Source: Siphonodentalium dalli (lineage: Eukaryota > Mollusca > Scaphopoda > Gadilida > Siphonodentaliidae). From it: a stretch of 64,000 nucleotides of DNA. The DNA lies in assembly GCA_032622095.1 (NCBI GenBank), contig CP136066.1, forward strand, positions 167,534,664-167,598,663, read 5' to 3'. The notes beneath the pieces were generated by a model. It was not told the origin of the DNA and made no database searches. It saw only the letters and a list, made by a program, of their open reading frames with translations. Below are positions 1-64,000 of the stretch, one piece after another (position 1 is the first letter of the stretch; every line of letters starts with the position of its first letter). Both the position numbers and the translations under genes were made by a program.

Positions 1-487
1 CTGATCATCATGAAATTTGTCATGGTTGTTAATATTGGATTTTACTCTTTGTATGACTAAATTCTTTAGCATGGGCTACAGGTCGTACCTTTAGTCTGAT
101 CGTCATAAAATTTGTCATAGATGTTAATAATGACATGTAGATGGGAACGAGTCATTCGGCCAAAAAACATGGCCGCCAGCAGCCATCTTGGATTTTACTC
201 TTTGTATGACTAAATTCTTTAGTATAGGCTACAGGTCGTACCTTTATTCTGATCGTCATAAAATTTGTCATGGATGTTAACGATGACATGTAGATGGGAT
301 ACAATCATTTTGGGGTCATTCGGCCGAAAACATGGCCGCCAGCAGCCATCTTGGATTTTACTTTTCTCTTCATGTCTATAAACTAGTATTAGACATTCAA
401 CTTTCCACATTCCTAATCGCTCCATTGACTGTAATACATTAAATTATTCCCTTTCCAAGTTGAGCTACAGTGTCATTGACACTTTCA
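1..487 (+). mobile_element. Right end of a Helentron-like satellite element
   Basis: The window opens inside ~161-bp tandem units and runs into the terminal segment that also ends the four arrays at 43323, 47766, 53066 and 57345. The end carries aagttgagct followed by the hairpin agtgtcattgacact. It is almost identical to 42825-43323 apart from an 11-base deletion and a few substitutions. Confidence 0.75.
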
Positions 488-1248
488 TATTACATGCATA
501 GGCAATAAGGTATATACACACATTCACTATACTGGCAATTCACCATATAAATAGTTCACAAACGTGTTTTCGTTGCGAAAACACACCAAATGTTTGTTAT
601 TGCCGGCAGATATCCGTATCACCCCAATGTGTGCTGCCGGTACACATCTGCATCACCTGCCGGTACAGATCCGTACCCGTTCATTTCATGGGTATCTATG
701 TTCAAAACGTCCCAGATGGCCACAAATCGAACATACAAACGTGTACATTAGGCGAATGACTTAGTAAATGGTCTATCTTTTCGTACCACGAGAATACCGC
801 ATAAAGAAATAAAACATGAACCATCCATATCAGCTACTGCTCGAAATAATGAAACACAATGGTAAACATGCGTTACAAATATAAGAATAAGTGAACATAT
901 ATTGTATACTTATCAGATTTATCGGCGTCCTCCGCTAGCCCAGTTACTCCTATACACGAAGGGAGAAAAAAATTCACACCTTCCACAGAATGTAGGGCGA
1001 AAATGATCCAACTACAATGATGCCACGTGGCACGCTTTTGTCAAAACAGCCGGTAGTGATCCGCATCGTGACCGGTGGTAATCCGGTGTGGTGATGTTCC
1101 CGTTATATTTTTTCCACTGGAAAATTGCAATAACGTCAACAGCCCAGCACACGACGTCATAACGTCATTTTGCAGCGAAGAGGTTAATGCCAGAAGCTGG
1201 TTTCCAAAGTTTCTGCTATTTTGGCAGTAAAACAGCAAATATATGAAC
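488..1248. other. No recognised feature
   Basis: Non-coding sequence. The cluster of short words such as tgccggcagatatccg and cctgccggtacagatccg at 600-690 is the only internal repetition seen. Confidence 0.5.
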
Positions 1249-1472
1249 TTAACTCTTTCATGACGGGAGCTGCGCTAGTGCAGCATTAAAGAACCTGTGC
1301 CAGTGCATTCTCTTATATATGCGAGTCTCCCATATATAAGAGAATTCTCTGGCTTACACAGTCAAGATCAATATTATTGGGCCAATGTATTCTCTTAATA
1401 GACTCTATAAGAGAATGCATTGGCACAGGTTTTTCACATTTTTTTAGGAAGCTCCAGTCATGGGAGGGTTAA
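1249..1472. mobile_element. TTAA-flanked hairpin MITE, family B2
   Basis: It begins ttaactctttcatgacggga and ends gctccagtcatgggagggttaa. It contains two inverted pairs built from the core gtgcattctcttatatat. TTAA flanks and a CCCTTT-like terminus suggest a piggyBac-type origin, which is inference. Confidence 0.65.
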
Positions 1473-1527
1473 AGTGTGTTGTCTGAATCCAGTTATTTAG
1501 AAGAGTTCCAAAATAGCTCGTACATGG

Positions 1528-1702
1528 ACTAGTACCTAACCCAACCTCTAGTACATACTGGTACTACATGAACCCAACCTCTAGTACATACTGGTACAAC
1601 ATGAATTGACAAGGTTCACTAGTACCTAACCCAACCTCTAGTACATACTGGTACTACATGAGACTAGTACCTAACCCAACCTCTAGTACATACTGGTACT
1701 AC
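1528..1702. repeat. Minisatellite, ~45-bp unit
   Basis: Units of the form actagtacctaacccaacc then tctagtacatactggtacta, four copies of which two are truncated. The same unit reappears at 2137-2278. Confidence 0.85.
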
Positions 1703-1705
1703 TTA

Positions 1706-1843
1706 ATAAATAGAGCATGGCTTGGAGTGAAATACGCTGATATAGTGCATAGTGAGGTTGTGTAGTTCACGACGCGAAGCGGAGTGAACTACACAACCGC
1801 ACTATGCACTATATCGGCGTATTTCACGACAAGTCATGCTCTA
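1706..1843. mobile_element. Palindromic fold-back element between the minisatellite blocks
   Basis: The left arm tagagcatggcttggagtga and following bases is mirrored by an arm ending caagtcatgctcta, with the loop around cacgacgcgaagcgg at 1768-1782. Arms are about 65 bp with few mismatches. Confidence 0.7.
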
Positions 1844-2136
1844 ATTATTATATTGTATCGAACAAATGCAGAAATTTTCAACTTTTACTAAGTTCAGACA
1901 ATTGATGTTCGCCTTACTGAAGCTTTAATTTGGATCAGCGGCGAAATAACAAGTAGTTTCAGAACAAAGTTTGATGTAGTGTTCATTACTATTTTTAGTA
2001 GTCAAAACTACATATGCATAGTGCACGATGGGAGAGACTTGAAGGCGTAGTATACAACTACGACTAATAGAGTCGAGTAGCCAACCAATCGGAAAGCTTG
2101 ATTTCAATAACAAAGTCACGTGAGATACAATATATG

Positions 2137-2278
2137 AGACTAGTACCTAACCCAACCTCTAGTACATACTGGTACTACATGAGACTAGTACCTAACCCAA
2201 CCTCTAGTACATACTGGTACTACATGAGACTAGTACCTAACCCAACCTCTAGTACATACTGGTACTACATGAATTGAC
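2137..2278. repeat. Minisatellite, second block
   Basis: Three tandem copies of the gactagtacctaacccaacc unit, near-identical to each other. The 290 bp between this block and the fold-back element hold nothing recognised. Confidence 0.85.
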
Positions 2279-3690
2279 ATGGTTGACTAAATGGTTAGGA
2301 ATACTATGAAGAGCAACTACATGTTATTTGATCCAGAGTGGTAGCAACATGATATAGGAAGGATTGTATAGGATTTTCCAATATTTGATTAGCAAAATGC
2401 TACACTGTACCAGTTACCATACATGTATTTACTTCCTGTTACTCTCTGGCTTCAAATAATTATATTTGAGGCTCCCTATGTATAAGAGAATGCATTGGCA
2501 CAGATTTTTCAAAAAATTTCAGGAAGCTCCAGTCATGGAAGCCTTAAAGCGTTGTCTGAATCCAGTTACATCTCTAGCTCCAAATAACATTCTTTTTGAA
2601 ACATGGTTCAGGGTGGCAACTCATGCTATACCTAACATTCCAATTAGTACCAATGCCCCATCAAAAGTGTATGGTATGTTACCTCAAACTTGAAGGATAT
2701 TCAAGAAAATATTGCCCAGGCTTATACATTGTGTACATATTAAAATTCAGAATCTTTTGTCAGTCCTACCACAAAATTAAAAAAAATATTGTTAGACTAA
2801 TGTATTCTCTTATATATGAGAAGCTCCCTATGGGAGACTCGCATATATATGTCTAAGAGCATACATTGGAACAGGGTTTTTGCAAAAAATAATGTCCACT
2901 GAAGTAACCAATTACATACATGTATATGTTAAGCAAACACATATAAAAACTAGAATGCACTCACTGGAGCTGCCTATACTTGCGCCCATCACACATTTGG
3001 CATGTTGTGTGGTGTCTTGCCAACAACAGTTTGAACCACGGGTGCTGGCCCCTCGTTTGAGAGATCGATAACAAAAATCTAGATATCAAATCTCTGTTCA
3101 TCCATCGCTGAAATAGTTGTGTGTACGGACATAATATCCCTGTTATGATGATATGGACCCCAGTTGGCTGCATATTAGGAACGATAACTCTATCCGATCT
3201 AATTACAGGTGAGACATATTGGTAGTGTTTTTTACCTGTTAACCAACTATCAGATTTAGGCCACTCCGATGCATGGTGTATTATCTACATGTATATTACG
3301 TGAGGACCTTGATGGGGATAGCTTCAGTCTTGAATGTTAAAGTGACACACTGAGCTCGCTGAACGAAGTCTCTCCATGTGAACGATGTATTATCTACATG
3401 TATATCACGTGATGACCTCGATGAACGATGGGCAGCTTCCGCCCTGAATATTAAAGGGACAAAATGCACTCAGTATTTGAATATTAAAGGGACATGAATA
3501 AACACTAGTGTTTATATTAAAACATGTCATAGCGTTTTATAATAAACACACAAAGTGTTGATTTTCCAGACACACTTTATAAACACTATTTATTATTATG
3601 AAAAATAATCACGGGGGATGATTGTTAAAGTGACAAGGCACTCACTATGGATGAATGTTAAAGTGACACTAGGCACTCACTGTGGGATAA
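2279..3690. other. Non-coding stretch with B/B2 fragments
   Basis: Fragments of the aagagaatgcattggcaca hairpin core occur at about 2480-2550 and 2800-2880. Short words containing gttaaagtgaca recur at 3337, 3625, 3656 and 3690. No coding exon is seen. Confidence 0.5.
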
Positions 3691-3714
3691 TGTTAAAGTG
3701 ACATTTGCATTGAA

Positions 3715-3935
3715 AACTTCAAAAACTTCAAACGCGTTGACGTGCGCGTTACTAGGACTGACCCGCAGTTTATAAGGGTATACGTCTTGGATGGTAATTT
3801 GGCGCCTATAAAAATTACTAAGTTTTTTGAAGTTTTTGAATTTTTTGAAATTTGTGAATTTTTTTTAATTTTTTTAATTTTTGAAATTTTTGAACTTTTT
3901 GAACTTTTTGAATTTTTTTCAATATTGTTCATTTA
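3715..3935. repeat. T-rich low-complexity tract (tttttgaa)
   Basis: From about 3820 to 3921 the sequence is an irregular repeat of tttttgaa and tttgaattt. The weak Phe/Glu open frames across it are composition artefacts. Confidence 0.75.
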
Positions 3936-5130
3936 TGAACAATTTATTACCAAAATAAAACCAGATAACAATGCAAGTTAAGTATATATGTGGATTTAAA
4001 TTACAATTGATGCAACCATTTCATATTAGCGCGTGTTCATTTTTTTACAATATGTACTTCCGGTATGACGTAACATATTCACGGAAGGACAGACATCCGA
4101 GCCGAAAACATTACTTGCGTCCAGCATGGACTGGCGCAAGTAATAACAATTTGTGCTGTTGATTTGTCTTGTTCTATTATTTAGTTCTCGAAAAGCCCCA
4201 CCATGTACAGGTTGTATTGTTCTGCCATACACATGTATATTATTAGGCACTTGAGTAACAATTAATTGGAAACAGGACCATTCGACCCAATCCAATTGAC
4301 CTGGGACAACCTGATCCAGGGACAACCGGACCCAAATAAGTTCCGTACTTGATTTCTCTAATCAATCCAAAAAATATTTGAAACGTCTGATAATATACCA
4401 GTATACCGTAGATGTACATATTTGTGATCATAGGTACACATACATGTATTCTCAAAATAAGTATCTCCCTCAATCGTGTTAGAACTGCTGTGAGAATGTG
4501 TTCAAAAATGACCATCAACGCAGTTGTAGTGTTACTTCAACGTGGTTGCAATTTTCCTCAACATGGTGGAAATAACTCGACAATGCAACATAACACGGTG
4601 GATGTGACCGTTAACGAAACGGAATGATGTCTTAGGTTCCACCAGCTATAAGTTGTGATGTCTTTGTACCAGCCTGATATTCCTGTTTTGGCCGACGATG
4701 TGCCTATCAACCAATATGACGGCCAGATATATTATCGTATAACGGCGATTTTCGACCTGTTTTGTTAACTTATAAAATAAATAATTAAGAAATTGGCCAT
4801 CCATTCGTTCCTCATGTTAAAATTTATTTTTGAGTACGAACGTCTTCATTTGTTGAGGTCCTCGACTTCTTGTGTAGTTGGTCAAGTCACTTACAGGTAC
4901 TAAACAATTTCTTGGAAAAGCGACCACAGACATGTACTAGTACTTTGAGATTTTGGAGCTACGAATTCGCAAATACGTCAATATTTATTAACACATTTGC
5001 CTTGATTTGTTCACAGACAAATGTCTTGATTATACCAACTTATTATCTGAACATTTGCCACCAATGATTATGAATCATTCTGATCTTGTTACAGTTGTAT
5101 TTTCTGTTTTTCTGTCTGTTGACTAATTTT
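3936..5130. other. No recognised feature
   Basis: AT-rich non-coding DNA. Short open frames here have neither zinc-finger motifs nor bounded splice sites. Confidence 0.45.
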
Positions 5131-5856
5131 TTTACATGAACACCAGTCCAAATGAATAATAGACTGTTCCAATGTACATCGTATACATGTACTTTTATAA
5201 CTAAATGGGTGAATCCATTTAGTATAGGAAGGGTTAAGGGGGCTCACTGTCGGATCTGTTCATATTTCAGACACCAATCCAGTTTCTAACAATGGGGGGT
5301 CATGATCCTGTCATCGTACATGTACATGTACATGTATGTTTTTTCAAATGATACAGGATATAATCTGTTGCTGTCTGAAGCTAGAACCTCACTGGGTTTC
5401 ATTCATTTTATGGGCCCAATCTGGTGCTGCCAGTGTTAATTAAGGAGCCCAATGTGGTGTTTATACATCCGTTTGAAAAAAATGGGACCTATTATGTTAT
5501 TGGTTCGTCCGTTGAGCTGTCAGTCCGTCAAATTCAATTTAGTGTTCCGCCCCCAATTTTCACTATTGCTACAGTTCTTTTTTGTTGGATTTGCGCTAAT
5601 TTTTTTTTCATTTCCGGATGATAACTCTAATAAGTCCGAACTGGATGAAATGAAATTTGATATGTGAGTTTACTAGCCAAAATACAGGTCATGTTCAAAT
5701 TTGCCTATTTTCACCAGAGTTATAGCCCTTTGTTGAAATTACCACAAGCATATTTTGCCACGCCCTAGCGATGCTCTTGTTGTAAATTTTTCAGGGTAAC
5801 GCTAATTATGCTAGTGTCAAACAAGGGCCTCACTTTGGGTTTTGTTAATTTTTCAG
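5131..5856. other. Presumed intron before E1, with repeat remnants
   Basis: At 5150-5236 is a family D end (gaatccatttagtatagga, then agggttaa). At 5665-5790 is a dispersed repeat with the words ttttcaccagagttatagcc and gcgatgctcttgtt, which recurs near 60140-60280 and in part at 9809-9915. The acceptor tract is gggttttgttaatttttcag at 5837-5856. Confidence 0.5.
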
Positions 5857-6063
5857 GGTCCAATCCAGTGCCGTCAGTGTTTGCGGACATACAGAACACT
5901 GGGCAGCTATAAACATCATTTCTACTTTCACCATTCAGATAAGATTTACCCGTGTATCATTTGTGGCAGGGAATTTCGTAAGAACAGTTCAATGCAAAGA
6001 CACCAAAGTGTTCACAGTAAACTTCTAAATGTCACTGACTATCAGCCTGGATTATTCGGATGA
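5857..6063 (+). CDS. E1: two-finger C2H2 terminal exon
   Basis: Encodes 68 residues from the base after the acceptor to TGA. Finger 1 uses C5, C8, H21 and H25/H26, with core YRTLGSYKHHFYFHH. Finger 2 uses C33, C36, H49 and H53, with IICGREFRK and helix NSSMQRH. A 15-residue tail ends GLFG. The second Lys of the usual TKGSY is Leu here. As a C2H2 domain it is expected to bind DNA in the nucleus as the C-terminal tip of a longer protein. It starts 66 nt after a dispersed repeat and has a poly(A) signal 18 nt past the stop. The start is set by the splice site, because no in-frame ATG lies at the 5' edge. It is the most upstream cassette seen; more may lie to the left. Confidence 0.85.
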   Translation, partial: GPIQCRQCLRTYRTLGSYKHHFYFHHSDKIYPCIICGREFRKNSSMQRHQSVHSKLLNVTDYQPGLFG

Positions 6064-6080
6064 CACGGAGCGCATGCTAG

Positions 6081-6086
6081 AATAAA
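6081..6086 (+). terminator. Poly(A) signal AATAAA of E1
   Basis: AATAAA lies 18 nt after the E1 stop, which implies a very short 3' UTR for that isoform. Confidence 0.55.
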
Positions 6087-6231
6087 GATAAAATCTCCAA
6101 TCTTCAATTAGAATCTGATGAATACCAGCCCTGGGAATTGAGAAAAATATGCCTTGGCAATATGTACTAGTAGGTGGATGAATTCGATCTAGGCAAAACA
6201 ATATTTTCTCAATGCAATTTCAATCTCAAAG

Positions 6232-6377
6232 GAAATATGGCTTGTTGCCATTCATCGGAAAGCTCTCGCTGAGAGCTTTCCGATGAATGGCAACAAGCCA
6301 TATTTCCGATTAAATCCTGAAAAGTTACCCATAATTCTGCTGTGGTTAAGGAGTCCATTATTTAGGGCATTACTGTA
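6232..6377. mobile_element. Family A fold-back MITE, left end missing
   Basis: Starts inside the left arm at ggaaatatggcttgttgcca, turns at gctctcgctgagagc, and ends ggcattactgta. It lies 168 nt past the E1 stop. Confidence 0.85.
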
Positions 6378-6728
6378 CCTACATGTGTATAAAGTGGTGT
6401 CACCGCAGTAAAGTTACCGCTTCAAAACCACAATGCATGCAGGATTTAAAGAAATTAAAAGCAAGATTTCAAACAGAAATGTCAAAATTGCAATTGTAAA
6501 ATGTTATTAACAAATGACTTGCAATTTTGGTGAATGCGACATGATTGTGCTTTATTGTAATCTTTCAGCTGAGTGCCCCACAATGTAGCACGCAGTGAAC
6601 TTTACGTGACTTTGTAGTTGCCGACATTGTTTTGGCTGTCAAACTATGAACTCCGTGCATCGCCTTGTGTCATGCCGCTTTGATTGACATTACAAATGCA
6701 GCCATGAACATGAACAAGATTCTCCTTA
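6378..6728. other. No recognised feature
   Basis: Unique-looking non-coding sequence between two family A copies. Confidence 0.45.
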
Positions 6729-6935
6729 TACAGTAATGCCCTAATTAATCGACTTCTTAACCACAGCAGAATTATGGGTAATTTTTCAGGATTTAGTCGG
6801 AAATATGGCTTGTTGCCATTCATCTGAAAGCTCTCGGCGAGAGTTTTCTGATGAATGGCAACAAGCCATATTTCCGACTAAATTACCCATAATTATGCTG
6901 TGGTTAAGAAGTCGATTAATTAGGGCATTACTGTA
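6729..6935. mobile_element. Family A fold-back MITE, full length
   Basis: TA-cagtaatgcccta at the left and tagggcattactg-TA at the right, with long near-perfect arms meeting at gctctcggcgagag. Confidence 0.9.
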
Positions 6936-7088
6936 TCTGTGTAACTTAACGAGATCCTTGTGGACATATTCTTTTTTTTTAAACTTTTGGTGTGACGACC
7001 CGCTAATAGACCGCAGTATCACAACTGCACGGAACCGTAACTTCACCACAGTGACCACTGTGGATATCGTATAATACAGGTAATACAG

Positions 7089-8261
7089 TAGTCCAAGTCT
7101 TCTCGTACTAAAACCGGCTAAGATATTGGGATGGAGGTGCCGGTCTTTAGTCCAAGACCGCTTGTATACCAATCCTATGACACGACTTACGCCCACGATC
7201 TGTGGCGGGAATTTGTGGTGTATTTTACTCGATTTACCTAGCAAATCAATACATGACGCTATATACATCGGAAAGGCTTACATCTTATGGTCATAATGGT
7301 GTATAATAATCTAACTTTAATGTTAAATTACACATAGAATATTCCGGTTGATTGACACAAACATCGATTTGTTTCTCTGTTTGTTTACGTTTTAACCGAA
7401 AGCCGAAGTGGTCCGAATAAGTTCGGCATAATCCGCTGTTTGTTCTGGGAATTCTACTTTCCGTTTCTATATATAGTGCGGGTTTTCCGAACAAAAATGG
7501 CGAAAACCGATCGCCCGAAAGTCCAGTTTTCTATGTGCTTCAGAACAATTCCCGCACTAAAAACTTAATGACATAATGGAGGATCAGAACGGTAGTTTTG
7601 TTGACAATTTTCGCAAGCAACTTGTCAAAATTGGAGCAAATTAGAACTCTTGTGTCTGACTTGCCAAGTTTCCATGCGTGTGTTGTGCATTTTGACATCT
7701 GTGTTGATAAAATAATCGGAGAACCGAATCACACAGTTTCGAAATATAGTTCTTCCGTTTTAGTGGGACTTTTCAAACTTAAGGTTCATTTATTTAGTGT
7801 ATTACATTTATATCTCCAATGTTTAATTAATCTATTTATTATTTTATTTATTGACACACATAATTACGATTACAATGGAGAATTCATCGTAATTTGCGTT
7901 GTTGTCCAAAATCTACGGAATATTTTCAACGGAAAATGCCGAACACAGTTCGCGAGGTCAACCGAGTTCGCATACTTTTAAAAAATTGTAAACATTGAGG
8001 TAAATGTCTCTTTTCGCATTAAATTACCGTTTTAAATTCACAACTGATGTGGGTTTCAGATAAAATAGCATGTCTTCTGCGGAAAATATCCGTTTATTGT
8101 CGCAATTGTGATATTTTATTTCATATAATTGTGGTTTTATTTGAGCGGGTCACAAACGCTTAAGTCGTGTCATAAGAATGCATGGGCCTGGAACTCGGAC
8201 TAAAGACCGGCACCTCCATCCCAATATCTTAGCCGGTTTTAGTACGAGAAGACTTGGACTA
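7089..8261. mobile_element. Mutator-like DNA element with ~65-bp TIRs and 9-bp target duplication
   Basis: The left end tagtccaagtcttctcgtac is the exact reverse complement of the right end, and the match continues to 7152. A second inverted block, tatgacacgactta, follows inside at 7182-7195 and 8163-8176. The flanking 9-mer gtaatacag occurs at 7080-7088 and 8262-8270. Long TIRs with a 9-bp duplication match the Mutator/MULE class. No transposase is present, so it is non-autonomous. The interior holds short protein-like frames at 7498-7569, 7576-7644 and 7598-7786, possibly captured gene pieces. Confidence 0.75.
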
Positions 8262-8326
8262 GTAATACAGCAGTCATTACCGGGGTATCACCCCGTTTTT
8301 CAAGTCAATTACTTTGAGACTGGTGT

Positions 8327-8633
8327 CTCCAATTTCACCCTCTGTGGACTTCATTCTGTTTAGGCCTCAACTGCTATGGGAGACCTGGCATCAGATTGAA
8401 GTTCCCCAGTCGCCTCAATTATGTAATTTATCATCTGCAAATTAAGGGTTATAGAAACTGAACAGAAGGGAAATAGTAACTAAAAAACCATGTTAATTTG
8501 AGACTCGACTTTCTGACCAGAAGATGAGGTCTAAGCAGAATGAGGTCCCCTGGGGGTGAATTTAGTGATGCTAGCCCGCTGTGCAGGATAGCATCACTAC
8601 ATTCACCCTCTGGGGACCTCAGAATACCACAAA
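8327..8633. repeat. Family E hairpin repeat (gaggtcccc...)
   Basis: Inverted copies of ccctctggggacctca and its complement, with the stem gtgatgctagcccgctgtgc. The interior segment aaattaagggttatagaaac is shared with the copies at 14083 and 28819. Confidence 0.7.
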
Positions 8634-9354
8634 CTGGCTACATTGTATATCAAGGCTTGTACACTATTTCTTCTGAAATTTGACATTCCTTTGATCCTAC
8701 AGTCTGCTGCCAATGAGATCCAGTCCTTAGAATTTGTATTGAACACTTCCAAACACAGTTCCTAGGAATCACTGTTTGTTTAAAGGTGCTCAATCCGATT
8801 CAATGGTCCCCATATCATCAGATTCCAACAACAACATTTCTTGAAATGCTGCTTCAGTTGACAGAATTGATTAATTGCCCAACAACTAACAACTATAGTA
8901 TAAAATTGCCCAAAACCTGTTATTTATCAACATTTTGTTCAACGAAATTTTGCCAGTTTGTCAAATATCTGACACAAAAAAAGCAACTTGATTTTAGAGT
9001 TATCCATCTTCATGCGCAATTTGGTCAGAGACTGTCTTGTCGACTCTTTACTGTGCCACTAAAAATTATCGGTGTTGAAAAATAATAGATTTAAAAAATT
9101 AATATCTGATCACTCTGAGCTTTGATGGGTGGGTTCCTCGACCCATATCAAATATTTTTTACCCCCGAAGCCAAGGAAATAGTCATTCGGATTATGCATC
9201 TTTAATAAAATTTATTTTTAAAAAAAATGGGTCCGTCCGGAAAGGGGAAACAAATAATCTTGTAATTATGGACTAATAATGAGTTATTGTTATTGTTTTG
9301 GTCACCGAGGCTATACCGAGTCTGAAGGTTAAGGACAGTACCAATGTGATGTTA
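8634..9354. other. No recognised feature
   Basis: Non-coding; open frames are short and show no motifs. Confidence 0.4.
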
Positions 9355-9655
9355 TTGAGCTTTATAAAGACATATTATGTACTTGTTCGGGTGCGTGAAA
9401 CTGATAAGTTACGGTAGTTTTCAGGCGCTATGACAACTGGTGAAATGTAACATTCTACTAACATCGCCGAAAATTTGATGCAATTCGACCATACCACTCC
9501 ATAGAAAACATCATTAGAGCTACGCTCAATTGTAAATATTTACTACTTTATATCGGATGCATCTATCGGCGATAAACTAACAAAAACGATTTTGCCATCG
9601 AGAGTATCTGCGTTTAATTCATATATAAGAATGACGGTGTGTGTTGTCATTTTTA
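9355..9655 (+). repeat. Family G interspersed repeat, ~300 bp
   Basis: Shares the words aaagacatattatgtacttg, accataccactccatagaaa and caattgtaaatatttactac with 24195-24485, and in inverted orientation with 13690-13995 and 17920-18023. Confidence 0.7.
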
Positions 9656-9714
9656 TGTTTACCCATACCATAGTATGGTAAACACAGTGTCGTTGCCCGG
9701 ATTGACCACTCGTC

Positions 9715-9765
9715 GTTGGTCCGTCTGTCTGTCCGTCTGTCTGTCTGTCCGTCTGTCTGTCCGTA
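9715..9765. repeat. (tctg/tccg) microsatellite
   Basis: Irregular repeat of tctgtctgtccg. Beyond it, 9780-10060 holds two copies of a dispersed segment with tttggtat...cagcccaaaatac...gagttatg(g/a)ccct. Confidence 0.8.
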
Positions 9766-10060
9766 GACACTTTACGAGTAATGCGATAACTCTTAACATT
9801 TTCTATCCGATCGGAACCAAATTTTGTATATGGGTTTCTCAGCCCAAAATACGGATCGAGTTCGAATTTGGGTTTGATCCGAGTTTTTGTTACAGAGTTA
9901 TGGCCCTTTTTCGACTTAGAATTGACGCATTCTGCCATAACTCGAACATTTTTCATCTGATTTGGAACCAAATTTGGTATGTTAGTTTCACAGCCCAAAA
10001 TACAGATCGAGTTCGAATATGGGTTTGATCCGATTTATTTTAAAGGAGTTATGACCCTTT

Positions 10061-11170
10061 TTCGAAGAAAAAAATTGGAAGAAAAAAATCGATTTAAATT
10101 TTTTTTTACTTTTAACTTTTATAATAATAATAAAAAAAATGTCATTTGTTTTCATTTAGATATTGATGATTATGATAAAAGTTGATAAAAAGATTTCCAA
10201 TGTGGACCTTTAATTTTTTTAAATAATTAAAAAGTTTTTAAGTTAAACAAATTTGAAAAACTAACACCATTATAACTCTGCCAAGGGTACCCCGAATCAC
10301 CACACCAAATTTGATTAAATCGGTCCAAAATCTTGTGTTATGTACTGGTAAATCTGTTTGGAGCCACATTAAATCCAATTCACCAATTGCCTTTGGACAA
10401 CTTAGCTATTGATAAGGCTATATTATTTTCTGATGTCTCTTATGCCAATGTGCAAATAATCTGATAAAGAAGGCTATGGTATCTAATTTAAAATAAAGAT
10501 TCAACAATAAACATCACATGATATTAACAGTAGACATCTCTGCTGCAGAGTTATATCTTCAGATGGTCTGATATCATTATAATTGTTATTGGTTTAATAG
10601 AGGTCAGTGTTCAACATAAACAATTCCTGTGATATTTTGACAGCTCTGCTATATAATTGATATTAATGGGTCAGTGGTGAGGTTGCTTATCTGTATACTA
10701 GGACACATTATTATTGTAAACTTAAATTGGACTCTCTTAACCCAAGTATTCCATGTCCAGGTCACACCTACACATTTAACCCATGGGCTGTGGTGGTTTA
10801 GCATTACAGATCCTGTACCAGTGCATTCTCTTATATAAATGCCAGTGACCCATAAATTCCAATAATTTGTGTTATGTTCATTTGTCTATAATAGTACATA
10901 ACAGTATACTCTATAATTCAACACCAAAACTCTCATTTATCCGATCATATTAAATTTTTATCGCCAAGGTATGGGTTAACATCTGCCGATCGTGATCGGC
11001 CTCTCGTTGGATATTCTATTTGTAAAAATTACTACTTTGAACAAGATTATTCTCCATTTCTATTTGATCACCCTATCGGAGTGTTTCACATCACTTTAAG
11101 TGAATTATGCTATGACTAGGATATCAGTTTCATGTTCCCAGTCTTAATTGGCATTCATTGAGATGTGACA
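10061..11170. other. AT-rich non-coding stretch
   Basis: Nothing coding. A B2 fragment lies at about 10785-10855. A segment at 11022-11105 (ttgtaaaaattactactttg...) recurs at 24498-24580. Confidence 0.45.
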
Positions 11171-11385
11171 TAAAGTAATGCCCTAAATAATCGACTCCTT
11201 AACCACAGCAGAATTATGTGTAACTTTTCAGGATTTAGTCGGAAATATGGCTTGTTGCATTCATCGGAAAGGTCTCAGTGAGAGCTTTCCGGTGAATGGC
11301 AACAATCCATATTTCCGACTAAATCCGGAAAAATACCCATAATTCTGCTGTGGTTAAGGAGTCGATTATTTAGAGCATTACTGTA
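11171..11385. mobile_element. Family A fold-back MITE
   Basis: Both arms present, turning at ggtctcagtgagagc; left end aagtaatgccctaaataatc and right end tagagcattactgta. Confidence 0.9.
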
Positions 11386-11599
11386 GCTGTCTGCCAGTTG
11401 AAGTCTGCCTATTATCAGATGTCACACTCATCCCGATTATGTTGATTTCTTGTTCAATCGATAGAAAATGAGTTCGTAAAGATTGAAGAAGATATTTGTA
11501 GATATTTTGCAGCGATAGTCGAATCAAATACGAATTTAATATTGAAGTCAAATTGAATATCATTTCGAATTCCAAATATTTGCAAGGCCTTAATAGTTT

Positions 11600-11838
11600 C
11601 TTTAGGAAATGACAGATATGTTCAACAAATTACCATATGGTTGATTGTTGAACATATTATCTGAACATTTCCAATCAATTAGTAAAAAATTTAAAAATCC
11701 TTCTGTGCTTGTTCCTGTCATCTCTTCCTCTGTTAACTGTATGTGGTCCAGAACACCCCTGTAGATGAATAATAAGACTATTCCAATGTATACTTTCATA
11801 ACTGAATGGGAGAATCCATTTAGTAAAGAAAGGGCTAA
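11600..11838. mobile_element. Family D element ending 24 nt before the E2 exon
   Basis: Its right end (gaatccatttagtaaagaa, then agggctaat) matches 5205-5236, 20080-20107 and 36330-36362. Only gcctggttttgttttctccgcag separates it from E2. The left boundary is uncertain. Confidence 0.55.
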
Positions 11839-11862
11839 TGCCTGGTTTTGTTTTCTCCGCAG

Positions 11863-12081
11863 GCCCCATTTCAATGTTCGTTGTGTCACAGACGTTACAA
11901 GACAAAAGGAAGTTACGACCATCATTTCTACTTCCATCACAACGACAGGGTCTTTCCCTGTCCGACCTGCGGAAAAACATTTCCTAGGGCTACTGATATG
12001 CGGAAACACCATGTTGTTCACGAGCGACAGAAGTATAGAGTTCTAGCTTTACAGCTGTCACAAGATAATACTGACCAATAG
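11863..12081 (+). CDS. E2: two-finger C2H2 terminal exon
   Basis: Encodes 72 residues to TAG. Finger 1 uses C5, C8, H21 and H25/H26, with YKTKGSYDHHFYFHH. Finger 2 uses C33, C36, H49 and H53, with CPTCGKTFPR and helix ATDMRKH. The tail is glutamine-rich (LQLSQDNTDQ). Unlike most siblings it has FPC for YPC and Pro-Arg where others have Arg-Lys before the helix. The acceptor tract ggttttgttttctccgcag is good, but a family D repeat begins just upstream, so the branch point may sit inside repeat sequence. The 3' flank is homologous to that of E11 and is broken by a family A MITE 62 nt past the stop. Confidence 0.87.
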   Translation, partial: APFQCSLCHRRYKTKGSYDHHFYFHHNDRVFPCPTCGKTFPRATDMRKHHVVHERQKYRVLALQLSQDNTDQ

Positions 12082-12142
12082 TTTGTAGATGGTCTACATG
12101 TATCTCTTCCCAGAACGTTTTATATATATTCCAGGATATAAC

Positions 12143-12362
12143 TACAGTAATGCCCTAAATAATCTTCTCCTTAACCACAGCAGAATATGGGTAACTTTTC
12201 AGGATTTATTCGGAAATATGGCTTGTTGCCATTCATCGGAAAGCTCTCACTGAGAGCTTTCTGATGAATGGCAACAAGCCATATTTCCGACTAAATCCTG
12301 AAAAGTTAACCATAATTGTGTCTGCTGTGGTTAAGGAGTCGATTATTTAGGGCATTACTATA
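12143..12362. mobile_element. Family A fold-back MITE in the E2 3' flank
   Basis: Full-length copy inserted at TA, splitting a sequence that is continuous at 24092-24117 (ccagcgtataaaataataga). Confidence 0.9.
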
Positions 12363-12904
12363 ATAGATTTGAATTGAGGACACATGTCTGGAAAAGCTTC
12401 ATCAATTGATATCAATTTTATTTAGAATTTCTTATGACATTTGTGGGACAGTTTTAGGGGCTATTTTTAGAACAGAAATATGTGAGAAAACTAACAAGAG
12501 TTTTCACCCTCAACAAAGGCACATAGCAGATCAGCCAAGAGATTTACTGTGAATTATGATCAAAATAAACCACTTTATTATGCCTTTATAGACAATAATA
12601 TACCCCATCTTCAGTTTTATCTGTATTTTATTCACAAAATAGCTTTTTAGTTAAGTTTTGAAATTGGTATTTATAAAAATTATGTTGCTGTTGTAATTGT
12701 GGCCCAGAAGAGACATACTATCTTTAAGTGATTGTAGCAGTCATAATTGAAATTTAAAAAAAATATATGGCCAAAATTTCTATCTACTCAAGTGGAAACG
12801 AGGGAGACAGTGTTTCAAAACGATAGGAATATGACAAAGAGTTGACGTATATCGTATCGTTTCGCCCTGTGAGTTCTCAATACAAATTTAATCAGGATTA
12901 CCCT
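12363..12904. other. E2 3' flank and non-coding DNA
   Basis: 12363-12450 aligns with the E11 3' flank (acatgtctggaaaagcttca against ccctgtctggaaattcttgg). Nothing else is recognised. Confidence 0.45.
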
Positions 12905-13303
12905 ATAACCCTTTACCCAACAGAAGGGCCCTGTGCCAATGCATTCTCTTATATATGCGAGTCGACCATAGGTCGCCTCGCATATATAAGAGAATGCATT
13001 GGCTTAACACATTAAAAATTATAAAATTGTTAAAGAATGTAAGAAAAAATGGTAAAAAGTGTTAAAAAAAGATTTTTTTTAGGCCAATGCATTCTCTTAT
13101 ATATGCGAGGCAACCTATGGTCGACTCGCATATATAAGAGAATGCATTGGCACAGGGCATAACTGTAACTATCACAATGTGGTCAAGGAGCCGGTTCCAA
13201 TGATATCCATATTTGTATGGTTCTATTGAGACAGACCGAAGATATTTGAGGCTGTTGAAGCTTTATTTGGCCGGTTTTGGCCGTTTTGTTGGGTAAAGGG
13301 ATA
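12905..13303. mobile_element. Family B composite MITE with two hairpins
   Basis: Termini ccctttacccaacag and gttttgttgggtaaaggg. It contains two copies of the palindrome ccaatgcattctcttatata joined by an AT-rich spacer. Confidence 0.8.
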
Positions 13304-13448
13304 AAGCGGATATCTGGAAAAATCCAAATCCAATAAGTGCTATGCAATACAAAAAGCCCATTTATAAAATGATTATAATGAGAAAACATAGAGTTTAAAG
13401 TGAAACACTCTGGTGTGGTGGTCAAATTGAAATCAAGAATAATCTTGC

Positions 13449-13652
13449 TTAACCCTTTCAGTTTCAAGTCCGATTTTTGTATCAACCCATATTTCCTTGA
13501 TCATTTTTCAAATTTATTGATTATAATAATGTGATACATTATCTTAGAGCTCTTTCCATCAATGTATACCATTATTATAATCAATAAATTTGAAAAATGA
13601 TCAAGGAAATATGGGTTGATACAAAAATCGGACTTGGCACTGAAAGGGTTAA
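13449..13652. mobile_element. TTAA-flanked palindromic MITE, family C
   Basis: Arms of about 90 bp (from ttaaccctttcagtttcaag to its complement) enclose a short AT-rich loop at about 13540. TTAA is at both ends. Confidence 0.85.
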
Positions 13653-13689
13653 AGTAGTTATTTTTACAAATATTAATCCAATTTGACAA

Positions 13690-13995
13690 CACAAACACCG
13701 TCATTCTGATATATCAATTAAAGGTGATGACTCTCGTTGGCGAAATCATTTGTGTTAGTTTATCACTGATAGTTGCATCCCAAATCCAGATGTAAATATT
13801 TACAATTGAGTGTAGTTCAGACGATGTTTTCTATGGAGTGGTATGCTCGATTTCTATGATTTTTTCAATGATGTTAGTAGAATGCTACATTCCACAGGTT
13901 GGCATAATGCCTGAGTGCTAACTTACCAGTTTCACGCACCCGTACAAGTCCATAATATGTCTTTAAATAAACTGTAATGATGATGCATTCTGGTA
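13690..13995 (-). repeat. Family G interspersed repeat, inverted copy
   Basis: Reverse-orientation counterpart of 9355-9655, including tttctatggagtggtatgc and tgtaaatatttacaattgag. Confidence 0.7.
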
Positions 13996-14560
13996 TATGA
14001 GAGAGAGGTCATTTCTCCCTGGGACAAAACTTGGAAGGAGTGACACGCTGTGGGGAGATTTCTCCCTTCAAGCCTGAAAATAGTGTCTGACATTTGCCGA
14101 ATGAGGTCCCCAGAGTGTGAATTTAGTGATGCTATCCCGCACGGCAGGCTAGCATCGCCAAATTCACCCTATGGGAACCTCATTCTGCTTAGGCTGCAAC
14201 TGCTATGTTGAAATTGGTGATGTTCACCCATTAGTCACCTCGATTATGCATTGTATATTCTGCAAATTAGAGTATATAGAAACTGAAGAGAAGGGAAAAA
14301 TTGCATCTAAATACAATGTTAATTTGAGACTATAGAAGCTTCCCAGAAGATGAGGCTTATTAAAGCAGTATGAGGTCCCCAGAGGATGAGTTTGCAAACT
14401 CCAGCCTGATGTGTGTGGTAGCTTCACTAAATTCACCCTCTGGGGACTTCATTCTGCAAATGTCAGACACACTATTTCAAGGCTTTTCTCCCATGTTGCC
14501 CTCTAGGCTGGTCCTCTCCCAAGTCACCCTCTAGACTGGTCCCTGGTGTTTTTTATTTGT
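13996..14560. repeat. Family F repeat carrying a nested family E copy
   Basis: Family E (14083-14472) has inverted ends gtgtctgacatttgc and gcaaatgtcagacac. It interrupts family F, whose halves are tctccctgggacaaaacttg and gccctctaggctggtcc. Confidence 0.6.
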
Positions 14561-14564
14561 TTGC

Positions 14565-14662
14565 ATGGTACTGACTGGTGTGTTTGTTTTCTCTGCCCGG
14601 AACTGACTGGTGTGTTTGTTTTCTCTGCTCGGAACTGACTGGTGTGTTTGTTTTCTTCGCAG
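14565..14662 (+). promoter_or_regulatory. Tandem branch-point/pyrimidine-tract units and acceptor of E3
   Basis: Three ~31-bp units of actgactggtgtgtttgttt plus ctctgc. Only the last one ends in the CAG used as acceptor (14660-14662). The others have gcccgg or gctcgg at that place. ctgac fits the animal branch-point consensus. Confidence 0.7.
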
Positions 14663-14884
14663 TATCCATTCCAGTGCGAGCTGTGTATGCGAGTGTACAG
14701 AACGAAAGCCAGCTACCAGGATCACTTCCAGTACCACCATTCTGGGAGAGTCTATCCCTGCCTCATTTGTGGCAAGGAATTCAGAAAAGTCAACAATCTT
14801 AATCGACACATGACAATTCACACTCGCCAGAGTCTGAAAAAAGGGATTAACATACATGTAGAACATCCTTCAAATAGGTTCTAA
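14663..14884 (+). CDS. E3: two-finger C2H2 terminal exon
   Basis: Encodes 73 residues to TAA. Finger 1 uses C5, C8, H21 and H25/H26 (YRTKASYQDHFQYHH). Finger 2 uses C33, C36, H49 and H53 (CLICGKEFRK, helix VNNLNRH). The finger region is closest to E4, with which it also shares the odd repeat array in front and family F further upstream, so the pair looks like a local duplication. The last codons (EHPSNRF and stop) belong to the first unit of a tandem repeat that continues downstream, so the C-terminal tail may have been set by that repeat. A family A MITE starts 46 nt after the stop. Confidence 0.88.
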   Translation, partial: YPFQCELCMRVYRTKASYQDHFQYHHSGRVYPCLICGKEFRKVNNLNRHMTIHTRQSLKKGINIHVEHPSNRF

Positions 14885-15257
14885 ATCAGACATACATGTA
14901 TCATGGGTTAAGGTACAACATCTCTCAAATACAGTATTGCCCTAAATAATCGACTCCTTAACCACAGCAGAATTATGGTTAATGTTTCAGGATTTCGTCG
15001 AAAATATGGCTTGTTGCCATTCATCGGAAAGCTCTCGCTGAGATCTTTCCAATGAATGGCAACAAGCCATATTTCCAACTAAATTATCAAAAACCCCTAA
15101 TTTTGCTATGGTTGATTATTTAGGTCGTTAATGTATGTTCTAAGTCAGACAAATCAGGGGTTAAAGTAGAACATCCCTCAAATACCAGTACGTTCTAAAT
15201 CAGACATATCAGGGTTAAATGTAGAACATCCCTCAAATATGTTCTAAATCAGACAAA
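14859..15257 (+). repeat. Tandem ~50-bp repeat over the E3 stop and 3' flank
   Basis: Units of gaacatccctcaaatatgtt plus ctaaatcagacatatcaggg. The first unit holds the E3 stop codon. A MITE at 14930-15135 splits the array. Confidence 0.7.
14930..15135. mobile_element. Family A fold-back MITE inside the E3 3' repeat
   Basis: Inserted 46 nt past the E3 stop. The right end is more diverged (aggtcgttaatgta) than in other copies. Confidence 0.85.
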
Positions 15258-16149
15258 CTAAATTGAATATACCACCAGAATGTAGACTACTAATCCTAGT
15301 TGGAACTAAATGTCAAACTCTGTTCTGTGTACTAAGAGCAGGAACCAGGCTGAATGTTTGAAATTTGGAGAAGTCTTTGTTATCCCTGTTTGGTTATTAA
15401 GGAGAAGTGGACTGTAATCGGGGAGAAGTAACAATGGCTGAAGTTCAATTCATCACACTTCTTTTATCCAATAAGTTTCATGCAACACAAGAGCCCATAT
15501 ATAGTGAGTAAGAACACCATTATAATCAGTAAATATACTTTAACCCTTTTAGTGCCAGGGGCCGATCTCATCGGCCCTAATTTACATGGTCTGTAGAGTG
15601 CCCTTTTTTTTTTTTTTTTTATTCTTTTTTTTTTAGATTTGTTTCTTTGTTGGGTTGAATGTTTTTTTTGGATATGCTTAAGCATGCTATTACGAATTTA
15701 AAAACAAACTGGATAAAACCTTAGGGGCATGTTATAACTCAACACTATCACCAAGTATTCATAGTAATAATTTTGATACCCATGAAAAACATAAGATTCC
15801 CTGACAATAAACCTACAAAATAAGTCTGTTAAAGAATATAAGAACAAATTATTAAAATTGTAAAAAATAATAACAAATGATGAAAAATTGTTAGGCCAAT
15901 GCATTCTCTTATATATGCGAGGCGACCTATGGTCGACTCGCATATATAAGAGAATGCATTGGTATATGGGTTGATACAAAACTCGGACCTGGCACTCAAA
16001 GGGTTAAATACGATGTTGGGACATGCATATATGCATACTGATATATGAGAGAGGTCAATTCTCCCTGGGACAAACAAGGAGAAGTGGCACATTTTAGGGA
16101 GAAGATGTCGCCCTCTTTAGGCTGGTCCCTGTTTTGAAGCTTGAATAAT
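15258..16149. repeat. Family F repeat with nested TTAA element
   Basis: Family F words (gggagaagtaacaatggctg; gccctctttaggctggtcc) flank a TTAA-bounded element at 15540-16007 related to family C. That element itself contains a family B hairpin core at 15893-15962 and a T20 run at 15604-15623. Confidence 0.6.
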
Positions 16150-16151
16150 TT

Positions 16152-16513
16152 ACCTGGAACTGACTGGATGCATTTGTATTATTTTCCGCCCGGAACTGAC
16201 TGGAAACATTTGTGTTTTCTGCCCAGAACTGACTGGTTTGTTTTTGTGTTTTCTGCCCAGAACTGACTGGTTGTGTTTGTATTTTCTGCCCGGAACTGAC
16301 TGGTTGTGTTTGTATTTTCTGCCCGGAACTGACTGGTTGTGTTTTATGCCCGGAACTGACTGGTTGTATTTTCTGCCCGGAACTGACTGGGGTTGTGTTT
16401 GTATTTTCTGCCCGAAACTGACAGGTTGTGTTTGTATTTTCTGCCCGGAACTGACTGGTTGTGTTTGTATTTTCTGCCTGGAACTGACTGGTTTGTGTTT
16501 GTTTTTTCTGCAG
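16152..16513 (+). promoter_or_regulatory. Eleven-unit branch-point/pyrimidine-tract array and acceptor of E4
   Basis: The word aactgac occurs at about 16159, 16195, 16227, 16261, 16295, 16327, 16352, 16380, 16416, 16449 and 16482. Each is followed by a T-rich stretch and tctgcc. The true acceptor ctgcag is at 16508-16513. Two internal units read ctgcccag (ending about 16226 and 16260) and could act as competing acceptors. Confidence 0.7.
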
Positions 16514-16699
16514 CCTCCATTCCAGTGTTTGCTGTGTATGAGAATTTACAGTACGAAAGGCAGCTACAAGGATCATTTCAACTATCATCATTCTGGGAAA
16601 GTCTATCCCTGCCCTATCTGTGGCAAGGAGTTCAGAAAAGTCAACGATCGTAACAGGCACACCGCAATTCACAATCGAATGAGAGGCATGCAACATTAG
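16514..16699 (+). CDS. E4: two-finger C2H2 terminal exon
   Basis: Encodes 61 residues to TAG. Finger 1 uses C5, C8, H21 and H25/H26 (YSTKGSYKDHFNYHH). Finger 2 uses C33, C36, H49 and H53 (CPICGKEFRK, helix VNDRNRH). The short tail is NRMRGMQH. The repeat array in front remains open in this frame, but the repeats end in the splice site and are read here as intron. The next acceptor is only 244 nt past the stop, so the E4 3' UTR and the E5 intron end are packed together; two AATAAA signals sit in that gap. Confidence 0.9.
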   Translation, partial: PPFQCLLCMRIYSTKGSYKDHFNYHHSGKVYPCPICGKEFRKVNDRNRHTAIHNRMRGMQH

Positions 16700-16734
16700 A
16701 CATTGAAAGTTCTAGTCCTATTGACCAAGTTAAA

Positions 16735-16764
16735 AATAAACATTATCTGGTCTCAACAATAAAA
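16735..16764 (+). terminator. Two poly(A) signals of E4
   Basis: AATAAA at 16735-16740 and 16759-16764, 36 and 60 nt after the stop, inside the short gap before E5. Confidence 0.6.
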
Positions 16765-16943
16765 TAGAAAAAATAATCACTGAGCACTGCTAATTTCTAC
16801 CTTTAATAGTTATTTTTGTTTCTTCTGTATTTTTCCTCTCTTTTTTGTTTTTTTTTACGAACTTTTTTTTTTTCCGTAGCATTACCTGCCACTTTTGATA
16901 ATTTCTGGCCCAATCCTAACTGGTATTTTTCTTTCCTCTACAG

Positions 16944-17123
16944 AGACCATTCAGGTGTCCATTGTGTCAGCGTACATACAGAACCAAGGGCAGTTACTCT
17001 GATCATTTCACTTTCCATCATTCCGACAAAGTCTATCCATGTCCTATCTGTGGTCGACAATTTCGAAAAAGTGGTGATTTAAAACGACATAAAGAGGTTC
17101 ACAACAGATGGAATTTGTATTAA
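16944..17123 (+). CDS. E5: two-finger C2H2 terminal exon
   Basis: Encodes 59 residues to TAA, with no in-frame ATG, so it is found only through its acceptor (ctttcctctacag, ending at 16943). Finger 1 uses C5, C8, H21 and H25/H26 (YRTKGSYSDHFTFHH). Finger 2 uses C33, C36, H49 and H53 (CPICGRQFRK, helix SGDLKRH). The six-residue tail NRWNLY makes this one of the shortest cassettes. The spacing from E4 is the tightest in the window. The nearest downstream AATAAA (17567-17572) lies within the family K transposon, so the isoform's 3' end may be transposon-derived. Confidence 0.88.
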   Translation, partial: RPFRCPLCQRTYRTKGSYSDHFTFHHSDKVYPCPICGRQFRKSGDLKRHKEVHNRWNLY

Positions 17124-17322
17124 TCCAACAATTTACTATTTTAGTGTGTAGTGTGTAAGCATATAGTGTGTAAAACAGTTGATATGTGAGGAAAGACCAG
17201 GGATGTAAATTTTCATGATTTTTTTCTTAATTTTTAACTGAAAGTTTCAGGATTTTTGTAACTTTCTGATGGGCTTTCTGTTTTCGTTTATGTGACAGAT
17301 TAATGAGGTGAAACACTTCCAA

Positions 17323-17771
17323 TTAAAGGCCCACTTAATTTTCAAATGCCCAGATCACATACACAACATATTCCTTATTATATACCATTTGGAAGAGGAT
17401 CCAAAAATATATATATTCCACCAGAACATGGAACAGCTGTGGCCTAGGAGTGTCCACCAAGTGATAGAGATTCTCAGATTCACCACAAGACTTCCCCCGT
17501 TATTTACCCCAGAATGCATCATAATTCACAACTAAGAGATTGAGTTATTCCCCTTCCATTGAGAATAATAAACTGGCAGTACAGACCTGATCAAAATTAA
17601 GAAAAGAACACACGTCGGTACTTAGACAAAAACATCATGTTCACAGATTATTCAACTGGATAAATTGATAATACAATGTTTTGGAGCTTCCTTTTTCAAA
17701 TGGTACATGATATGGAATAATATGTTGTATATAATGTGATCTGGTGATTCAATTATTAAGGTGGCCCTTAA
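17323..17771. mobile_element. TTAA-flanked TIR element, family K
   Basis: Ends ttaaaggcccacttaa and aattattaaggtggccctta, with TIRs of ~75 bp that include agatcacatacacaacatat and its diverged complement. A second copy is at 61911-62361. Confidence 0.75.
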
Positions 17772-17899
17772 AAGCATGAATTCCAAGATGTGTGAAATAT
17801 AGCAAACAGTACATCTTGGATGCCACACCAAACACTCAGAGTATATAAATTGAAAAATTTTCCTCTATAGACTGCCTACCCCAGCAAAAATTATTTTAC

Positions 17900-18023
17900 C
17901 TCACCTGTCCGGAATTTGGGTTTCGTGATTTTTTCGAATTGAGAGCAGTTCAGATGATGTTTTCCATGGAGTGTTATGGTCGATTTGCTTGAGATTTTCG
18001 GTGATGATAGTAGAAAGTTAATT
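17900..18023 (-). repeat. Partial family G repeat directly before the E6 splice region
   Basis: ttcagatgatgttttccatg, then gagtgttatggtcgattt, matches the other G copies in inverse orientation. It stops just before caacaactgactt, the E6 branch-point segment. Confidence 0.6.
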
Positions 18024-18063
18024 CGACCCAACAACTGACTTGTGTCTCTTGTTTTCTTCACAG

Positions 18064-18234
18064 ACGGGGTACCAGTGTGAATTATGCAGTAGAATATACA
18101 GAACACGGGACAGTTATCGCGGACACTTCCAATATCATCACTCAGGCAAAATTTATCCGTGTACCATATGTGGCAAAGAGTTTAGAAAGAGGCAGAATAT
18201 GTTACAACACACAGCAGCTAAACATCGGAATTAG
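18064..18234 (+). CDS. E6: two-finger C2H2 terminal exon
   Basis: Encodes 56 residues to TAG, the shortest cassette. Finger 1 uses C5, C8, H21 and H25/H26 (YRTRDSYRGHFQYHH). Finger 2 uses C33, C36, H49 and H54, so its last histidine is one residue later than in its relatives (TAAKH). The helix is RQNMLQH, with Gln where almost all others have Arg before the first His. The acceptor region caacaactgacttgtgtctc then ttgttttcttcacag shows one copy of the aactgac unit that is amplified before E3 and E4. Confidence 0.88.
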   Translation, partial: TGYQCELCSRIYRTRDSYRGHFQYHHSGKIYPCTICGKEFRKRQNMLQHTAAKHRN

Positions 18235-18443
18235 CACCCAAAATTAGTGCATCCTGGCCTCAAAATATGGTGCTGGAGATTTGCAGAATGGGGTTTCCTA
18301 TGGATTGTCTTTGGAAATATTCAATGCAATGCTGAGTACTACATGTACATGTACTAGTAGATCTCTGTTGAAGCTCTATTTTGGTTCTAAGGAATGTCAA
18401 ACATCAAAAGAAATACGGGGCACATTTAGTCCTTCCTGTCAGA

Positions 18444-18675
18444 TTAACCCTTCTATGACTGGAGCTTCCTGAAATTGTGCGAAAACCCTGTGCCAATGAA
18501 TTCTCTTATATATTCATATATAAGAGAATACATTGGCCTAACAATATTTACCTTAACCTTCTAAGACAGTGCAATTTTTCTCTTATACACATGTATATGC
18601 GAGGCTCCCCATGAGAATGCACTGGCACATGATATTTACTGCTGCCCCAGCGCAGATTCCATTGATAAAGGGTTA
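18444..18675. mobile_element. Family B2 MITE
   Basis: ttaacccttctatgactgga at the left, gataaagggtta at the right, with inner hairpin cores in both orientations. Confidence 0.65.
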
Positions 18676-18893
18676 CATGTAAGTATGGGAAAGAAAATCC
18701 AAAAATGAAATCTAGTTTTAAAATACACTGCTACTAATAAAAGAGTAAAGTCATTGAATTCTTAATATTTACCCATTATAAAATATGGGTCGTAGGAGGG
18801 GAAATACAAATTCATTTAAGGATGAAACCCAAAAGGAGATATCTGTCAATCGTAAAACTATTTGTGCGCTGTGATGGCATTTCGTGCATAAGC

Positions 18894-19016
18894 TACAGTA
18901 ATGCCCTAAGTAATCGACTCCATAACCACAGCATAATTATGGGTAACTTTTCAGGATTTAAAGTTACCCATAATTCTGCTGTGGTTATGGAGTCGATTAC
19001 TTAGGGCAGTACTGTA
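18894..19016. mobile_element. Family A MITE, internally deleted
   Basis: Only about 60 bp of each arm remains, joined at ttttcaggatttaaagttac. It ends 133 nt before E7. Confidence 0.85.
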
Positions 19017-19148
19017 TTTATAATGAAATTCTTTAGACTGTAATGCGTAGATTGTTAGAGAGTCTAATTTTAATTAGATCTGAAACGATGCTAAACCCCA
19101 ATCAACCAACCCAACTGACCTCTGTCTTTGTTTCTTTTCTTCCCGCAG

Positions 19149-19436
19149 AAAGTGTACCAGTGTGGTGAATGCCAGCGGACGTATGGGACCAAGGGCAGTT
19201 ACCAGCATCATTTCTATTATCACCACAATTACAAAATACATGCATGTCATATATGTGGAAGGGAGTTCCGAAAATCTAATCATTTGAAACGGCATTTAAT
19301 TTCACACGATCGCAAGACCTTGCCTGGCGATATAAGTGTGCCAGCCACAGTATCTCAAAGTCAGCAATGGCTGTTTGATCATAATCCATCGATTTCTCAA
19401 GATCCTCGTCTAAACTGTGAAAAATATCAAAATTGA
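19149..19436 (+). CDS. E7: two-finger C2H2 terminal exon with long tail
   Basis: Encodes 95 residues to TGA. Finger 1 uses C5, C8, H21 and H25/H26 (YGTKGSYQHHFYYHH). Finger 2 uses C33, C36, H49 and H53 (CHICGREFRK, helix SNHLKRH). Between them HAC replaces the usual YPC. A 42-residue polar tail rich in Ser, Gln and Asn follows. The acceptor tract is tttgtttcttttcttcccgcag, with an aactgac branch-point candidate about 40 nt upstream of the exon. Downstream is a family D element whose repeated units carry AATAAA at 19662 and 19800. Confidence 0.88.
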   Translation, partial: KVYQCGECQRTYGTKGSYQHHFYYHHNYKIHACHICGREFRKSNHLKRHLISHDRKTLPGDISVPATVSQSQQWLFDHNPSISQDPRLNCEKYQN

Positions 19437-19464
19437 GGTCGCATCTTGTTGATTTATGAATGGT

Positions 19465-20107
19465 TTAACCCTTTCTATACTAAAGCATCATTAATGAGTT
19501 GTTATCCCATGATAGGAAATGTTCAGATGATAAGTTTCACCATTTCTATACTGAAGCATCATTTGAGTTGTTATCCCATAGGAAATGTTCAAATGATAAG
19601 TTTAACCCTTTCTATACTAAAGCATCATTAATGATAGTTATCCAATAGGAAAAGTTCAGATAATAAATGTTGACCCGTTCTATACTAAAGCATCATTAAT
19701 GAGTAGTTATCCAATAGGAAAAGTTCAGATAATAAATGTTTACCCTTTCTATACAGAAGCATCATTAATGAGTAGTTATCCCATAGGAAATGTTCAGATA
19801 ATAAATTCAACAAACGGCATTGAACTTATTCTCTGAACATAAGCTTCCAATGAATGTGAATCTTCTGAACTTAATTTGGTTTGTCTATCAGTCGCCCTAA
19901 CAACCATTCCAATGTATAGGTAATACATGTAGGTCGTTTGTTGAACTTATAATCTTAATATTTCCCTCAGTAAATAGGACTCCTTATGCCATTTTATTTA
20001 TCTGAATATCTGCATTTATCACCTTAATATCCCTCCAAATCAATAATAGACCATTCCTATGTTCACTTTTAATTACTGGGAATATCCATTTTGTATAGAA
20101 AGGGTTA
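19465..20107. mobile_element. Family D TTAA element with amplified left end
   Basis: Begins ttaaccctttctatactaaa. Four or five tandem copies of the unit (…aagcatcattaatgag…gttcagataataaa) lie at 19465-19805. The right end is ttgtatagaaagggttataa. Confidence 0.7.
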
Positions 20108-20154
20108 TAATGGGAACAATTTCATGATTGAGGTAGAATATAGCTCTCATGCTA

Positions 20155-20960
20155 AAACCAGGGACATGGCTAGGAACAGGGACTATCCTAGTTGGTGACT
20201 TGGGAGACATCTTCTCACTAAAATGTGCCACTTCTTTCTAATTTTGTCCTTGGGGACAAGTGACTTCTGTCTCATATACATGTACAAGTATGCATATGTC
20301 CCCACAGCATGTTTAAAGTAAATTTACTGATTATAACGGTGTTTTTACTCATTGTAATTTATATATATAAAAGAGTAATTTTGGACAAGCTTAGGATAAG
20401 TTTAGGAGAAGGTATGTCTGTCTGTCTGGATTTTTCTCCCAGACTGCTGGTTCGATTACAACCAATTTGGTGTGGAGGTTATAACGGCGTTCAGTTTTTC
20501 AAAAATTGATTAAAACAATTTAATTAATTAAATAAGAAAAAAACAAATAAGCTCACTATGGGCCTATTTCAGCACCAGGTGTACATGTATGCTCTTTATA
20601 TATGTGCTTTCACTGTGTCCCCGTGCTATTCAATGGAATAACGGGTGTAAGTCCACTAACAGGCTCATTCCATAATCAAATTATTAGGTCCAATATGAAC
20701 CCAGTGAATAGTAGGTACATGTGTATATCTATATACAAGAGTATAGGAATTGTTTGTCATGTGCGCGAAGTGCATACAGAGGCCGCAGGCCCCTCTGACA
20801 CTGAATAAAGGCTCCCGAAGGGAACCTGTTTCAGCTAGTGGTTTTATAAATGGGCTCTTGTGTTGCGTAATACTTTTTGGATCATAAGAAGGGTAAAATG
20901 AACTTCAGCCATTGTTACTTCTCCCTGATTACAGTGAAACCTCTCGGCTGGTTCCTGATA
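20155..20960. repeat. Family F repeat
   Basis: Contains tctgattataacggtgtt, caagtgacttctgtctcata and gaacttcagccattgttact, all shared with 15258-16149 and 53930-54210. Confidence 0.55.
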
Positions 20961-22444
20961 AGAGTGTTTCCATTGTGTGGGTGTCCAGCTTTCCAATTCC
21001 ACCCCCCACCTTGAACTAGACCAAATGCCCTACTTGGGGAAATTCCATTTGCACCCTATTGTGCTGGTTAGAAAAACAAACTATGCAAACAATTTCAGCC
21101 TACATGTATGTTTGGCGTGAAATTTCCAACTGATGCTGACTGATGGGTGAGTCCAGCATGAAATTTCCTACTGATAAACTTTTTTTGTTATGTTTGGGGG
21201 AGGGGCTATGAATCCCTGGTATAAAATATGAATAATTTTCAAGATAGCAGTCAAATATTGTTGATATGATAAAACCATGCTCTGAAAGGTGCACATTTTC
21301 AAGACAGATGTAGAATGTTGCTGAGATGACACTTTATTGTGTTATTCACAAGTATTTGTATGCTCACAATCCCTGACATGTATTATTTTGTTAGATAATC
21401 GTCATTTAGTTCCAAAGTTTTCCAAAGCAGCAGACATCTTCAGGATTTTTTTTAAGCTACATGTATGTTAAAGAAAAAAGTGTTCCATACAATTCAATCA
21501 TTCTATTCTATTCATGTGTTTATCATCCAGATTGAGGCAGGGAAGCCAGTAAAATATAGGGATGTTGTTTTAGGGTAGGTAGGGTCACAAAACTTTAATT
21601 TTGGTCTCAGGAATTAAAATTTAATAATGAACTGATCACAGGTATGATAAAGCCATCATATTTGGGGACAAGTGACCTACCAGTAGTGTCGACTAGTCAA
21701 ATCCCACAAAGTCGAGTTAAAAGACGACGACTAGTCAGTACATGCAGCTGAGAATTATATACTAGTAGCTATACCCATATCCTTATTCCTCCCTCTCCTT
21801 GTCGCAATTTTCACCCATTACTAGCGCTGTTTAATGGACAATAATTCAGTGGAAATATAGCGGTTCATCAAATCATGTGATAAAAGTCTTCATAATTGAT
21901 TCAATTGATGAAAGAACTCAAGTAATATTTATGTCACAGATGTTGAAACCAAGAGATCAACACAACAGGTATAAAAAAATCGTAAAACATCAGCTTAATA
22001 ATGCGATATCGTGCACGCTATTAAACCGGAAGTATTTATTGAACATGCTATTTTGATAAACCGGTGTTCTTCAACCAATCGTATTGATTAAAACGTCCTG
22101 AATCTTTTATCAAGATTTCTCATTTTCTATATGCATTTATTATTTACCTAGGTGTACGTACATCAGCATCTCCATGGTGATTGTAGACTCGTTACATCAG
22201 CATCTCCATGGTGACCATATATACTAATTTTATCAGCATCTCCATTGTGATTGTAGATACACTCATCATTGTCATAATTCTCATTTTGGGATATTTTCTT
22301 TCAATTTCTGTTTAAAGAGTTTTCATGGAGAAGTGATCCTACATATCTTTGATTGTTGATAAATCTTTTTATTGTAATTTTCAGATGTTTCTCAGACAAT
22401 GATTTATTGTGCCACCAATATTCGGTGTATATAATTGTGTGTAC
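20961..22444. other. Non-coding stretch
   Basis: No exon seen. A short stem of gtcgactagtc and gacgactagtc lies at 21689-21737. Three near-copies of catcagcatctccatggtga lie at 22162-22255. Confidence 0.45.
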
Positions 22445-22831
22445 TTAACCCTTTACCCAACAAAACGGCCAAAACCGGCCAAATAAAGCTTCAACAGCCT
22501 AAAATATCTTCGGTCTGTCTCAATAGAACCATACAAATATGGATATCATTGGAACCGGCTCCTTGACCACATTTTGATAGTTACAGTTATGCCCTGTGCC
22601 AATGCATTCTCTTATATATGTGAGTCGACCATAGGTCGCCTCGCATATATAAGAGAATGCATTGGCCTAAAAAACACTTTTTACCATTTTTTCTTACATT
22701 CTTTAACAATTTTATAATTTTTAATGTGTTAAGCCAATGCATTCTCTTATATATGCGAGGCGACCTATGGTCGACTCGCATATATAAGAGAATGCATTGG
22801 CACAGGGCCGTTCTGTTGGGTAAAGGGTTAA
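22445..22831. mobile_element. Family B composite MITE, intact TTAA ends
   Basis: Reverse orientation relative to the copies at 12905 and 24712. TTAA at 22445-22448 and 22828-22831. Confidence 0.85.
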
Positions 22832-23101
22832 TATATCAAGGTTACACATGGCTTAATTATTTATTGTTTGGCCAGTTGAATTACATGTAGCTGATCATGC
22901 TTTTGATCTGTTGTTTCTTGTTTGTATAATACACTGTTAAATAAACAGTTATTGGTAATCCGTGTTCCTATCTCTCAGGAATCACACACCCCGGTGGTAA
23001 AATAGTTAATAATAATAAACATTTATTTGTAATCAGTGTTCTTTCCCATATTCATGTACCGCTCAGGGATAACACACCCTGGTGGTATAATAGATCACAT
23101 A
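22832..23101. repeat. Direct pair of ~80-bp units
   Basis: The segments with ctctcaggaatcacacaccc (22972) and gctcagggataacacaccct (23061) and the aataaacagtt/aataaacattt words are diverged duplicates. Confidence 0.5.
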
Positions 23102-23880
23102 ATTTCTGTGACATTTGCGGAATAAGGTTCCCAGACAGTGAATTTAGTGACCCTTCCCTGTTTACAGTGGACTGCAATCTCTGCATGGCCTCATCTGTTA
23201 TGCGAGACCTAGACGCAGGTTTAAGTTCCCAGATGGTGATGTGCACCCATTGGGCACCTCGATTATGCATGTTGTTTTCTTCCAGTTTGGGGATAAAGAG
23301 AAACTAAACTAAAAAAGAAAAGAAACTTGATAAAGAAGTTTCTATACAAACTAAACAACTTGTTAATTTTAATAAAGATACTATCCAGAGCAGAATGAGG
23401 TCCCATCAAGCCTGAGTTTAGTGAGCCTGTCATTTGCAGAATGAGGTCTCCAGAGGGTGAATTTAGTGATGCTATCCCGCATAGCGGGCTAGCATCACTA
23501 AATTCACCCTCTGTAGACCTCATTCTGCTTAGGACTCATCTTCTCTGGAAAGTTACTTTACTATCAAATTTCTATAGAAGCTTCTTCAAATAGATCGTAT
23601 TTCTATTTTAGTTCAGTTTCTCTATATCCCCAAATTGGCAAACGACACATTGCATAATCGACACATTGCATAATCGAGGTTCCCATTGGGTGTATATCAC
23701 AATATTCATAATTAGGGAACTTCAATCTGAGTCTGTCTGCCAGCCATGCAGAATGAGGTCCCCAGAGGGTGAATTTGGTGATGCTAACCCGCTATGCGGG
23801 ATAGTGTCACTAAATTCACCCTCTGGGGACCTCATTCTACAAAATGACAGGCACACTAAACTCAGACTTGGTCCCAAGAG
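23102..23880. repeat. Family E hairpin repeat cluster
   Basis: Three hairpin modules with gagggtgaatttagtgatgc and their complements (about 23105, 23440 and 23755), separated by inverted arms around ttagtttagtttctc-type sequence. Confidence 0.65.
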
Positions 23881-24049
23881 GGTGATTGTCCAACACCATA
23901 TTTTGAAGCCTGGTAATAGTTTATTTATAGGATAGAAATATCTTGTTTTACTAGAAAAGAAAAAAATTGTTTCAAGTATATTGCCAATAACACTCCATAT
24001 TTCAAACTCAATTTCTTATGACATGGCTACAAATTCTGCAAACTATTTA

Positions 24050-24150
24050 AGAATGGTCTATCTCTTCCCAGAAAGTTTTATACAGATTCCAGCGTATAAA
24101 ATAATAGATATGAATCAACAATCAAACCCAGGGACAACCCAACCCAAATA
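24050..24150 (+). pseudogene. Orphan 3'-flank fragment of a zinc-finger exon
   Basis: gaatggtctatctcttccca then gaaagttttatacagattcc and ataaaataatagatatgaat match the sequence just past the E2 stop (12087 on) and the E11 stop (36951 on). No finger-coding sequence precedes it within 150 nt. It may be a relic of a lost cassette or simply a dispersed repeat. Confidence 0.4.
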
Positions 24151-24194
24151 AAGAATAAAATATATCTTTCTCACAGACAGTGTTTCTCAACTTT

Positions 24195-24485
24195 GTTTAA
24201 AGACATATTATGTTCTTGTTCGGATGCGTAGAACTGATAAGTTAGTATTCAGGCACTATGCCAACTGGAGGAATGTAACATTCTACTACCGTAACATCGC
24301 CAAAAATCTAAAGCAAAACGACCATACCACTCCATGGAAAACATCGTCTGAACTACACTCAATTGTAAATATTTCCTTACTCGATTCGGGACACATCTAT
24401 CTGCGATAAAACTGACGAAAACGATTTCTTCATTGAGAGTCATTGCATTAAATTGATATATAAGAATGGCTGTGTGTGTTGTCAA
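24195..24485 (+). repeat. Family G interspersed repeat
   Basis: Same orientation as 9355-9655; well conserved over aaagacatattatgttcttg, and tgtgtgtgttgtc at the right end. Confidence 0.7.
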
Positions 24486-24711
24486 ATTTGATAGAAATTT
24501 GTAAAAATTACTACTTTGAACAAGATTATTCTCTATTTCTATTCGATCACCCAGCTGGAGTGTTTCACATCACTTTAAACCTTTCATGACGAGATTTCGG
24601 GCATTAAAATCCATGTAATTTTGCGAGAATTATAACATAGTGTTTCCAAGGGAATCAAGACTCTTTTACGAGAATTAAAATGAGAATAATGATTCTTATT
24701 CATGTCGGATT

Positions 24712-25102
24712 TTAACCCTTTACCCAACAGAACGGCCCTGTGCCAATGCATTCTCTTATATATGTGAGTCAACCATAGGTCGCCTCGCATATATAAGAGA
24801 ATGCATTGGCTTAACACATTAAAAATTATAAAATTGTTAAAGAATGTAAGAAAAAAATGGTAAAAAGTGTTAAAAAAAGATTTTTTTTATGCCAATGCAT
24901 TCTCTTATAAATGCGAGGCGACCTATGGTCGACTCGCATATATAAGAGAATGCATTGGCACAGGGCATAACTGTAACTATCACAATGTGGTCAATGAGCC
25001 GGTTCCAATGATATCCATATTTGTATGGTTCTATTGAGACAGACCAAAGATATTTTAGGCTGTTGAAGCTTTATTTGGCCGGTTTGTTGGGTAAAGGGTT
25101 AA
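24712..25102. mobile_element. Family B composite MITE
   Basis: TTAA at both ends, two hairpin cores, and close similarity to 12905-13303. Confidence 0.85.
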
Positions 25103-25290
25103 GGCCTGGGAGCTGCGTTGGTTCAGCATTAAAGATCCTGTGCCAGTGCATTCTCTTAAATATGCGAGTCTCCCATAGGGAGCATCGCATATATAAGAGA
25201 ATGCACTGGCTTACAAGGTCAAGCTAAATATTGTTAGGCCAATGTATTCTCTTATGTAAGAGAATGCATTGGCACAGGGTTTTCGCAAAA
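25099..25290. mobile_element. Family B2 MITE abutting a B copy at one TTAA
   Basis: The TTAA at 25099-25102 ends the B element and begins this one. Hairpin cores at about 25130-25212 and 25243-25275. Confidence 0.65.
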
Positions 25291-25326
25291 TAAGAATAAG
25301 ATACATGGGGAAAACATGAGGATAGA

Positions 25327-25376
25327 TACATAATTCTGCTGTGGTTAAAGAGTCGATTACTTAGGGCATTACTGTA
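25327..25376. mobile_element. Solo right end of family A
   Basis: acataattctgctgtggtta to ttagggcattactgta, without a left arm. Confidence 0.75.
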
Positions 25377-25793
25377 TATGCTTTAGTGATGTTGTCAACA
25401 TGAATAACAGTAGGCCAAATATAGATATAAAATATATGGTAGTTTTACATACAATTTGTACATGTAATATACGGAATATAGTATAGGCTACCTATGATCG
25501 GGCACTTGTGAGATCATTATTTTTTTTTTTATAATAAGTCAACTGATATATCCATGTTGGAGCAAGTAACATACACAGTATAATTTCAGATTGGCCATGA
25601 AATGAGTTTGTTACTATAAATAGAGAAAGAATACTAGTAGTAGGCCAGTAGGAATCCTACTGGGGTACTATCAGCAAATTGTGTAGCAGTGTGCAGCTAA
25701 TTAGAATGAAGTCACATGAAGTATAATATATACATGTACATGTAGGTCTACATGGCTTAGTAGATATCAAACGAGCACATTTTTATTTCACAG

Positions 25794-26090
25794 ACTCTGT
25801 TCCACTGTTCGTTATGTGAGCGAGGTTACAAGACTAAAGGAAGTTTCCGAGACCATTTCTCTTTCCATCATTCCAACAAAGTATATCCCTGTTCAACCTG
25901 TGGGAAGACGTTCAAGAAAACAGGTCACTTGAAGAGGCACCAAAATGTTCATTCTACTACAGGACGTGTCCGTGGCCAACAAAGTGTTCGTGCTGCAGTG
26001 ACTATTCCTGACCAACAAAATGATTATGGACCAGTTGACTCCAACCAAACTCAACAATTTGAATTCACCCGGTTCCAGTCATATATGTAG
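25794..26090 (+). CDS. E8: two-finger C2H2 terminal exon, longest two-finger cassette
   Basis: Encodes 98 residues to TAG; the fingers precede any in-frame ATG, so the exon is visible only through its acceptor (acatttttatttcacag, ending at 25793). Finger 1 uses C5, C8, H21 and H25/H26 (YKTKGSFRDHFSFHH). Finger 2 uses C33, C36, H49 and H53 (CSTCGKTFKK, helix TGHLKRH). The 45-residue tail is rich in Gln, Asn and Val and ends FQSYM. The Arg-Gly pair at residues 10-11 replaces the usual Arg-Thr/Ile/Val. It stands alone, 6.4 kb after E7 and 4.7 kb before E9, with repeats on both sides. Confidence 0.87.
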   Translation, partial: TLFHCSLCERGYKTKGSFRDHFSFHHSNKVYPCSTCGKTFKKTGHLKRHQNVHSTTGRVRGQQSVRAAVTIPDQQNDYGPVDSNQTQQFEFTRFQSYM

Positions 26091-26370
26091 CACAGCAATG
26101 TGTCAATTCCAAAAATAGTCCTGGGCGGGAGGGTCACAAATGTGACTGATTTTATTCAGTTGGTAATGCAAAATTTTATTACCGGTACTTTCAGTTGGCT
26201 GAAATAGATTCAAGTTAACCTTTGATATGAATAATTCGTGTAGAAATGTGAAAAATACTGTAATTTGCCACAATATCCCCCTGAAATACCATTCAATTTG
26301 TCGGGAAAATTGCCCTAATTTGACCGAAAATATCTCCAATTTGCCCGAATTTTGAGCTTTCATAACATTT

Positions 26371-26390
26371 GGGGGGGGGGGGGAGGGGGG
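26371..26390. repeat. G-run
   Basis: Thirteen G, one A, six G. Confidence 0.9.
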
Positions 26391-26715
26391 ACTACAGCCC
26401 CCAGCCCCTGGCTCGTACGGCTATGATATACATGTAGTAGAAAATGGCATAGAAGTCAATATAGAATTTCATGCAGTTCTAAAGAAATGCCATAGAAGAA
26501 CAATGCCAGTTGGGTTGGCCAGATACATGTATATCATGCAGAGTATCAATTTCATGAACAACTTGCATTATTTTGCTAAGTTGGTACCATTGTGAACAGT
26601 ATATGTGCTGGATATTTCTGTGTGAAAATGGAGTGAGTCCTGGGTGATAATTTAGAGTGGTGGGTTCTCCTGCCAGGAGTGAGCAAATCCCTGGTAGCAA
26701 TTCTTGGAAAGAATC

Positions 26716-27057
26716 TTAACCCTTTACCCAACAGAAGGGCCCTGTGCCAATGCATTCTCTTATATATGCGAGTCGACCATAGGTCACCTCGCATATATAA
26801 GAGAATGCATTGGCTTAACACATTAAAAATTATAGGCCATTGCATTCTCTTATATATGCGAGGCGACCTATGGTCGACTCGCATATATAAGAGAATGCAT
26901 TGGCACAGGGCATAACTGTAACCATCACAATGTGGTCAATGAACCGGTTCCAATGATATCCGTATTTGTATGGTTTTATTGAGACAGACCCAAGATATTT
27001 TAGGCTGTTGAAGCTTTATTTGGCCGGTTTTGGGCGGTTTGTTGGGTAAAGGGTTAA
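26716..27057. mobile_element. Family B composite MITE, shortened spacer
   Basis: TTAA ends. The AT-rich spacer between the hairpins is reduced to attaaaaattatag. Confidence 0.85.
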
Positions 27058-27310
27058 CCCTTCCATGACTGGAGCTTCCTGAAATTTTGCGAAAATCCTG
27101 TGCCAGTAGATTCTCTTATATATTTGAGTCTCCCAATGCCTTGCATACATGTATATGAGAATTGGTCTAACAATATTCACCGTAACCGTGTAAGCCATTG
27201 TATTCTCTTAAGCGAGTCTAGGGAGCATCACATACATGTATATAAGAGAATGCACTGGCACAAGATCATTAATGCTGTACCAGCGCAGCTCTCATCATGA
27301 AAGGGTTAAT
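27054..27310. mobile_element. Family B2 MITE sharing a TTAA with the B copy
   Basis: ttaacccttccatgactgga at the left and ctcatcatgaaagggttaa at the right. Confidence 0.75.
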
Positions 27311-27720
27311 AATAATTAACCTTGAGGCTTGACAATAATATGTGATATTATTTATGAAACGTTTCTGAGCATTTTAACTCATAACTAAATACTCATGAGT
27401 AATACTTGATTCTTATTGACTAAATTGAAATGAAACATTCTGCTGGGACACACAGCAAATAAAATTGCTCAAAGCAGGGTATTTTAATTTATTTTTTATC
27501 AAAATTGCCTGCACATGTCATTCTATGACTCATTTAATGTCCAAAGAAAGAGTGTAATGTATTCCACCGGTGCCTTGTACATGTGCCTTTGAATATAAAT
27601 AAAATATGGTGACTCTTGTAAAGAAATGAAATCTTTGTTTATCGTTGATTTGATCGGGACGAATGGCCGTCTGTTTGTTTATATTTTTGTGTAGTTTAGA
27701 TGCTGTGCTTTATGAAATGG
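27311..27720. other. No recognised feature
   Basis: Non-coding, AT-rich. Confidence 0.4.
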
Positions 27721-27906
27721 TATAAAGTAATGCCCTAAGTAATCGACTCCTTAACCAAAGCATAATTATGGGTAACTTTTCAGGATTTAGTCGGAAATAT
27801 GAGAGCTTTCCGATGAATAGCAACAAGCCATATTTCCGACTAAATTCTGAAAAGTTACCCATAATTCTGCTGTGGTTAAGGAGTCGATTTCTTAGGGCAT
27901 TACTGT
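27721..27906. mobile_element. Family A fold-back MITE, part of left arm lost
   Basis: The left arm jumps from ggaaatatga to gagctttcc, so the hairpin tip is missing; the right arm is complete. Confidence 0.85.
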
Positions 27907-28818
27907 ATCATTTGTTGCTGAATTTTTTGACAATAATAGTTTAATGATACATATATACATGTACTTCAAATGGTGTAGTGGCTGAGTCGTAAATTATCAG
28001 TTTGAAGCACTTAATATGTTTTTAAGCCAGTATAGGTCTACAATTTTAGACTCAAATGGCATTCAGGAAAATGTCTAGCCATAGTGTGGCTGTAGGGATT
28101 TTCCAAGTGTTTGAAATGTTTGATCCATTTTATGTTTGGGCTTGGTGTTCGGTTACAGTTGGAAATTCAAAAGTCTGACAAACCAAACCTCACCTTCTAT
28201 TCACGTCATTGACTCTTTTCAGATTATACGATCTGAATACAGATATTTTGGGTAAAAAAGATAGGCCCCATTCTCTTGGTTTTCTGAACAAAATTTTAGG
28301 ATTTTCACTTGATCTTATAAAGATATTTATCTTATGTTCCATTGGTATAAAAAATAAATAAATAAATGATTAATTATATAAAGAAATGTGTTCAACTGTT
28401 TGATTACAAGTTTTCGTTTTCACAATGATACTGCCTATTACTGTATACACCCATCAGTAAGCCCAAAGTTGACATCAGTTGACACAAAAACTTGGGGAAA
28501 AAATACAGGATACCATCAACCAATGGTTGCTCTATCAGCTATTTTGACTAAAGGGAATACCAACGAAAGAATACAAGCTACTCCTTGTTTATTGGTAGCA
28601 TACAACATTAGCCTCGTGTACCGGTACAAGAATACCCGGACTGACCTATTACTACTAGTATATTTTCAGTCACTCACAGAAATTCCCAATTATGAGCCTC
28701 TTGCTGTGTAGATTTTCCCAATGCAAAGGGACCAGGACCCAAAACATGTTGGAACATCCCTAAAAAATTAAGAATAGATCATTCCATTGTCTAATATGGC
28801 ATCAAGTATGGATAGAGT
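27907..28818. other. No recognised feature
   Basis: A 107-codon frame at 28388-28711 lacks recognisable motifs and is not supported as an exon. Confidence 0.4.
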
Positions 28819-29177
28819 GTGTCTGACATTTGCAGAATGAGGTCCCAGGGTGTGAATTTAGTGATGCTAGCCCACACAGCAGGGAGCTATGGGAGACCTA
28901 TGATCAGATTAAAGTTCTGCAGTCAAATTTGGTTATGTTCACCCATTTTAGTCACCTCGATTATGCTTTTTATCTGCTGCAAATTAGGAGATAAAGAAAC
29001 TGAACATGAGGTAAAAAGTAACTAACCAAATTTAATTAGAGACTATAGATACTATAGATGAGGCCTAAGCAGAATGAGTTCCTCAGAGGGTGAATTTACT
29101 GATGCTAGCCCGCTGTGCGGGGTGTAGCATCACTAAATTCACCCTCTTGGGACCTCATTCTGCAAATGTCAGACACA
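28819..29177. repeat. Family E hairpin repeat, complete ends
   Basis: gtgtctgacatttgcagaat at the left is mirrored by ctgcaaatgtcagacac at the right, with the 14083-type interior. Confidence 0.75.
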
Positions 29178-29273
29178 CTATTTCAAGGCTTGCAATTTGG
29201 GGTTGGATCTGCTGTACTACTCTAAGTAACTGGGCTTATAATGCATTTATAGCTGTAGTTAAACCATAACTGT

Positions 29274-29510
29274 ACTGCAGTTAACGATTCCATGTCTGGT
29301 GTGGGACCATGTACTGCAGTTAACGATTCCATGTCTGGTGTGGGACCATGTACTGCAGTTAACGATTCCATGTCTGGTGTGGGACCATGTACTGCAGTTA
29401 ACGATTCCATGTCTGGTGTGGGACCATGTACTGCAGTTAACGATTCCATGTCTGGTGTGGGACCATGTACTGCAGTTAACTATTCCATGTCTGGTGTGGG
29501 ACCACGATTA
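29274..29510. repeat. 39-bp minisatellite, six copies
   Basis: Unit tgtactgcagttaacgattc plus catgtctggtgtgggacca, nearly perfect. Because 39 is a multiple of three, it leaves open frames on both strands. Confidence 0.95.
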
Positions 29511-29759
29511 AATCCAGTAAAGAAACATCGCTTATATTCCTTGACTGCGGAAACTCTGTAGCTAACTGCTGACTGTCGGCAAATTTTATTTCTATTACAT
29601 ATACATGTATAACTTTCTAGAGTCGCTATTGTACTGGAAGTTGCTGATTCATACAAGTTGCTGATTACATGCCTTTTAACCACACAATCCTCTCGTTGTC
29701 TTGTGGCTATATTGCGGTTTATAACCATAACCACGTTTAAAGTTTAACCGAAATGCGGT

Positions 29760-30665
29760 TTAAGGACTTTGCTAACCCAATTTTCCCCAAATTTGATGGA
29801 GTCAAAATAAAGGTTTATGTTCACTTTTGTTAGTAATCACAGTAACCAAACACATGAATGCAACATGTTAAGAGCATTATTAATGGTGGAATATGTTAGA
29901 AATACTAAATGTGAAATTTATAGAGGTTTTTAAAATCAATTTTTTTGAACCCAAAATCAATAAACACAAAGTCCATATCAAAGAACAAAATATGGCAATG
30001 TCTACTGAACACTGTGAAGAATAATAAAATAATATTCATATTTATCAAGCATTCTTTGATAAAATTACTAAGAACCAATTGTTTACAAATCATTGAGTAA
30101 GTTACCTGACATCTCTTATAGTGAGGTGGAAGTTAAATGTTAATATCTGTGGACAGTGGTGTGTTGTGAATCTCTTGACAAAAGAATTGTCTAATCCCCT
30201 AAGGATAAAGTACAGCACTGGCTGGTCATAATCCCCATGAATCCCAACAGACTTGAGTGAACATTATCTTGACCCATCAAATTCAGTTCCCAAATAGCTT
30301 TGCTGAGCAATGAAAGCTACCATTTGTAGACAACTGCTTCCAAGCCAAAAATCTTAATAAAACTGAAGAAATGTGAGTATATCTTTATTGTTCATCATTC
30401 TTCACAGTGTTCAGTACACATACCCATATTTTTTTCTTAGATATGACCTTTAATTGTGTTTGTTGATTTTGGGTTCGAAAAAATAAATTTTAAAAACTTC
30501 TATCAATTTCACATTTTGAATTTCTAACATAATCTACCATGAATTATACTCTTAAAATGTAGCATCCATGGGTATGGTTACTGTGATTAGTAATAAAAGT
30601 GAACATAAACCTTTATTTTGGACTCCATTAAATTTGGGGAAAATTGGGTTAGCAAAGTCCTTAAT
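29760..30665. repeat. Long inverted repeat before E9
   Basis: The left arm (29760 to about 30045, starting ttaaggactttgctaaccca) is complementary to the right arm (about 30375-30665, ending tgggttagcaaagtccttaa), with a spacer of about 330 bp. Arms are about 290 bp with scattered mismatches. The right arm ends 96 nt before E9. Confidence 0.8.
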
Positions 30666-30761
30666 GGTGGAGCCACCCCTTTCGTCAGTCATTTACTTCT
30701 GCAGAAATCAATTCTGGGGTATATGTATGAAGCCTCACACTTTGTTTTGTTTCCTCTGCAG

Positions 30762-31022
30762 ACCCTATTCAGATGTGATGATTGCAACCGTGTGTACAGA
30801 TCAAAAGGCAGCTTCGTTAACCATTTTAGCTTCCATCATTCTGGCAGAATTTACCCATGTCAAGTTTGTGGGCGAGAGTTTCGCAAAGCTAGCAGTCTCA
30901 AGCGACACACCGCCATACACGATAGGACATTCCGCTGTGACTTGTGTGAATTCGTCTGTGATGCTAAGGAAAAACAGATGTACCATATCATGAAAAACCA
31001 TCCATGGGTTGGCGCAAAATAA
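30762..31022 (+). CDS. E9: two-finger exon with an added third finger
   Basis: Encodes 86 residues to TAA. Finger 1 uses C5, C8, H21 and H25/H26 (YRSKGSFVNHFSFHH). Finger 2 uses C33, C36, H49 and H53 (CQVCGREFRK, helix ASSLKRH). Finger 3 follows with the short linker DRTFR and uses C59, C62, H75 and H80, with a C66 inside. Fingers 1-2 are of the E1-E8 type, but the third finger resembles the E11-E14 class only in position, so this exon bridges the two groups. The acceptor is tttgttttgtttcctctgcag. AATAAA overlaps the stop (31018-31023). The long inverted repeat sits in the intron just upstream. Confidence 0.88.
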   Translation, partial: TLFRCDDCNRVYRSKGSFVNHFSFHHSGRIYPCQVCGREFRKASSLKRHTAIHDRTFRCDLCEFVCDAKEKQMYHIMKNHPWVGAK

Positions 31023-31329
31023 ACAATAGAGTTATCCCACCTAATTTGTATTTATCAATCCTCGTGGTTGGTCCATAGGGAAATTACCCTCATAAGTCAC
31101 AATTTCGATGTTTATTTCAGTCTTACCCCTAAATAGATACCATATCTGCCAGACTATTTCAATCACGTGATTGATCGTGTGCATACTACAAGGATATACA
31201 TGTAGGTATGTTGACAGAGAGGCTCAGCTGTTAAACTTGAATTATTTCTTGCTATTTATCACTATCACAATTTAATGCATGATCAAGTTTGGTACAGCCA
31301 TACAGTGAACAAATTCTGCTCCATTTACA

Positions 31330-31547
31330 TACAGTAATGCCCTAAGCAATTGACTCCTTAACCACAGCAGAATTATGGGTAGCTTTTCAGGATTTAGTCG
31401 GAAATATGGCTTGTTGCCATTCATTGGAAAGCTCTCCCCGAGAGCTTTCCGATGAATGGCAACAAGCCATATTTCCGACTAAATCCTGAAAAGTTACCCA
31501 TAATTATGCTGTGGGGTGTTGATTAATGTAATTAGCGCATTACTGTA
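31330..31547. mobile_element. Family A fold-back MITE
   Basis: 308 nt past the E9 stop; the arm tip is agctctccccgagagct and the right end is slightly diverged. Confidence 0.88.
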
Positions 31548-31897
31548 CATATAATGCGTCAACGAGGTCATTGCCTTATTACCAGGGCAGTGTATTGTAG
31601 CATTGCGTGAATAAGGTTTCTATAAATGGAAGAAGTTAGTTCAGAGCGAAGCGGAAATGGCCGCATCGTAGAGAATGTGGTATCAGTATAATCCTGTTAT
31701 GACTAACTAGTATATGGAACTTGGTTAACTTTGTATACACTGTATGTGTTCTTCCCACAAGTTACTTCAATGCACATTGGGCCTCTAATAACTCAGTTGC
31801 TACTGGTATGTATGGTGCATGGCACTTCAGCAAATACACATGTATAAGCCTTAGTCTTCTACTGATGGCGAAGCTGGTTTGATTTCTGATAACCACA

Positions 31898-32001
31898 TAC
31901 AGTAATGCCCTAAATAATCGACTCCTTAACCACAACAGAATTGTGGGTAACTTTTCAGGATTTAGTCGGAAATATGGCTTGTTGCCATTCATCGGAAAGC
32001 T
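31898..32001. mobile_element. Family A MITE, left arm only
   Basis: Ends at catcggaaagcta where unrelated sequence begins. Confidence 0.8.
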
Positions 32002-32257
32002 ACATGACTCCCGGTTGACGATGGTCCAATTTTAACTTTGGATTTTGGTACTAAAATTAACACATTCCACAGACTCATGCTATCAGACAGGAAGACATTA
32101 AATTAACCCTTCAACTTTGAGTCAGGTTCCGTAATGAATTCTGTAACCACCCACTGAATATTCTTATATCATTTTGGAAATGTCTTATTTTGAAACTCCC
32201 TCAATTGCATTGGGGCTGCTGGATAATAAGAACAGCTGGTATTCATTGAGACTGACT

Positions 32258-32450
32258 TACAGTAATGCCCTAAATAATCGACTCCTTAATCACAGCAGAA
32301 TTATGGGTAACTTTTCAGGATTTAGTCGGAAATATGGCTTGTCGCCATTCATCGGACATTCATCAACAAGCCATATTTCCGACTAAATCCTGAAAAGTTA
32401 CCCATAATTCTGCTGTTGTTAAGGATTCGATTATTTAGGGCATTACTGTA
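32258..32450. mobile_element. Family A fold-back MITE, short tip
   Basis: Both ends complete; the tip is reduced to catcggacattcatc. Confidence 0.88.
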
Positions 32451-32821
32451 CTTGTTATCCACGTAGAGAAGACCAAGTATTCTCGGTCCACAACAGCTTG
32501 GGATATCGGTTGGGTTGATACTGTTTTTTACCAAGTCCCCTCTTCTATAACAGAGACTTTCATTCAAAAGACGTACATGTACATGTGGAGACCAGTCATT
32601 CATATGAACCCATGAATGTGATTAATCATATGACATGTCTGCGATTAATCTTTGTCTTCAAAATGATATTTCACTTACCTTGATAGAAAAAAGTAAAGTG
32701 ATGATACAATCTTTGCATTGTTTACATGCATTTTCTGATTGCACGATAAATAAAAATTCTGGATGTTTTCCTTTGTTTACTTATAAATCTTGTTGCTTTG
32801 CCATTTATCAGACCTGATATG
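32451..32821. other. No recognised feature
   Basis: Non-coding between two family A copies. Confidence 0.4.
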
Positions 32822-33036
32822 TACAGTAATGCCCTAAGTAATCGACTCCTTAACCACAGCAGAATTATGGGTAACTTTTCAGGATTTAGTCGGAAACATG
32901 ACTTGTTGCCATTCATCAGAAAGCTCTGTGAGAGCTTTCCGATGAATGGCAATAAGCCATATTTCCGACTAAATCCTGAAAAGTTACCCATAATTCTGCT
33001 GTGGTTAAGGAGTTGATTACTTTTGGCATTACTGTA
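32822..33036. mobile_element. Family A fold-back MITE
   Basis: Full length; tip agctctgtgagagct; right end ttttggcattactgta. Confidence 0.88.
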
Positions 33037-33361
33037 CACCTGTTTGATATCATCATGCTTGGGAATGGCTGTCCTCTGTTCATATATGCAAAGCATCCAT
33101 TTGACATAATCCGAAGACAAACAAGCAAGATGACTCCCACGTTTCTCTGCATTAAGTCCGTTACTGAAGAGTAACAGGAGGTTTGTGTATCTGGGACCAT
33201 CTGGGTAATTAATATTAAATTAAGTTTGTTAGTTGCTGCAGGTAGGGGGGGGGGGGGTTCCTTCACCCATTAAAACTGACAGCATGATATATACATGTAA
33301 TATGGCCTTATGGTTGAAACAGCGATTAACACCCAATAAACAAGCCTGAAAATATTGTGAA
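33037..33361. other. No recognised feature; G13 run
   Basis: A run of about thirteen G occurs at 33246-33258; otherwise nothing is recognised. Confidence 0.4.
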
Positions 33362-33748
33362 AGACATTTGCAGAATGAGGTCCCCTGAAGGTGAATTTAG
33401 TGAAGCTACCCCTCATTCTGTTTAGGCTTCAAATTCTCTGGAAAGTATCTTTTATTATCAAATTAACAAGTTCTTTAGTTTCGTTAGAAAGTTTATTTTT
33501 CGTTTTTAGTTTAGTTTCTCTGGATCCCCAAATTGGCAGACGACACAATGCATAATCAATGTGCCCAATGCACATCATCATCTTCATCATCATCTGGGAA
33601 CTTAAATCTGTGTCATATTCGCTTAGCATAGATGAGGCCATGCAGAATAAGGTCCCCATAGAACAAATTTGGTGACACTAGTCCTCTGTGTGGGGTAGCA
33701 TCACTAAATATACCCTCTGGGAACCTCGTTCTGCACCATAATGTCAGG
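33362..33748. repeat. Family E hairpin repeat before E10
   Basis: Starts catttgcagaatgaggtccc and ends ctctgggaacctcgttctgc. It stops about 60 nt before the E10 exon. Confidence 0.65.
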
Positions 33749-33809
33749 CCCGTCTACAAACCTTCCAATCATGCAATCATGTAATCTGGGTTTATTTGTC
33801 CATTTTCAG

Positions 33810-34499
33810 GTGGTCGAAATAAACCCGGATTACAGTTATGACCAAAGCTCTTTTACCATATTAGGAAATGATTTGAACATTGTCACTCCAGTGGGCAGCA
33901 TCGAAGTGGAAGATTTTATTTGTCAAAAAGAAAAAGGTCTTGATAAGAGTGATAAATCACAACAAGATCAGAAGTCAGATAATAAAAATCAGAAAGGTAG
34001 CACAAAACAGAAACGTCGTGCCTCGAGACAGAAATGCTTTGTTTGCGAAACTTGTGGTAAAATGCTGACGTCGAAAAGTGGTTTGGTTGTTCATCGCCGT
34101 TTACATGATGATGGTGATGGTTACACTTGTGAGTTCTGTGGAAAGAAGTTCGCTCAAAAGATTTCACTGGAGGGCCATGTGAATAAACACAAGGAAAGCA
34201 AACCGCACTTATGTTCGCAATGTGGCAAATGTTTTTATCACAAAACAAGCCTACTCCGACATCAGAAGACCTGCAAAACAGATGTTAAACCTAAACCTTC
34301 AGTTCGAAGATCGATTCCAGGATTTTATGGTTGTACTTTTTGTCATAAAAAGTTTTCAAGGAAAGATAGCTTGCAGGATCACATTGATACGGAACATGAG
34401 GGGAAGACTCGTACATGTCGGGACTGTGGTAAAGAGTACTTTAGAAGGAGCAGTCTTTCCAAGCATAGGAAAGCAACAGGACACATGGGTCCATCATAG
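33810..34499 (+). CDS. E10: five-finger exon with its own linker
   Basis: Encodes 229 residues to TAG after the acceptor tttatttgtccattttcag. Residues 1-37 are acidic to neutral (INPDYSYDQSSF; SIEVEDF). Residues 38-75 are Lys/Gln/Ser-rich and end in the basic stretch KQKRRASRQK, a likely nuclear signal. Fingers are 1: C79, C82, H95, H99; 2: C107, C110, H123, H127; 3: C135, C138, H151 and C155 (a C2HC form); 4: C175, C178, H191, H196; 5: C203, C206, H219, H225. Fingers 3 and 4 are split by about 20 residues (KTDVKPKPSVRRS). It is entered in phase 0 like its neighbours but does not share their finger register. It could be an older isoform or an unrelated exon recruited to the gene. Upstream open codons across the acceptor are read as intron. 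Confidence 0.85.
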   Translation: MVEINPDYSYDQSSFTILGNDLNIVTPVGSIEVEDFICQKEKGLDKSDKSQQDQKSDNKNQKGSTKQKRRASRQKCFVCETCGKMLTSKSGLVVHRRLHDDGDGYTCEFCGKKFAQKISLEGHVNKHKESKPHLCSQCGKCFYHKTSLLRHQKTCKTDVKPKPSVRRSIPGFYGCTFCHKKFSRKDSLQDHIDTEHEGKTRTCRDCGKEYFRRSSLSKHRKATGHMGPS

Positions 34500-34603
34500 G
34501 ACTAGGACAAGGCTCAGAACACTCTCTAAGATAATCAACAACAAAATCTTGACATATCAGCTGACATCCTAATATCCTCACCCCTAAAACCACAAAAACC
34601 AGA

Positions 34604-34714
34604 TACAGTAATGCTCTAAGTAATCGACCTCTTAACGACAGCAGAATTATGGGTAACTTTTCAGGATTTGGTCGGAAATATGGCTTGTTGCCATTCATCG
34701 GAAAGCTCTCCCCG
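34604..34714. mobile_element. Family A MITE, left arm only, 105 nt past E10
   Basis: tacagtaatgctctaagtaa to catcggaaagctctcccc; the right arm is absent. Confidence 0.8.
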
Positions 34715-36295
34715 AATCCAAAATCACATCCGACAGTTTGCAGTCCCTTTTAGCGAGATTCAAACGTCATAAACTACTCAGTTCTAACGTGTCAACATCG
34801 TAAATAGTTTTATTGATTTTTGTCTTCTACAAAAACAACTACAAAATTTCTAATGGCACATCAAATTGATCATGTACGCCTCACTAACATCCTCAGCCAA
34901 ACCATCTCAGATTACACCTAACATCAATTGAGTCATACATTTAGGCCTTTCTTGTCATCAAGGCTCAAAATAAGTGGCCGGTCACGGTCATTGTCCGTCG
35001 AAAAATAGCTTATGTCCAGTGCACTTCTCTGTCTGTTGGACATTTTGTCAATGCAAATTTTAAACAATCTGTATGTTTGGGTATGTCCAAGGAGCCACTA
35101 CTGGCTAAAATCAGACATTGAAAGTAAAAAAATAGCTCTTTTTAATTTCAGATCAATTCAGGGTGAATAAAATTATGTTGTTTGTGAATTGCATACTGTG
35201 TATTTATTAATCGACGAAAAGTTGACAAACTTTTGAAAACAAAAATAACATGGGTTTTTCCTGGGTGGTGATTGGACACTCACTAAAATGTGTGCATCAT
35301 TTATGAGTAATAAGTCGATTGGAATTAGTTAAATACTGTCTCATGCAGTACATCTGAAAATTTGACAGGCACCATTTTTGTCATACTATTTTTCAAACAA
35401 ACTGATACAGAGTACTTCATTTGTGTCCAAACTCAGTTGATTGCTCCAACATTGTGACCAAAGTTGTCAGTCGAAGGATTCTCCTAGATGTACTGAGATG
35501 TATGGACTTGTGTATTCCACAAACCTATGACAGGCAATTTTGGTCAGAATGTTATGGAAAACTACTGACTATTTCCGAACAAATAAGGTATCAACTTGTT
35601 TTAAAAATAAACTAGCATATGCTCGTAACAGTCAAAATGTTATGTTTTGTGTCAGTTCCTCATATATTATGTTTTTGTGTGTTTGAGCATTTTGAATGCG
35701 TGGTACTCACAAACGTCGAAACCACTTGATTCCCCACCGTAGTATATTGAGGACAAATTTAACTCGCCGGAAATTTACATCGAGTAGGACATCACTGCAT
35801 CCTCGTTTTGGTTTGAAGATGGGTGTATATGCTCCAAGTGATTATTCTGTTATTTAAAGAACTATGGACGTTATTGAAATGAACTCGAAAGAAGTATAAC
35901 CACAACTACATATAGACTTCTGACTTCAGGAAAAATCAACAATTGGCAGCGTGAATTTTAAAGTTGAGTAGTTGGGTGACATATAATTAACTTAGACTAT
36001 ATGACATTGATAGCAGTCCAGGGTTTTATGGGACGTGCCTTCTTTCGTGTACCTTCAGAAAGTACATTTTACAAGCAATGCAACATCGAATATTTTAGCA
36101 TGACTAAGTGCTTTACATGCACATGTGAATAATGGTGTTGGGGTTTGTTGACAGTGTGCATGTGAATATAATTGACACCAAAGAGTGCGCGAAAAATAGT
36201 ACTGCATGAATCTAAATACGAGTATGGTAGGATCCTTCTGTACGTGTATTATCTATTGTCTGATTATTTTTCCTGAAAACCCCTCCAGGCGAATA
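34715..36295. other. No recognised feature
   Basis: 1.6 kb of non-coding sequence with unusually few repeats for this window. No zinc-finger motif was seen on either strand. Confidence 0.4.
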
Positions 36296-36362
36296 ATATG
36301 CCATTCCAGTGTATGCTTTTATAACTGAGTGGGAGATTCCATTTAGTATAGAAAGGGTTAAT
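36296..36362. mobile_element. Family D right end
   Basis: tttataactgagtgggagat to tagtatagaaagggttaa. Confidence 0.55.
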
Positions 36363-36391
36363 ACTGGTTAATAGCTAACTTATTATGCACC

Positions 36392-36587
36392 TACAGTAAT
36401 GACCTAAATAATCGACTTCTAACCACAGCAGAATTATGGGTAATTTCTCAAGATTTAGTCGGAAATATGGCTTGTTGCCATTCATCGGAAAGCTGAATGG
36501 CAACAAGCCATATTTCCGACTAAATCCTGAAAAGTTACCCATAATTCTGCTGTGGTTAAGGAGTCAATTATTTAGGGCATTACTGTA
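36392..36587. mobile_element. Family A fold-back MITE, 76 nt before E11
   Basis: Both ends complete; short tip at ggaaagctgaatggc. Confidence 0.88.
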
Positions 36588-36663
36588 CATGTTTCAAAAT
36601 TGAAGGACTGATTTCTCAGACTTGAACTTTGACCTGAAGTGTCCGTTTTTGTTTCCTCTGCAG

Positions 36664-36936
36664 GGAATGTTAAAATGCACTGATTGTGGCAGATCATACT
36701 CAACAAGAGCTAGCTTCCTCATGCACTTCAAGTATCACCATAGCAACGAAGTATACTCATGTGACGTCTGCGGCCGAACATTCAAGGGGAAGAACACCCT
36801 AACGAGACATGAATACACTCATTCGCAGCAGAAACCATACCAGTGTCTTGTCTGCGAGTGTTCGTTTATCCAGAGATTTCAGCTTGATGTTCATATGAAG
36901 CAAAAACATCCGGAGTACCCATGGATGAACAATTGA
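36664..36936 (+). CDS. E11: three-finger C2H2 terminal exon
   Basis: Encodes 90 residues to TGA. Finger 1 uses C5, C8, H21 and H25/H26 (YSTRASFLMHFKYHH). Finger 2 uses C33, C36, H49 and H53 (CDVCGRTFKG, helix KNTLTRH). After the linker SQQKPYQ, a variant of the classic TGEKPY joint, finger 3 uses C61, C64, H77 and H82 (helix RFQLDVH). The end is HPEYPWMNN. Fingers 1-2 keep the register of E1-E9. The acceptor tract is ccgtttttgtttcctctgcag. A poly(A) signal lies 54 nt past the stop, and the 3' flank is homologous to that of E2 although the two exons are of different classes. Confidence 0.9.
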   Translation, partial: GMLKCTDCGRSYSTRASFLMHFKYHHSNEVYSCDVCGRTFKGKNTLTRHEYTHSQQKPYQCLVCECSFIQRFQLDVHMKQKHPEYPWMNN

Positions 36937-36990
36937 ATTTTCCCAAGCATTAAAGATGGTCTATCTCTTACAACAAGTTTCATATAAAAT

Positions 36991-36996
36991 AATAAA
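36991..36996 (+). terminator. Poly(A) signal AATAAA of E11
   Basis: In the context catataaaataataaatatg, 54 nt after the stop; shared in diverged form with 24100-24117. Confidence 0.6.
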
Positions 36997-37906
36997 TATG
37001 AATCGAAGACCCCTGTCTGGAAATTCTTGGATCAATTAATTTTGATTTGTTTGAAATTTTCTGATATAATACATACAATCAAATTGGGAGATTTACGGCT
37101 CGTCGATCGTAGCAAGCGGGATAACTCTATCTTCATCTGAAATCGCGTGAATGCTTCATGATTGTCTGTTCTAAAAAATAGTATATAAAGAAAAATTTCG
37201 ATATAAAATCAATATTAATTGATAGAAGCATTTCCTGATATATGTAGTTGTCTTTGACTCATGTTTATTATTTTATGCCTCAGAAACTAAGAGGAGATAG
37301 GAAGAGATAGACCAGCTTTAATGATGGATAGTTGTCTCTTAGGTGAACTTTCTGTATTGACTACCATTGTGAAAAATAGCAATTTTGAGTCAGAGATGCC
37401 TACAAGCGTTTGTTTTCCAATTTTCTTTTCACAAACTCGGTCAGGAAATGTTACTATTTTTAGACATTATAAATTCACCTTTTAAAACACTTTTAAGTGA
37501 AATTGTGTAACACATGTTTTCCATGTGTTTTTGAGGAATAATAATGGATAGGTGGCTGGAAATGTTACCGGGAAGAGATAGATCATATACAAATATAAAA
37601 GAGTAGGATCTGTTTATTAGTGATTTTCTCCCAAACCCCTCGACCGATTTCAACCAAATTTGGTGTGTTCACTCGGGGGCAACCTGGCATTTAAAAAAAA
37701 AAAAAATTTTAAATTTATTTTGTAAATTGAGCAATGAGTTAAATATAAAAAATAATTGAATTTAAAAAAAAATTGTTTAAAAGATCAAAATGTGTGCAAA
37801 GCTCACAAAGGGGTCACAGACCCCTACTCAGCTAGTCTTTTTAATAACAGGTTAAAATCTCATGAAAAATCACCATTTGTTTGACTATTAAAAATCCAAA
37901 TTTACC
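36997..37906. other. E11 3' flank and non-coding DNA
   Basis: No further exon. 37600-37700 carries tctcccaaacccctcgaccg and accaaatttggtgtg, words of a dispersed repeat also seen near 20435-20475. Confidence 0.4.
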
Positions 37907-38114
37907 TACAGTAATGTCCTAAGTAATCGACTCCTTAAACATAGCAGAATTATGGGTAACTTTTCAGGATTTAGTCGGAAATATGGATTGTTGCCATTGT
38001 CTCCCCGAGAGCTTTCCGATGAATGGCAACAAGCCATATTTCCGACTAAATCCTGAAAAGTTTATAATTCTGGTGTGTTTATTAAGGAGTCGATTACTTT
38101 AGGGCATTACTGTA
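37907..38114. mobile_element. Family A fold-back MITE
   Basis: Left end tacagtaatgtcctaagtaa; the arm tip is damaged (ccattgtctccccgagagct). Confidence 0.85.
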
Positions 38115-38926
38115 TTTTTGTAAGTATCTATTTCATCTGTTGTATATTTGCCATAATTAGATGCAGGCATATTGTGTGTGGGGATATATATTGTTTGTGG
38201 GGATATATATTGGTCAGTCGTAAACATAATGGTCCTGTCAAGGTGGTTCAGTCCGGTCCAGTTCTCGGCAGTCCGATTCTCTTGCCTGGACCAGTCCAAA
38301 GCGGTCCAGTCCACCTTTATATGAATAAATTACTTAGTTTAACAAATCTCGCAACATAGCACTTGAAAATCAAGTCCACAACATTGAAATTAGTCGAAAC
38401 TAGTTTAGTTAATAATGTCTGTCGCCCACACTCTCCCCCTACAATCTACATATAATTGTCACACTGCAATAATTCCCTGTCTATACTGGTCTATATGAAT
38501 TTAAATAGACTATAATTGGAACAGTTGTACCCCTCATTTCACATATATGTGCTATGTTGTTAAAAAGTTAATTATCCTTCAAATGCAGTCAAAATAGCCA
38601 CATGCTCCAGACCATATGTAATGTAGATAGGGTAACTGGGTATATGTGTCGTTTTCCACTGGTTTGAAGATATCCAAACAACAACATAAAACTGTTATCA
38701 ACATCAACAACATGTGTATAATGTATTATGTATCTTAATACTGGTACTACCATACCAGACTGACAGTCTGATCTGGCAAGGTATATTTCTCATTACCAAA
38801 TGCCTTAGCGATTTAATACCTTGATATTGATGTTGACAATTTTTGAATGATAGGGCCTTGTCCTACACATGTCTTGTGCCAATTAAAAGTCCAATCATGT
38901 GACGGGGACATTTTAATCATCACATC
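38115..38926. other. No recognised feature
   Basis: Only scattered ggtccagtcc words at 38240-38310. Confidence 0.4.
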
Positions 38927-39165
38927 TACATTAATACCCTAAATAATCGACTCCTTATCCACAGCAGAATTATGGGTAATTTTTCAGGATTTAATTGGAA
39001 ATATGGCTTGTTGCCATTCTTTCCGATGAATGGCAACAAGCCATATTTCCGACTAAATCCTAATGAGAGCTTTCCGATGAATGGCAACAAGTAATATTTC
39101 CGACTATTTCCTGAAAAATAACCAATAATTCTGCTGTGGTTAAGGAGTTGATTAATTAGGGAGTG
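38927..39165. mobile_element. Family A MITE with a repeated inner arm
   Basis: The segment tttccgatgaatggcaacaa occurs twice (39020 and 39070), a small internal duplication of the right arm. Confidence 0.8.
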
Positions 39166-39476
39166 GTAGCTGTCAATTTGTTAACTACAATAACAGAACT
39201 TCAACAATACTGATATCAACAATGTCCTCAAATAAGATATAGTCACAATGTTTCGTTTCTGATTTAGTTCGATTCCAATGACCCAAAGGCGAAAGTGGAC
39301 TGGTCAACCAGTCTGCATCCCTAGTGGATATTTAAAATTGAATTTTCTAAGACATGAATTGACAGGCTGTAATTGTGTTGTTTGTATGATGTCAGACTGT
39401 ATATGTACTGTTCAGCCAGACAGCCACTATTTGTCTGTTTGATGAATGTATTAGTGACATTCAAGTATTCAAATAG

Positions 39477-39600
39477 TGTGTCTGTCATTTGCAGAATGAG
39501 GCCCTCAGAGGGTGAATTTAGTGATGCTATCCTGCACAGTGGGCTTGCATCATCAAATTCACCCTCTGGTGGCCTCATTCTGCATAGGCCTGATCTTCTG
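39477..39600. repeat. Family E hairpin repeat, single module
   Basis: gagggtgaatttagtgatgc against gcatcatcaaattcaccctc. Confidence 0.7.
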
Positions 39601-40199
39601 GGAAGTATATGTAGTCTCAAATTAACATTGTTTTAGTTAATTTTTCCCCTTCTGTGAAGTTTCTATATTTTGCAGAAGATAATATGTAAATATTTAGTTT
39701 TTCAATCGTCCCAAATTAATAAATGATTAACGTTAACAACTTCCAACAAGTCACTACACATATTTTATATATAAAATATTTGCGTTAATTCTATCAGTGA
39801 ATTTTGATGGAAATTTGATGAAAATACTTGTGACGATCAAGTTTATTCACTACATTTATCTGTTTAAACACTTCAGTGGGTGAGGCTTTCAAATTATCAT
39901 ATTTTTATGACATTCTAAAGTTTTAATGACAGATGCCCAGTAGACAGTAGTGTTTATTTCATTTTATTTTATCCCCACTTTTCAAAGAAAATGGGGGTAT
40001 ACTGTAATGAGTGTGTCCATTGTCCTTGTATCCGTTTGTCTGTCCGTCGGGGCATATATCTCAGCCTTGGGTTATCATATCTGAATGAAATTAGGAATGG
40101 AGGTTTGCTTTCAAAGTTTATCTGGAAATACTGGTTTTTGTCCATCTGCGCAGACATCTCAGCCATGGGTTATCAAATCTGATTGAAATTTAGTATGTA

Positions 40200-43100
40200 C
40201 AGCTATGCTCTAATTAATCGACCCTCCTTAATGATGTTGAACTGACTGGGACCAGCCGAGAGGGCGACGTGGGCGAAGAAGTCTCCCTATTCTTGCTCAC
40301 TTCGCCCTAATTTTGCAGCCGGGCGAAGTTTAAGTCGCCCTGAAATTTCCGAAGTTGACCGACGAAAATCGGCAAAATATTCATCCTAATTTAGTGCCAA
40401 CATTGATTGAACCCAGTTATCCATTGAAAGTTAGACAGTGTCTTATAACACACCATAATTCTTATTAACATCTGTTTTAATCCGATTTGGGAGCATATTC
40501 ACACCTGAGAGTTGATTGCAGACAGCCGTGAAGACATCGTAAGGTGTCTACATTGACTTGTGATTTTTAGATTATCACACCTAAAGATTACAACTCATAC
40601 ACCTTGGCATGTGTCAGTTTATGACCCCCTTTGTTCAAGTTTGTAAAGGCCAGACAACTTTGAAATCAAATTCATTTGTGTAACATGTTAATTAATAACT
40701 GTACCCAACTTATGCACTTTTAATGAGTGAGAATATTTAAGATTTCGTTTCGTTTAGTATTTTTTTCGTATTCATAAGCATTTTTAGCTCAACTTTACTT
40801 TGTAAAGTTTGAGCTATTGCCATGGCTTTGTCGTCCGTCGTCCGTGTGTATGTGTGTGCGTGTGTACGTAAGGCGTCAACAATGCAGTCTACAGGTCGTA
40901 CCTTTGGTCGGATCATTATGAAATTTGTCATAGCTGTTGACATCAACATTTAGACCAGAATGATTAATTTTGGGGTCATTCGGTAAAAAAACATGGCCGC
41001 CAGTGGCCATCTTGCATTTCAAAATTCAATCCATTAGCACGGGCTACAGGGCGTACTGTTTGTCTGATCGTCATGAAATTTGTCATGGATGTTAATATTG
41101 ACATGTAGATGGGAACGAGTAATTTTGGGGTCATTCGGCCCAAAAACATGGCCGCCTGCAGCCATCTTGGATTTTACTCTTTGTATGACTAAATTCTTTA
41201 GCACGGGCTACAGGTCGTACTTTTAGTCTGATCATCATAAAATTTGTCAAGAATGTTAATAATGACATGTAGATGGGAACGAGTCATTTTGGGGTCATTC
41301 GGCCAAAAAACATGGCCGCCAGCAGGCATCTTTGATTTCACTCTTTGTATGACTAAATCCTTTAGCACGGGCTACAGGTCGTACCTTTAGTCCGATCATC
41401 ATAAAATTTGTCATGGCTGTTGAAATTGGAATGTAGATGGGAACGAGTCATTTTGGGGTCATTCGGACAAAAAACATGGCCGCCAACGGCCATCTTGGAT
41501 TTCAAAATTCAATCCATTAGCACGGGCCACAGGTCGTACTGTTCGTCTGATCATCATGAAATTTGTCATGTAGATGGGAACGAGTAATTTTGGGGTCATT
41601 CGGCCAAAAAACATGGCGGCCAGCAGCCTTCTTGGATTTTACTCTTTGTATGACTAAATTCTTTAGCACGGGCTACAGGTCGTACCTTTAGTCTGATCAT
41701 CATCAAATTTGTCATGGATGTTAATATTGACATGTAGATGGGAACGAGTAATTTTGGGGTCATTCGGCCAAAAAACATGGCCGCCAGCAGCCATCTTGGA
41801 TTTTACTCTTTGTATGACTAAATCCTTTAGCACGGGCTACAGGTCGTACTTTTAGTCTGATCATCATAAAATTTGTCAAGAATGTTAATAATGACATGTA
41901 GATGGGAACGAGTCATTTTGGGGTCAATTGGCCAAAAAACATGGCCGCCAGCAGCCATCTTGGATTTTACTCTTTGTATGACTAAATCCTTTAGCACGGG
42001 CTACAGGCCGTACCTTTAGTCTGATCATCATAAAATTTGTCATGGCTGTTGAAATTGGAATGTAGATGGGAACGAGTAATTTTGGGGTCATTCGGCCAAT
42101 AAACATGGCCGCCAGTGGCCATCTTGGATTTCAAAATTTAATCCATTAGCACGGGCCACAGGTCGTACTGTTCGTCTGATCATCATAAAATTTGTCATGG
42201 ATGTTAACAATGACATGTAGATGGGAACGAGTAATTTTGGGGTCATTCGGCCAAAAAACATGGTCGCCAGCAGCCATCTTGGATTTTACTCTTTGTATGA
42301 CTAAATCCTTTAGCACGGGCTACAGGTTGTACCTTTAGTCTGATCATCATAAAATTTGTCGTGAATGTTAATAATGATATGTAGATGGGAACGAGTCATT
42401 TTGGGGTCATTCGGCAGAAAAACATGGCCGCCAGCAGCCGTCTTTGATTTTACTCTTTGTATGACTAAATCCTTTAGCACGGGCTACAGGTCGTACCTTT
42501 AGTCTGATCATCATAAAATTTGTCATGGCTGTTGAAATTGGAATGTAAATGGGAACGAGTAATTTTGGGGTCATTCGGCAGAAAAACATGGCCGCCAGCA
42601 GCCATCTTTGATTTTACTCTTTGTATGACTAAATCCTTTAGCACGGGCTACAGGTCGTACATTTAGTCTGATCATCATAAAATTTGTATCATGGCTGTTG
42701 AAATTGGAATGTAAATGGGAACGAGTCATTTTGGGGTCATTCGGACAAAAAACATGGCCGCCAGTGGCCATCTTGGATTTCAAAATTTAATCCATTAGCA
42801 TGGGCCACAGGTCGTACTGTTCATCTGATCATCATGAAATTTGTCATGGTTGTTAATATTGGATTTTACTCTTTGTATGACTAAATTCTTTAGCATGGGC
42901 TACAGGTCGTACCTTTAGTCTGATCGTCATAAAATTTGTCATAGATGTTAATAATGACATGTAGATGGGAACGAGTCATTTTGGTGTCATTCGGCCAAAA
43001 AACATGGCCGCCAGCAGCCATCTTGGATTTTACTCTTTGTATGACTAAATCCTTTAGCATAGGCTACAGGTCGTACCTTTAGTCTGATCGTCATAAAATT

Positions 43101-44075
43101 TGTCATGGATGTTAACGATGACATGTAGATGGGATACAATCATTTTGGGGTCATTCGGCCGAAAACATGGCCGCCAGCAGCCATCTTGGATTTTACTTTT
43201 CTCTTCATGTCTATAAACTAGTATTAGACATTCAACTTTCCACATTCCTAATCGCTCCATTGACTGCAATACATTAAATTATTCCCTTTCCAAGTTGAGC
43301 TACAGTGTCATTGACACTTTCATTTAATTTATTTTGTTTTTTGTATTCATAAGCGGTTGTAAAAATGCCGTTTTCCAAAAAAAATTATTATATAAAATGC
43401 TACCATTCTCTCAGAATTATATTTGGATATTATTCATTGTTATTAGAGTGATGATTTGAACATAATTATTCCATATTTGAACCATTGTTTCATCATTTTA
43501 ATTGAGATATTACATATCTCCTATTTTCGTTATATAGACGACTACTGCACTGGTCGATTACAATTTTGTAAAGCCGACTTCGCCCTATCGCATTCACACT
43601 TCGCCTTATTTTTGTGACAGGGAGAAGTCACTTCACCGTGAAAATCAGGTCTAGGCTGGTCCCTGGTTGAACACCAATATTACTGTGTTGCTCGACTGTT
43701 CTGATGCGATCAGCATTATCACCACCACAGAGAGAGTATATTTCTGGTATTGTATGATGCTGCATTGATGATGTAATTGTGAATGTCAGTCATTGACCAA
43801 CTTCGAATGTTGATTAAACCGTAAAAAGTTTATTAATTGAAATATTGTTTTGTATATAGTTAATGCAGTGCATGGCGCTCACGAAAAACTTGACTCTGTG
43901 TAAGGCAGCCATGTGAAAATTAATGCGGAGTACGGCGGTCGTAAACAATTATTACTAGTACCGCAGTAAGTTTTAATACCTGCGGATGCCTCATATCAAC
44001 CACTTGACCATGGTTGAATGGCAGTATAACCGATGTCATTATTGTTCAAGGGGTTGATTAATTGGAGCATAGCTT
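40200..44075. mobile_element. ~3.9-kb TA-flanked insertion carrying a Helentron-like array
   Basis: cagctatgctctaattaatc at the left is mirrored by gattaattggagcatagctt at the right, with TA outside both. Flanks on either side match one continuous dispersed repeat (gaaattt(a/g)gtatg then gttcaccaccatcatgactg), so this looks like one insertion. The ends resemble family A termini. The right end lies inside the 4,443-bp duplicated unit. Confidence 0.55.
40786..43323 (+). mobile_element. Helentron-like satellite element, array 1
   Basis: Left segment agctcaactttactttgtaa then gtttgagct (a hairpin), a short GT-rich tract, about fifteen ~161-bp units, then the right segment with aagttgagct and the hairpin agtgtcattgacact. 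Units contain catggccgccagcagccatc and gtagatgggaacgagt. Confidence 0.75.
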
Positions 44076-46502
44076 TAGGTTCACCACCATCATGACTGCT
44101 TTCAAAAGACAGGCAAATAACTTTATTCATGTTTTCCATTATAGAGTTATCCTTCTTTGTTTAAATGGAAATATGGATTTTTTTTGTCTGTCTGCGCAGA
44201 TCTCTCAGCCATGGGCTATATTATCTGATTGAAATTTGGTATGGGGTTTCATGATCATGACTGCTTTCAAACGAGGGGCAAAGTGATGTTCATGTTTTCC
44301 ATTATAGAGTTATTTTTATATTTTTTGTTGGTACTCATAGATATCTCAGCCAGATCATTGCAGTGGTCTTCAGTAGTTTGGGTCTATACCTGCCCATGTT
44401 TGAATTTGCAATCGTGGGGTAATGCCAGCACCGCCCATGCAACTTCTTGTTTGTGTTGCGAGTACATTTAAAAAATGTTATTGTGTAACTGGTACATGTA
44501 TCTGTGAAGATAGATGCAATCTTTTAACCATCCAATTTGAAGTTATACCCCATGTTTATTATTTCACCCCAATTTTCCCCCCTGAAAGACTATATCGAAA
44601 TGACGTTCAGCCCTCGAAATTAGGAAAAATGTCCCATGGCAAATTCAATGTTGTGGCATTATACATGTAGATTCCACATGTTGTCACAGTGTTTCCCCAT
44701 GGCATTGCTTATTGTCGTGGCCAAATTCGAGGACTGGATGTACCATTTTCCTTTTGTTCATGTCTGTTTGTGTGTCTGAATTTCTGTAAATCACAATACA
44801 GTCTCTACTGTAAATATTTGAAACTTCTGGATATTTGTTACTGAGATATTGAAGAAGAGCAACTTGTAATATTGTATATACTTGTAGATTATGGAAAAAT
44901 TAAATTGATTAAAGTGAGATTTTGACCGTTATTGCGTCTTATCAATCCTTGGATCCAAACTCCCAATGGGACCAAATTCAGTCTTGAGTGAACCAAGACC
45001 TTGAACCCTTTACCCAACAAAACGGCCAAAACCGGCCAAATAAAGCTTCAACAGCCTAAAATATCTTCGGTCTGTCTCAATAAAACCATACAAATATGGA
45101 TATCATTGGAACCGGCTCCTTGACCACATTGTGATAGTTACAGTTATGCCCTGTGCCAATGCATTCTCTTATATATGCGAGTCGACCATAGGTCACCTCG
45201 CATATATAAGAGAATGCATTCTTACATTCTTTAACAATTTTATAATTTTTAATGTGTTAAGCCAATGCATTCTCTTATATATGCGAGTCGACCATAGGTC
45301 GCCTCGCATATATAAGAGAATGCATTGGCTTAACACATTAAAAATTATAAAATTGTTAAAGAATGGGCCCTTCTGTTGGGTAAAGGGTTAACAGCTATTT
45401 ATCACATACATTAGCCCCCAAACCCGGCCTCATATTTTGAGTAAGACGTGCGTTTATTATCGGCACGCGCAGTGAAATAAGAGCTTAACTCAATGGTATC
45501 GATGTCAATGCTGGAACTTTATTATAATGTTATTATTATAATATAATTATAATATTTGATTTGTGTTGGGTTATTAGCTCAACTTTACTTTGTAAAGTTT
45601 GAGCTATTGCCATGGCTTTGTCGTCCGTGTGTATGTGTGTGCGTGTGTACGTGTGTATGTAAGGCGTCAACAATGCAGGCTACAGGTCGTACCTTTCGTC
45701 GGATCATTATGAAATTTGTCATAGCTGTTGACATCAACATTCGGAAAAAAAACATGGCCGCCAGTGGCCATATTGGATTTCAAAATTCAATCCATTAGCA
45801 CGGGCTACAGGCCGTACTGTTTGTCTGATCTTCATGAAATTTGTCATGGATGTTAATATTGACATGTAGATGGGAACGAGTAATTTTGGGGTCATTCGGC
45901 CCAAAAACATGGCCGCCAGCAGTATCTTGGATTTTACTCTTTGTATGACTAAATTCTTTAGCACGGGCTACAGGTCGTACTTTTAGTCTGATCATCATAA
46001 ATTTTGTCAAGAATGTTAATAATGACATGTAGATGGGAACGAGTCATTTTGGGGTCATTCGGCCAAAAAAACATGGCCGCCAGCAGCCATCCTGTATTTT
46101 CAAAATTCAATCCATTAGCACGGGCTATAGGTCGTACCTTTAGTCTGATCATCATAAAGTTTGTCATGGCTGTTGAAATTGGAATGTAGATGGGAACGAG
46201 TCATTTTGGGGTCATTCGGACAAAAAACATGGCCGCCAACAGCCATCTTGGATTTCAAAATTTAATCCATTAGCACGGGCCACAGGTCGTACTGTTCGTC
46301 TGATCACCATGAAATTTGTCATGGATGATAATATTGACATGTAGATGGGAACGAGTAATTTTGGGGTCATTCGGCCAATAAACATGGCCGCCAGCAGCCA
46401 TCTTCGATTTTACTCTTTGTATGACTAAATTCTTTAGCACGGGCTGCAGGTCGTACCTTTAGTCTGATCATCATAAAATTTGTCATGGATATTAACAATG
46501 AC
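42060..46502 (+). repeat. 4,443-bp tandem duplication, copy 1
   Basis: Homology begins at atgtagatgggaacgag. The copy spans the end of array 1, a 2.25-kb spacer and the start of array 2. All compared positions are offset by exactly 4,443 to the second copy until a one-base A-run difference at 46065. Confidence 0.9.
43324..45575. other. Spacer between arrays 1 and 2
   Basis: No exon. It holds the right end of the 40200 insertion, a family F fragment at about 43560-43670, a family B element at 45001-45391 with a third hairpin core, and a segment at 44625-44712 that recurs inverted at 62804-62880. Confidence 0.55.
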
Positions 46503-47766
46503 ATGTAGATGGGAACGAGTAATTTTGGGGTCATTCGGCCAATAAACATGGCCGCCAGTGGCCATCTTGGATTTCAAAATTTAATCCATTAGCACGGGCC
46601 ACAGGTCGTACTGTTCGTCTGATCATCATAAAATTTGTCATGGATGTTAACAATGACATGTAGATGGGAACGAGTAATTTTGGGGTCATTCGGCCAAAAA
46701 ACATGGTCGCCAGCAGCCATCTTGGATTTTACTCTTTGTATGACTAAATCCTTTAGCACGGGCTACAGGTTGTACCTTTAGTCTGATCATCATAAAATTT
46801 GTCGTGAATGTTAATAATGATATGTAGATGGGAACGAGTCATTTTGGGGTCATTCGGCAGAAAAACATGGCCGCCAGCAGCCGTCTTTGATTTTACTCTT
46901 TGTATGACTAAATCCTTTAGCACGGGCTACAGGTCGTACCTTTAGTCTGATCATCATAAAATTTGTCATGGCTGTTGAAATTGGAATGTAAATGGGAACG
47001 AGTAATTTTGGGGTCATTCGGCAGAAAAACATGGCCGCCAGCAGCCATCTTTGATTTTACTCTTTGTATGACTAAATCCTTTAGCACGGGCTACAGGTCG
47101 TACATTTAGTCTGATCATCATAAAATTTGTATCATGGCTGTTGAAATTGGAATGTAAATGGGAACGAGTCATTTTGGGGTCATTCGGACAAAAAACATGG
47201 CCGCCAGTGGCCATCTTGGATTTCAAAATTTAATCCATTAGCATGGGCCACAGGTCGTACTGTTCATCTGATCATCATGAAATTTGTCATGGTTGTTAAT
47301 ATTGGATTTTACTCTTTGTATGACTAAATTCTTTAGCATGGGCTACAGGTCGTACCTTTAGTCTGATCGTCATAAAATTTGTCATAGATGTTAATAATGA
47401 CATGTAGATGGGAACGAGTCATTTTGGTGTCATTCGGCCAAAAAACATGGCCGCCAGCAGCCATCTTGGATTTTACTCTTTGTATGACTAAATCCTTTAG
47501 CATAGGCTACAGGTCGTACCTTTAGTCTGATCGTCATAAAATTTGTCATGGATGTTAACGATGACATGTAGATGGGATACAATCATTTTGGGGTCATTCG
47601 GCCGAAAACATGGCCGCCAGCAGCCATCTTGGATTTTACTTTTCTCTTCATGTCTATAAACTAGTATTAGACATTCAACTTTCCACATTCCTAATCGCTC
47701 CATTGACTGCAATACATTAAATTATTCCCTTTCCAAGTTGAGCTACAGTGTCATTGACACTTTCAT
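45576..47766 (+). mobile_element. Helentron-like satellite element, array 2
   Basis: Same left hairpin and right hairpin as array 1. It spans the junction of the two 4.4-kb copies at 46502/46503. Confidence 0.75.
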
Positions 47767-50700
47767 TTAATTTATTTTGTTTTTTGTATTCATAAGCGGT
47801 TGTAAAAATGCCGTTTTCCAAAAAAAATTATTATATAAAATGCTACCATTCTCTCAGAATTATATTTGGATATTATTCATTGTTATTAGAGTGATGATTT
47901 GAACATAATTATTCCATATTTGAACCATTGTTTCATCATTTTAATTGAGATATTACATATCTCCTATTTTCGTTATATAGACGACTACTGCACTGGTCGA
48001 TTACAATTTTGTAAAGCCGACTTCGCCCTATCGCATTCACACTTCGCCTTATTTTTGTGACAGGGAGAAGTCACTTCACCGTGAAAATCAGGTCTAGGCT
48101 GGTCCCTGGTTGAACACCAATATTACTGTGTTGCTCGACTGTTCTGATGCGATCAGCATTATCACCACCACAGAGAGAGTATATTTCTGGTATTGTATGA
48201 TGCTGCATTGATGATGTAATTGTGAATGTCAGTCATTGACCAACTTCGAATGTTGATTAAACCGTAAAAAGTTTATTAATTGAAATATTGTTTTGTATAT
48301 AGTTAATGCAGTGCATGGCGCTCACGAAAAACTTGACTCTGTGTAAGGCAGCCATGTGAAAATTAATGCGGAGTACGGCGGTCGTAAACAATTATTACTA
48401 GTACCGCAGTAAGTTTTAATACCTGCGGATGCCTCATATCAACCACTTGACCATGGTTGAATGGCAGTATAACCGATGTCATTATTGTTCAAGGGGTTGA
48501 TTAATTGGAGCATAGCTTTAGGTTCACCACCATCATGACTGCTTTCAAAAGACAGGCAAATAACTTTATTCATGTTTTCCATTATAGAGTTATCCTTCTT
48601 TGTTTAAATGGAAATATGGATTTTTTTTGTCTGTCTGCGCAGATCTCTCAGCCATGGGCTATATTATCTGATTGAAATTTGGTATGGGGTTTCATGATCA
48701 TGACTGCTTTCAAACGAGGGGCAAAGTGATGTTCATGTTTTCCATTATAGAGTTATTTTTATATTTTTTGTTGGTACTCATAGATATCTCAGCCAGATCA
48801 TTGCAGTGGTCTTCAGTAGTTTGGGTCTATACCTGCCCATGTTTGAATTTGCAATCGTGGGGTAATGCCAGCACCGCCCATGCAACTTCTTGTTTGTGTT
48901 GCGAGTACATTTAAAAAATGTTATTGTGTAACTGGTACATGTATCTGTGAAGATAGATGCAATCTTTTAACCATCCAATTTGAAGTTATACCCCATGTTT
49001 ATTATTTCACCCCAATTTTCCCCCCTGAAAGACTATATCGAAATGACGTTCAGCCCTCGAAATTAGGAAAAATGTCCCATGGCAAATTCAATGTTGTGGC
49101 ATTATACATGTAGATTCCACATGTTGTCACAGTGTTTCCCCATGGCATTGCTTATTGTCGTGGCCAAATTCGAGGACTGGATGTACCATTTTCCTTTTGT
49201 TCATGTCTGTTTGTGTGTCTGAATTTCTGTAAATCACAATACAGTCTCTACTGTAAATATTTGAAACTTCTGGATATTTGTTACTGAGATATTGAAGAAG
49301 AGCAACTTGTAATATTGTATATACTTGTAGATTATGGAAAAATTAAATTGATTAAAGTGAGATTTTGACCGTTATTGCGTCTTATCAATCCTTGGATCCA
49401 AACTCCCAATGGGACCAAATTCAGTCTTGAGTGAACCAAGACCTTGAACCCTTTACCCAACAAAACGGCCAAAACCGGCCAAATAAAGCTTCAACAGCCT
49501 AAAATATCTTCGGTCTGTCTCAATAAAACCATACAAATATGGATATCATTGGAACCGGCTCCTTGACCACATTGTGATAGTTACAGTTATGCCCTGTGCC
49601 AATGCATTCTCTTATATATGCGAGTCGACCATAGGTCACCTCGCATATATAAGAGAATGCATTCTTACATTCTTTAACAATTTTATAATTTTTAATGTGT
49701 TAAGCCAATGCATTCTCTTATATATGCGAGTCGACCATAGGTCGCCTCGCATATATAAGAGAATGCATTGGCTTAACACATTAAAAATTATAAAATTGTT
49801 AAAGAATGGGCCCTTCTGTTGGGTAAAGGGTTAACAGCTATTTATCACATACATTAGCCCCCAAACCCGGCCTCATATTTTGAGTAAGACGTGCGTTTAT
49901 TATCGGCACGCGCAGTGAAATAAGAGCTTAACTCAATGGTATCGATGTCAATGCTGGAACTTTATTATAATGTTATTATTATAATATAATTATAATATTT
50001 GATTTGTGTTGGGTTATTAGCTCAACTTTACTTTGTAAAGTTTGAGCTATTGCCATGGCTTTGTCGTCCGTGTGTATGTGTGTGCGTGTGTACGTGTGTA
50101 TGTAAGGCGTCAACAATGCAGGCTACAGGTCGTACCTTTCGTCGGATCATTATGAAATTTGTCATAGCTGTTGACATCAACATTCGGAAAAAAAACATGG
50201 CCGCCAGTGGCCATATTGGATTTCAAAATTCAATCCATTAGCACGGGCTACAGGCCGTACTGTTTGTCTGATCTTCATGAAATTTGTCATGGATGTTAAT
50301 ATTGACATGTAGATGGGAACGAGTAATTTTGGGGTCATTCGGCCCAAAAACATGGCCGCCAGCAGTATCTTGGATTTTACTCTTTGTATGACTAAATTCT
50401 TTAGCACGGGCTACAGGTCGTACTTTTAGTCTGATCATCATAAATTTTGTCAAGAATGTTAATAATGACATGTAGATGGGAACGAGTCATTTTGGGGTCA
50501 TTCGGCCAAAAAACATGGCCGCCAGCAGCCATCCTGTATTTTCAAAATTCAATCCATTAGCACGGGCTATAGGTCGTACCTTTAGTCTGATCATCATAAA
50601 GTTTGTCATGGCTGTTGAAATTGGAATGTAGATGGGAACGAGTCATTTTGGGGTCATTCGGACAAAAAACATGGCCGCCAACAGCCATCTTGGATTTCAA

Positions 50701-50944
50701 AATTTAATCCATTAGCACGGGCCACAGGTCGTACTGTTCGTCTGATCACCATGAAATTTGTCATGGATGATAATATTGACATGTAGATGGGAACGAGTAA
50801 TTTTGGGGTCATTCGGCCAATAAACATGGCCGCCAGCAGCCATCTTCGATTTTACTCTTTGTATGACTAAATTCTTTAGCACGGGCTGCAGGTCGTACCT
50901 TTAGTCTGATCATCATAAAATTTGTCATGGATATTAACAATGAC
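46503..50944 (+). repeat. 4,443-bp tandem duplication, copy 2
   Basis: Appears base-identical to copy 1 by eye except for one A fewer at about 50510. Divergence resumes after about 50978 (ggctaaaaaacatggtc). Confidence 0.9.
47767..50018. other. Spacer between arrays 2 and 3
   Basis: Second copy of the 43324-45575 spacer, with its family B element at 49444-49834. Confidence 0.6.
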
Positions 50945-53066
50945 ATGTAGATGGGAACGAGTAATTTTGGGGTCATTCGGCTAAAAAACATGGTCGCCAG
51001 CAGCCATCTTGGATTTTACTCTTTGTATGACTAAATCCTTTAGCACGGGCTACAGGTCCTACTTTTAGTCTGATCATCATAAAATTTGTCATGGTTGAAA
51101 TTGGAATGTAGATGGGAACGAGTCATTTTGGGGTCATTCGGACAAAAAACATGGCCACCAGCGGCCATATTGGGTTTAAAAATTTAATCCATTAGCACGG
51201 GCCACAGGTCGTACTGTTCTTCTGATCATCATGAAATTTGTCATGGATGATAATATTGACATGTAGATGGGAACGAGTAATTTTGGGGTCATTCGGCCCA
51301 AAAACATGGCCGCCAGCAGCCATCTTGGATTTTACTCTTTGTATGACTAAATTCTTTAGCACGGGCTGCAGGTCGTACCTTTAGTCTGATCATCATAAAA
51401 TGTGTCATGGATGTTAACAATGACATGTAGATGGGAACGAGTAATTTTGGGGTCATTCGGCCAAAAAACCTGGACGCCAGCAGCCATCTTGGATTTTACT
51501 CTTTGTATGACTAAATCTTTTAGCACGGGCTACAGGTTGTACCTTTAGTCTGATCATCATGAAATTTGTCATGAATGTTAATAATGACATGTAGATGGGA
51601 ACGAGTCATTTTGAGGTCATTCGGCCGAAAAACATGGCCGCCAGCAGCCATCTTGGATTTTACTCTTTGTATGACTAAATCCTTTAGCACGGGCTACAGG
51701 TCGTACCTTTAGTCTGATCATCATAAAATTTGTCATGGTTGTTGAAATTGGAATGTAGATGGGAACGAGTCATTTTGGGGTCATTCGGACAAAAAACATA
51801 TTGGATTTAAAAATTTAATCCATTAGCACGGGCCACAGGTCGTACTGTTCTTCTGATCATCATGAAATTTGTCGTGGATGATAATATTGACATGTAGATG
51901 GGAATGAGTAATTTTGGGGTCATTCGGCAAAAAAACATGGCCGCCAGCAGCCATCTTGGATTTTACTCTTTGTATGACTAAATTCTTTAGCACGGGCTGC
52001 AGGTCGTACCTTTAGTCTGATCATCATAAAATGTGTCATGGATGTTAGCAATGACATGTAGATGGGAACGAGTAATTTTGGGGTCATTCGGCCAAAAAAC
52101 CTGGTCACCAGCAGCCATCTTGGATTTTACTCTTTGTATGACTAAATCCTTTAGCACGGGCTACAGGTTGTACCTTTAGTCTGATCATCATGAAATTTGT
52201 CATGAATGTTAATAATGAAATGTAGATGGGAACGAGTCATTTTGAGGTCATTCGGCCGAAAAACATGGCCGCCAGCAGCCATCTTGGATTTTACTCTTTG
52301 TATGACTAAATCCTTTAGCATGGGCTACAGGTCGTACCTTTAGTCTGATCATCATAAAATTTGTCATGGTTGTTGAAATTGGAATGTAGATGGGAACAAG
52401 TCATTTTGGGGTCATTCGGACAAAAAACATGGCCGCCAGTGGCCATCTTGGATTTAAAAATTTAATCCATTAGCACGGGCCACAGGTCGTACTGTTCGTC
52501 TGATGATCATGAAATTTGTTATGGATGATAATATTGACATGTAGATGGGAACGAGTAATTTTGGGGTCATTCGGCCCAAAAAATGGCCGCCAGCAGCCAT
52601 CTTGGATTTTACTCTTTGTATGACTAAATTCTTTAGCGCGGGCTACATGTCATACCTTTAGTCTGATCATCATAAAATTTGTCATGAATGTTAATAATGA
52701 CATGTAGATGGGAACGAGTCATTTTGGGATCATTCGGCCAAAAAACATGGCCGCCAGCAGCCATCTTGGATTTTACTCTTTGTATGACTAAATTCTTTAG
52801 CATGGGCTACAGGTCGTACCTTTAGTCTGATCGTCATAAAATTTGTCATGGATGTTAACGATGACATGTAGATGGGAACGACTCATTTTGGGGTCATTCG
52901 GCCGAAATCATGGCCGCCAGCAGCCATCTTGGATTTTACTTTTCTTTTCATGTCTATAAACATGTATTAGATATTCAACTTTCCACATTCCTAATGGCTC
53001 CATTGACTGTAATACATTAAATTATTCCCTTTCCAAGTTGAGCTACAGTGTCATTGACACTTTCAT
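50019..53066 (+). mobile_element. Helentron-like satellite element, array 3
   Basis: About eighteen units. Inside it, a block of about 730 bp (from about 51080 and again from about 51720) is repeated as a higher-order unit. The right end is more diverged (cttttcatgtctataaacat). Confidence 0.75.
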
Positions 53067-54216
53067 TATTTAGTATTGAGAGATAAACATGGTTTTGTAA
53101 CTTTTCATTTGAGTACTACGGGTACTAGTACTTCCACTCAAATTATGCTAATGCTGTCAAAGGCCAATTGGCCAATGGCCATTTTTTTGGGTGAAAATGG
53201 CCAAACAATATTTAATTTGGTAATTTTGTTTTTTTTTTACCTCAAAATCGAAAATCTAATTCAAAAACCCAAATTGATTTTGTAACAAGAGCGACATGAG
53301 AATCAAATTTATAGTATGATCATCTGCCAATTGATTAGGTGATGCAGCTTAATGGGTAACAAATGCATTCATGGCAGTGCATAATCAAACAGTGGGCCAC
53401 CAAATGCAATAAAACAGCAATGAGGGTTAACACTAATGAATTCTTTGTATGTTATAGGGCTGAATGGTAGATGGTGGGTAGTGGTATATTGTCAAGTAAC
53501 AATGGTGGGGTTAAAAAAAAGTCTAGACATGTTATTTGAAGGTATCAAAATAATTATATAGAATATTAGATGTTAAATAAAGCAAAATTATTCATTTATA
53601 TATTAATAATTGTGAGACCAGAACTTGAGGATTTAATCTGGACACAGTTTTTTTCATTTGGCCAAAAAAAAAATCAGAATTGGCCAAAAAATTGGCCGAA
53701 AGATTTTTCGGCCCAGCGTGAACACTGTTCAAGCATGCAACAACTCAACGCTTCAATGTTATCTCACTTCATCAGTCTTATGACACTGATAAGTAAAACT
53801 TTTCGGTGATTGGCCTTGGAAGGGAGGACCTTACTTTTAGACTGTCTTTGGACAACATGCTAGCAATATCTTGTTGGGGCAAATGTCAGAAAATTTCATG
53901 ATGACATTATTGACTTAGTCTGTTTCAAGGACCAGCCTAGATGGCGACTTGTGATACATCTCCCTAAATTTCACCACTTCTCCCTTTTATTGCTCCCTTT
54001 TATGGTCCTTGTCCTTGGCAGAAGTTAATTTTCTCTTTAATATACTCTATATTCTCAGTATGCATATTTCCGAACAGCATTTGGACGTCTATTTACAGAT
54101 TATAATGGTGTGCATTCTGATTATAATGGTAATACAAATGCACTCTTGTATTTCATAATACTTATTGGATCACAAAAAGATGAAGGTGAAGAGTAAATTG
54201 AACTTCAGCCTTTATT
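53067..54216. other. Spacer between arrays 3 and 4
   Basis: Non-coding. A family F segment (aaggaccagcctagatggcg to tgaacttcagcc) fills 53930-54210. Confidence 0.5.
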
Positions 54217-57200
54217 AGCTCAACTTTACTTTGTAAAGTTTGAGCTATTGCCATGGCTTTGTTGTCCGTCGTCCGTGTGTACGTGTGTACGTGTGTGCGT
54301 GTGCGCGTGTGTGCGTGTGTACGTAAGGCGTCAACAATAGAGGCTACAGGTCGTACCTTTGATCGGATCATTATGAAATTTGTCATAGCTGTTGACATCA
54401 ACATTTGTACCAGAATGATTCATTTTGGGGTCATTCGGAAAAAAAACATGGCCACCAGCGGCCATCTTAGATTTCAAAATTCAATTCATTAGCACGGGCT
54501 ACAGGCCGTACTGTTCGTCTTATCGTCATGAAATTTGTCATGGATGTTAATATTGACATGTAGATGGGAACGAGTAATTTTGGGGTCATTCGGCCAAAAA
54601 ACATGGCCGCCAGCAGCCATCTTCGATTTTACTCTTTGCATGACTAAATCCTTTAGCACGGGCTACAGGTCGTACCTTTAGTCAGATCGTCATAAAATTT
54701 GTCATGGATGTTAACAATGACATGTAGATGGGAACGAGTCATTTTTGGGTTATTCGGGCAAAAAACATGGCCGCCAGCAGCCATCTTGGATTTTACTCTT
54801 TGTATGACTAAATCCTTTAGCACGGGCTACAGGTCGTACCTTTAGTCTGATAATCATGAAATTTATCATGGCTGTTGAAATTGGAATGTAGATGGGAACG
54901 AGTCATTTTGGGGTCATTCGGACAAAAAAAAATGGCCGCCAGTGGCCATCTTTGTTTTCAAAATTCAATCCATTAGCACGGGCCACAGGTCGCACTGTTC
55001 GTCTGATCATCATGAAATTTGTCATGGATGTTAACAATGACATGTAGATTGGAAAGAGTCATTTTGGAGTCAATCGGCCAAAAAACATGGCCGCCAGCAG
55101 CCGTCTTGGATTTTACTCTTTGCATGACTAAATCCTTTAGCACGGGCTACAGGTCCTACTTTTAGTCTGATCATCATAAAATTTGTCAAGAATGTTAATA
55201 ATCACATGTAGATGGGAACGAGTCATTTTGGGGTCATTCGGCCAAAAAACATGGCCGTCAGCAGACATCTTGGATTTTACTCTTTGTATGACTAAATCCT
55301 TTAGCACGGGCTACAGGTCGTACCTTTAGTCTGATCATTATAAAATTTGTCATGGCTGTTGATATTGGAATGTAGATGGGAACGAGTCATTTTGGGGTCA
55401 TTCGGACAAAAAACATGGCCGCCAGCGGCCATCTTGGATTTCAAAATTTAATCCATTAGCACGGGCTACAGGTCGTACTGATTGTCTGATCATCATGAAA
55501 TTTGTCATGGATGATAATATTTACATGTAGATGGGAACGAGTAATTTTGGGGTCATTCGGCCAAAAAACATGGCCACCAGCAGCCATCTTAGATTTTACT
55601 CTTTGTATGACTAAATTCTTTATCACGGGCTGCAGGTCGTACCTTTAGTCTGATCATCATAAAATTTGTCATGGATGTTAACAATGACATCTAGATGGGA
55701 ACGAGTAATTTTGGGGTCAATCGGCCAAAAAACATGGTCGCCAGCAGCCATCTTGGATTTTACTCTTTGTATGACTAAATCCTTTAGCACGGGCTACAGG
55801 TTGTATCTTTAGTCTGATCATCATAAAATTTTTCATGAATGTTAATAATGACATGTAGATGGGAACGAGTCATTTTGGGGTCATTCGGCCAAAAAAGATG
55901 GCCGCCAGCAGCCATCTTGGATTTTACTCTTTGTATGACTAAATCCTTTAGCACGGGCTACAGGTCGTACCTTTAGTCTGATCATCATAAAAATTTTCAT
56001 GGCTGTTGAAATTGGAATGTAAATGGGAACAAGTCATTTTGGGGTCATTCGGACAAAAAACATGGCCGCCAGCGGCCATCTTGGATTTCAAAATTTAATC
56101 CATTAGCACGGGCTACAGGTCGTACTGATTGTCTGATCATCATGAAATTTGTCATGGATGATAATATTTACATGTAGATGGGAACGAGTAATTTTGGGGT
56201 CATTCGGCCAAAAAACATGGCCACCAGCAGCCATCTTAGATTTTACTCTTTGTATGACTAAATTCTTTATCACGGGCTGCAGGTCGTACCTTTAGTCTGA
56301 TCATCATAAATTTGTCATGGATGTTAACAATGACATGTAGATGGGAACGAGTAATTTTGGGGTCAATCGGCCAAAAAACATGGTCGCCAGCAGCCATCTT
56401 GGATTTTACTCTTTGTATGACTAAATCTTTTAGCACGGGCTACAGGTTGTATCTTTAGTCTGATCATCATAAAATTTTTCATGAATGTTAATAATGACAT
56501 GTAGATGGGAACGAGTCATTTTGGGGTCATTCGGCCAAAAAAGATGGCCGCCAGCAGCCATCTTGGATTTTACTCTTTGTATGACTAAATCCTTTAGCAC
56601 GGGCTACAGGTCGTACCTTTAGTCTGATCATCATAAAAATTTTCATGGCTGTTGAAATTGGAATGTAAATGGGAACAAGTCATTTTGGGGTCATTCGGAC
56701 AAAAAACATGGCCGCCAGCGGCCATCTTGGATTTCAAAATTTAATCCATTAGCACGGGCTACAGGTCGTACTGATTGTCTGATCATCATGAAATTTGTCA
56801 TGGATGATAATATTTACATGTAGATGGGAACGAGTAATTTTGGGGTCATTCGGCCAAAAAACATGGCCACCAGCAGCCATCTTAGATTTTACTCTTTGTA
56901 TGACTAAATTCTTTAGCACGGGCTACAGGTCGTACCTTTAGTCTGATCATCATAAAATTTGTCATGGATGTTAACAATGACATGTAGATTGGAACTAGTC
57001 ATTTTGGGGTCATTCGGCCAAAAAACATGGCCACCAGCAGCCATCTTAGATTTTACTCTTGTATGACTAAATTCTTTAGCACGGGCTACAGGTCGTACCT
57101 TTAGTCTGATCATCATAAAATTTGTCATGGATGTTAACAATGACATGTAGATGGGAACGACTCATTTTGGGGTCATTCGGCCGAAAACATGGCCGCCAGC

Positions 57201-57345
57201 AGCCATCTTGGATTTAACTTTTCTCTTCATGTCTATAAACTAGTATTAGACATTCAACTTTCCACATTCCTAATCGCTCCATTGACTGTAATATATTAAA
57301 TTATTCCCTTTCCAAGTTGAGCTACAGTGTCATTGACACTTTCAT
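54217..57345 (+). mobile_element. Helentron-like satellite element, array 4
   Basis: About nineteen ~161-bp units, with a higher-order repeat of about 655 bp (55440-56095 repeated at 56096-56750). The left GT tract is longer than in the other copies. Confidence 0.75.
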
Positions 57346-58189
57346 ATAACAGTAAGAAGTGACTTCTCCCAATTTTAATTCCCTGGTCTGTGCACGAAGT
57401 CATTTTGTGAAGATGAGGAGGGAGGGAGAGGTTTGAGAGCGACACCCACCCCTTCAAATCAATATCTATGTCCACATATAATATGCAGTTGATTTACTCG
57501 AGGCTATTGTAAGGAAGGGGGAGGAGAGAGCTACACCCTCCTCTACAAACCAACCTCTATTTCCGCATATAATATAATATGCAGTCGATTCACTGAAAGC
57601 TATGCTAAGCTGTCCAAAGTCATCACTTGTTGGATATACATGTACTGGTAGGGCCAAAAAAAAAACTTCTGTTTCTGATAACATTGGGATAATTTTCCAG
57701 ACAGGCAGGCAGGGATTTTTTTTGTTTACATTTTTTTCCCCCTAATATAAAACATTTCAGCCGTAAGTGATATAACAGTGTAGTCATTGTCCCATGGAAT
57801 ATGGTAGATCCATGTATTGAAAATGAGCCAAGCATTGAATAAAAACATGCTGTCCCTTTAATTGATTCACTCTGCAGTAAGATCTCTACCAACGTTGAGC
57901 TTAATAACCAACTTATTTTTGCTTTTGGGATTGTGAAAAAATGATAAATATTCACATTGACACTCTAACAGGTACACTGTAGCTATATATAGACTAGCCT
58001 TCTGGAGAACATTGAAAAACAAATTTGAGGCAGTCAAGAAAATCTCAGCCAGGCAGGGTATCTGAAAAGAAGAGGTATTTTCTTTTTGGCCTAAGCTGTC
58101 CAACGTCATCACATGTTGGATATACCGGTAGTACATGTAATTGGACTTTTGTGGTTAGACTGAAATTGGGCCTTTTGTTTTCTCTTCAG
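57346..58189. other. Presumed intron before E12 with local duplications
   Basis: 57430-57600 contains two ~90-bp diverged copies (cacatataatatgcagttga / cgcatataatataatatgca). The segment ctaagctgtccaaagtcatc (57606) recurs as ctaagctgtccaacgtcatc (58092), 97 nt before E12. Confidence 0.55.
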
Positions 58190-58453
58190 ATAAGTTTCCA
58201 ATATCCCGACTACAAGAGACTTAACATGTCGGATCCCGGATATCTCAGCAATAAGGAGAAAGGTCTTATGGGTTTCATGTGTGAAGAATGCGGAAAAGAG
58301 TTCAGGAGAAAGGAGGATTGTAAAAGACACTCGTACACTCATAAGCTACAGAAACCATTCCAGTGTTCTTGTTGTTATAAATCGTTCACAATGAAATACC
58401 GTCTTCTCAAACATATGAGACGCTATCACCCTGGAATTGTAGAACTTGTATAA
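58190..58453 (+). CDS. E12: terminal exon with a dead first finger and two live fingers
   Basis: Encodes 87 residues to TAA after the acceptor ccttttgttttctcttcag. By alignment with E13, the first-finger cysteines are Tyr (Y5, Y8; codons tat and tac), the first His is Asn (N21), and the later His is lost with a two-residue shortening. So this finger cannot hold zinc. Finger 2 uses C31, C34, H47 and H51 (CEECGKEFRR, helix KEDCKRH). Finger 3 uses C59, C62, H75 and H80, with extra C61. Linkers are HKLQKPFQ. The frame stays open and the other fingers are intact, so it is likely still used. A family A MITE starts 19 nt past the stop and broken copies of its 3' part follow at 58678. Confidence 0.85.
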   Translation: MSFQYPDYKRLNMSDPGYLSNKEKGLMGFMCEECGKEFRRKEDCKRHSYTHKLQKPFQCSCCYKSFTMKYRLLKHMRRYHPGIVELV

Positions 58454-58472
58454 AATCTACAAGCTTCAGAAC

Positions 58473-58648
58473 TACAGTAATGCCCTAAATAATCGACTCC
58501 TTAACCACAGCATAATTATAGGTAATTTTTCAGGATTTAGTGAGAGCTTTCCGATGAATGTCAACAAACCATATTTCCGACTAAATCCTGAAAAGTTACC
58601 CATAATTCTGCTGTGGTTAAGGAGTCGATTATTTAGGGAATTATTGTA
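58473..58648. mobile_element. Family A MITE, 19 nt past the E12 stop
   Basis: The left arm is cut short (gatttagtgagagctttcc); the right arm is complete, ending ggaattattgta. Confidence 0.88.
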
Positions 58649-58677
58649 TTCCAGTCTGCATGTTATAAATTAATTAT

Positions 58678-58843
58678 GAGATGTTGTCATCCTGGAATCT
58701 TAGAACATGTATAAATTCTAACGTAGTGACAGAAACCGTTAGTGTTCATTGTGTTATAAATCCTTCACAATAATATACCGTCTTCACAAAGACATGAGAA
58801 GCTATCACCCTGGAATCGTACAACTTGTATAGAATCTACAGTC
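58678..58843 (+). pseudogene. Two broken copies of the E12 3' end
   Basis: 58678-58722 matches the last codons of E12 and its flank (catcctggaatcttagaaca, tgtataaa). 58723-58843 matches from cagaaacc through finger 3 (tgttataaatccttcacaat) to ggaatcgtacaacttgtata. The second has an in-frame taa in place of aaa (aataataccgtc region) and lost the CxxC spacing, so neither can code. Confidence 0.8.
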
Positions 58844-58953
58844 AGAAAAACAAATTCAGACACGCATGATACTTATTGACCTTTGGCCATTTTTGGGACC
58901 CAAAGTGTTTTCCATTTTAGCAAGTTTTTTCCAACCATTTTTTGACACCCACA

Positions 58954-58968
58954 CCCCCCCCCCCCCCC

Positions 58969-59024
<56 letters not shown>
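58954..59024. repeat. Poly-C tract
   Basis: Fifteen C, one A at 58969, then fifty-five C. Confidence 0.95.
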
Positions 59025-59025
<1 letters not shown>

Positions 59026-59377
59026 CAGAAACACAAAATCAAAATTTTAAAGAAGAATATAATTTTCACCACTTACTGTCTTGTTTCCTGACAGCTACCA
59101 TAACTACCTATCACAGGTTGATGTATGTGATTAGCTCAGTTTGACATTTCAGTGATTGATTATGCAACATGTCCATGCATTTTATGTTCGGAGTGACATA
59201 AACTGACAAATACCGGATATTTAGTAATTTTACGACAAGAAACAATCTATACTGACTGTCTAAATGTAGTTTTGATGTTAAAATTACATTAATATCTCTA
59301 ACTTTTAAGGCCAAAAATAGTTGAAAGTGTGGAGGAAATTGCTTTTGGGTCCTCTTGACCACCCACTCACCACCTTA
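59025..59377. other. No recognised feature
   Basis: Non-coding between the C tract and the next MITE. Confidence 0.4.
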
Positions 59378-59581
59378 TACAGCAATGCCCAAAATAATCG
59401 ACTCCTTAACCACAGCAGAATTATGGGTAATTTTTCAGGATTTAGTCGGAAACATCGCTTGTTGCCATTCATCGGAAAGCTCTCCAATGAATGGCAACAA
59501 GCCATATTTCTGACTAAATCCTTAAAAATTACCCATAATTCTGCTGTGGTTAAGGAGTCGATTATTTAGAGCATTATTGTA
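59378..59581. mobile_element. Family A fold-back MITE, 99 nt before E13
   Basis: tacagcaatgcccaaaataa to tagagcattattgta; full arms with tip ggaaagctctccaat. Confidence 0.88.
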
Positions 59582-59680
59582 CATGCTTGGAAAAAAATTG
59601 TTTGGCACCCCCTGCAGGGAATGGAAAAAGCAATGACTGAAAACATTTGTCTGAAATCCGCCGTTTTGTTTTCTCTTCAG

Positions 59681-59947
59681 GTAATGATCAAATGTCCAAA
59701 CTGCGAGAGATGTTACATGTCGGAGGCGGGATTCCTCAGGCACAAGGATTACTGTCATCTGCCCAATTTATTCCCATGCGAAGAATGTGGGCGGCATTTT
59801 GTTAGAAAGAAAGACTATATAAGGCACATGTATACTCACAGAGAGCAGAAACCCTTCCAGTGTCCCGGCTGTTCAAGCTCGTTCATACAGAAATTTCAAC
59901 TCAATACACACTTGAGACGCTATCACCCAGAAATTCTGACTCTCTGA
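59681..59947 (+). CDS. E13: three-finger C2H2 terminal exon
   Basis: Encodes 88 residues to TGA after the acceptor gccgttttgttttctcttcag, nearly identical to that of E12. Finger 1 uses C5, C8, H21 and H26, with Cys at 25 in place of the usual His (YMSEAGFLRHKDYCH). Finger 2 uses C33, C36, H49 and H53 (CEECGRHFVR, helix KKDYIRH). The linker is HREQKPFQ. Finger 3 uses C61, C64, H77 and H82 (helix KFQLNTH). E12 and E13 share the intron end, linkers and the RRYHP ending, so they are sister duplicates, with E13 keeping the intact first finger. Confidence 0.9.
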   Translation, partial: VMIKCPNCERCYMSEAGFLRHKDYCHLPNLFPCEECGRHFVRKKDYIRHMYTHREQKPFQCPGCSSSFIQKFQLNTHLRRYHPEILTL

Positions 59948-61605
59948 CATTTTCAGGGTTAACACATTCACTGCCGAATACAAGTTATCTCGTACTTTTT
60001 GCATGTAATTGGATGGGTGTAGGCAGTGAATATGTTATAGGGACCCAAGGCACTTGCAGTGGGTAATTGTGTAAAAAATATCAGTCTGTAAAACATCACC
60101 AATAATAGAAGAACACTTGGAGGAATAGATAAAACATTGTTCGTCCGTTTACTAGCCCAAATTAGAGGTAAAATTCGAATTTGGGTTCTGCTTGCCAATT
60201 TTCACCAGAGTTGTGGCTCTTTGTTGGAATTAGAACTGGCCTTCTTTGACACACCTAGCAATGCTCTTGTTGGTATATGAACCCCCGCTGATGGCTAGTT
60301 GTCTGGTTCTAATTAATTTAATCCTAGTCACCATGATCCAATGGTCCGATGGTTTCGACCATTAACATATATCATGATATGAAGATGTCATGCGTTCAAA
60401 TCCTGCTTGCTGCCGTTTAGCAGTACCAGAGCTGTTAAGTTTCACATATTGTATGTGAGACTCCCGGATAATTCGGCAAATACGGATAACTTCCAATTTC
60501 TCCCGGATTCAGCAAAACCCGGCAGTCAAAATCCCCAAAAATGATGTTATTGCCACTGTACAGTTTGTAATGCATACGTTTACTTATGTCTGTGACCAAT
60601 CTTTATCAGAGTCAGAGTTGTCTATCTTATCAACATTCACATTCACATAATTTTACGGAGTTAATGCACAAAACATATAACTTGTATCTATAAAACAATT
60701 GAATTCACTGTTAATACGGTACATCAATTGTTTCCATGAAATGTGTCTTCACATGTCATGCAATATGAGATATAAATTTTAATACTGTGCCATATGTAGA
60801 CAAAAATTGCCACAAAATAGTCCCATGCAAATCTGACAAATATTTGGGAAACTCATCATTGATGGACCGGTTTGAACACTATTCTGGTATTACAGTATGT
60901 GATCAGGCAATTTTTTAGTTCTCAAAATCCTTGTTGCACCTCCATTTCTCTGATTTTACAAGAATCTTATTAAAATCGGTGTGTGACAGAGGTGATTATT
61001 GGTAAGATAGACCACTCTTGTTGAGATTGTTCTGAGACATCTGAATCATCTTGGGTATCTAGTCCATTATTGGTGGCTTTTTTTGAATTTATATTACCAT
61101 AATCTGTAGATTAATTAGCTTTTTAAATATTCAGCTCTTTGATGACTGAATTATTTTATAATTAAAAATATGTTGCTAACCATGTCTGTTTATTTTAATA
61201 CCATTGGCTATATTATATAGTTACTTCTTTATGATGTTGCTGCATGTAACTTACTTATTTTGTAGTCTGAAATCTATAGGAGGGTGTCACCACATTCCTC
61301 CATCCAACCCCCACCCCTCCCCACTTTTGGTATGCAGGATACAGGCCATTTTCATGTGTTACGCAGGTACTCGAGATTCATATGCCCAATTCATGTATTT
61401 GGAAGATATGTGGTCGAAAAATTACACGTGCACACATTTATAGTACAAAATTTGGATTATTATCCAGCCCAAATGATATATTTTGATGTTATTCAGTCCA
61501 ACACATCTTGATATGTTGAAGTTATGGAGATTAATTTAGTAAATGTGTGAATCTATGATATTAGCATATAATAACTACGGTAAGTATGTATTCCATATTC
61601 TCTTA
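59948..61605. other. Presumed intron before E14, repeats only
   Basis: A dispersed repeat lies at 60140-60280 (ttttcaccagagttgtggct, caatgctcttgttgg), shared with 5665-5790. A weak Pol III-like A/B box pair lies at 60334-60344 and 60393-60403. No exon seen. Confidence 0.45.
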
Positions 61606-61610
61606 AATGG

Positions 61611-61843
61611 TATACAGGATTCACCCCTCTCTGTTAACTGGTATACAGGATTCACCCCTCTCTGTTAACTGGTATACAGGATTCACCTCTCTCTGTTAAC
61701 TGCATGGTATACAGGATTCACCCCTCTCTGTTTACTGGTATACAGGATTCACCCCTCTCTGTTAACTGGTATACAGGATTCACCCCTCTCTGTTAACTGG
61801 TATACAGGATTCCCCCCTCTCTGTTAACTGGTATTCAGGATTT
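61611..61843. repeat. 31-bp minisatellite, about eight copies
   Basis: Unit ggtatacaggattcaccc plus ctctctgttaact; copies differ by single bases and one four-base insertion near 61703. Confidence 0.92.
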
Positions 61844-61910
61844 AGGGGGGGTAATAGTAGGGAAGGCATGACCCCCTCCAATATAAAAAGATGGGATAAG
61901 AGACCCACAT

Positions 61911-62361
61911 TTAAATGTCCTCAAATGAGTTAAATTTTTGAATCACCCGATCACATTATTTTCAACATATTCCATATTATATACCATTGGAAATAGGAAG
62001 TTCCAAAACATTGTATAACGATTTATCTGGTCGAATAAACTGTTTTTTTGTCAAGGTACTGGTGTGTGTTCTGTGCTTAATTTCGGTATGCTCTGTACTG
62101 GCAGATTATTATTCTCAATGGAAGAGGGGTAACTCTATCTTTTAGTTGTGAATTATGATGCATTCTGGGGGTAAATAATGGCAGAAATCTTGGGGTGAAT
62201 CTGAGAATCTGTTATTACTTGGTAAACACAATTAGGCCCACAGCTGTTCTTTATTCTGGTGGAATATATATATATTTTTGTTCCTTTTCCAAATGGTATA
62301 TAATATGAAATATGTTGTGTATAATATGATCTGGGCATTTGAAAATTAAGTCGGGCTTTAA
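61911..62361. mobile_element. Family K TTAA element, second copy
   Basis: Inverted relative to 17323-17771. The shared interior includes gtgaattatgatgcattctg and ggtggaatatatatata. Confidence 0.7.
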
Positions 62362-62475
62362 AAAAAATTTAACTTAAAATTTTTGAATGTGTGCTGTATC
62401 ATGATATGAATTTTATGAAAATAAAAGTGTTGTGAAATCTGATAATCTTGATTTAATTTTTTATTTCCTCTACAG

Positions 62476-62781
62476 GGTTTGATAACATGCTCGGAGTGCG
62501 GGCGATCTTATTCCACAAAGGGAAGTTTTCTTATGCACAGAAAGTATCACCATTACCCAGACTCTCACCCATGCGATATATGTGGCCGCGTGTTCAAGAA
62601 ACGGAGTGACGTAAGAAGACATCTCTACACGCATTCGGATCAGAAACCTTATCCCTGTTCATACTGCGCCAGGTCCTTCTGTCAGAGAAATCAACTCAAA
62701 TCTCATCTGCTCCATAAGCACCCAGAAGTCACTGATATCGAAAGCCTACTAAACCCAGTCGCATCAAAAGAAACTCCCTAA
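62476..62781 (+). CDS. E14: three-finger C2H2 terminal exon, last of the array
   Basis: Encodes 101 residues to TAA after the acceptor tttaattttttatttcctctacag. Finger 1 uses C5, C8, H21 and H25/H26 (YSTKGSFLMHRKYHH). Finger 2 uses C33, C36, H49 and H53 (CDICGRVFKK, helix RSDVRRH). The linker is HSDQKPYP. Finger 3 uses C61, C64, H77 and H82 (helix RNQLKSH). A 17-residue tail follows (VTDIESLL to SKETP). It is closest to E11, 26 kb upstream, rather than to its neighbour E13. The family K element ends 114 nt before it. No poly(A) signal is obvious within 300 nt of the stop. Confidence 0.9.
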   Translation, partial: GLITCSECGRSYSTKGSFLMHRKYHHYPDSHPCDICGRVFKKRSDVRRHLYTHSDQKPYPCSYCARSFCQRNQLKSHLLHKHPEVTDIESLLNPVASKETP

Positions 62782-64000
62782 TTTCAGGAAGAGTGTTCCA
62801 ATCCTCGAAATTGGCCATGGGGAAATGCCGTGCTAACATGCCATGGCATTAAATTTGCCGTGGGACATTTTTCGTAATTTCCTGGTGTCTCACTCGATCA
62901 GACAATCGATGGGCCATTTAAAAATATTTTGGGCCATTTATATTTTAGGAATTCAAAACTAAGTAACACTAAAACTATTGGTTGTATTATTGTATGTTAA
63001 CAGAATATACATGTAACATGAATTTATAGATATAAGATATTTATAGAGGTTAGTTAATTGGTTATCACTAACATCAGTTGTGTGAATAGATGTGTAGTCT
63101 CCAGGATTTAATCTGGATCGTCATATGGGAAGAGACTTTTGGTCTTTCGGCGAATTCTCACCTTGTCGTATATTGCTCAATTATTTAAATCGTAGACACA
63201 TGCATCGTGAAAATGACCAAGATGTGGGAGTTCTTTGTTCTTACAGTTAATCTGGTTACTGTGTATTAATTCACCTTTCCGCCAGCGCCTGATAACCTCG
63301 CCCACGGCTAATTATTTCATAGAGCTAGCTGCGGTAAGACAATTAAACAAGTGGTAAATATGAGTTAAACTGTGAAGCCTCGTATAGGAGCTCTGTTGGA
63401 TTTGCCGGATTATTTCGATAAATTCTTTTTTACTTCGGTGGATACATCTTTAAAATCCCGTCAGTAAAGTTTCAGATAATATAGCGAAGGTCATATATAT
63501 ATGATCACAACATGTCAATAAATAAATTGCAACATAAACTGGTTGTTGGAGCGAAATGTCCCCGAAGCCAGAGGGAAAATTAAAGTTCAGACCAGGTCGA
63601 TTTCGAGGTTGATTCAACGACTATTTTCGATGGTCACTTCTCTTGTCAAGTGCAATAATAATCATATCTTTCTATACTAATGCTGCGTTAGTTTGTGAAT
63701 ATACTGCTGGACTGTATGTAATCCACCGCATATTTGCCGAAACTACGAACTGTTTGTGGAAAATATTATATGTATATCCGATCCGCAAATTCCTCTGATT
63801 ATTATTAACGAGTGATCTTGGTGTTTATCTAAATTTAAACGTCATGCCCACAACGTTTAGAACGTTTGTCTCGCACCACCCCCCCCCCCATTCGGAGATT
63901 ATGCGTGACGTCAAGTCTGCTCATGGCGTTTCCCTAATTGTAAAGTATTAAAATAGAGTGTTCATAACGGGATTTTGGAGTTAAAATGACGATTTAAACT
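62782..64000. other. 3' flank of the array, no recognised feature
   Basis: 62804-62880 is an inverted relative of 44625-44712 (gccgtgggacatttttcgta). A short C-run lies at 63879-63888. No further zinc-finger exon was seen to the window end. Confidence 0.45.

Follow-up and report, generated by a model that had tools for sequence, protein, structure and literature searches.

Fourteen zinc-finger terminal exons downstream of a non-TTK BTB core: a probable lola-like array

The closest described counterparts of the locus reported here are insect genes that keep a BTB-coding 5′ part constant and vary what follows it, and of these, lola has a BTB domain of the TTK type. In Drosophila, lola combines common N-terminal BTB exons with many unique C-terminal exons, most of them bearing zinc fingers, and yields at least 20 isoforms through cis and trans splicing (PMC1947980). 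The insect gene mod(mdg4) yields at least 31 isoforms with a common BTB-bearing 5′ part and a variable 3′ part, the variable ends being mostly FLYWCH, with some encoded on the opposite strand and trans-spliced (PMC4667647). TTK-type BTB domains are defined as a group by the FxLRWN motif and are reported from arthropods only; mammalian BTB-C2H2 proteins usually have many fingers each (PMC11426971). Finally, large lineage-specific growth of C2H2 genes has been described in cephalopods, in a study that took genes by their longest isoform and whose main text has no occurrence of “BTB”, “splic”, or “exon” (PMC12513265).

The window considered here is a stretch of 64,000 nucleotides, analyzed as a whole and numbered from its first letter. 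Its plus strand carries 14 C2H2 exons (5857..62781), hereafter tips, each with a phase-0 acceptor and an in-frame stop; a preliminary description had proposed fourteen such same-strand, finger-bearing exons, and all 14 are found where it placed them. C2H2 motif matches in the window number 35 on the plus strand and one on the minus strand, compared with 0.8 on average and at most 3 (strands pooled) in 40 Markov-1 shuffles. The phase-0 acceptors (14/14) fall at the first position given for each tip below.

-39061 to -38936; -36910 to -36297; -30332 to -29888, plus strand: BTB core, three exons, outside the window (window coordinates)
5857..6063, plus strand: tip 1, phase-0 acceptor, two C2H2 fingers, stop
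11863..12081, plus strand: tip 2, phase-0 acceptor, two C2H2 fingers, stop
14543..14656, plus strand: tandem repeat (32 bp x 3.6) of the 3′ splice-site stretch, running into the acceptor of tip 14663
14663..14884, plus strand: tip 3, phase-0 acceptor, two C2H2 fingers (fold also predicted), stop
16156..16511, plus strand: tandem repeat (33 bp x 10.9), running into the acceptor of tip 16514
16514..16699, plus strand: tip 4, phase-0 acceptor, two C2H2 fingers, stop
16944..17123, plus strand: tip 5, phase-0 acceptor, two C2H2 fingers, stop
18064..18234, plus strand: tip 6, phase-0 acceptor, two C2H2 fingers, stop
19149..19436, plus strand: tip 7, phase-0 acceptor, two C2H2 fingers, stop
25794..26090, plus strand: tip 8, phase-0 acceptor (lowest score among the 14), two C2H2 fingers, stop
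30762..31022, plus strand: tip 9, phase-0 acceptor, three finger matches, stop
33810..34499, plus strand: tip 10, other type, phase-0 acceptor, charged leader, five fingers, stop
36664..36936, plus strand: tip 11, phase-0 acceptor, three fingers, stop
58190..58453, plus strand: tip 12, phase-0 acceptor, degenerate first finger, two fingers, stop
59681..59947, plus strand: tip 13, phase-0 acceptor, three fingers, stop
62476..62781, plus strand: tip 14, phase-0 acceptor, three fingers, stop

By a simple pyrimidine score, 12 of the 14 acceptors reach percentile 97.5 or higher among all AGs of the window, the remaining two standing at percentiles 91.5 (tip 5857) and 85.1 (tip 25794). The repeat unit ahead of tip 16514 consists of a branch-point-like CTGAC and a pyrimidine tract. 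Some upstream AGs give other phases at tips 16514 and 30762, and two lower-scoring AGs at tip 33810 give phase 2 instead. From the exon start to the first Cys of the first finger is exactly 12 nt in 12 tips (the exceptions being 33810 and 58190), and the stretch from acceptor to first finger contains a Met in three tips and none in 11. An upstream in-frame stop lies within 60 nt of the acceptor in nine tips and more than 100 nt away in five. Donor-like hexamers are absent from nine tips and fall within a finger in the remaining five. Poly(A) hexamers 3′ of the tip stops are uninformative, because their density there is that expected by chance (mean spacing of 520 nt on the plus strand of the window). 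The tips are spaced 244 to 21,253 nt apart, in agreement with the range of 244 nt to 21 kb proposed earlier. A 164-bp satellite occupies much of the gap preceding tip 58190. That tip has lost the ligands of its first finger. Tip 33810 is of a different type from the others, with five fingers and a long charged leader, but shares the phase-0 acceptor and stop common to all 14.

The BTB domain that had been predicted to the left is present, in a three-exon core 30-39 kb upstream of the window, on the same strand as the tips and in matching phase. The reading frame of the core (395 codons) stays open through both exon joints and comprises the BTB domain, a charged linker, and a conserved basic block, with TMTPSLNQIRAQQSIKRSIQSSQSAARKARN in the linker block, while its exon-3 donor, CAGGAG/GTGGGT (the slash marks the exon end), is in phase 0 and fits all 14 window acceptors. 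Joined exons 1 and 2 score 48.7 bits against PF00651, and exon 2 alone scores 37.7 bits (cut-off, 20.5 bits); the closest solved BTB structures are ZBTB17/NAC1 (2e-9) and BACH1. The core opens with MEPKIYMNYIHPSSLLKQLSELWKTDQLCDAVITV, and no FxLRWN motif was found at its BTB N-terminal extension. The core is accordingly not taken as a TTK-type member: it lacks the motif, and this type is reported from arthropods only. Six of the genome's eight best BTB loci were also searched for F.LRW, in plus orientation only, and none carries it. The missing FxLRWN of the core suggests that the genome is not that of an arthropod. The preliminary description had tentatively called the genome mollusc-type. 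The mollusc haemocyanin domain (PF14830) is absent from some molluscs; it had no matches in this genome, and control genomes gave none either. Haemerythrin (PF01814) also had no matches in the genome.

As in lola, BTB-coding shared 5′ exons are here followed by many frame-closing 3′ exons (14/14 in the window, judged by sequence). Unlike lola, with its TTK-type BTB domain, the core has no FxLRWN and has relatives in the same genome, its exons 1 and 2 occurring in order at 23 places (22 besides the window locus). A constant 5′ BTB part and a variable 3′ part are likewise features of mod(mdg4), whereas the ends here are C2H2 and on a single strand. The vertebrate-type ZBTB proteins also have a non-TTK BTB domain and then C2H2 fingers, their joining here being deduced from phase, but the fingers of the present locus are spread across putative alternative terminal exons. 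An N-terminal BTB domain and C2H2 fingers are both found, which would place the predicted products among the BTB-C2H2 transcription factors, broadly defined. With the cephalopod C2H2 genes, the likeness is a large lineage-specific expansion; the difference is that the cephalopod study represented each gene by its longest isoform.

Tips were sought at four of the 23 core loci, and at all four they lie downstream, on the strand of the core. Core boundaries and phases are identical at C6:59.66 and C6:198.88 Mb, and the third exons found (4/4) all end CARGAG/GTGGGT. Past that donor, the intron reads GTGGGTGTCAC at two loci and GTGGGTGCT at a third, and no deeper intron conservation was seen by eye at these three loci. 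The best acceptor is in phase 0 in 13/13 tips examined at the three loci other than the window's; at C6:198.88 Mb, a one-finger frame without an acceptor in the minus-strand scan was excluded from the tip count, and the examination leaves out a 330-residue frame at C6:198827477. A tree of 23 of the 25 tips (W33810 and W115285 were dropped, and 33810 was also left out of the tip alignment) groups tips mostly by locus, but 11 of 20 inner branches are open, so it gives no order of the tip duplications. The array of 14 stands as far as the window is concerned, but it continues past the right edge to about 139 kb, and because that edge cuts the array, 14 tips is a lower bound. Beyond this edge, three frames do not follow the simple joining rule: the best acceptor at 80.8 kb is in phase 2, and the frames at 74.8 and 92.5 kb start within a finger.

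Both core and tips look selected. Specifically, core exon 3 has a dN of 0.13 versus a dS of 1.12, core exon 1 a pN of 0.03 and a pS of 0.81, and the single unsaturated tip pair among those listed a dN of 0.15 versus a dS of 0.55. The helix table, which omits 33810 and 58190, shows that finger 2 of nine first-type tips varies at positions 2 and 3 of the helix, while position -1 is K in 8/9 and position 6 is R in 7/9. This combination of variable and near-fixed positions predicts related yet differing DNA sites, and we infer that the tips differ in DNA target.

We consider it very likely that the tips are alternative terminal exons on a common BTB core, as in lola. The preliminary description had already proposed a lola-like array on a BTB core, and its proposal is well supported by the BTB exons, the matching phases, and the recurrence of the design at other loci. 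The window would then be the variable 3′ half of a single BTB-zinc-finger gene, in which the phase-0 donor of the shared core would join one terminal exon at a time, chosen among at least 14, perhaps about 20, downstream. Most tips have four residues after a phase-0 3′ splice site, then two or three C2H2 fingers and a stop; every isoform would have the constant BTB part plus its own DNA-reading tip. From the exon anatomy, we infer that the tips are used in a mutually exclusive manner, with joining probably achieved mainly via long-range cis splicing and alternative polyadenylation.

It appears rather unlikely that the tips are instead transcribed separately, from promoters of their own, and joined to the core transcript in trans, although the preliminary description had named trans-splicing as one option. 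This would suit the distances from the core donor (36 to 92 kb to the window tips, 169 kb to the farthest tip found) and the donor GTGGGT, which is kept at 4/4 loci despite departing from the usual consensus, GTRAGT. It also has insect precedent in part of lola and mod(mdg4) (PMC1947980, PMC4667647). Against it weighs the common strand of core and tips at all four loci, because only cis splicing requires one strand. Tandem-duplicated independent zinc-finger genes with their own 5′ exons, to which the BTB gene is merely adjacent, are highly improbable: the genome does have many further C2H2 frames (about 16,000 first-look candidates), and one of these, a frame starting with ATG at window -11010 to -10000, could be an example, but 11 of the 14 tips have no Met ahead of their first finger, the phase common to all 14 is that of the core donor, and core and tips co-occur at three further loci. 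That the array is decaying, its tips being duplication relics without present function, is barely credible; the lost ligands of tip 58190 and the satellite before it would fit, but 14/14 frames are open, each with an acceptor, and replacement changes are restrained both in the core and in the single unsaturated tip pair among those listed.

A broader extension of the terminal-exon reading, to which we assign a small probability, is that a non-TTK BTB core evolved the lola design independently and multiplied into a core-plus-tips family, with joining in trans across loci conceivable. Under the joining rule (cores end SQE, in phase 0 at GTGGGT; tips also begin in phase 0, usually 12 nt ahead of the first Cys), every core-tip pairing keeps the reading frame, which would allow trans joining between loci. 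If true, this would amount to a genome-wide interchangeable set of regulators.

In the literature, we found no title on such an array outside arthropods, with coverage thin for subscription journals, and novelty is not thereby proven. Insect genes, lola among them, already show the array design; the differences here are the BTB type and the presence of several loci in one genome. Loci with differing tip sets would provide natural replicates of how one donor chooses among terminal exons tens of kb apart, and the related but different DNA sites predicted for the tips are testable. If the genome is not that of an arthropod, the lola design would have arisen more than once, and from another BTB type.

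A six-frame scan of the window for the C2H2 motif gave 35 matches on the + strand and one on the - strand, against a mean of 0.8 (maximum 3, both strands summed) in 40 Markov-1 shuffles, and these matches group into 14 open frames. In each of the 14 putative terminal exons, or tips, named here by acceptor position, a phase-0 acceptor precedes the first finger and a stop closes the frame, as the preliminary description had proposed; the gaps between the tips, 244 to 21,253 nt, match the figures it gave. The distance from exon start to first Cys is exactly 12 nt in 12 tips, the exceptions being 33810, which has a long charged leader, and 58190, in which the ligands of the first finger are lost. 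When all AGs in the window are ranked by a simple score, 12 of the 14 acceptors reach the 97.5th percentile or higher, and the remaining two stand at 91.5 and 85.1. That the tips are instead genes of their own is argued against by the lack of any Met between acceptor and first finger in 11/14, and by an in-frame stop within 60 nt 5' of the acceptor in 9/14. For tip 14663, AlphaFold2 predicts two helices and paired strand bridges, the pattern of a pair of C2H2 fingers (mean pLDDT 81.9).

The window lies at C6:167534664-167598663 (C6 being its contig) in a genome of 2.23 Gb in 9 contigs. A BTB domain had been predicted to its left, and a match was indeed found 37 kb leftwards, on the same strand as the tips. 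This core has three exons (negative numbers are positions left of the window start):

-39061 to -38936, + strand: core exon 1, from ATG to LIVAK; donor GTAAGG, phase 0
-36910 to -36297, + strand: core exon 2, starting AHKVV; donor GTAAGT, phase 2
-30332 to -29888, + strand: core exon 3, acceptor TTATCTTCCAG; donor CAGGAG|GTGGGT, phase 0

Joined, they give 395 codons with no stop, and the resulting protein scores 48.7 bits against PF00651, versus 37.7 for exon 2 alone (cut-off 20.5). The closest solved BTBs are ZBTB17/NAC1 (2e-9) and BACH1. In phase, the donor of exon 3 matches the acceptors of all 14 window tips. Membership of the TTK type, the BTB class of lola and mod(mdg4), is ruled out for this core: the FxLRWN motif is absent, and PMC11426971, whose search took in Mollusca and Annelida among other groups, reports the type from arthropods alone.

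Beyond the window, finger frames with a phase-0 acceptor continue to the right at 69344, 100931, 115285, 121908, and 138786, the acceptors at 100931 and 121908 being weaker (pyrimidine fraction 0.56 and 0.69). Between 74.8 and 93.0 kb there are four related + strand frames with 6-7 fingers each. The best acceptor is in phase 0 at 88978 and in phase 2 at 80873; the frames at 74844 and 92500 begin within a finger. Not all of the four obey the phase-0 rule, and further exons may belong to them. A chance-like match at 83.7 kb aside, every finger frame right of the window is on the + strand, with no finger match on the - strand, and the 24.9 kb past the last frame (138786) held none on either strand. 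Between core and first tip, a 7-finger open frame starting with an ATG (-11010 to -10000) may be a separate gene.

The arrangement recurs within the genome. The core protein gave 58 matches, grouped into 31 places, at 23 of which exon 1 is followed by exon 2 on one strand (C6 14, C4 5, C7 3, C8 1). Exon 3 was found at four core loci, ending CARGAG|GTGGGT in all four. Tips were read at 4 of the 23 core loci: the window, C6:59.66, C6:198.88, and C6:208.96 Mb. Core boundaries and phases at C6:59.66 Mb (three exons) and C6:198.88 Mb (- strand) are identical to those at the window; the best acceptor is in phase 0 in 7/7 tips examined at the former and in both tips, likewise on the - strand, at the latter. 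The C6:208.96 Mb locus has four tips, 76-91 kb downstream of exon 2; all are in phase 0, with exactly 12 nt between exon start and first Cys. In searches with tips 16944 and 36664, the best 150 of ~16,000 candidates were scored, mostly ordinary multi-finger frames. With the former, nine window tips were the nine best of at least 147 genome matches, and short-frame matches at C6:59.69-59.71 Mb were among the next; with the latter, seven of at least 119 matches lay outside the window locus with a frame below 155 residues, six of them downstream of a core and on its strand.

Several core copies have features of their own. Three follow one another on the same strand over ~0.31 Mb (C6:59.345, 59.493, and 59.658 Mb; tips read after the third only), as if whole core-plus-tips units had been duplicated in tandem. 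At C4:236451647-236452228, the match spans exons 1 and 2 in a single 275-residue frame and may have been copied from a spliced message. The distance from exon 1 to exon 2 is exactly 19,907 nt at both C4:171.24 and C7:60.30 Mb (exon 2 identity to the query 51% and 38%), reflecting either chance or an old shared copy.

Two tandem repeats with a 32-33 bp unit directly precede tips:

14543-14656: 3.6 copies, before tip 14663
16156-16511: 10.9 copies, before tip 16514

The unit is the 3' splice-site stretch, with a branch-point-like CTGAC and a pyrimidine tract; the CAG is missing from most copies. Tips 16944, 18064, and 19149 are preceded by a similar motif, CTAAC or CTGAC, at -28 to -34. Such a pattern points to copying of these tips along with their own splice site. 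Other repeats include a 164-bp satellite in several arrays (40889-57219), which occupies much of the 21 kb that separate tips 36664 and 58190. A 115-residue frame at 45044-45391 is identical to one at 49487-49834, offset by 4,443 nt, so the satellite region has itself undergone partial duplication. A dispersed ~220-nt repeat, 95-97% alike, occurs in both orientations (13067-13306, 22445-22682, 24875-25085, 26830-27057, 45000-45220, and 49443-49663).

Comparison of the window core with that at C6:59.66 Mb gave pS 0.81 and pN 0.03 for exon 1, pS 0.82 and pN 0.25 for exon 2, and dS 1.12 and dN 0.13 for exon 3. Among the 12 tip pairs listed, of the 36 that nine tips form, only 14663/16514 is unsaturated (dS 0.55, dN 0.15). 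Under the standard numbering of the C2H2 helix, whose positions differ in their role in base contact, position 3 of finger 1 is fixed in the nine tips, -1 and 2 are almost so, and 6 varies; in finger 2, -1 and 6 are almost invariant, and 2 (STNNGQNGS) and 3 (SDNDDNHHS) vary. Finger 2 is equally variable at positions 1 and 5, which are not usually taken as main contacts, so the helix pattern by itself is no proof of selection for new targets.

In the mechanism we propose, a single pre-mRNA would begin at the core, core exon 3 would be joined through its phase-0 donor to one of many downstream acceptors, and the message would be ended by that tip's stop and a poly(A) site past it. The anatomy of the locus fixes the joining rule, and from it we infer the joining itself. 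In the literature searches, no paper title pointed to such an array outside arthropods. As far as the genome sequence tells, the locus works like lola, for which PMC1947980 describes 20 or more isoforms that share a BTB region and arise by cis and trans splicing, and like mod(mdg4), as presented in PMC4667647. Because the tips stand on one strand at all four loci, the evidence leans toward cis rather than trans joining.
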